A DNA stretch of 27,865 nucleotides from a virus. The notes beneath the pieces are model-generated. The model saw nothing but the letters and a program-made list of their open reading frames with translations. It was not told where the DNA came from and searched no databases. The stretch covers positions 1 to 27,865 of the IMG/VR virus record IMGVR_UViG_3300043787_000055; one strand, written 5' to 3'. Position 1 is the stretch's first letter. Every line of letters begins with the position of its first letter. The translations under genes and the position numbers were made by a program. Of the stretch, positions 1 through 27,865 are shown piece after piece.

Positions 1-37
1 GTCATTCATGGGGCTGCGGTTTTGAAGGTAAACCACA

Positions 38-280
38 ATGACGTTTCCTTGGGAGCCTGATCCATTTGAACAAATCACGCAACGCATGCGCGAGCTTGAC
101 GTACCGGAGTTTCTGCGCCGCGACGCGAACAATCGCGCACCGTGGTTCGAAAGTCCGCATTCCCACAATAACCGAGTAACTGCTGCCGGAAAACCACTCA
201 GTCCCGTAGCAAGTCCTCCAGCGACGCCCCCTGCATGGGTTCCGCCTTGGGAAGCCAAGAATTTGCCTCGCGACGCATAG
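38..280 (+). CDS. Small hypothetical protein with PWE motifs
   Basis: 80-residue protein of unknown function. The N-terminus reads MTFPWEPDPF, and two further Trp-Pro-type motifs follow (APWFE near residue 35, PPWEAKN near residue 70). The same [M/F]PWE signature recurs at the ends of several other proteins in this window, which is the main reason to believe this ORF is real. A GAAGG ribosome-binding site lies 9 bases before the ATG. Another plus-strand frame ends at 22-24, so it may belong to an operon entering from the left. Its 3' end overlaps the convergent minus-strand gene at 198-506 by about 80 bases, which is unusual; one of the two may be shorter than called. Confidence 0.55.
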   Translation: MTFPWEPDPFEQITQRMRELDVPEFLRRDANNRAPWFESPHSHNNRVTAAGKPLSPVASPPATPPAWVPPWEAKNLPRDA

Positions 281-506
281 CCGCGCGCACGACGCCGGTC
301 ACGCCGCTATCGCGCGCACGCTCAAAAAGCAATATCTCGCCCTCCGCCAACGCCTTGTCCACGTCAGGGTCATCTTTGATCGCGGCCCACTCAATGCCGG
401 CAGCGCGCAACGCCAGCTCGCGGGGCACGCCTTCACTCAGGCGCTGCAAGAGCAGTTCTCGCGGCGTCTGAGGTTCTTTCTTTCCTGGAAAGGTCCACGG
501 AAACAT
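198..506 (-). CDS. Possible small terminase subunit-like protein
   Basis: 102-residue protein. The ATG at 506 was chosen because it forms a TGATG overlap with the stop of the upstream gene, giving translational coupling. The N-terminus is MFPWTFPGKKEP, another instance of the [M/F]PW signature. The rest is helical, with a segment (RELALRAAGI...) that resembles the helix-turn-helix region of small terminase subunits, followed by a short acidic/helical tail (DPDVDKALAEGE). In many podoviruses the small terminase follows the ejection genes, so the position fits. The match is by general pattern only; a plain hypothetical protein is equally possible. No large terminase is visible in the window. 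Confidence 0.5.
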   Translation of the reverse strand: MFPWTFPGKKEPQTPRELLLQRLSEGVPRELALRAAGIEWAAIKDDPDVDKALAEGEILLFERARDSGVTGVVRAAMRREANSWLPKAEPMQGASLEDLLRD

Positions 507-1012
507 CAGGCCTTCTTGGCTTGGCCGATCTGATAAGGCATCCACATGCAGAAGCGTTCGATAGGCAACGGGTCGCCTTCCTGCACCAACGTCACCGAAG
601 TAACGCCGTATGCCGTACCGTTTGGCGTAGTCGCTATGAGATTAACCATGCGGCTGTTCCACACGTACGTAATGATAGCAGCGCACAGTTGGTCACTCGG
701 CTCGTCCTTGATGCGCTCAGTTTCCGCTGGCGAGTACCACACCACACGGCCAATTGTCGGTTCGATCATTTTGTCCTCTTTAAGGTTGCTCGGTTCGTAC
801 TCATAGTCGCGTGCGAGACGCCCGCTTGTCTTCGTCGCACGGTCGATTGCGCGTCCCGCCGGCCCCAGCATTTCGCGGTGCAGGCCTTCGGCAGTCAGGC
901 GTTCCGAGTTTTGCTCCACATGGCCGCGAGCACGCAAAATTGACAATGCCATGTCGCGACTGCCGCCGAGCTGCTCGGTAAGTCGGTCGAGAAGGGGTTG
1001 GTGCTGCGTCAT
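506..1012 (-). CDS. Hypothetical two-part phage protein with internal start
   Basis: 168 residues, start coupled to the ejection gene upstream by an ATGA overlap. It reads as two units. Residues 1-80 are helical (ALSILRARGHVE..LTAEGLHREMLGPAGRAIDRA), resembling small phage proteins that are normally free-standing. Residues 82-168 start at an internal ATG (769) preceded by a strong ribosome-binding site (AAAGAGGACAAA); they are beta-rich, with IGRVVWYSP and a C-terminal WMPYQIGQAKK. The second unit, 506-769, could be made as a separate 87-residue protein. Function is unknown for both. No stop separates the halves, so this is either a fusion or two nested products. Confidence 0.7.
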   Translation of the reverse strand: MTQHQPLLDRLTEQLGGSRDMALSILRARGHVEQNSERLTAEGLHREMLGPAGRAIDRATKTSGRLARDYEYEPSNLKEDKMIEPTIGRVVWYSPAETERIKDEPSDQLCAAIITYVWNSRMVNLIATTPNGTAYGVTSVTLVQEGDPLPIERFCMWMPYQIGQAKKA

Positions 1013-4000
1013 CGCTGTGCAACGATCTGCGGGCCGCCGGACGCGGGAGGCGTCTCGCCGCCCTGTACTGCGCCACTTGCCGCTCGCGCGCCCAAGGCTG
1101 CTGGCACGCCGGATACGCCGCGTCCGCCTCCAATCAAGTCTCGGTAGTTTGGCGGTAGCGAACGCAAGAACATGCGTACGTTACCCCGCAACTGCACCAG
1201 ACTAAAGGCAGCCGACGCCAATCCCGCGCCCGGTAGCGCATGCCCAACAATATGCGCGCCCTCCGCAGCCATCAACGCACTCTCAAAACCTGCTTCGCCT
1301 TTTCGTTTCGTCGCGTACTCCGCGGCGTGGTCTGCCACGTACTGCACGCGTGTCAATTGCTCAGGCGTCAACAACGCACGCGCTACGCTGCTGCTCTTAC
1401 CCTGCAGCATTTCGCGTGCCGCGCTTTGAATGTCAGGAACCGCTTGCGCGCCTTTAAATGCCTCACGCATGTAAAGTTCCTGCATCGCTTGGCGAGGCGC
1501 CGGGTTATTAACTGTAATGCGATTGATGGAGTTTACCGCGTTCAGTGCGGCGTCCTCTCCCGCGTGGCCTACTTTGACGACGTTCAACAGCGCACTGCCG
1601 AGGCTGGTACGGTCGTCTCCCTGCCCAATAGCGCGCAGCATGTCGCTATCTTCAATCGTGGTTTTAAGATCGCGCCACGAAGCATCGCTACGGCGCGCGT
1701 AGTTCAGCATGCGTGGCCCTTCGGGAGTGCCTAACGTATTGACCAGATGTAGTTCCTTTATCCGGTCCCCAAGCTGCGCCGCCTCGTTTAGCCCCTGCGC
1801 AGTCAAACCGTCTGCACGGCGAGCACTGGCTTTTATGCCTGAAGTCACGTTCCGAATTGCTTCGTATTGCTGAAGAGGATTGCGACCGACTGCGTTTTCA
1901 GTTGTTGCGTCAAGTCGTCTCGCAGCGCCCATGATCGCAGGATCTTGGTCCATGCCCGCCCGGGTGGCGGCCGCAACTGCGTTCGTACGGATGCCCGGCG
2001 AGACGGGTGCATTCGCTAATGCATCTTCTACAACGCCATAGCCGTGTTGCGCAGCATTATGCTCTTGCTGTACTGCCGGCGCGATGCGCTGTGAAGCATC
2101 TGCTTCAGTTGCGGCTCCGCCTGGTAGCGATGCCTGTGCGCGCGATGCGCCGGACTGCACAGCATCGCGCATAGCAACTAGCTGTTGCTCGTCCACGTTA
2201 TAGTGACTAGCGACCTGCATCGCCTGCCGTCGCGTGGCCGCCGTCGCGTGCGGATCAGCAAGAATTTCAGCAGCGCCGCCCAGCTCTCGGGCTGCGTTAC
2301 CCCGGACGACGCGGCCTATCAACTGCCCGATACCTTCTCCAAGAATACCGCCGGCTGCACCCGCCGCGCCTGCGATCGTAATGTCAGTCGCGTCACCGCC
2401 TTCCATCGCCTTAACAGTCGCGCTGACGCCCGCACCGCCTGCCACGCGGGCTGCAGCACCTAGCACCGGACGCGCTTCTGGAGCGATGCCGCCGACCGCG
2501 CCATAGCCCGCCGCCTCCGCTGACTTTGCCAAGCTTGGGTCAGTGCCTTGCATCCAATCTTTAAAGGATTGCCCCGCAACACCGCCTGCCGCGCCCGCCA
2601 GCATGGCTCCTGGCACGCCGCCTGCCGCGCCCGCTACGTTCCCAATTACGCCGCCAATCGCAGGCGCATTGCTGACGACAGGCCCCGCGGCGCGTTCAGC
2701 GGGCGTCGCGATACGGTCCCCCGCGGGCGTAGTGCGGCCAGTCCACGGCGCGGCGCCAACATCGGGCAGGCTCGAGACTTGTTCTTTATTCGTTCCTGTA
2801 TCTCGAGTAATTTCCGCCTGATATCGCTGCAGCACCGTTGCCGCAGTCGGCCGCCCCTTGAAAAACATCGGGTTGTTGCGCGCCGCAGCCTCACCAACGA
2901 TCGAACGCGCATCGGCATTCGGATCTGCGTGAAGCAGCGCAGTCGCGCCCGCAGCGCCGAGATTATGCGCTACGTAGAGATTAGCATCGTTGACAGGCAG
3001 GCCTGCGCCCTGCAGCGACGCGGCGTTGGCGGCCGTGAATTTCTCCATCGCCTGCGTTTGCTGCTGCGGCGTGGCATCCTTTGCGCGGGCCGGCGCACCC
3101 GCCGGCTTATTGGCTGCCCACGTGCTGTCAATCATCTGGAACGCGCCGGACGCGCTGGAGCCCGGCGTCGTCGCGGCCCACGGGTTCTTGCTCCCGCCGC
3201 TCTCAATTCGCTGCGTGCTCATGAGATAGCCCGGCGAACTACCTGGGGGCGGCGTAAAACTGACCGGCTGCCCGGCAATCGTAACCGGCGCGGGAGGCGA
3301 GCCCCCGCCTGCGGGAGAGGAACCAGCTGGGGAAGTAGGGGCCGGACCCGCAGGCGGAGTGCCGTTCGGAGGAACAGCGGGAGCGACGCTAGCTTGCGGG
3401 TCCGATGTTTGCAAGGGCGCGCGCGGCGGCTGAGCACCCTGCACACTAGACCCCTGCGGAAAGAACACGCGCTGATTGCCCATGACCGTACTGGGGTGCG
3501 CATTGTACCCGTTAATCGCCTCGATACGCCCTTGCTCATGAAAGGGCGCCAATTCGTTCTTAAGCGCGGCGTCAAGCGGGATTTCGTCAAGCGGCTTGCC
3601 GCCGCGGCCCGCGTACGTCATTGCGCCGCCGAGCCGCCCTTTGGCCTCGGTAGACGCGTAATCGTACATGTGTTGTGAGAGCTGCTTCAGGCCCGCGATA
3701 GTATCGCGTTCCATGCGCGGGGCGCCGGGTGCGTCGGCCTTCTTACCGCTGTTCAGCCAGTTCTGCAGCGCACCGTATTCATTAGCCGCCTTGTTGAGCG
3801 TGGTTTCGACGACGCCTTGAGACATGCCGAACATCTTCGTGAAACCGATGCTACCCGAAGCCGCCGATTTCTCCGCAACGTCGCGCATCGTCCCCAATTC
3901 ATCCTTGATCGCCGTCAGGCCCGCCGACGACCTGTAATTGTCGTCGTTGCTGAGCGTGTCACGCACCTTATTCATCATGTTGTACTGATTTAGCGCACCC

Positions 4001-5100
4001 TTCACATTTTCGTCATTGGTGTACGACTGAAACGTCTTCTCACGCTCGGCGTTCCACGCGCTCCAGCCGCCATCCTTTGACGACATGCCGTACTTGTCCG
4101 TACGAACCGAACCATTCGGCGCCGCAACGCCGGGTTGCCCGTCAAGCGAGCGTATCTTGACGTTATTGCCGCCAAACGCGGGCTCATTCGTGTTGCCCAG
4201 CGTCACGTTCGACGCGATGCTCTCCCCGACTTCCTTCGGCGCCGGCTGATCGAACGTCGTCATGTTGTTGAGCTTCTGCACGATTTGCGCGTGCAACTGC
4301 TGCGCCTGCGCAAACATGGCACCGTGCTTCGCCACGATATCTTGCCAGTCGGAGGCCTTCTCCGGAATGTTAGGTAGCCCCATGGCCGTAATCGCCTGGC
4401 GATCTTCAGGCGTCAGGCTGCGCACTGCAGCCGCGTACACGCCTTGGTTACCCTGAGCCGCGCTGAGCTTGGTTACCGCGGTGTCGGCCGCTTTCAGCTT
4501 GGCGCCCGCACCATCCAGCGCCGCACCCGCGAAATCCTGAACCCAATCGCCCTTGCCGCGCGCCTTCAGCATATTCGCTGCGGTAAAGTCTCCGCTTTTG
4601 TACTGATCAAGCAGATAGTTGTCGATCGTATCGCCCGTCATCGCGGGGCCTTGCAGCGACTTCGGCACGCCGAAATTCGCCGCCTGCTTCTGAATATCGG
4701 TCTGCTGCTGCGCCCGCTGTTGCAAATCCTGCAGCTGCTTGGCTCCCTCGCCGGACACGAAGTCGCGCGCCTTCTGCGCGCCTTCGGGATTGAAGAACTG
4801 TAAAATGGGGTTACTGGCTATCGCGTTGGCGCGAGTGATACGCTCTTGCGTCCTGGCGGTTGCTTGCTCCAGCGCGGTCTGCGCAGGATCTGGCGGCTTG
4901 TAATCCGAGCCGCCCAGAAACTTGTTGATGGCAGACCCAAACGAAGCGGGCGGCATGCCGGTACCTGCGCCGCTATCTCCCACTCCAGCCGGCTCCGCCT
5001 GTGGCGCACCACCGCCAAAGCTCAAAGCGCTCCCGAAGTCCGTATTGCCGCCGGCCATCGTTCCAGGGGGCGTGCTACCGCCGAATGCACTGTCGTCCAT
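1009..5100 (-). CDS. Giant internal virion/ejection protein with lytic transglycosylase domain
   Basis: 1363-residue virion protein, probably ejected into the cell envelope at infection, comparable in role to T7 gp16 or similar podoviral ejection proteins. The start follows an AGGAG site 10 bases upstream. Order: Gly/Pro-rich N-terminus; helical Gln/Ala-rich region to about residue 560; Pro/Ser/Gly linker (about 565-615); a lysozyme-like/SLT domain (about 620-770) with RIESGG carrying the likely catalytic Glu633, GAFQMI and an AHNLGAAGA segment; then a long Ala/Gly-rich hydrophobic part (about 800-920) that could insert in membranes; and a helical C-terminal region. It ends in an ATGA overlap with the next gene. 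The domain would locally cut peptidoglycan during DNA entry. The ejection role is inferred from size, composition and domain. Confidence 0.88.
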   Translation of the reverse strand: MDDSAFGGSTPPGTMAGGNTDFGSALSFGGGAPQAEPAGVGDSGAGTGMPPASFGSAINKFLGGSDYKPPDPAQTALEQATARTQERITRANAIASNPILQFFNPEGAQKARDFVSGEGAKQLQDLQQRAQQQTDIQKQAANFGVPKSLQGPAMTGDTIDNYLLDQYKSGDFTAANMLKARGKGDWVQDFAGAALDGAGAKLKAADTAVTKLSAAQGNQGVYAAAVRSLTPEDRQAITAMGLPNIPEKASDWQDIVAKHGAMFAQAQQLHAQIVQKLNNMTTFDQPAPKEVGESIASNVTLGNTNEPAFGGNNVKIRSLDGQPGVAAPNGSVRTDKYGMSSKDGGWSAWNAEREKTFQSYTNDENVKGALNQYNMMNKVRDTLSNDDNYRSSAGLTAIKDELGTMRDVAEKSAASGSIGFTKMFGMSQGVVETTLNKAANEYGALQNWLNSGKKADAPGAPRMERDTIAGLKQLSQHMYDYASTEAKGRLGGAMTYAGRGGKPLDEIPLDAALKNELAPFHEQGRIEAINGYNAHPSTVMGNQRVFFPQGSSVQGAQPPRAPLQTSDPQASVAPAVPPNGTPPAGPAPTSPAGSSPAGGGSPPAPVTIAGQPVSFTPPPGSSPGYLMSTQRIESGGSKNPWAATTPGSSASGAFQMIDSTWAANKPAGAPARAKDATPQQQTQAMEKFTAANAASLQGAGLPVNDANLYVAHNLGAAGATALLHADPNADARSIVGEAAARNNPMFFKGRPTAATVLQRYQAEITRDTGTNKEQVSSLPDVGAAPWTGRTTPAGDRIATPAERAAGPVVSNAPAIGGVIGNVAGAAGGVPGAMLAGAAGGVAGQSFKDWMQGTDPSLAKSAEAAGYGAVGGIAPEARPVLGAAARVAGGAGVSATVKAMEGGDATDITIAGAAGAAGGILGEGIGQLIGRVVRGNAARELGGAAEILADPHATAATRRQAMQVASHYNVDEQQLVAMRDAVQSGASRAQASLPGGAATEADASQRIAPAVQQEHNAAQHGYGVVEDALANAPVSPGIRTNAVAAATRAGMDQDPAIMGAARRLDATTENAVGRNPLQQYEAIRNVTSGIKASARRADGLTAQGLNEAAQLGDRIKELHLVNTLGTPEGPRMLNYARRSDASWRDLKTTIEDSDMLRAIGQGDDRTSLGSALLNVVKVGHAGEDAALNAVNSINRITVNNPAPRQAMQELYMREAFKGAQAVPDIQSAAREMLQGKSSSVARALLTPEQLTRVQYVADHAAEYATKRKGEAGFESALMAAEGAHIVGHALPGAGLASAAFSLVQLRGNVRMFLRSLPPNYRDLIGGGRGVSGVPAALGARAASGAVQGGETPPASGGPQIVAQR

Positions 5101-5152
5101 GATGCCGGGCTCCTATTCGGAACCGAGGCTAGCACGTCAGACGGCAACTTGG

Positions 5153-5260
5153 CTAGGTGGGCTGCGGCGCCACGCCGGTAACGAGCAGGATGACAGCGAT
5201 GATCACAACGACCGCCAGCCCCGCCCAAATCGCGTAGTCTCGTTTCTGATCAGGCGTCAT
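5153..5260 (-). CDS. 35-residue single-pass membrane protein
   Basis: Tiny ORF with the N-terminus MTPDQKRDYAIW followed by one hydrophobic helix (about residues 11-30, rich in V, I, L, A) and a short tail, APQPT. The predicted topology is N-in with a charged amino end. Its start lies 4 bases downstream of the stop of the neighbouring membrane gene, and an internal virion gene follows 52 bases downstream. Position beside other tiny membrane proteins and upstream of virion genes would suit a holin or pinholin, but no sequence feature proves lysis function. Confidence 0.6.
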   Translation of the reverse strand: MTPDQKRDYAIWAGLAVVVIIAVILLVTGVAPQPT

Positions 5261-5263
5261 AGC

Positions 5264-5443
5264 TCAGCGCCCGCCTTGCAGGATAAAGCCGAAATCGTGC
5301 CACCCGAGCAAGAACAGCAAGAACCACAAAAATATGCTGGTCAAGTACGGGCCGCGCGTACCGCCCCAACCCCACCAGCCGACGCCCGCGTACGCAAGCA
5401 ACCACATAATCATCAAGATCCAAAATAGCAGGCCGATCGGCAT
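5264..5443 (-). CDS. 59-residue two-helix membrane protein
   Basis: The start at 5443 was preferred because a GGAGG ribosome-binding site lies 9 bases upstream; a longer reading frame exists but lacks such a site. There are two hydrophobic segments, roughly residues 2-18 (IGLLFWILMIMWLLAYAG) and 33-48 (LTSIFLWFLLFLLGW), separated by a Gly/Trp-rich turn. The very Trp- and Phe-rich composition marks it as an integral membrane protein. It is one of three consecutive membrane ORFs here, so a holin-like role is conceivable. No family recognised. Confidence 0.65.
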   Translation of the reverse strand: MPIGLLFWILMIMWLLAYAGVGWWGWGGTRGPYLTSIFLWFLLFLLGWHDFGFILQGGR

Positions 5444-5497
5444 AGCGCAGTCCTCCAATGAACCACGGTAAACGCTGGGGTAAGACAAAGGTTCCGG

Positions 5498-5620
5498 CTA
5501 CGGCCGCCCAAGCCACGAAAGCCAGTAACCGAAAACAACGCAAATGCCAGCGATAATCAACAAGCCAGCAACGTGCTCCAGGCGCTCAAACGCCAGCATA
5601 CCCCCGCCGAAGTCGTTCAC
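5498..5620 (-). CDS. 40-residue single-pass membrane protein
   Basis: GTG-start ORF whose start overlaps the stop of the preceding secreted-protein gene (GTGA). It has an amphipathic N-terminus (MNDFGGGMLAFERLEHV), one membrane helix (about residues 17-36, AGLLIIAGICVVFGYWLSWL) and the end GRP. The stop-start overlap is the strongest evidence that it is translated. Unknown function; it may act in lysis or superinfection exclusion together with its neighbours. Confidence 0.6.
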   Translation of the reverse strand: MNDFGGGMLAFERLEHVAGLLIIAGICVVFGYWLSWLGRP

Positions 5621-5829
5621 GGCGCTTCCTTCGAGCAGCGCTTGATCCAGTCCGATCGCGCGGGCTCGCTAGCCGGCGCCAACTTGATGCAGTCCCGCGT
5701 GAAGTCGGCGCGCGTGTAAGGCTGCTGTTGTGGAGCAGGATCGGCGATGCGACCCATGCCGCTCATGTTTTGCGCAAAGGCCGGTGTGGCGTGCGTCAGG
5801 ATCAGGGCGAAGGCGACGGCGTATCGCAT
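5617..5829 (-). CDS. Small exported (periplasmic) protein
   Basis: 70 residues. The start at 5829 is supported by an AGGAG site 9 bases upstream; an earlier in-frame ATG (5850) would place that site inside the gene. Residues 1-19 form a signal peptide (basic MRY, hydrophobic AVAFALIL, Ala-X-Ala cleavage near TPAFA/QN). The mature part is about 50 residues, Pro/Gln-rich, with two cysteines (DCIKLAP, KRCSKEAP) that could pair in the periplasm. The preceding gene ends just upstream. Unknown family; it could assist lysis or block secondary infection. Confidence 0.65.
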   Translation of the reverse strand: MRYAVAFALILTHATPAFAQNMSGMGRIADPAPQQQPYTRADFTRDCIKLAPASEPARSDWIKRCSKEAP

Positions 5830-5854
5830 GCAGATTGCTCCTAAGTTCATGAGT

Positions 5855-5873
5855 GGCCGGGCTTTCCCCGGCC
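5855..5873. terminator. GC-rich hairpin, possible terminator
   Basis: Perfect inverted repeat GGCCGGG-CTTTC-CCCGGCC between two minus-strand genes. There is no clear U-tract on either side, so it may instead slow transcription or protect RNA ends rather than end transcripts. Confidence 0.4.
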
Positions 5874-5878
5874 TGGTC

Positions 5879-6031
5879 TCATGTTGATTTCTCCGTCAAG
5901 GCTTCTCGTACTGCTTCAAACGTCGTATCGTAACTGTCATACGCTGTCGGCGCGGGTTCGTCAATAGTGCGTTCGTGGTGCTGGTGGGCGCGGCGGCGAG
6001 CGCGCAAATCTTTTGAGGACAATGCAATCAT
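5879..6031 (-). CDS. 50-residue hypothetical protein
   Basis: The start overlaps the stop of the upstream gene as ATGA. The sequence is highly charged: a basic, His-rich amino half (KDLRARRRAHQHHER) followed by an acidic half (DEPAPTAYDSYDTTFEAVREALTEK) that is likely helical. The gene ends just before the 5855-5873 hairpin. No recognisable family. Confidence 0.55.
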   Translation of the reverse strand: MIALSSKDLRARRRAHQHHERTIDEPAPTAYDSYDTTFEAVREALTEKST

Positions 6032-6273
6032 CGGAAATCGTTGGGTTCATATGCGATGCAGATGCGGTGATTTCTAAACCATCCCCATTTCATGCGACCC
6101 ATCTTCACGCGTACGACAGGTTTGAAGTCCTCAACGCGACGCCCCCGTCGCTCGTCGTACCCGGCAAGACGTAAAGTAGCGCCGTCCTCGCTGATGAAAG
6201 TTACTACGTGGTCCACGAGACCGCCCACTTGATAGCGCACGCGCACCCCTGGAACGATGTACGGATTAACCAT
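6028..6273 (-). CDS. 81-residue hypothetical protein
   Basis: The start at 6273 was chosen for the GGAG site 9 bases upstream and the 8-base overlap with the preceding gene's stop; the longer open frame (to 6441) is arginine-rich shadow sequence. The N-terminus MVNPYIVPGVRVRYQVGG and following alternating hydrophobic pattern suggest a small beta-barrel (SH3- or KOW-like) fold; the C-terminus is basic and aromatic (MKWGWFRNHR). No family recognised, function unknown. Confidence 0.6.
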   Translation of the reverse strand: MVNPYIVPGVRVRYQVGGLVDHVVTFISEDGATLRLAGYDERRGRRVEDFKPVVRVKMGRMKWGWFRNHRICIAYEPNDFR

Positions 6274-6457
6274 CGCTCTTGCTCCAGTGCATCCAGGCCG
6301 TCGAATTGACGCTGTAGAAGAAGCGCTGCGGCGACCCGTTCCACGTGATCCACACGCCCTGCGGCGTGGTTTCGACGACATCGGCAATCGAGCCTGGCGC
6401 CATGGGGTTTTCGACGGTATCGCCGGCTTTGAGCGCGGCAAACTCCTTGATGTTCAC
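6266..6457 (-). CDS. 63-residue hypothetical protein
   Basis: GTG start at 6457, overlapping the upstream stop (GTGA) and preceded by a GGAG site at 8 bases. The pattern NIKEFAALKAGDTVENP, then VWITWNGSPQRFFY, indicates a compact beta-rich domain similar in style to small phage proteins that bind other proteins or nucleic acid. It ends WMHWSKSDG. Unknown function. Confidence 0.6.
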   Translation of the reverse strand: MNIKEFAALKAGDTVENPMAPGSIADVVETTPQGVWITWNGSPQRFFYSVNSTAWMHWSKSDG

Positions 6458-6600
6458 TGGCGCAGCTCCTTTGCGATCGCAAGCTTCGCCTTCCCGCGCG
6501 CGGAGCTGGCACCCGTATTGAGTTTGGTCCGTCGCGTATACTTGGACGAGCAATAGCTACAACGAGAGAGGCGCTTAAACGCCGCGTGGAGTAGTTTCAT
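6454..6600 (-). CDS. 48-residue basic protein with Cys pair
   Basis: Very basic small protein (MKLLHAAFKRLSRC...). Residues 14-17 form a CSYC pair that could hold a metal only if joined with another subunit, since just two cysteines are present. The C-terminal half is Lys/Arg/Ala-rich and likely helical. Start and stop overlap the neighbouring genes (ATGA and GTGA). Unknown; nucleic-acid binding is a guess from charge. Confidence 0.55.
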   Translation of the reverse strand: MKLLHAAFKRLSRCSYCSSKYTRRTKLNTGASSARGKAKLAIAKELRQ

Positions 6601-6677
6601 AATCCGCCTGCCAATGCCAGCGCAATAAACAGCGCCATGTTGAGAATTACCCACAACTCGAAAAGGTGCCAAATCAC
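6597..6677 (-). CDS. 26-residue membrane peptide
   Basis: GTG start at 6677 overlaps the upstream stop, and its own stop overlaps the next start (ATGA). The peptide (MIWHLFELWVILNM then ALFIALALAGGL) is hydrophobic almost throughout, enough for one membrane pass. Double overlap in a continuous operon supports it despite its size. Confidence 0.5.
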   Translation of the reverse strand: MIWHLFELWVILNMALFIALALAGGL

Positions 6678-6817
6678 AGCTCGTCGGCCAGCAAATCAAG
6701 GATACCCTCGATCACGTTGCGCAACTGTACTGCAACCGGCGATAGCGATGCAAGCTCTTTAAGGCGCTTACGCAGCCGTTCGATACGGTCGCGCTTAGAA
6801 CGCTGCTGCTCACTCAT
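6674..6817 (-). CDS. 47-residue coiled-coil-like protein
   Basis: MSEQQRSKRDRIERLRKRL is a strongly charged amphipathic helix, followed by a second helix around residues 27-47 ending in acidic LADEL. The sequence looks like a two-helix hairpin or dimeric coiled coil. Start overlaps the previous stop as ATGA. No family recognised. Confidence 0.55.
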   Translation of the reverse strand: MSEQQRSKRDRIERLRKRLKELASLSPVAVQLRNVIEGILDLLADEL

Positions 6818-7041
6818 GACGCTGCCTTCCGTTTCTTGGCTGTGGCTCGCTTCTTCCGCCGAGCAGCTACACCAAGCTCAATCATGGCGTCGAGAGCGCA
6901 CGGAATGCGGAAACAACCCGCGAACCGATTGAGCGTCTGCAACTCGTCACGGATATCCATCAATACGGCGAGCTGCGCCAGCTCGAAAGACGGCGATCCG
7001 TTCAAAACCCACCGGCTGTTCTTATATCGAGTATCGCTCAT
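6814..7041 (-). CDS. 75-residue hypothetical protein with basic tail
   Basis: Starts at 7041 (MSDTRYKNSRW), overlapping the upstream stop as ATGA; the longer frame upstream has no ribosome-binding site. The middle is helical with ELAQLAVLMDIRDELQTLNRF; the end is a Lys/Arg-rich tail (AARRKKRATAKKRKAAS) typical of proteins that contact nucleic acid. Unknown role. Confidence 0.6.
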   Translation of the reverse strand: MSDTRYKNSRWVLNGSPSFELAQLAVLMDIRDELQTLNRFAGCFRIPCALDAMIELGVAARRKKRATAKKRKAAS

Positions 7042-7214
7042 GACAGGCTCGGATTGAGCATGCATTGCACGGCCCACACGCGATCGAGAGCTGCGAGAAA
7101 TTCTTGCTCGGCGCTACGCAGTGCTCTACCCCATCCGCCACCGCGACGGGTTAAGAATAGCACGTATTGCGCTTCCAGCAGCGCCATGCGTGCTTCGAAT
7201 AAAAGATGTTCCAT
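7038..7214 (-). CDS. 58-residue helical hypothetical protein
   Basis: Starts at 7214, two bases after the stop of the upstream gene, with a purine-rich GAAGGGAAAG site ahead. The sequence (MEHLLFEARMALLEAQYVLFLTRR) is a long amphipathic helix, then a Gly turn and another helix containing SAEQEFLAALDRVW. No family recognised; may be a small inhibitor-type phage protein. Confidence 0.55.
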   Translation of the reverse strand: MEHLLFEARMALLEAQYVLFLTRRGGGWGRALRSAEQEFLAALDRVWAVQCMLNPSLS

Positions 7215-7216
7215 TT

Positions 7217-7537
7217 TCACTTTCCCTTCTTCGCCGAGCAACGCAACGTGTACACATCGCTAATCGTAATGTACGGCGCAATCAAATCGCCATGGCCAGC
7301 GTCGCGCAATTTCTTGATGCTCAGGCTCTCGCGCTCACTGAGCGACATCGTTGCGTCGAACAGCGCGCCCTCGCGGAACTCGGCGCGGCCGGTTTCCTGC
7401 AGCGCCTTTTTGATGGCTTCGAGCTTGGCTTCGATCGCAGCAGCCTGCGCCTTCAAAGCGCCGTACGCGTCAACCATGTCGCCGATGTTGAACAGCGCGC
7501 CGGCGACGATCTCGGTTGTGGGGGTGTGTTGGGTCAT
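7217..7537 (-). CDS. Hypothetical phage protein with coiled coil
   Basis: 106 residues, first gene of the minus-strand cluster read from 7537. Start chosen at MTQHTP because it follows the GCTGGAGAGC leader. Residues 25-50 are a coiled coil (KAQAAAIEAKLEAIKKAL), followed by GALFDATMSLSERESLSIKKLRD, a pattern typical of small phage proteins of about 100 residues often encoded near recombination or early genes. Those relatives have no established activity that I can name. It shares its leader with three other genes, suggesting early expression. Confidence 0.65.
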   Translation of the reverse strand: MTQHTPTTEIVAGALFNIGDMVDAYGALKAQAAAIEAKLEAIKKALQETGRAEFREGALFDATMSLSERESLSIKKLRDAGHGDLIAPYITISDVYTLRCSAKKGK

Positions 7538-7540
7538 GTT

Positions 7541-7596
7541 GCTCTCCAGCAAGGTTATGTAGGATTGTCAGTACAGAAGGAAGTAGGGGGTGTCAA
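7541..7596 (-). promoter_or_regulatory. Early promoter and GCTGGAGAGC leader for the 7537 gene
   Basis: On the minus strand a TTGACA box (plus 7591-7596) is followed by a poorly matching -10 region (TACTGA at 17 bp) and by the leader GCTGGAGAGC (plus 7541-7550), which supplies the GGAG site just before the ATG. The -35 and leader are clear, the -10 is not. Confidence 0.45.
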
Positions 7597-7677
7597 GCTT
7601 TAAATTCTGCAGGCGGCGTTTGCATCCGCTTCTGACGCATGTTGCGTTTGTTCTACGGCATAAACTACTGCAGAAAC

Positions 7678-7884
7678 TCAGGCTCCGATCGCGCTAAGCA
7701 GCTCGTCGAATGTTGAGGCGCGGGAAGCCGCAATTCGAGCCTTGATTTCCTTCTTTGAGAAGTGCGGCTTGATCAGCGCGAACAAAAACTTGACTTGGTC
7801 AGCTTCAAAGCTGGCGGGCAGCGCAGTCCAGTCACGCCTATTCTTAACTGCTTCGATTTTCGACTTTGCCCACTCGGTATTCAT
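7678..7884 (-). CDS. 68-residue hypothetical protein
   Basis: MNTEWAKSKIEAVKNRRDW, then FEADQVKFLFALIKPHFSKKEIKARIAASRASTFDELLSAIGA: an all-helical, charged small protein. It is preceded by the shared GCTGGAGAGC leader and one of the best promoters in the window. It stands alone between two promoters, so it is probably its own transcription unit or the head of the cluster. No family recognised. Confidence 0.65.
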   Translation of the reverse strand: MNTEWAKSKIEAVKNRRDWTALPASFEADQVKFLFALIKPHFSKKEIKARIAASRASTFDELLSAIGA

Positions 7885-7889
7885 TTTGT

Positions 7890-7942
7890 GCTCTCCAGCG
7901 ATTAACGTGCATCCTACATAGCACGTCGTACGTACGTGTCAA
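7890..7942 (-). promoter_or_regulatory. Sigma-70-like promoter with extended -10 and leader
   Basis: Minus-strand TTGACA (plus 7937-7942), 16 bp, TGC-TATGTA (plus 7915-7923), then the GCTGGAGAGC leader (plus 7890-7899) before the ATG at 7884. The TGA inside TTGACA is the stop codon of the upstream gene. The spacer contains the repeated CGTACGTACG. It is nearly identical in layout to the promoter at 13441-13493. Confidence 0.65.
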
Positions 7943-8376
7943 GCCCTCTTTTCAATTTTCTTCGAATAGCGCCAAGCCGTATCCGTGTCCATGCGCAGCA
8001 ACCAGGCCAGCTTGCCAATCTCGTACTTGTCGCAGATAGCGTCCCAGTGCGCTACGGCAGCCCGCCCGTTGATCGGCGATGCGGCGATGGCAATCCGTAG
8101 CGCGCTATCCGCTGGCTCACGTGCAGCCGCTAAGACGCGTTCCTTCCGCTTCGTGCGTTCGAAGTCCGTACGTGCTAGCCGTCCGATCATGATCAGGTCG
8201 TCGATCACGCTCGCGAGCAGCCCGCCGCAAAGCTCCGCCAAGTCCATCGGCAAACCCGCCTGTCTGCATTGCGTCGTCAACGTCGGGCTCGCTATCCGTA
8301 CGAGCGGCCTTATCCGCTCAGCGTGCGTGCTAGCCGTCTCTACTGCGATTTGAGGCAGTCTTAAAGCCGGTATCAT
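7939..8376 (-). CDS. Possible DNA-binding regulator
   Basis: 145 residues, transcribed divergently from the replication genes. The body is Ala/Arg-rich and helical; the C-terminal end, KYEIGKLAWLLRMDTDTAWRYSKKIEKR, looks like a helix-turn-helix unit with a basic end. A TATACT hexamer lies only 13 bases before the ATG on the minus strand (plus about 8390-8395), which would give an almost leaderless message as seen for some phage repressors. The location at a divergent control region with operator-like repeats fits a repressor or regulator, but there is no recognised family and the assignment is inference. Confidence 0.6.
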   Translation of the reverse strand: MIPALRLPQIAVETASTHAERIRPLVRIASPTLTTQCRQAGLPMDLAELCGGLLASVIDDLIMIGRLARTDFERTKRKERVLAAAREPADSALRIAIAASPINGRAAVAHWDAICDKYEIGKLAWLLRMDTDTAWRYSKKIEKRA

Positions 8377-8541
8377 CCGTGTGCCTTAGTATACATTTTG
8401 TGCCTACCCCGGTTCTACCTTCCCAAGTGAAGCCCCATCGTAGCAGTGCGGTGCTGAACCCTCAAGGTGTAAGCGCCGCCCATTTTCGTAGATAGAGGGC
8501 GCATTCCAAGGGAATAATTATGGCCTAATAAACAAATATTT

Positions 8542-8624
8542 CGTATATTGTACGGATAACGTATATTGATCAAATAGCATACATTAATGCATACGGATCA
8601 CATAAATGTGATTAGCATATATTG
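8542..8624. repeat. Iteron-like AT-rich repeats
   Basis: CGTATATTG occurs at 8542-8550 and 8560-8568 exactly 18 bp apart; a related GCATACATTAATGC lies at 8577-8590, and GCATATATTG at 8615-8624. The near-regular spacing (18, 17, then 38 bp) resembles iterons or tandem operators. Confidence 0.6.
8597..8612. promoter_or_regulatory. Perfect palindrome, candidate operator
   Basis: ATCACAT-AA-ATGTGAT: 7-bp arms with a 2-bp centre, lying within the iteron-like array 17 bases before the -35 box at 8629. A dimeric regulator, perhaps the product of the 7939-8376 gene, could bind here. Confidence 0.5.
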
Positions 8625-8628
8625 TAGC

Positions 8629-8683
8629 TTGACTAATGTATGACAAAGGCGTTTATGGCGGGTACCAACAAACGCTGGAGAGC
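8629..8683 (+). promoter_or_regulatory. Promoter and GCTGGAGAGC leader for the replication genes
   Basis: TTGACT at 8629-8634, 17-bp spacer, TTTATG at 8652-8657, then the shared leader GCTGGAGAGC at 8674-8683 and ATG at 8689. The -10 is weak, so an activator or different spacing may be involved. Confidence 0.5.
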
Positions 8684-8688
8684 AGAAG

Positions 8689-9567
8689 ATGACCAAACAG
8701 CCTGCCGATCTCAATGACAGCCTCGACGATCTTCTGGACGCGCCAGCCGGCGAAGTTCGCACGGCCATTCATGCTCCCATTGATTACACGCCCAAGGATT
8801 TTTCGGAACCATGCTCGAAGTGCCGCGGGACCGGCCGCTTCGTCAGCTACTCAGGTCGCACGCTCGGTCCGTGCTTCGCCTGCAAAGGCGCCGGCAAGCA
8901 CACGTTCAAGACTTCGCCCGAAGCTCGCGCCAAGGCGCGTATCTCGAAAGCCGACCGGAAAGCACAAGAGGCTCTTGAGTGGGTGGAGCAGCACGCAGCC
9001 GAAATGGCGTGGGTCAATAATGCTGCGGCCCGCGGCTTTGAGTTCGCCGTGTCGCTGCGGGCTGCTCTGACGCAATACCACAGCCTCACGGACGGGCAGC
9101 TCGCCGCTGTTCAGAAACTAATGGCCCGCGATGCCGAGCGGGCTGCAGAACGCGCCGCGACCGCCCCCGTCGTCGAGACGGCCGGCGTTGACCGCCTCAA
9201 GGCTGCTTTCGATTTCGCGATCTCCAAAGCCGCCGAGAAGGGCCGCGGCTTTCGCAATCCGCGCATCACGATCGGCGGTGCTGTCATCAGCCCGGCTGGT
9301 GCAAACTCCAAGAACCCGGGCGCGCTTTACGTTAAGTCCGGCGGCGAATACCTTGGCAAGATCGCATCGGGCCGGTTTTTCGCCGCCCGCGAATGCACCC
9401 CGGAACAAGAGAAGAAGATCTTGGCTTTCGTCGCCGACCCGGAGGCCGCTGCCAAGGCGTACGGGCAAGAAACCGGCGTCTGCTGCATTTGCAACGCCAC
9501 CCTGACGAACAAGGAAAGCATCGAAGCCGGCATAGGCCCGATCTGCGGCTCCAGGTTCGGGTGGTGA
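8689..9567 (+). CDS. Zinc-finger protein with DnaJ-type CxxCxGxG and DUF6011-like end
   Basis: 292 residues. Two DnaJ-like CxxCxGxG motifs near residues 43-65 (CSKCRGTG, CFACKGAG) should bind one zinc ion. A middle helical region, rich in Ala and charged residues, spans about 75-170. The C-terminus has CCICNATLTNKESIEAGIGP then C, matching the DUF6011 pattern of Cys-X2-Cys, Leu-Thr, GIGP-X-C. The protein resembles zinc-binding phage proteins near replication genes; a nucleic-acid-binding role is likely but not known. First gene of the rightward replication operon, directly under the 8629 promoter. Confidence 0.75.
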   Translation: MTKQPADLNDSLDDLLDAPAGEVRTAIHAPIDYTPKDFSEPCSKCRGTGRFVSYSGRTLGPCFACKGAGKHTFKTSPEARAKARISKADRKAQEALEWVEQHAAEMAWVNNAAARGFEFAVSLRAALTQYHSLTDGQLAAVQKLMARDAERAAERAATAPVVETAGVDRLKAAFDFAISKAAEKGRGFRNPRITIGGAVISPAGANSKNPGALYVKSGGEYLGKIASGRFFAARECTPEQEKKILAFVADPEAAAKAYGQETGVCCICNATLTNKESIEAGIGPICGSRFGW

Positions 9568-9568
9568 C

Positions 9569-9721
9569 ATGCACCAGGCAATAGGCCTCGGCCTCCTGAT
9601 CTACCTCATTGCGTTCGCATTCGGCGAGCGCACTGCCCGCGTCGTTGTTGGTGCTGTACTGATCATTGGAGTATTGGCGTTCGCGTACGTCATGCTCCGA
9701 CTTATGGAAGGAACGATCTAA
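9569..9721 (+). CDS. 50-residue two-helix membrane protein
   Basis: Not large enough for usual gene calling, but it fits between its neighbours exactly: its ATG follows the previous stop by one base and its TAA shares the A of the next ATG. Helix 1 covers about residues 4-18 (AIGLGLLIYLIAFAF), a charged GERTAR turn follows, and helix 2 covers about 25-44 (VVVGAVLIIGVLAFAYVML). Holin-like in shape; function unknown. Confidence 0.65.
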   Translation: MHQAIGLGLLIYLIAFAFGERTARVVVGAVLIIGVLAFAYVMLRLMEGTI

Positions 9722-10221
9722 TGCCAAGCAAAGAAGGCTGGACGCACGAATGCGACCACGAAAAGATCACGCTAGGCCGCAAGCAATACCGCAACATGGA
9801 AGAGTGGACGCGGCCTTGCGGCGTATGCGGTAACCCGTTTTCCATTTTTGTGCGTACGAATGCCACGGCGATCAATTCGTCATTCGGCTTGAAGACATGC
9901 AAGGAACACCGCGGCCAAAAGCTCGGCACGGCGGGTACCGCTGTCTTCGAGCAGCACGAGGAACTTGAACGCCTGCGCGAGTGGGAAGAAGTATTCCACC
10001 GCGCGCTCAGGCTCGTGCAGAAGAAACTCGGCCCCCACGCAACGATGTCCAAGATGGACGAACATATCGCGTTGCTGATCGAGGCGGCTGACGAAGTTTT
10101 CACCGAGGCTACCAGGATGCGCGCCGAGCTCGCGAAATACGAGCTGCAACCGGCTATGGTAGAGGCACAAAAGGTAACCGCTATGAATGGTGCCTTGCCA
10201 AACAAGATGCCTTGGGAATAA
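9721..10221 (+). CDS. Zn-binding hypothetical protein ending in KMPWE
   Basis: 166 residues. An N-terminal His/Cys region (HECDHEK, CGVCGNPF, CKEH between residues 10 and 62) could bind zinc. A coiled-coil-like helical region from about 78 onward (EELERLREWEEVFHRAL...) follows. The last five residues are KMPWE, the tag shared with the primase-helicase and others. Coupled to the membrane protein upstream by a one-base overlap and followed by a hairpin. Function unknown. Confidence 0.7.
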   Translation: MPSKEGWTHECDHEKITLGRKQYRNMEEWTRPCGVCGNPFSIFVRTNATAINSSFGLKTCKEHRGQKLGTAGTAVFEQHEELERLREWEEVFHRALRLVQKKLGPHATMSKMDEHIALLIEAADEVFTEATRMRAELAKYELQPAMVEAQKVTAMNGALPNKMPWE

Positions 10222-10226
10222 ATAAA

Positions 10227-10260
10227 AGTCCCGGCGCAGGGCTCAATCTGCGCCGGGGCT
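10227..10260. terminator. Strong hairpin between the Zn protein and the primase
   Basis: Stem CCCGGCGCA / TGCGCCGGG (10230-10238 with 10249-10257), extended by three more pairs including a G-U, loop of 10. The plus-strand side has no U-tract, while the minus-strand side is followed by ACTTTTATTTATT. It may attenuate the rightward transcript or stop antisense transcription. Confidence 0.5.
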
Positions 10261-10289
10261 GATAGACTACACTCTCGATCGGGACGAGA

Positions 10290-12383
10290 ATGCTGTTCAT
10301 AGATAGCCAAGAAAAGCTGCGGCTGCAAGATGCAGGTACGCAACCATTTCCTGCCACAATTCAAGAATTTTGGAACGCCGCAGTACAGCGCGGCTTGTTC
10401 CCGCTGTCGATCGCGCGGGGCTCGAAGGCCCCTATAGGAGAAGGCTGGAATGCTTGGACCAATCCCATTTCACATCCTGGCGCAGGCAGCGTTGGCTTAC
10501 GTTGCGGCGATGGCGGTCTTACCGCCTTTGACGTTGATAAATCCGACCCCGATAGCGCAGCCCGTTTGCTGGGCGCCTTTCGGAGTGTACTTGGTCCGAA
10601 TACGGCTATTCGCTGGGGGCGAAGACCACGTTTTCTTATACCGTTCTACCTAACCGACGCGCCCGTACAAGGGCGTACGTTCACATTTCCGGACGGCGAC
10701 AAGCTTCAGCTCATGGGCGGACAATTCGTCGCCTTTGGCCCCCACAAAGACACCGGAGAAAATTATGCCTGGGAAAATTGGGATGCAGAGTGGCCGCGTC
10801 TCAACACAACACAATTGCAGGACGTACTGTCTCGTGTGCCTACGATGGCGGGAACGTCTCTGCGTTTTGGGGCGGATCACGAAACGGCAACGCCTGACGA
10901 ACTCGCGGAAGCAATCCCGCAAACACAAGACGAATGGCAAGCCGGCCGCGACGCCGCTTGCCGATACCTCGGGCTGCTCAAGCAAGAGCTGACCGGGAAG
11001 CACGAGGGCCGCGGTTCTACGATCTTTGGTATCGTCGGCGTACTGAAGTTCGCCGAGCTGCACGGCATGTGCACGCGCGACGAAATCGAAAACGCGATCA
11101 TTGAAGCCGGCCATCATCTTGACGAAGGCCTGGGCGGTCGTACGCTTCGTGAAGAGATCGAACGTCACAACGATTTGCCGGTGTTACGCGGCAACCTGAT
11201 CATGGGCGCCATCATCGCGCGCCGAACGATGCTGCAAGGGCTGAATGATGCGCAAACCCTGCCGATGCTGGTTTCGCGTACAGGCTTTGAAATCTCGCTG
11301 GAGGACAGTACCGATGAATTACCGTGGCTGCTATACCAACGTATCTTATGCGGCGAGGTCCATTTTTTTACAGGGCACAGTGGCGCCGGAAAGTCTACCG
11401 TCGTCAGTGACATGGCTGTACACCTTCTCACCGGGCGTTCATGGCTCGATAGTGATGTTGAACGTACCGACGGTCATGTTTTGTGGGTGGCCGCTGAAGA
11501 CGATTACAGCACAGAACGACGCGTGCGGCACTTACTCAGACAAGAACCAAACGCCTCCGATTTGGCAGCTCGATTTCACTTAATCCGCGGCGTAGCCGAA
11601 CCGCTGGCCTTCGAGTTGCAATGCATCGCACAAGTCCAGGCCATGGCTGCCATGGGCAAGCGTGTAGATCTGATCGTGGTGGACACGTGGGGCGCCTCGG
11701 GGCTGTGCTTTGCCGACAATGATACCGAAAAAGTTCTCAAGGCCATGTTTGTCCTGAAAAACATCGCCAAGCGCACGGGCGCCGCTGAGATCGTGACCGA
11801 CCATTTGCCGCTCGGAAACGAGGACGCATGGCAGAAGGGTAACGGCGCCAAATCAGGGCAGGCCGGGTTTCTGTATCGCGTCACCGCCGGCAAGGAAGAT
11901 CAGGTATCGATCGATTGCGGCAAGGCACGCGGCGCCCCGAAGGCGAGAAGCTATGCCGGCAAAATCATTTCCGAGAACTATGGGCAGGACAGTAAGGGAC
12001 GTACGACGACCGTGAACGTGTTTAAGCGTCAGGCGCCGAAGGAGCAGCGCGAACAAAGCGCCGTGATGCACCTGGCCGCTGCCTTGCCTGGCGCCGTCAC
12101 GGGCGGCATGAATGCCTTGCGTGACGGCCAAATTGTATCCTTTGACAGCGTAGCCGGCGAGATCGGCCACAGCGTCAAGGGCGAAAAGCCCGAATACGTC
12201 GTCAACCGCGACGCCGCCCAAAGAATGTTCGACAAAGACGGTTTGAAACTCTTGATTGACACGGGACACTTACGTACACTGCATGGGCAGCCGTTCCTGT
12301 TCGTGTTCGCGCCGGGTGGCGTGGCGAAACCGGAGCTGTTGATGCCTTGGGCTTTTATGGGAGTGAAGATGCCATGGGAGTAA
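10290..12383 (+). CDS. Prim-Pol primase / RepA-like helicase fusion
   Basis: 697-residue replication protein. The N-terminal domain (about 20-185) is a bifunctional primase-polymerase type: FDVD near residues 80-83 supplies the metal-binding aspartates, and LMGGQFVAFGPHKDTG (about 138-155) matches the conserved GG-H block. A linker follows, then a RecA-fold AAA_25/RepA-like helicase: Walker A GHSGAGKS at about 361-368, Walker B VDLIVVDTWG at about 459-468, and DHLPLG as a sensor-like segment. It should prime and unwind DNA at the phage fork. The C-terminus carries two copies of the PW signature (LLMPWAFMGVKMPWE), the last forming the final residues and overlapping the next start codon. Confidence 0.88.
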   Translation: MLFIDSQEKLRLQDAGTQPFPATIQEFWNAAVQRGLFPLSIARGSKAPIGEGWNAWTNPISHPGAGSVGLRCGDGGLTAFDVDKSDPDSAARLLGAFRSVLGPNTAIRWGRRPRFLIPFYLTDAPVQGRTFTFPDGDKLQLMGGQFVAFGPHKDTGENYAWENWDAEWPRLNTTQLQDVLSRVPTMAGTSLRFGADHETATPDELAEAIPQTQDEWQAGRDAACRYLGLLKQELTGKHEGRGSTIFGIVGVLKFAELHGMCTRDEIENAIIEAGHHLDEGLGGRTLREEIERHNDLPVLRGNLIMGAIIARRTMLQGLNDAQTLPMLVSRTGFEISLEDSTDELPWLLYQRILCGEVHFFTGHSGAGKSTVVSDMAVHLLTGRSWLDSDVERTDGHVLWVAAEDDYSTERRVRHLLRQEPNASDLAARFHLIRGVAEPLAFELQCIAQVQAMAAMGKRVDLIVVDTWGASGLCFADNDTEKVLKAMFVLKNIAKRTGAAEIVTDHLPLGNEDAWQKGNGAKSGQAGFLYRVTAGKEDQVSIDCGKARGAPKARSYAGKIISENYGQDSKGRTTTVNVFKRQAPKEQREQSAVMHLAAALPGAVTGGMNALRDGQIVSFDSVAGEIGHSVKGEKPEYVVNRDAAQRMFDKDGLKLLIDTGHLRTLHGQPFLFVFAPGGVAKPELLMPWAFMGVKMPWE
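12365..12383 (+). repeat. 19-bp direct repeat, copy 1
   Basis: GAAGATGCCATGGGAGTAA encodes the primase end KMPWE plus stop and, in another frame, the start of the next gene (ATGGGAGTA). An identical copy lies 205 bp downstream at 12570-12588. Confidence 0.9.
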
Positions 12384-12565
12384 CACATACGTACGCTTTG
12401 TTGCCAGTAAGCAAAGCAACATACGACGAGATCGCGGCTACGCTTAGAGCTGCAGAATACGATCATGTTTTTGGCGATGACGGCGAGATTGACATGCACG
12501 GCATCGCGCTTGTAATCGAGAAGCCGCCAGCTCCGATCGACCCTACAAAATCGTCACTAAAATGA
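12374..12565 (+). CDS. 63-residue hypothetical protein
   Basis: Starts inside the primase PWE codons (CC-ATG-GGA) with a GGAG about 11 bases ahead. MGVTHTYALLPVSKATYDEIAATLRAAEYDHVF, then DGEIDMHGIAL: an alpha/beta small protein of the kind common in phage early regions. Its ending (PPAPIDPTKSSLK) overlaps an eight-codon ORF encoding MNAKMPWE. Function unknown. Confidence 0.65.
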   Translation: MGVTHTYALLPVSKATYDEIAATLRAAEYDHVFGDDGEIDMHGIALVIEKPPAPIDPTKSSLK

Positions 12566-12588
12566 ATGCGAAGATGCCATGGGAGTAA
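12562..12588 (+). CDS. Eight-residue mini-ORF MNAKMPWE
   Basis: ATG AAT GCG AAG ATG CCA TGG GAG TAA, starting within the ATGA overlap of the previous stop. It consists of little more than the PWE tag. It may be a relic of a truncated gene end, a duplicated coupling cassette for the following gene, or a real peptide. Confidence 0.3.
   Translation: MNAKMPWE
12570..12588 (+). repeat. 19-bp direct repeat, copy 2
   Basis: Identical to 12365-12383. It again places KMPWE-stop over the start codon of the following gene (ATGGGAGTA at 12579). A diverged relative lies at 10203-10221. Confidence 0.9.
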
Positions 12589-12854
12589 GTTTTCCGTACT
12601 ATGGCGAAGATTTCTGCCTCGTGCACGGACGCGAAGCGATGCGCTCGCAAATGGGCAACCCGATTGCATTCTGCGAAGCTTGCGAAGAGGACAAAACAGT
12701 ACCTAGGGGACAGAACGGGGTTTGCGCATGCGGTCGCGAGACGATGGACGGCGTACGCTGTAAGTACGGCGCCACGCATCAGCCGCTCTTGCGCATGCCG
12801 TGGTATCAGCCGAAACGAGAACCTGAGAAGGAGAAATTTCCGTGGGAAAATTAG
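12579..12854 (+). CDS. Cys-rich hypothetical protein ending in KFPWEN
   Basis: 91 residues. Four or more cysteines in paired arrangement (CLVHG, CEACEED, CACGRET, VRCKYG) suggest one zinc-binding site. The end contains two signature motifs, LRMPWYQPKREP and KFPWEN, before the stop. Its last codons contain the GTG start of the next gene. Function unknown; the double tag mirrors the primase C-terminus. Confidence 0.65.
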   Translation: MGVSFPYYGEDFCLVHGREAMRSQMGNPIAFCEACEEDKTVPRGQNGVCACGRETMDGVRCKYGATHQPLLRMPWYQPKREPEKEKFPWEN

Positions 12855-13138
12855 AAGATCTAACGGCTGAGATTTTCGAGCTAGAGCAGCAGCTATCTGC
12901 CAAGTGCGAAGAGCGGCACGCGCTGTACATTTCTGAATTACCCTGGAAAATAGGCGATATCGTTCGCATGACGAGAAGCTGTTACGGCTGTGCTGCCGGC
13001 AGTCTTTGGAAGATTGTCGGTTTCTACGATCCTAGTGCGGGTTGGGCGCGAGCAGTCAGCCAGAAAAAAGACGGCTCATGGGGCGTACGAAAGAAGATAC
13101 TATTCGGTAATTTTGAAGTCGTCGACAGTGGCATCTGA
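12842..13138 (+). CDS. Hypothetical protein, coiled coil plus beta domain
   Basis: 98 residues with a GTG start embedded in the upstream PWE codons (CC-GTG-GGA). GKLEDLTAEIFELEQQLSAKCEE is a coiled coil, then SELPWKIGDIVRM leads into a beta-rich part with SLWKIVGFYD, resembling small regulatory barrels. It overlaps both its neighbours. No family recognised. Confidence 0.6.
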   Translation: MGKLEDLTAEIFELEQQLSAKCEERHALYISELPWKIGDIVRMTRSCYGCAAGSLWKIVGFYDPSAGWARAVSQKKDGSWGVRKKILFGNFEVVDSGI

Positions 13139-13454
13139 GCTAGCGAAGCGTTTCCCCTGGGAACCGGCACCGCTTCCTGAAACCGTGGCGTTGCTGCAAC
13201 GTGATTTCGCGTACGCCGTACGCATGACCGCCGTAGTCGTGCACTCGAACCGGCCAGAGTTTCAAATTTGCGTGAACACGGCGCGGGGCCAGATCGTGCC
13301 GCGCGGGGAGTGCAGATTTACGGACGGCAGCACGATCGAGCTGCAGGACGTTGGCATGCCGCAGGTTGGCTGCTCCGAAATGTCAGTACGCGAGCTTATG
13401 GACCATGTTTGGAATATTGCAAGAAATCTCGAATTGACGCTTGACAGTCTCTAA
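13128..13454 (+). CDS. 108-residue protein with N-terminal KRFPWEP
   Basis: GTG start at 13128 overlaps the previous stop; the longer frame to 12990 lies inside the neighbour gene. The N-terminus is MASELAKRFPWEPAPLPE, then a beta-rich body (TAVVVHSNRPEFQICV, SMSV-like C-terminal helix RELMDHVWNIARNLELTLDSL). The PWE signature at the amino end matches that of 38-280. Function unknown. Confidence 0.65.
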   Translation: MASELAKRFPWEPAPLPETVALLQRDFAYAVRMTAVVVHSNRPEFQICVNTARGQIVPRGECRFTDGSTIELQDVGMPQVGCSEMSVRELMDHVWNIARNLELTLDSL

Positions 13455-13493
13455 GAACGTGCTATGTACGTACATCAACAACCGCTGGAGAGC
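13441..13493 (+). promoter_or_regulatory. Sigma-70-like promoter with palindrome and leader
   Basis: TTGACA 13441-13446, 16 bp, TGC-TATGTA with the -10 at 13463-13468, overlapping the palindrome ATGTACGTACAT (13464-13475), then the GCTGGAGAGC leader (13484-13493) before ATG 13497. Nearly the same element as at 7890-7942. Confidence 0.7.
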
Positions 13494-13496
13494 GCC

Positions 13497-13646
13497 ATGC
13501 CCCTAACCAAGTCCCAACTTTTCGCCCACGCCCACGCAATCACCCGCATGAAGAGCGTCACGCACTTCGGCGGCTACCAGAAGGCCTTCGCCTTGGTGCT
13601 GCGCCAATGCTACGCCGAGAAGCTGGTCCACGGGTGGAACGTCTGA
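13497..13646 (+). CDS. 49-residue hypothetical protein
   Basis: Start set by the GCTGGAGAGC leader. MPLTKSQLFAHAHAITRMK, then GGYQKAFALVLRQCYAEKL: helical and similar in style to small phage proteins containing F..AH and YQ.AF.L.L. First gene under the 13441 promoter. Function unknown. Confidence 0.65.
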   Translation: MPLTKSQLFAHAHAITRMKSVTHFGGYQKAFALVLRQCYAEKLVHGWNV

Positions 13647-13846
13647 TGACCGCGTATGTCGCAGCATGGTTACTCGTTTACTCATGGACAGATTGTGGGA
13701 GTGGCTGGTCATGCGTACGCGTAGAGAACGTCGTACCCGGCATCGCTACAGAAGACGATTGTCAGGCACTTGGAAAAAATTTGACCGCTAACGATAAAGA
13801 CAGACCAAAGTTTAAATGCGTATCTTACGCGAGTGCGGGCCGATGA
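13646..13846 (+). CDS. 66-residue Cys-rich protein with hydrophobic N-terminus
   Basis: Start at 13646 shares a TGATG overlap with the previous gene. Hydrophobic MTAYVAAWLLVYSW could act as a short export or anchor segment, followed by cysteines at DCGSGWSC, DDCQALG and KCVSY, suggesting disulfide bonds outside the cytoplasm. Ends in an ATGA overlap with the next gene. Function unknown. Confidence 0.6.
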   Translation: MTAYVAAWLLVYSWTDCGSGWSCVRVENVVPGIATEDDCQALGKNLTANDKDRPKFKCVSYASAGR

Positions 13847-13974
13847 CAACCGTTTGGGTCTACTTCCACGGTGACGGCTCCGTCACCATCTTCGCAACCG
13901 AGCTCGCGGCGCTCCGCTGGTTTTCCGTGTACGATCTGGAAGGCGTCGCCTTCGAACATAAGGTGGTATCGTGA
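13843..13974 (+). CDS. 43-residue hypothetical protein
   Basis: MTTVWVYFHGDGSVTIFATELAA, then WFSVYDLEGVAFEHKVVS. Beta-strand pattern. Linked by ATGA and GTGA overlaps to the genes on either side, which supports translation despite the size. No family recognised. Confidence 0.55.
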   Translation: MTTVWVYFHGDGSVTIFATELAALRWFSVYDLEGVAFEHKVVS

Positions 13975-14231
13975 ATACTTTGAAAAAAGTTGAGAAATAC
14001 TCTGAGGCAGAGCGAGAAAATATTCGCGCCTGCGCCCGAAATCCAGGTCCAAGTTTTCGAGACGATGCAGTCAAATCGCATCACAGCATGCTTTCTCGTG
14101 TTCGTTTAAAACGCACTCAATTGCCGTACGGCGACGTATATTTCGAGTTCATGCGAGAGATTGACAGTCTTTGTCCGGATTATGGATTGAGGGCATCGTA
14201 TCGTCGACGAATTGTAAGCGGAGAAAGCTAG
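13971..14231 (+). CDS. 86-residue basic hypothetical protein
   Basis: GTG start overlapping the upstream stop. MNTLKKVEKYSEAERENIRACARN, then basic helical sequence with KSHHSMLSRVRLKRTQLP and the end RASYRRRIVSGES. High Arg/Lys content suggests nucleic-acid contact. The next ATG follows directly after its TAG. Confidence 0.6.
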   Translation: MNTLKKVEKYSEAERENIRACARNPGPSFRDDAVKSHHSMLSRVRLKRTQLPYGDVYFEFMREIDSLCPDYGLRASYRRRIVSGES

Positions 14232-14303
14232 ATGACCCTTGACCTCAAGATTTCCTTGGCACTAGCATTCGTCGGCGCCTTCATTGTGGTGTGTCTGCTG
14301 TGA
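14232..14303 (+). CDS. 23-residue membrane peptide
   Basis: MTLDLKISLALAFVGAFIVV then CLL: a single hydrophobic helix. ATG directly follows the previous stop, and its own stop overlaps the next GTG start (GTGA). Tight packing on both sides makes it a credible gene. Confidence 0.5.
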   Translation: MTLDLKISLALAFVGAFIVVCLL

Positions 14304-14602
14304 GCTGGTTTCCCTGGGTGCAGGCCCCCGCGCGATCGAACATGACGACTGGCGAGCTGATTGACTGGTTGCGTTACCGCGCAATTGACTTCGGCATGCC
14401 GTCGCAGTTTATCGATTGCGTGGGCTACCTGAATGATCTCGACGGCGCGGACGCGGAAATCGAAACGTTAAAGGCAGATCTGGAAGAAGCTCTTGAGGAA
14501 CGCGATGCGCTTCGAGACGCATTGAGAGGCCTGCTTGCCAGTCCAGATGACCAGATAAAACATGAAATTGCGCAAGGCGTGTTAGATGACCTTCGTCCCT
14601 AG
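14300..14602 (+). CDS. 100-residue coiled-coil protein with N-terminal WFPW
   Basis: GTG start at 14300 chosen for the GTGA overlap. N-terminus MSWFPWVQAPARSN carries the PW signature. TTGELIDWLRYRAIDFGMP then a long acidic coiled coil (about residues 52-82, ADAEIETLKADLEEALEERDAL). Overlaps the start of the helicase gene by 17 bases. Unknown function; perhaps an adaptor for the helicase. Confidence 0.65.
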   Translation: MSWFPWVQAPARSNMTTGELIDWLRYRAIDFGMPSQFIDCVGYLNDLDGADAEIETLKADLEEALEERDALRDALRGLLASPDDQIKHEIAQGVLDDLRP

Positions 14603-16196
14603 ACCGCACCAAATCGAAGGCGTACAGGTGCTAATTGCGCACGATGGCCGCTTTTCGGTTGCCGAAGTGACAGTGGCGGGTGGAAAGAGCTACATGCTGG
14701 CGACGTTGGCGTATCATTACAGCCAGCTCGGTCGCGTGCTGATCGTTGCGCATAACAAGGAACTCGTACGCCACAATACCGCAGCCGCACGACTTGCAGG
14801 GCTTAGCCCTGGTATCTGTAGCGCATCCATCAGTACAAACGCCTTTGGACGCGTTACCGTTGGAACTATCGGAACAATCCTAAATCGAGCGCATTTGTTC
14901 CGTGACGTGGTGGCAATACTTGTTGATGAAGTTCACATGGTACCGCCCGCCAAGTCTTCGCAGTACAGGCGGCTTTTCGATAGTCTCGCGCATGCCAAAG
15001 TCCACGGACTGACGGGCACGCCGTTTCGAGCGGACGGTACTGGCGACTTAGCGAAGACCTTCGGCCCTGTCGTGTTCCGCTACACGTTCCTGGACGCGTT
15101 GCGCGACGGCTACGTAAAGCCGCTCGTACCCGTCGATGCCGGCGAAGACGAGACAATTGACGTTGAAAACCTGAAAACAGTTGCCGGCGATTTCGATCTC
15201 GACGAACAAGCTTCCCGCGCGATCAAACTGGTGCCTAGCCACGCTAAAACCATCATTGACGTAATGCAGAAGTTCAACCGGCGTCGCGTGCTAGTTTTCT
15301 GCTGCAACATCGCGCACGTCGATAAGGTAGAAGCCGAGCTGCGTCGGCTCGGCGCGCGGGCCGTAGGCGTGCATTCGAAGTCGATCGAGGGCAAGCGCGA
15401 CAAGGCCGTAGAAGCGTTCAAAGCCGGGCAGTTCGATATCCTGGTATCGTGCAACATGTTTACGACAGGGTTCGACGTACCGGACGTTGACTACGAAGTA
15501 TTCTGCCGTGCTACAAAATCGGCCGTGTACTATGCTCAATCGCTGGGTCGCGGGGCTCGCATCACGCCACTTGCGGCCAACTGCCTAGTATCGGACTTCG
15601 GTGGCAACATCGCGCGCCACGGCACGCTAGACGCCGTGATGGCATCCCCCGGCCGCGCGTTGACGTGTGACAACGAAGACTGCCTTGCCGAATGGGAGAC
15701 GTGGGAGCACGGCAAGACGTGTCCGAAGTGCGAAACGATCTACAAGAGTGCGCCGAAGTGCAAAGGCTGCAGCGAGCGCTTTGACCCGCACTACCACGGT
15801 ATGCGATGCCCGCATTGCGGCCAGCAACAATCCGAGATCAAGCAATGCGCAGCCTGCGAAGAGACGTACGCGGCGTTCCTGCATCCGACGTGCCCGTTCT
15901 GCGGTTTCGACAATACCGTCACGATCGAGCACGGCAAGGATCTGAAAACGCGCGGCGGCGGCAACGAGGCTGTGAGCGTCAAGAAAATTCTGGAAGCCGA
16001 ACCCTGGCAGCAAATCGTCAGCCCTCCGGTCAAGAATAACTCAGGCGGTTGGCTGCTCACAACTCGCTACACAACGGCGGTTTGGCCTTACGAGACTTTG
16101 CCTCAGCCGCATTCGGCGTTTCTGAAACGAGCACAGAACGGCCGGTATCTTGTCGCCGGCATCTATGATTTAGAAGGTAAGGTCCATCAGCGATGA
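14586..16196 (+). CDS. Superfamily II DEAD/DEAH-type helicase with zinc ribbons
   Basis: 536 residues. N-terminal RecA-like domain: PHQIEGVQ, a degenerate Walker A ending AGGKS (about residue 31-35; the usual G in the loop is missing), the DEVH box at 114-117 and LTGTPFR at about 142-148. Second RecA domain: VLVFCCNIAHVDK, FTTGFDVPDVD and QSLGRGAR (about 318-325) with the arginine finger. Residues 355-450 hold several Cys pairs (CDNEDC, CPKC, CKGC, CPHC, CAAC, CPFC) forming zinc ribbons. Phage relatives act in replication or recombination fork remodelling. It ends in an ATGA overlap with the HNH gene. Confidence 0.87.
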   Translation: MTFVPRPHQIEGVQVLIAHDGRFSVAEVTVAGGKSYMLATLAYHYSQLGRVLIVAHNKELVRHNTAAARLAGLSPGICSASISTNAFGRVTVGTIGTILNRAHLFRDVVAILVDEVHMVPPAKSSQYRRLFDSLAHAKVHGLTGTPFRADGTGDLAKTFGPVVFRYTFLDALRDGYVKPLVPVDAGEDETIDVENLKTVAGDFDLDEQASRAIKLVPSHAKTIIDVMQKFNRRRVLVFCCNIAHVDKVEAELRRLGARAVGVHSKSIEGKRDKAVEAFKAGQFDILVSCNMFTTGFDVPDVDYEVFCRATKSAVYYAQSLGRGARITPLAANCLVSDFGGNIARHGTLDAVMASPGRALTCDNEDCLAEWETWEHGKTCPKCETIYKSAPKCKGCSERFDPHYHGMRCPHCGQQQSEIKQCAACEETYAAFLHPTCPFCGFDNTVTIEHGKDLKTRGGGNEAVSVKKILEAEPWQQIVSPPVKNNSGGWLLTTRYTTAVWPYETLPQPHSAFLKRAQNGRYLVAGIYDLEGKVHQR

Positions 16197-16728
16197 GCCG
16201 CGATTTGGACAGCAGGAACGAAGCACGTGAAGCCGGCTTGCTGTATTATTTTTCGAGTGTACCCTGTAAAAAGGGTCATTTAGCACGAAGACGCACAAGT
16301 ACTGGCGTGTGTACAGAATGCGAAAAAGGCTACATAGCGAGCTACAAGAAAGGTCCGAAGTACGCGCCGACACGGCACGCAATCAATAAACGAAAATGCC
16401 TAACCTTGCGGGGAAGGGCATACGAAATGGTAGTGGCGGCACGCGGACGCGCTGCGCAGTATGGTTTAGAGTTCAATCTAGATACCTGGGATATAGAACT
16501 CAGGTTGCAGCGCATGACGTGCGAAGCTACCGGGCTCCCTCTCAATCTAGAGCGTACGGGCAAGACAAATTTTAATCCTTGGGGCCCTCGCTAGACCGAA
16601 AAGATAGCACCAAAGGGTACACTCTCGATAACGTACAGCTAGTCTGTATCGCCTATAACGTTGCTAAAGGTGAATGGACTGAAGATGTACTTATGACACT
16701 TGTTAATGCACTCTCAAAGAAACGTTGA
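16193..16728 (+). CDS. HNH homing endonuclease split by a -1 frameshift
   Basis: The zero frame ends at 16594 after 133 residues. Residues 18-48 hold a Cys/His zinc element (CKKGH...CTEC). The conserved catalytic core continues in the -1 frame: CEATGLPLNL in zero frame, then after PWGP comes SLDRKDSTKGYTLDNVQLVC, AYNVAK to a stop at 16728. This matches the phage HNH pattern SxDRxDxxxGYxxxNxxxV...N.xK. Reading 132 zero-frame residues plus 46 gives a normal 178-residue enzyme. The shift point is GGGCCCT, a canonical -1 slippery heptamer, so this may be programmed frameshifting or a recent indel. By eye more AT-rich than its neighbours; follows the helicase by ATGA overlap. Confidence 0.75.
16582..16588 (+). 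other. Candidate -1 slippery heptamer
   Basis: G-GGC-CCT in the zero frame follows the X-XXY-YYZ rule. A one-base back slip on CCT makes the next codon TCG and restores the HNH core. No strong stimulating stem-loop was seen just downstream. Confidence 0.5.
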
Positions 16729-16753
16729 CACCCTCATTTTAATTTGTCATACA
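16725..16753 (+). promoter_or_regulatory. Promoter upstream of the 149-residue gene
   Basis: TTGACA 16725-16730, 17-bp spacer, TGT-CATACA (extended -10, hexamer 16748-16753). The TGA in TTGACA is the stop codon of the HNH -1 reading frame. A related TTGTCATACA sequence occurs on the minus strand before the genes at 8640-8650 and 23330-23340. Confidence 0.55.
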
Positions 16754-16782
16754 CCACTGTCTTACAACCCAACGAGGAACAC

Positions 16783-17232
16783 ATGGAACTGACGTTCAGC
16801 AGCATCGAAGAAGTCAAGGAGTTCGTGAAGCAGCTCAAGGGCACGCGCGGCGGCAAGGGCGATAAGGACGACGAGCCGGCACCCCAGACGCTCGCGCCAG
16901 CCCCTTTGCAACCCCCGGCGCAGGCTTTCAACCCAGGTGGGTTTGCGCCCCCGGCGGCTGGTGCCGGACAGGCGGCCGCGGGGCCGTTTGCAGCCGGTGC
17001 GCCAGCCGTGGCGCCCGAAGTCCTGGCGCTCGTCGGCCGCATCACCACGCGGATTGACGGCGCTCTGGCGGCTGGGCAACCCGCCGACACTGCGCTGAAT
17101 TGGTTCCGCGGCGAAGTCACCCGGCACGGCCATGACGCCTCGCAGGCCACCATGGACCAGATCAAGACAGTATTCCTGTCCAAATTGGGCGTGCCGGCGC
17201 TGGAGCTCATCGCCAAGCAAATGAACGCCTGA
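16783..17232 (+). CDS. 149-residue protein with Pro/Ala-rich linker
   Basis: Start set at 16783 by a GAGGA site 7 bases ahead. N-terminal MELTFSSIEEVKEFVKQLKG is a helical unit; residues 27-80 are Pro/Ala/Gly-rich and disordered; residues 85-149 form a helical domain (VLALVGRITTRIDGALAAG, VFLSKLGVPALELIAKQMNA). Expressed from its own promoter and followed by a strong terminator-like hairpin, so it may be a separate, highly made message. Function unknown. Confidence 0.65.
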   Translation: MELTFSSIEEVKEFVKQLKGTRGGKGDKDDEPAPQTLAPAPLQPPAQAFNPGGFAPPAAGAGQAAAGPFAAGAPAVAPEVLALVGRITTRIDGALAAGQPADTALNWFRGEVTRHGHDASQATMDQIKTVFLSKLGVPALELIAKQMNA

Positions 17233-17245
17233 ACCCGGCCGGGTA

Positions 17246-17295
17246 GGGACCGCGCAGATAGGCAAGGGTCCAAAATGGCGCGGTCCCGCATTTTT
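17246..17295 (+). terminator. Rho-independent terminator-like hairpin
   Basis: Perfect 10-bp stem GGGACCGCGC / GCGCGGTCCC (17246-17255 with 17278-17287), 22-base loop, followed by GCATTTTTAG. The T run ends the transcript from the 16725 promoter. It lies before the true start at 17308. Confidence 0.65.
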
Positions 17296-17307
17296 AGAAA
17301 GACCAGC

Positions 17308-18246
17308 ATGAGCCACGACACCTTCAATGCGTCTTCGACCGCAACGTGGATCGAATGCTCGTACAGCGCACTCCACGCTGTACCGGAGCCGCCGAAGAAG
17401 GCGAGCACCGCGGAAGCGGCCGACGCTGGCACCGCTAAGCATGCCGTCATGGAAGCCGGCGGAATTCCGGAGGTTGAGGCCTTCTTGGCGCAGCTCGAAG
17501 GCGGCGGCATGAACGTACGCCGAGAATGTCGCGTCAAGTTGACTGATGATTGCGGCGGTACGCTCGATATTTTCAATGACGAATGGGTTGCAACCATTCT
17601 GGACGGTAAGTTCGGAAAATGGGACGTTCCAGCGAAGCATAACAAACAACTGATGACATACGCCGCGTGCATGCTCAACAACACGGATGCCGAATGGTGG
17701 CGCTTCGTCATCTATCAGCCGAACGGGCTTGACGAGGAACCGTGGAAACAATGGGTGCATCACCGCAGCGAGATCGAAACGCACCGCGAGCGCGTGCTAC
17801 GTGCCATCGCCGATCGCAGCGCGCCGCGCCCCGGGCCGTGGTGTCGTTGGTGCAACGCCTTCCAGGCGTGCCCCGCGATGGCGACGGACGCTGGCTTCCT
17901 GATCGGCGCCATGTCGCGGCGCATCGAAGATCTGCAGCCTGACGAACTGGTGCGAATGCTGCGCATGATCCGCGCGCTTGGCGACGTGAAAGACGTTTAC
18001 GAAGAGGCGCTGACGACACGGCTAAAGTTAGGGCAGACTGCGGACGGCGCCGCACTCAAACCAGGCCGAAGTTTTCGAGCGTGGAATGATCAAGAGCAAG
18101 CTGCGACTGTGCTGTATCAGCAATTTGGCGTGCGCGGCGTCAAACCAGTCTCGCCAGCGCAGGCGGAGAAATTAGGGCCGGCGGGCAAGCAATACGCCGT
18201 CGTTGGCGCGCATAAGCCCGAGGCCGATATGAAGGCTTCGTACTGA
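17308..18246 (+). CDS. DUF2800-like PD-(D/E)XK nuclease
   Basis: 312 residues; start at 17308 (MSHDTF) preferred because an earlier ATG (17275) sits in the terminator loop. Family-like features: SASTATWIECSYSA near the start, GTAKHAVMEAGG, CGGTLDIFND then ILDGKFGKWDV (the D...D/E-X-K catalytic block, about 90-115), NKQLMTYAA, and a C-terminal Cys group (CRWCNAFQACP, about residues 177-187) as in Cas4/RecB-like enzymes with metal clusters. It likely trims DNA in recombination or replication. It sits two genes before the SSB-like protein, an arrangement often seen with DUF2815. Confidence 0.8.
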   Translation: MSHDTFNASSTATWIECSYSALHAVPEPPKKASTAEAADAGTAKHAVMEAGGIPEVEAFLAQLEGGGMNVRRECRVKLTDDCGGTLDIFNDEWVATILDGKFGKWDVPAKHNKQLMTYAACMLNNTDAEWWRFVIYQPNGLDEEPWKQWVHHRSEIETHRERVLRAIADRSAPRPGPWCRWCNAFQACPAMATDAGFLIGAMSRRIEDLQPDELVRMLRMIRALGDVKDVYEEALTTRLKLGQTADGAALKPGRSFRAWNDQEQAATVLYQQFGVRGVKPVSPAQAEKLGPAGKQYAVVGAHKPEADMKASY

Positions 18247-18273
18247 CATTAAACACCACTTAAGGAAAAATGC

Positions 18274-18546
18274 GTGAAGATTGAGGTCACATCCACCGAG
18301 CGAGAAGTGTTCATCCGCTTCAACGGCATCACACATTTTCGCGTTGATCGTCGTGAGCTGATCGGCCTTCAGTCGTGGGTGGTCAACCGAGGTCGCGTTG
18401 TTCCGACGTTCGCGGTGCAGATTTACACGCGAGCGGCCGGGCAAGAGATCACGCTGGAATACGATAACAAAGAGAAGTGGGAAGAAGTACTGCGCCAGCT
18501 TGACGGCGTTCCGTTCCTCAACGAGTTCAAGGTACAAGACCCATAG
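18274..18546 (+). CDS. 90-residue hypothetical protein
   Basis: GTG start with AAGGA 9 bases ahead. MKIEVTSTEREVFIRFNGITHFRV, then a beta-rich body with VQIYTRAAGQEITLEYDNKEKW and a short C-terminal helix. It lies between the nuclease and the SSB-like gene; function unknown. No family recognised. Confidence 0.6.
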   Translation: MKIEVTSTEREVFIRFNGITHFRVDRRELIGLQSWVVNRGRVVPTFAVQIYTRAAGQEITLEYDNKEKWEEVLRQLDGVPFLNEFKVQDP

Positions 18547-18569
18547 TTTCCACTAACGAGTTGATAAAG

Positions 18570-18743
18570 ATGTTCGCCACCAAGCTCGAAACATTCCGCG
18601 GCATCTGCGTCGGCGGCCCGCTCGCCGGCACCTTCGCAGCACGCAACAATCCCATGTTTACGGTATGGCTGCTCCACGGCGCTCCGCAAGACTACTACGT
18701 CCACAATGGCGTGACTTGGGGCTGGACGGAGGCGAAGAAATAG
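18570..18743 (+). CDS. 57-residue hypothetical protein
   Basis: ATG start chosen over an upstream TTG. MFATKLETFRGICVGGPLAG, then WLLHGAPQDYYVHNGVTWGW: beta-type pattern, aromatic-rich. Lies directly before the SSB-like gene. Unknown. Confidence 0.5.
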   Translation: MFATKLETFRGICVGGPLAGTFAARNNPMFTVWLLHGAPQDYYVHNGVTWGWTEAKK

Positions 18744-18793
18744 CGTACGTATGCGTTGTTGAAAATTGGCAAACTGAAAAAGGAAACTGAAAT

Positions 18794-19576
18794 ATGGCAA
18801 ATCGACAATATGAACCGTTCACTTTGTTCAACGTGCGTATCGCGGACATGCGTCACCTTTGGACGCCGAGCGACAGTTACAAAGGCCAGAAGCAGCAGAA
18901 ACCGAACTACTTCGGCGGCTTCCTGGTCAAGAAGACCGCGGCGCAGTGGTCTGCGGAGCCGGCCTTGGCGGGCCTCATGGCGGCGTACACCAAACTCTAC
19001 GCAACTAACCCGCAAATCGTGGACTGGCGGATCGAAGACGGCGACACGCCGAGCGCGGAGGGCAAGTCGTCCGAACACGCCAAAGGCAATTGGCTATTCA
19101 ACGCGTCGAGCAGCCAGCCGCCGAACGTGGAACTGGTGCAGGCCGGCGGCGCGCTCGTAAAACTCACGAACAAAGTCGGCGTCAAATCCGGCGACTACTG
19201 CATGGTCGGCGGTACGGCGGCAGTCAGCGGCCAGAACCCACGTGCGGCTAAACTCTATCTCAATGCCGTCGTGTTCTCGTCACCGGGCGAAGAGATCGTA
19301 TTTGCCAACTCGGTGTCCGGTGCGGAGCTGATGCAGCAAGCGCAGAAGCAAGGCTTGCAGGTTGCGGGGTTTTCGGGTTCGCCGGGGTTCGGGGGTCCGG
19401 CATCGGGGGGTTTTCCTTCCCATGGCAACGGCCTGCCGCAGGGGTTTGCCCCTCCGAATGCGGTGGGGCCTGCTTTCGGGGCTGCCCCGGGCCATGGTGG
19501 AATGCCGGGCGCAACCGCTGGGAATGCGACATCCCCTTTTAGCGCGCCGCCTGCGAACCCGTTCGGACCGCGCTAA
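18794..19576 (+). CDS. Enc34-type (DUF2815) ssDNA-binding protein
   Basis: 260 residues. N-terminal OB-fold region (about 1-170) with the family-like start PFTLFNVRIADMRHLWTPSD, FGGFLVKK, and AKLYLNAVVF; C-terminal 85 residues are Gly/Pro/Ala-rich and disordered, ending NPFGPR. Phage Enc34 SSB-like proteins of this family coat single strands during replication. The Gly-rich tail plays the role of SSB tails but lacks the acidic end. It precedes DNA polymerase, and its stop lies 11 bases before the polymerase hairpin. Confidence 0.85.
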   Translation: MANRQYEPFTLFNVRIADMRHLWTPSDSYKGQKQQKPNYFGGFLVKKTAAQWSAEPALAGLMAAYTKLYATNPQIVDWRIEDGDTPSAEGKSSEHAKGNWLFNASSSQPPNVELVQAGGALVKLTNKVGVKSGDYCMVGGTAAVSGQNPRAAKLYLNAVVFSSPGEEIVFANSVSGAELMQQAQKQGLQVAGFSGSPGFGGPASGGFPSHGNGLPQGFAPPNAVGPAFGAAPGHGGMPGATAGNATSPFSAPPANPFGPR

Positions 19577-19587
19577 CTTCTGAACGC

Positions 19588-19622
19588 GGGAGGTCGTCAA
19601 TGCTGCACCCTGACGACCTCCC
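19588..19622 (+). promoter_or_regulatory. Hairpin enclosing the polymerase ribosome-binding site
   Basis: GGGAGGTCGTCA (19588-19599) pairs perfectly with TGACGACCTCCC (19611-19622): 12-bp stem, 11-base loop that begins at the ATG. The GGGAGG Shine-Dalgarno is buried in the stem. There is no U-tract, so it is not a terminator; it looks like a translational operator. Confidence 0.8.
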
Positions 19623-21510
19623 ATGCGATTTAGAGACGCGCTCGCGCACCGACCTTAAAAAAGCCGGCGCGAGAAGATACGCTGCGGACCCTTCCACACA
19701 GATCACGGTCGCCGTGTGGGAGTTTCGCGGCGTCAAGAAACGCGCCTGCCCCGTGCATCCGCAACTCGGTACGCATCACATTGCGGAACTGTACAGCGAT
19801 ATCAGGCAGTGCCGTATGTTTAAGGCGCATCACGCCAATTTCGACGTGAATGTGCTTTTGAAACAAAATCCCTTCCTCGATTTGCCGCTCTCTAAAATCG
19901 ATTGCACCATGGCCCGCGCACAGTGTCTCGCGCTGCCTGGCGGCCTCGACGAAGTTTGCACAACACTCGGTATCAAAGGCAAAGATCCCGCCGGGCGCGC
20001 GGCCATGCGTGCTACAATGCTGCCGCAGCGTGACGGCACTTTCAATGAAAATTTTGGCGTTTACCAGACGTTATGTCGGTACGCCGATCAGGACCGCGAG
20101 TGCTTGATAAATCTTGACGCACGCTTGCCGCCACTTTCGCCTGACGAGCGCCTGATCTTCGAGCGCACATGGCGCAAGAACGAAATCGGGCTGCCGATTG
20201 ATTTGCAACTCGCGACCGCAATTGCATTGCGCCGGCAAGAGATCGAACAAGAAAGCACACTGCGGCTTATGGAGTTGACGCAAAACGCGGTTACCAAGCT
20301 CTCGCAGCGCTCGCGCATTTTGGAATGGTGCAACTCTAAGGGTGCAAACTTAGAGAACACGCAAAAGCATATTGTCGCTGAAAAGCTCGCCGACCAGGAC
20401 TTGCACCCAGACGTACGCGAGGTACTGGAATTGCTACAGGCGGAAGGCGGCTCGGCACCGCTCAAAGCGCAAGCCCTCTTGGACCGGCATGTCGGTGGCT
20501 ACTACAAAGACGCCACGCGGTACTTTGGCGCGCGATCGGGGCGCGGCACGTCCGAAGGCGCGAACATGTACAATATTGCTCGGCCATCCGGGCTATACAA
20601 TGCCGAGCAAGTTATCATCGGTTTGAAGCAAGGTTTCAAATACGGCAACGTCGCGCTCACAGATGCGTTACGAGGCTGCATCGTCGCGCCGGATGGATGG
20701 ATGATTTGCGACAATGATCTTTCGCAAGCGGAGTACCGCATAGCTCTATGGATGGCCGGCGATACGGAACGTTTGAACTTGCTGGCGTCCGGCGGCGATC
20801 CGTACATCTACAACGCAATAGCGATGGGACGGTGCCCGCCGGGTTCAACCAAAAGCACGCACCCGCAAGAGCGGCAGAGCTACAAATCAGTGACGCTCGG
20901 CGGCAACTATCAGCTCGGCTGGAAGACATACATGGCGCATCAGCGCCGCGCCGGCAACAACATGGGCGAGATCAAAGCGCGATCGGATATCGAGGGCTAC
21001 CGCCAAGCCAACCCCCTCCTAGTGAAGCTTTGGTACGCGCTCGGCGACGCCTTCAAGTTCGCGATTTACGAACAGCCGGGACGCATCTTTCCGGCAGGCA
21101 AAGTCGCGTTCCAGAAAGATGCACACGGAACGGTGTGGATGATGCTGCCATCCGGCCGCGCAGTGCCGCACTACTCGGCGCACATTACGCACGAAGGAGA
21201 GATGAACTTCTTCCGAGGCAAATTTGGCGCGATGTTACGACAAAAGGCGTTTGGGGGGAGTTTGCTCGAAATTTCCTGTCAATCCATGACGCGTGACTTG
21301 GTGACAGCGGCCGAAGCCGATATCGAACACGAGCTACCCGACGTGTACTTAATCTTGGACGTGTACGATAGCATACTTGCCTTGGCCCCGATATCCGTTG
21401 CAGCAGAAAGAGCTGTACAGATGCGACAAATAATGAAACGCTCGCGTACGTGGACAACAGGATTGCCACTCGACGCAGACGGATACTTTGCGACTAGGAT
21501 GGCCAAATGA
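19600..21510 (+). CDS. Family A DNA polymerase with 3'-5' exonuclease
   Basis: 636 residues. Exonuclease: DLETRS (D10, E12), HANFD (about 77-81), YADQD (161-165), the expected exo I-II-III aspartates. Polymerase: motif A NDLSQAEYR (D373), motif B KSVTLGGNYQLG (K429 and Y437 with the usual spacing), motif C DVYDS (D590). Motif C has Ser where most have Glu (HDE becomes YDS), and YG in motif B is YQ. The family uses a compact form of about 600-700 residues in phages. It would extend phage DNA with the primase-helicase and SSB. The start is inside a perfect hairpin, suggesting translational control. Confidence 0.9.
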   Translation: MLHPDDLPCDLETRSRTDLKKAGARRYAADPSTQITVAVWEFRGVKKRACPVHPQLGTHHIAELYSDIRQCRMFKAHHANFDVNVLLKQNPFLDLPLSKIDCTMARAQCLALPGGLDEVCTTLGIKGKDPAGRAAMRATMLPQRDGTFNENFGVYQTLCRYADQDRECLINLDARLPPLSPDERLIFERTWRKNEIGLPIDLQLATAIALRRQEIEQESTLRLMELTQNAVTKLSQRSRILEWCNSKGANLENTQKHIVAEKLADQDLHPDVREVLELLQAEGGSAPLKAQALLDRHVGGYYKDATRYFGARSGRGTSEGANMYNIARPSGLYNAEQVIIGLKQGFKYGNVALTDALRGCIVAPDGWMICDNDLSQAEYRIALWMAGDTERLNLLASGGDPYIYNAIAMGRCPPGSTKSTHPQERQSYKSVTLGGNYQLGWKTYMAHQRRAGNNMGEIKARSDIEGYRQANPLLVKLWYALGDAFKFAIYEQPGRIFPAGKVAFQKDAHGTVWMMLPSGRAVPHYSAHITHEGEMNFFRGKFGAMLRQKAFGGSLLEISCQSMTRDLVTAAEADIEHELPDVYLILDVYDSILALAPISVAAERAVQMRQIMKRSRTWTTGLPLDADGYFATRMAK

Positions 21511-21698
21511 GCAAGCCGAAAATAACTCTGCAGCAGATTTTAAAACAAGTGGCTGATAATCCTACGTCGCCAGAATTTGAGCTTGCACTTGTTGAGTTTT
21601 TAGAATTTTCCGACAGCGAACAGAAAGCTATTCTTTTCCGCGCAATCGTCGATACCGGCGGTCAGATCAACTGGATAATCGCGGAATTACGCAAATGA
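21507..21698 (+). CDS. 63-residue hypothetical protein
   Basis: ATGA overlap with the polymerase. MSKPKITLQQILKQVADN, then EFELALVEFLEFSDSEQKAILFRAIVD, helical and acidic. Overlaps the next gene by ATGA. Perhaps a small polymerase-associated protein, but this rests only on position. Confidence 0.55.
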   Translation: MSKPKITLQQILKQVADNPTSPEFELALVEFLEFSDSEQKAILFRAIVDTGGQINWIIAELRK

Positions 21699-22057
21699 TA
21701 AGCCTTTGGACCGATGCAAACATCGAGCGATTGAAAACGCTATTTTTCGAAAACAAATCTATGGCGGAAATCTCGGCTTTGATACCGGGATCGACGCGCA
21801 ATGGCGTCATTGGCAAGATACACCGGCTTAATTTGCGAAACGAGAACCGCGGTTCCAAGGAAAGAAGGTCGCGTAAACCCAAGCCTCCCACCGCGTTGCC
21901 GGAACAGAAATCGCCAACTGATGAATTTTCTTTCGCCGATCTGGAACCCGGCATGTGCAAGTGGCCGCTCGGTGGACTATATTGCGGAATGCCCGCGGCC
22001 GGCGTACGTAAGCCTTACTGCGCCGATCATGCGGAGAAAGCGAAACGTCGTGACTGA
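21695..22057 (+). CDS. GcrA-like sigma-70 cofactor
   Basis: 120 residues. N-terminal helix-turn-helix: MISLWTDANIERLKTL, ENKSMAEISALI, then STRNGVIGKIHRLNL, matching the GcrA pattern of WT...I..LK..., S...IA, TRNAVIGK..RL. Middle is a basic/Pro linker. C-terminal part CKWPLGG, FCG-like YCGMPAAG and YCADH matches the GcrA C-terminal Cys/His element that binds sigma-70 domain 2. In Caulobacter, GcrA activates promoters bearing CcrM-methylated GANTC. A phage copy could redirect host RNA polymerase or compete with host GcrA. No symbol assigned because it is a viral homologue. Confidence 0.82.
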   Translation: MISLWTDANIERLKTLFFENKSMAEISALIPGSTRNGVIGKIHRLNLRNENRGSKERRSRKPKPPTALPEQKSPTDEFSFADLEPGMCKWPLGGLYCGMPAAGVRKPYCADHAEKAKRRD

Positions 22058-22565
22058 AGCCAAGCTAGGCCGCTTCCTGATCCGAGATCTCAATCCGTGG
22101 GAAGGCCCGAGCGTGTTTGCGCTGACCGGCGACAGCAAAGTCATGCGCTACATGGGCTTCGCCGTACACAGTTCGGTGGATCAGGCTACGGCGCTATTGC
22201 AAGCGTACAAAGCTTCGCCGTCCCGCTTTCAAGCTATTTGCCTCGATGGTGAGCCGACCGACATACTTGGCATCGTCGGATTGGAGGTTCGCGGGCATCA
22301 GGCCAGCATGACGCTGATGCTTCGCCGCGATTGGAAGGCGCGCGGCGTCGGCCGTGAGTTCTGCAAACCGTTCATTGCGTGGATCTTTACGCACCCGCAA
22401 ATTTGGCGCGTATGGTCGTACGTGCACGTTGACAACAAGGCCGGTCAACATGTCACGGAAAAGCTAGGTGCTGAGCGGGAAGGCCGACTACGGCGATTTG
22501 AGTACTTCCCAAACGTGAGCGAGCTACCGCAAGATTGCTACATCTACTCAATTGTGAGGGGATGA
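22050..22565 (+). CDS. GNAT-family acetyltransferase
   Basis: 171 residues from GTG 22050; an in-frame ATG at 22029 would add 7. RimJ/RimL-like: LIRDLNPWEG near the start, MRYMGF, ILGIVGLEVRGHQASMTLMLRRDWKARGVG (motif A acetyl-CoA pyrophosphate loop, R..G.G around residues 95-105), WSYVHVDNKAGQHVTEKLGAEREG (residues about 125-148; N..A..V..KLGF-like). It would acetylate an N-terminus, lysine or small molecule; phage enzymes of this kind may modify host proteins. Translated by overlap with the GcrA-like gene. Confidence 0.8.
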   Translation: MTEAKLGRFLIRDLNPWEGPSVFALTGDSKVMRYMGFAVHSSVDQATALLQAYKASPSRFQAICLDGEPTDILGIVGLEVRGHQASMTLMLRRDWKARGVGREFCKPFIAWIFTHPQIWRVWSYVHVDNKAGQHVTEKLGAEREGRLRRFEYFPNVSELPQDCYIYSIVRG

Positions 22566-22687
22566 AAATGTACGTACTTGCTTTGATCGGTGCCACCACC
22601 ATAATAACCCTGGCATGCCGCGAAATCCGTTTTCAGTGGAAATCTCGCAACTGGAAACCTACGCCTTGGCTGTGCTTGCCTCGCTAG
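22562..22687 (+). CDS. 41-residue single-pass membrane protein
   Basis: ATGA overlap with the acetyltransferase. MKMYVLALIGATTIITLAC is a signal/anchor segment with a Cys at residue 19, possibly a lipobox-like LACR, followed by basic/aromatic tail. Its TAG lies in the same CTAG as the convergent ejection gene's stop. Function unknown. Confidence 0.5.
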   Translation: MKMYVLALIGATTIITLACREIRFQWKSRNWKPTPWLCLPR

Positions 22688-23307
22688 AACGCCGCAGCGA
22701 AGCTCCCAAGCCCGCTGAACATCGATCCGAGGCCGCTGCCCTTGGCCTGATCATTCTTGGCCTGCGCCTGCGCAATGTTCGACGTAGCACCGATTTGCGA
22801 AGTATCGACGCCAGCTTGCTGTCCGGTTGCCGTGGTGCCAACACCGATCGCGTTGAACATGTTGCCAAGCGAGCTTTCGAGCTGGCCGAAGTTCTGCTGA
22901 TTACCTTGCAGATATTCGTTGTACGCCGTGTTGGCGCCCTGGTTGACGATGCCGGTGTCAATCGTGCCAAGCGCACGTTCATTCGATCCGGAGAGTAAGT
23001 TTCCGCCGGCAGCGGCGCTGTTGTTCTGGACTTGATTGGCTTGTTGCAACTGGTACTGAGCGGCCGGTGTGTTCGTGTAGTTCTGCATGAACTGGTCATA
23101 GCCCTGCGCTGTGCCGGCGGTGCTCGCAATATTGTTGATGGTGTTTGTGGCGGTCGGCAGGAAGGATTGCCCAAACTGCACGTCCGGCTGCGTATTGCCC
23201 GTGAAGCCCCCAGCAACGCTATTGACGGCCCCCTGGCCGGCGTCGAGGGCTGATGCCCCCAGCGACGACCCGATTACCGAGCCCAGCCCTGCGCCAAATC
23301 CCGACAT
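22684..23307 (-). CDS. Small ejection/DNA transfer protein-like
   Basis: 207 residues; start at 23307 with AAGGGG ahead. Gly/Ala/Ser-rich N-terminus (MSGFGAGLGSVIGSSLGASA) typical of amphipathic ejection proteins, then Gln/Asn-rich helices with LQQANQVQNN and NIAQAQAKNDQ, and a C-terminal FSGLGSFAAAF. Similar in general design to P22-type DNA transfer proteins. In most podoviruses it would be followed by the giant transglycosylase gene, which here lies about 17 kb away across the early region. Confidence 0.65.
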   Translation of the reverse strand: MSGFGAGLGSVIGSSLGASALDAGQGAVNSVAGGFTGNTQPDVQFGQSFLPTATNTINNIASTAGTAQGYDQFMQNYTNTPAAQYQLQQANQVQNNSAAAGGNLLSGSNERALGTIDTGIVNQGANTAYNEYLQGNQQNFGQLESSLGNMFNAIGVGTTATGQQAGVDTSQIGATSNIAQAQAKNDQAKGSGLGSMFSGLGSFAAAF

Positions 23308-23355
23308 CCGGAAGCCCCTTGCGTTGTATGACAATTTCGGATAGTCTACCACCCC

Positions 23356-23556
23356 ATGACCGGAAAAGAAAAGCTAATGGTGTCGGTACGGCTGCCCGCC
23401 GCGCTTGTGGCCCGCGTGGACTTCGTTGCGCGCAACATTGACAGCGAAGTGGTCAAGAACCGCTCCACGGCCCTGCACGCCGCGGTGGAGGCGTGGCTGC
23501 CCACCCAAGAAGAGAGGCTCGTTGTCCTTGGCATCATCCCGAAAAAAGTCCGCTAA
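23356..23556 (+). CDS. Ribbon-helix-helix (CopG/Arc-like) regulator
   Basis: 66 residues. KLMVSVRLPAALVARVDFVA is the beta strand and first helix, followed by EVVKNRSTALHAAVEAWL as the second helix, the standard RHH fold. Dimeric DNA-binding regulators of this size are common in phages. It is divergent to the ejection gene with only 48 bases between them, so it may control both. The region contains AATTGTCATACAA, similar to other promoter parts in the window. Confidence 0.75.
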   Translation: MTGKEKLMVSVRLPAALVARVDFVARNIDSEVVKNRSTALHAAVEAWLPTQEERLVVLGIIPKKVR

Positions 23557-23914
23557 AAAGCGGAAGACCATCACGAACGATGAAACCTGCCTTCAAAAAC
23601 ATACGAAACAATGGCTCGATAAATCCGGCCTCTGGAACCGGCTGCTGATCTTCCACGTCGCCAACGAACGCAAAGGCGGCTTTGGCGTACAGATGCATTT
23701 CAAGCGCATGGGCGTACGCCCCGGCGTCGCTGACTGGCTGGTATTCGTCCCCGGCCGTGCCGTTGCGATCGAGCTAAAGGACGACGAAGGCGAACAAGAC
23801 GCGGATCAGGAGCGTTTTCAGAAGCAATGGGAAGCGGCGGGTAACGTATACTTGATCGTGCGTACGCTTGAAGAGTTTCAGGGCACGATCAATGCGTTGA
23901 CGCTGTTTCTTTAA
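23522..23914 (+). CDS. VRR-NUC domain nuclease
   Basis: About 130 residues, start uncertain (TTG at 23522 or 23528; no ATG in frame). HVANERKGGFGVQMHFKRMG, then VRPGVADWLVFVPGRAVAIELKDDEGEQD and QWEAAGNVYLIVRTLEEF matches the VRR-NUC fold with D and E-X-K catalytic residues (GVADW, AIELK). These small endonucleases often accompany phage replication genes and may resolve DNA junctions. It overlaps the RHH gene and is followed by a Zn protein. The non-ATG start is weakly supported. Confidence 0.78.
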   Translation: MSLASSRKKSAKKRKTITNDETCLQKHTKQWLDKSGLWNRLLIFHVANERKGGFGVQMHFKRMGVRPGVADWLVFVPGRAVAIELKDDEGEQDADQERFQKQWEAAGNVYLIVRTLEEFQGTINALTLFL

Positions 23915-23935
23915 TCAGCAGCAAAGGGAAGAGAT

Positions 23936-24124
23936 ATGAGTGACCCGTGGAAAGACCCGGAACGATACAAAACCGGACGCGCTTGCGTATGTCTCGGCTG
24001 TGGCAACAAGTGCCGCGAAACTCTTTGGGGCAAATGGTGCTACCGCTGTAACGTCGAGCGCATTGAACGCATCAACAAGAGCTTTGAGCCGTTCGCCAAG
24101 GCTATCGGCAAGCCTTTGCGTTAA
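23936..24124 (+). CDS. 62-residue zinc-finger-like protein
   Basis: MSDPWKDPERYKTGRACVCLGCG, then CRETLWGKWCYRCN: six cysteines in paired spacing give one zinc finger. The MSDPW start resembles the PW signature, loosely. A GGGAAGAG site precedes the ATG. It ends 7 bases before the convergent minus-strand gene. No known family. Confidence 0.65.
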   Translation: MSDPWKDPERYKTGRACVCLGCGNKCRETLWGKWCYRCNVERIERINKSFEPFAKAIGKPLR

Positions 24125-24131
24125 CATCACA

Positions 24132-24563
24132 TTAAGCAATAGCCGTCCACGCCCCGCCAATCTTGCCGTACAGACGCGTGCCCGCGCCACCCGTGTTGTT
24201 CAAGTACAGATCGCCATTGCTGCCAAGGCCCGCGCCTGGTACGCCGCTGCCGTTACGTACGACAGCATTGCTCTCCAACGTTGTCAACTGTCCATTGATC
24301 GTCGCAATTTCCGAATTTATGAACGTGATCTGAAGCTGCAACGCCGTGATGGCGCCACCCTGGCCGCCCTGCCCTGCTTCCAGCGTTGCTATGTTCGTCG
24401 TATTCGTGGCAACCTGGGTTTCGAGTTCCGGCAGTCCCGAAACCTGGCTCGGATCGATGCCGCCCGTGTTGGCTAGGATCGATGTCAATTCGAGCAGCCA
24501 GCGATTAAAAGACTGCCATTGCGGCCCAGTCAACTGTGGCGGAGGCGGGATTTTCAGAACCAT
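24132..24563 (-). CDS. Virion structural protein, possible tail appendage
   Basis: 143 residues. N-terminus MVLKIPPPPQLTGPQWQSFNRWL, then alternating Thr/Asn/Gln coiled-coil heptads (TQVATNTTNIATLEAG, INSEIATINGQLTTLES) typical of trimeric tail fibres or head fibres, and a Gly-rich C-terminal beta part (GSNGDLYLNNTGG, RLYGKIGGAW). Lies between the gp10-like and the ejection gene. Its function as host-binding appendage is inferred. Confidence 0.65.
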   Translation of the reverse strand: MVLKIPPPPQLTGPQWQSFNRWLLELTSILANTGGIDPSQVSGLPELETQVATNTTNIATLEAGQGGQGGAITALQLQITFINSEIATINGQLTTLESNAVVRNGSGVPGAGLGSNGDLYLNNTGGAGTRLYGKIGGAWTAIA

Positions 24564-24593
24564 TGACTTACCTTGCGGTTTCGTGTACGTACA
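24563..24593 (+). promoter_or_regulatory. Candidate promoter with TGTACGTACA palindrome
   Basis: TTGACT at 24563-24568, 17 bp, TACGTA at 24586-24591, overlapping the palindrome TGTACGTACA (24584-24593), the same one found at the 13441 promoter. It would serve the plus-strand genes at 24612 and 24828. Confidence 0.45.
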
Positions 24594-24611
24594 TTAATAG
24601 GAGAACTAGAC

Positions 24612-24818
24612 ATGGCAGAATTCATTTTCGCATTATCAATGTGCGTCGCTATAAGTACCGCCGTCGTCACTGCATTCAGTTTTACTTACTTTGCTCTGGT
24701 TGATGACGTCGGTTCAATTCGGTCAACGTGGGACTGGTTTGCAGTCGCCGCGTCCATTATGCTGATTGTAGCAATCTTGGTGATTGCAAAACAAACAAGC
24801 CAGTTTTTAGCTCTGTAA
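24612..24818 (+). CDS. 68-residue two-helix membrane protein
   Basis: Start at 24612 has AGGAG 9 bases ahead; the longer frame does not. Helix 1 about residues 3-28 (EFIFALSMCVAISTAVVTAF), loop with DDVGSIRSTWDW, and helix 2 about 45-62 (FAVAASIMLIVAILVI). Shape of a class II holin, but its position among structural genes on the opposite strand gives no further proof. Confidence 0.65.
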   Translation: MAEFIFALSMCVAISTAVVTAFSFTYFALVDDVGSIRSTWDWFAVAASIMLIVAILVIAKQTSQFLAL

Positions 24819-24827
24819 GGACTAAAC

Positions 24828-25055
24828 ATGTACACCATCCAGTACGAAGGCGTTGACGGTCAAAGCCGCATGCAAGAGTTTGACAGCAAAAGCAGGCTTC
24901 AGCTTACGACCCATCTTGCGCGTTTCCAGCGCCCCATCCTTGCCGTGTACGAGCAGACTACGCCGATCACGAAGGCGATGCGAACGGAGCTTGGCTCCTT
25001 GCCTCCCGGCCGGCTGTCCCGTGCTGCTCGCAAATTTGCTACGTTCCAGGGCTGA
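24828..25055 (+). CDS. 75-residue hypothetical protein
   Basis: MYTIQYEGVDGQSRMQEFDS, then LTTHLARFQRPILAVYEQTTPITKAMRTEL: small alpha/beta protein with a basic end (RLSRAARKFATFQG). AAGGA site before the ATG. Its end overlaps the convergent gp10-like gene by 17 bases. Unknown. Confidence 0.55.
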   Translation: MYTIQYEGVDGQSRMQEFDSKSRLQLTTHLARFQRPILAVYEQTTPITKAMRTELGSLPPGRLSRAARKFATFQG

Positions 25056-26505
25056 CATTCAAAAATAGTTCGTCGATCGTGAATGGCGCCTGCGCGCCGC
25101 TGTACTGCAAGCGAAACTGACGGCGCCGACCAGTGCCAAACTCGCGCGCGATGGCGCGGCGTACCCCCGGTTGAGGCAGGACGATTTGCCGCACTCCGCG
25201 CCACGTTCGCGGTGACACGACAACATCGTTGACCGAAACGTCGGTCGTTTCGCTCCAGTCGAATTGAAAGCTGCCTGCCTGCGGTCCCATGGATGACGTA
25301 ACGTCGAGTGAATTGTACGTCTGCCGTGCTTCCTGGCTGCCGACCCACGGCGTTATCATAGTGCGCGCTATTGTGCCGGCGGGCTCCGCTGCGCTGTTGA
25401 TATCGATCGTACAGACGTGTCCCGTGTCCAAGCCGACGTAGGTCACGCCGCCGTCATGTTCCGTTGCGCATCTGATTGCATGATCCAACCGGCCGCCGGG
25501 ACTTTGTCGGTAGGCCCACACACCGGTCGACCCGACAAATTCCAGCGTCCATTGCGCCGGCAACGTCAGCACGTAGACATCGCTGCCACCTTGGCCGTAT
25601 GCATAGGCCGTAAGCGTCGCCAGCTCCGCGGCCGTGAGTTGCTGCAACAGCGCGTCAATCCACGTCGGCGACACCGGCTGCCCACTCTGCCCCGTGCAAA
25701 GCCATACACGCCGATCGGTCCCGACAAACATGAGAATATCACGCAACACGGCCAACGACGTGCGCGACGCGATGCCGACCGAATAGAGCGAGTTCGGGAA
25801 GGCCGTGAACGCAAAGTCCGTCTGCCCGCCCGGATTGTACCACTGTTCCAGCGAGCGCGAGCCCAACGGCCACATGACAAGCCCCGATATCGCTACGTCC
25901 AGAACCCTGTCGCCACGAGCTTCCTTGGTGGCGAAGCTGTTCGGCAATACGTTCGCAGGTGCGAGCGGCTGCGAGCTGTACATCTTCGCATCCTGGCTGG
26001 CGTAGAAATTAGAGGCCCCCGACCATACTGTGATGTTGCTGAGTTCGGCCACAGTCGTCGGATCGAAGTTGATCGAAGCATCGAAATCTGCATTGACGAC
26101 GCCCGTCGTCAGTGTGGCCGTGTATCCCGTGCCGCCTGGCGTAGCGGCGTTCTTGTTGGTCGCAATGCAAAGGGCAGTGCGGTCCTCCGCAAAGCGGATG
26201 ATAGGCTGTTGTGCGTTCACGGCAACGAAGCCGGCGAGCACTGGTACCCCCGTCTCGACGCTATGCCATATCGAGCCGTCCGCGTGCCCGGTCCAGATTG
26301 TTTCCAGCGCGTGGTTGATGGCGATGCACGGCGCCGTCGTTGGCCGACAAACCGTATCGAGCCCCGGCGTTCCGATGAAACGCACCTTGGACGGCTTACC
26401 TTCTTTCATTTCGCGCGGCATCACGCGCACGTTGACGAGCTTCGCTGCGCCCTGGTCAAAGTTCTTTGGATCTTGGAATGAGCCTAGCAGGTCAAGAGGG
26501 GGCAT
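25039..26505 (-). CDS. P22 gp10-like packaged DNA stabilisation protein
   Basis: 488 residues. Features of the family: N-terminal Asn-rich and RxxNVRVMPREMKEGKPSKVRF region, beta-propeller-like repeats rich in Trp/Gly/Ser (e.g. ITVWSGASNFYASQDAKM, SLYSVGIASRTSLAVLRD, FVGTDRRVWLC), C-terminal beta sheet (FRLQYSGAQAPFTIDELFLNV). P22 gp10 closes the portal after packaging and connects the tail needle; the length (about 470-490) fits. It lies next to a gp4-like gene, separated from it only by the GIY-YIG gene on the other strand. Confidence 0.75.
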   Translation of the reverse strand: MPPLDLLGSFQDPKNFDQGAAKLVNVRVMPREMKEGKPSKVRFIGTPGLDTVCRPTTAPCIAINHALETIWTGHADGSIWHSVETGVPVLAGFVAVNAQQPIIRFAEDRTALCIATNKNAATPGGTGYTATLTTGVVNADFDASINFDPTTVAELSNITVWSGASNFYASQDAKMYSSQPLAPANVLPNSFATKEARGDRVLDVAISGLVMWPLGSRSLEQWYNPGGQTDFAFTAFPNSLYSVGIASRTSLAVLRDILMFVGTDRRVWLCTGQSGQPVSPTWIDALLQQLTAAELATLTAYAYGQGGSDVYVLTLPAQWTLEFVGSTGVWAYRQSPGGRLDHAIRCATEHDGGVTYVGLDTGHVCTIDINSAAEPAGTIARTMITPWVGSQEARQTYNSLDVTSSMGPQAGSFQFDWSETTDVSVNDVVVSPRTWRGVRQIVLPQPGVRRAIAREFGTGRRRQFRLQYSGAQAPFTIDELFLNVSPGT

Positions 26506-26532
26506 GCGTCATGCCCTCACAAAACGCAGCCA

Positions 26533-26561
26533 TTGACATTCAGTATGACACGTGATTTCTG
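26533..26561 (+). promoter_or_regulatory. Weak candidate promoter for the GIY-YIG gene
   Basis: TTGACA at 26533-26538 and TTTCTG at 26556-26561 with a 17-bp spacer. The -10 is poor; listed because a plus-strand gene needs its own promoter here. Confidence 0.3.
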
Positions 26562-26592
26562 AATGGTTCAGCATGGTTAGGGGGCACTCGTA

Positions 26593-27231
26593 ATGAATGG
26601 GCAATTTTATGTATACCTTTGGCTCGACCCGCGCACAACGCCGATGACACCGCGCTACGTCGGCAAGGGCATAGACGGTCGAGCATGGACTTGGAACAGA
26701 AAGAAAGACAAGAACGCGTTATTGTACGAAATGCTAGTAGAACTGTGGAAAGTACGTAGAAGGCCGTACGTCATGATTTTGGAGTTATTTGACACCGAGG
26801 CCGAAAGCTTTGTAGCGGAAGTTGCAGCCATTCGTAAGTACGGACGCGCAGACTTAGGTAGCGGTACGCTATTCAATTGTTCCGATGGCGGACGTGGAAA
26901 TTCCAATTTCAGAGGCAGCCGAAACCTACAGTCACCAGAACGTAGAGCCGCAAGTAGCGAGCGTATGAAACTTCTAAACTCACGTCCTGAACATCAAAAT
27001 AAAGCGCACTATAAAAAACGAACTGATCCAGAAACGCGCGCCGCGTTGGCTGAACGGATGCGAGTACTGAATGACAGACCAGAATTTAAAAGCGACGAGC
27101 GCAGGGCTGCGGCTTCAAAACATCTTACGGCGCTAAACCGCACGCGAACCTATAGTCCTGAGGAACGAACAGCTAGGTCTGTACGAGCGACGGCTATGAA
27201 CAAAGCACGCGCTACCGCTAAGCACGAATAA
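26593..27231 (+). CDS. GIY-YIG homing endonuclease
   Basis: 212 residues. FYVYLWLDP and RYVGKGIDGRAW supply the GIY and YIG strands with the catalytic Tyr and Arg; EAESFVAEVAAIRKYG holds the conserved Glu. Then about four degenerate repeats of some 25 residues (SPERRAASSERMKLLN, DPETRAALAERMRVLN, SDERRAAASKHLTALN, SPEERTARSVRATAMN) similar to NUMOD3 DNA-binding motifs. It is a free-standing mobile gene on the opposite strand, wedged between gp4-like and gp10-like genes. By eye more AT-rich than its surroundings, supporting transfer. Stop overlaps the gp4-like gene by 14 bases. Confidence 0.85.
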   Translation: MNGQFYVYLWLDPRTTPMTPRYVGKGIDGRAWTWNRKKDKNALLYEMLVELWKVRRRPYVMILELFDTEAESFVAEVAAIRKYGRADLGSGTLFNCSDGGRGNSNFRGSRNLQSPERRAASSERMKLLNSRPEHQNKAHYKKRTDPETRAALAERMRVLNDRPEFKSDERRAAASKHLTALNRTRTYSPEERTARSVRATAMNKARATAKHE

Positions 27232-27865
27232 AACGGAGCCATTGCTGGCCTCTGCTCCAGTCACGCCAGCGATCATTTACCATCTTTGCGCGCGACAACA
27301 GCACCGGGTCAAGCTTGTCGGACGGGCGGCCGTACGAGCCGCAAATCGTCAAGCCCAGCATCAGCGTCGCGTCGTGGATGCCTTCCGAGGGCAACGCCAC
27401 GATATCACCACCGAGCGGGTCTGAGATCAGGGGCATCCGGCCGCCATACTCAATCAGCGCGTTAGCAGCGGCGCGCGGGGGCTGCCACGCCGTAATCAGC
27501 ACTGAGTTGTCGGATTGGCGTTCCTGGTGCCACTTCGTCACGATACCCGGATACGTCGTGCGCACAACATCGGCTTTCGGCGCCATGCGGGTTTCGCGGT
27601 TCACGGTGACATTGATGTCATTCATCCAGATTGATTTGATCGCAACCGCATCTTGCTGCACAAGGTAGCCGTTGTTCGCCGTGCCCACGGAAAACGTATA
27701 AATTTGCCCCGTCGTTCCGATCGGCAGCAACGCAGTCGTCGTTTTCATGAGGTACTGACAGGCACCGTCCGACTGCTCACTGCGGAGCATGTCATTCAGC
27801 ACGACGACGTTGTTCGCGATGTCCGCCGGTTGCGCGCTCTCAGTCTGGTCAATTATGCCGTACAG
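27218..27865 (-). CDS. P22 gp4-like tail accessory/adaptor protein, partial
   Basis: Open through the right edge, so the amino end is missing; visible part is 215 residues. It includes LYGIIDQTESAQPADIANN, VLNDMLRSEQSDGACQYL, a pattern seen at the start of gp4/neck proteins (G...E.P...D...LN.ML). Later parts are beta-rich with WMNDINVTVNRETRM and IVTKWHQERQSD. P22 gp4 seals the portal ring and connects to gp10, and the neighbouring gp10-like gene agrees. Function by analogy; the fold is judged from pattern. Confidence 0.7.
   Translation of the reverse strand: MYGIIDQTESAQPADIANNVVVLNDMLRSEQSDGACQYLMKTTTALLPIGTTGQIYTFSVGTANNGYLVQQDAVAIKSIWMNDINVTVNRETRMAPKADVVRTTYPGIVTKWHQERQSDNSVLITAWQPPRAAANALIEYGGRMPLISDPLGGDIVALPSEGIHDATLMLGLTICGSYGRPSDKLDPVLLSRAKMVNDRWRDWSRGQQWLRFIRA

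Follow-up and report, generated by a model that had tools for sequence, protein, structure and literature searches.

The tip of bacterial SSB (SSB-Ct, D-D-Phi-P-F) interacts with RecO, PriA, RecG, ExoI and other proteins and requires its terminal carboxylate, while binding to the sliding clamp follows a consensus of the QLSLF type. Among phages, the SSB tip NDYPPF of HK620 is required to bind Sak4 (PMC5928155), and the tail of T7 gp2.5 contacts polymerase and primase-helicase, according to work cited in PMC5686142. The T7 sequences, as read here, end DTDF (gp4) and DGDF (gp2.5).

The DNA examined here, a phage contig of 27.9 kb (the whole stretch analyzed, referred to as the window), has its virion genes largely on the minus strand. 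At least seven otherwise unrelated proteins of this phage were found to possess, on their loose ends, a tag of three to five letters (…M/F-Pro-Trp-Glu/Gln). We interpret Phi-P-W-(E/Q/D) as a short linear docking motif which is carried on disordered ends of phage replication proteins and constitutes a variant of the SSB-type tail, and give this reading a probability of roughly 0.7.

As with SSB-Ct, a short Phi-P-aromatic motif closes a disordered tail ([F/M/Y]PW[E/Q...]) and is found on SSBs, those of other phages in this case, with homologous phage SSBs and helicases bearing either tip. The tag differs in having Trp and not Phe, Glu/Gln after it, Lys before it and no acidic run; neither the acidic residues nor the C-terminal Phe carboxylate of SSB-Ct are present and some tags have 1–5 trailing residues. 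It may also lie at the N-terminus or stop a few residues short of the end, and it extends to helicases, exonucleases, terminase and small proteins. The T7 pair is similar in that a replicative primase-helicase and an SSB have a short aromatic tip, and the KMPWE-bearing helicases of marine phages are gp4 homologs. However, the T7 tips are acidic with Phe, and at least five further proteins of the window phage are tagged. As the window SSB ends NPFGPR, helicase and SSB do not have a common tip in this phage (KMPWE/NPFGPR), nor do they in marine phages G001–G003 (KMPWE/DDLPF). The HK620 tip is likewise a Phi-P-aromatic phage SSB tip, and KMPWE-tailed DUF669 SSBs adjoin Sak4 genes (L102, L173), although the motif differs and no Sak4 was recognized in the window. 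Sliding-clamp motifs are also short replisome motifs at protein ends, yet the consensus Q-x-x-[L/M]-x-F or Gln-x-x-Leu-Phe was absent from every tag when the tag sequences were read. An earlier note on this DNA had likened the tag to SSB tails or clamp-binding motifs; the first likeness is supported as far as sequence can tell, and the second is not.

Tagged proteins of the window

All eight Pro-Trp termini listed in the earlier note were recovered at their positions when the sequence was re-read. The primase/polymerase-AAA_25 replicative helicase (697 aa, 10290..12383, plus strand), with Prim-Pol (PF09250) and AAA_25 (PF13481) domains, carries the C-terminal tag LLMPWAFMGVKMPWE (VKMPWE; KMPWE at 12366–12380). 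Its final 22 residues (676–697) fall below pLDDT 50 in a model which is poor overall (pTM 0.33) and which thus indicates merely that the tail lacks confident modeling. Also on the plus strand, a 166-aa protein with no assigned function (9721..10221) has the C-terminus NKMPWE (KMPWE at 10204–10218), and a 91-aa zinc-ribbon-like protein (12579..12854) ends RMPWYQ...EKFPWEN, with two PW copies. N-terminal tags are found on a 108-aa alpha/beta protein (13128..13454, plus strand; disordered tag KRFPWEP, PW at 13155–13160), on a 100-aa protein (14300..14602, plus strand; MSWFPWV) and on a 102-aa protein (201..506, minus strand; MFPWTF), the last two having Phi-P-W alone, without Glu. Assignment of the 102-aa protein as a small terminase was dropped, there being no PHROG or family match. 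An 80-aa ORF (38..280, plus strand) begins MTFPWEP and ends WVPPWEAKNLPRDA.

Several other replication proteins of the window lack the tag. The Gp2.5/Enc34-type SSB (18794..19576, plus strand; phrog_7011, E 8.8e-19) has the tip SAPPANPFGPR, containing P-F and not P-W, and the family A DNA polymerase (19600..21510, plus strand; phrog_17, E 4.1e-61) is untagged. A DEAH-type helicase at 14586–16196 and a DUF2800 exonuclease-like protein at 17275–18246 are also encoded, and the 16744 protein likewise has no tag. The ORF at 16193–16594 ends NFNPWGPR and overlaps the ORF at 16579–16728, which begins MGPSLDRKDSTKGYTLDNVQLV; together they would read like a single HNH-type nuclease broken by a frame change, in which case the NPWGPR end would be an artifact. 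At 26593–27231 a GIY-YIG-like ORF lies on the plus strand amid the minus-strand virion genes and is possibly a homing endonuclease insertion.

Conservation among related phages

Orthologs were compared in 57 families drawn from the window and 10 near-complete relatives. A terminal [F/M/Y]PW was present in 25 of 26 copies of the helicase from 27 related phage contigs, with tails such as KMPWE, KMPWQ, SFPWQ, SYPWQ, SMPWQ, KMPWN and similar. The surrounding tail changes and the linker is variable; what stays constant is PW, the preceding hydrophobic residue and, mostly, Glu/Gln. The family of the 166-aa protein has PW near the C-terminus in 13/13 orthologs, the bodies of which are 24–67% identical. 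C-terminal PW was seen in 9/9 zinc-ribbon proteins of the whole-genome set and in most of the 27 relatives, often doubled (MPWEIEKPKEEFPWE, MPWEAEPRKAMPWD).

The N-terminal tags are similarly kept. P10 and W11 of the alpha/beta protein are invariant and followed by Glu/Asp in 13/13 orthologs; the model of this protein has an N-terminal block with a mean pLDDT of 52 (disordered) and an alpha/beta domain mostly above 90, for which a fold search gave no significant match. Orthologs of the 14300–14602 protein begin MAWLPW, MMAWLPW or MMFPW, the family starting with SWFPW or AWLPW, and N-terminal PW was found in 9 of the 11 orthologs of the 201–506 protein (e.g., MFPWLF, MLPWLN). The large terminase of the relatives (phrog_2, E 1.3e-16) mostly starts MLPWE, MNFPW or MNYPW. 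With the terminase included, at least six families besides the helicase have PW at a constant end. The 38–280 ORF is present in five clade genomes. It overlaps 201–506 in antisense, an arrangement which is similar in several relatives with orthologs of both. Its C-terminal PPW/PPWE is weak evidence because the 3′ part of the ORF is antisense to 201–506, and the other strand may account for PPW.

No tag occurs on the DEAH helicase, exonuclease or polymerase of the clade, the polymerase C-termini being without it in the orthologs. Clade SSB tips (NPFGPR, NPFAPR, QPFPPR, GPFG, AWPSR, TWPQR) contain Pro-Phe or Trp-Pro instead of PW. The SSB at 18794–19576 thus belongs to a group with a conserved tip of its own, NPF[G/A]PR or WP-x-R, which is basic and not acidic at the end.

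The per-position frequencies drew on 614 non-redundant ORFs, those of the window together with 27 relatives of its helicase. In this clade C-terminal Pro-Trp (W in the last five residues) had a frequency of 0.0176 per position versus 0.0014 internally, a difference of about 12-fold. Within a family, terminal PW was present almost throughout or else absent altogether, with zero in 43 of the 57 families. Family-conserved PW sites numbered 9 per 2,280 residues at a distance of 20 residues or fewer from an end versus 12 per 11,434 internally (p = 0.004), a count in which the true N-terminal site of the alpha/beta protein was scored as internal. Random Pro-Trp pairs are ruled out by the position and family statistics and by the controls across the sequence collection given below. 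The two ways in which the earlier note considered that it could be wrong, absence of the motif from homologs and a frequency equal to that of random pairs at protein ends, are therefore both contradicted, and the tag is real and far above chance.

Direct repeat and overlapping start codons

An exact 19-bp direct repeat, GAAGATGCCATGGGAGTAA, is located at 12365–12383 and 12570–12588, flanking the gene at 12374–12565. The second copy lies within an 8-codon ORF, MNAKMPWE (12562..12588, plus strand), which the earlier note had counted as a tagged protein. That claim is not retained, as the ORF is produced by the repeat: given its position inside the repeat, and since gene 12374–12565 has no counterpart at that place in the near relative L002, the ORF is probably a copy of the end of the helicase gene rather than a protein in its own right. 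Gene 12374–12565 looks like one gained together with the duplication of the tag DNA. A repeat of this kind would fit non-functional tags of shared local ancestry, propagated as duplicates of a short DNA cassette. Against this, codons and flanks are not the same in the remaining tags, conservation is at the peptide level, and the tag is kept both in orthologs of 24–67% identity and in unrelated phages (those outside the clade span about 30–64% GC), which requires selection. We consider non-functional cassette spread to be extremely improbable.

At three of the four C-terminal tags in the window the start of the next gene lies inside the Pro-Trp codons, CCNTGG (ATG 12374, ATG 12579 and GTG 12842; Pro codon CCA/CCG), and the same overlap, with GTG, was seen in relatives L020 and L027. 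Among clade helicase tags, the NTG opens an ORF of 40 codons or more in 9/11 and the Pro codon is CCG or CCA in 10/11. Pro-Trp ends could therefore be a by-product of overlapping genes, persisting since the following gene starts within CCATGG/CCGTGG. However, this cannot apply to the N-terminal tags, and the NTG is not a next-gene start at every tag, opening the next gene in only 2/13 members of the 166-aa protein family, 0/9 terminases and 30 of the 119 matches listed for the wider KMPWE set described below, where the Pro third bases are T52, C30, A27 and G10. It also leaves unexplained why K/M should be preferred ahead of the Pro-Trp and E/Q behind it, and why replication proteins are chosen, and is thus very unlikely to be the cause; in the overlap, the same codons are best regarded as being put to a second use. 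The earlier note had argued from the varying proline codons that selection acts on the peptide. Selection on the peptide is supported, but the codon argument is flawed at the three sites above, where variation is not neutral evidence because CCA/CCG supplies the ATG/GTG of the next gene. A ribosome-binding site within TGGGAG was also considered and rejected, being an impossible role at N-terminal tags, with many C-terminal tags having no adjacent downstream start.

Distribution of the tag in other phages

A collection of 2.9 million viral contigs was scanned for K-M-P-W-E-stop, with permuted and charge-swapped controls. At least 119 stretches had KMPWE-stop compared with 16 for permuted KMWPE and 29 for charge-swapped KMPWK. 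Among the matches listed, KMPWE closed ORFs of at least 60 aa in 92% (TAA/TAG stop) and 88% (TGA) of cases, compared with 12% for KMWPE and 14% for KMPWK. KMPWQ, which was intended as a control, proved to be enriched in real ORFs (65% of its matches close ORFs this long), indicating that Gln is tolerated; the sequences support E or Q, and not K, as residues accepted after Trp. The string is unlikely to be a feature of bacterial proteins, an option which was rejected as KMPWE-stop closes long ORFs in merely 18% of bacterial-genome matches, much like the controls. A search of a literature library found no paper containing the string KMPWE or tying MPWE to phage.

The KMPWE carriers are unrelated to one another and, among the matches listed, are mostly DNA-replication and recombination proteins, including about 84 primase-helicases of the T7 gp4 type (E about 1e-17 in phmmer against T7 gp4). 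Tagged SSBs belong to three unrelated families, DUF669, the Enc34/Gp2.5 type (PF10991) and, in one instance, DUF3127, and there are exonucleases ending KMPWE, KMPWQ or MPWEM. Seven diverged DUF669 SSBs, chosen for having the tail, have three invariant body residues besides KMPWE. An exception outside replication is a 133-aa HExxH-bearing protein ending FPWEKMPWE. Short HExxH phage proteins with this doubled end were observed at L066 (3991–4389) and at 12 similar loci.

Phosphoribosyltransferase-like proteins (L453, L458, L461, L464, L465, and L472) have VKFPWE or IKFPWE at the end, a source of terminal FPWE with no relation to the tag. KFPWE-stop is a mixed set in which such proteins are included, and the general motif was restricted to KMPW[E/Q]. 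It could be argued that Pro-Trp-Glu ends are parts of folded domains and alike by structural coincidence, given that the phosphoribosyltransferase-like proteins have independently come to end WVKFPWE and that a GNAT-like protein has DLNPWEG within its fold. The tags themselves lie in modeled disorder, on linkers which vary in length and sequence and on carriers which differ in fold, making such a coincidence highly improbable.

Exchange with SSB-type tips

Homologs of the KMPWE helicases in named phages, mostly flavophages, end in EVPF (Cellulophaga phi10:1, Nekkels_1), DDVPF (Tenacibaculum JQ), DDFPF (vB_RanS_PJN03) or EIPF (elemoA). DUF3127 SSBs similarly end DLPF, ELPF or GLPF, with L171 having DKMPWE instead. 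The helicase and SSB tips of named flavophages include DEVPF, EDDVPF and DDLPF. With gp4-type helicases and DUF3127 SSBs alike bearing one tip or the other, KMPWE occupies the exact place of SSB-type D/E-Phi-P-F tips. Both tip types can be found in one phage. The KMPWE helicase of G001–G003 is adjoined by a small SSB-like protein ending ADDLPF, and in G015 KMPWE closes a DUF669-like protein and DDIPF closes a DNA helicase. This suggests either a pair of partners or a single partner bound with two affinities.

The terminal location of the tag, and the many small early proteins which carry it, would also suit a stability or processing signal (degron or anti-degron) recognized by a host protease or chaperone and not a dock on the replisome. 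However, the tag is found at either end of proteins and is not strictly terminal, most carriers from outside the clade function in DNA replication, and the tag is exchanged with D/E-Phi-P-F tips. We therefore judge such a signal to be quite unlikely.

Proposed docking role and partner

Conservation of the tag over bodies of 24–67% identity and its recurrence on proteins of unrelated phages support selection on the peptide and an SSB-like docking role, as do its exchange with D/E-Phi-P-F tips and the acceptance of E or Q, but not K, after Trp. In such a role, comparable to that of the T7 gp4 and gp2.5 tails, the Pro-aromatic pair would be accommodated by a pocket of the shared partner, with specificity added by the acidic or amide residue. 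Differently folded proteins would be gathered at replicating DNA through the tag, at whichever disordered end it lies, and doubled tags on some proteins would provide avidity. In the clade of the window, packaging (terminase) and small early proteins would be recruited as well. That the tag binds, that its carriers have a partner in common and what this partner does are inferred; a replisome component, encoded by the host or by the phage itself, is the most likely candidate. The earlier note had proposed docking onto a common partner such as a replisome or host protein, and the recurrence of the tag in unrelated phages on their helicases, SSBs and exonucleases is in line with this; its presence on the large terminase of the relatives goes beyond replication.

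A match to family A polymerase (PF00476) was not found in G001–G005, G010 and G020, possibly fragments, and none was evident among the G003 proteins; the window does have one. As several carriers show no such polymerase, it is unsupported as the partner for all, and a single phage-encoded partner common to every carrier is unlikely. A host replisome protein, or several partners, may serve instead. A wider proposal, which we regard as possible yet doubtful, is that Phi-P-W-(E/Q) is an undescribed docking code parallel to SSB-Ct which is used by many unrelated phages, engages one conserved pocket, perhaps on a host replisome protein, to bring in helicases, SSBs and exonucleases, together with terminase and small early proteins in the clade of the window, and forms a hub for replication and packaging.

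Implications

A shared short tag of this kind is a handle on which phage proteins cooperate. It places proteins with no assigned function alongside the replication machinery in the absence of sequence homology, and the tag peptide can serve as bait for finding the partner. The findings suggest the evolution in phages of a second tip code alongside the classical SSB tail. Were the partner to be encoded by the host, a conserved host surface exploited by many phages would be exposed, and if the hub reading is true, replication and packaging would have one hub in common.
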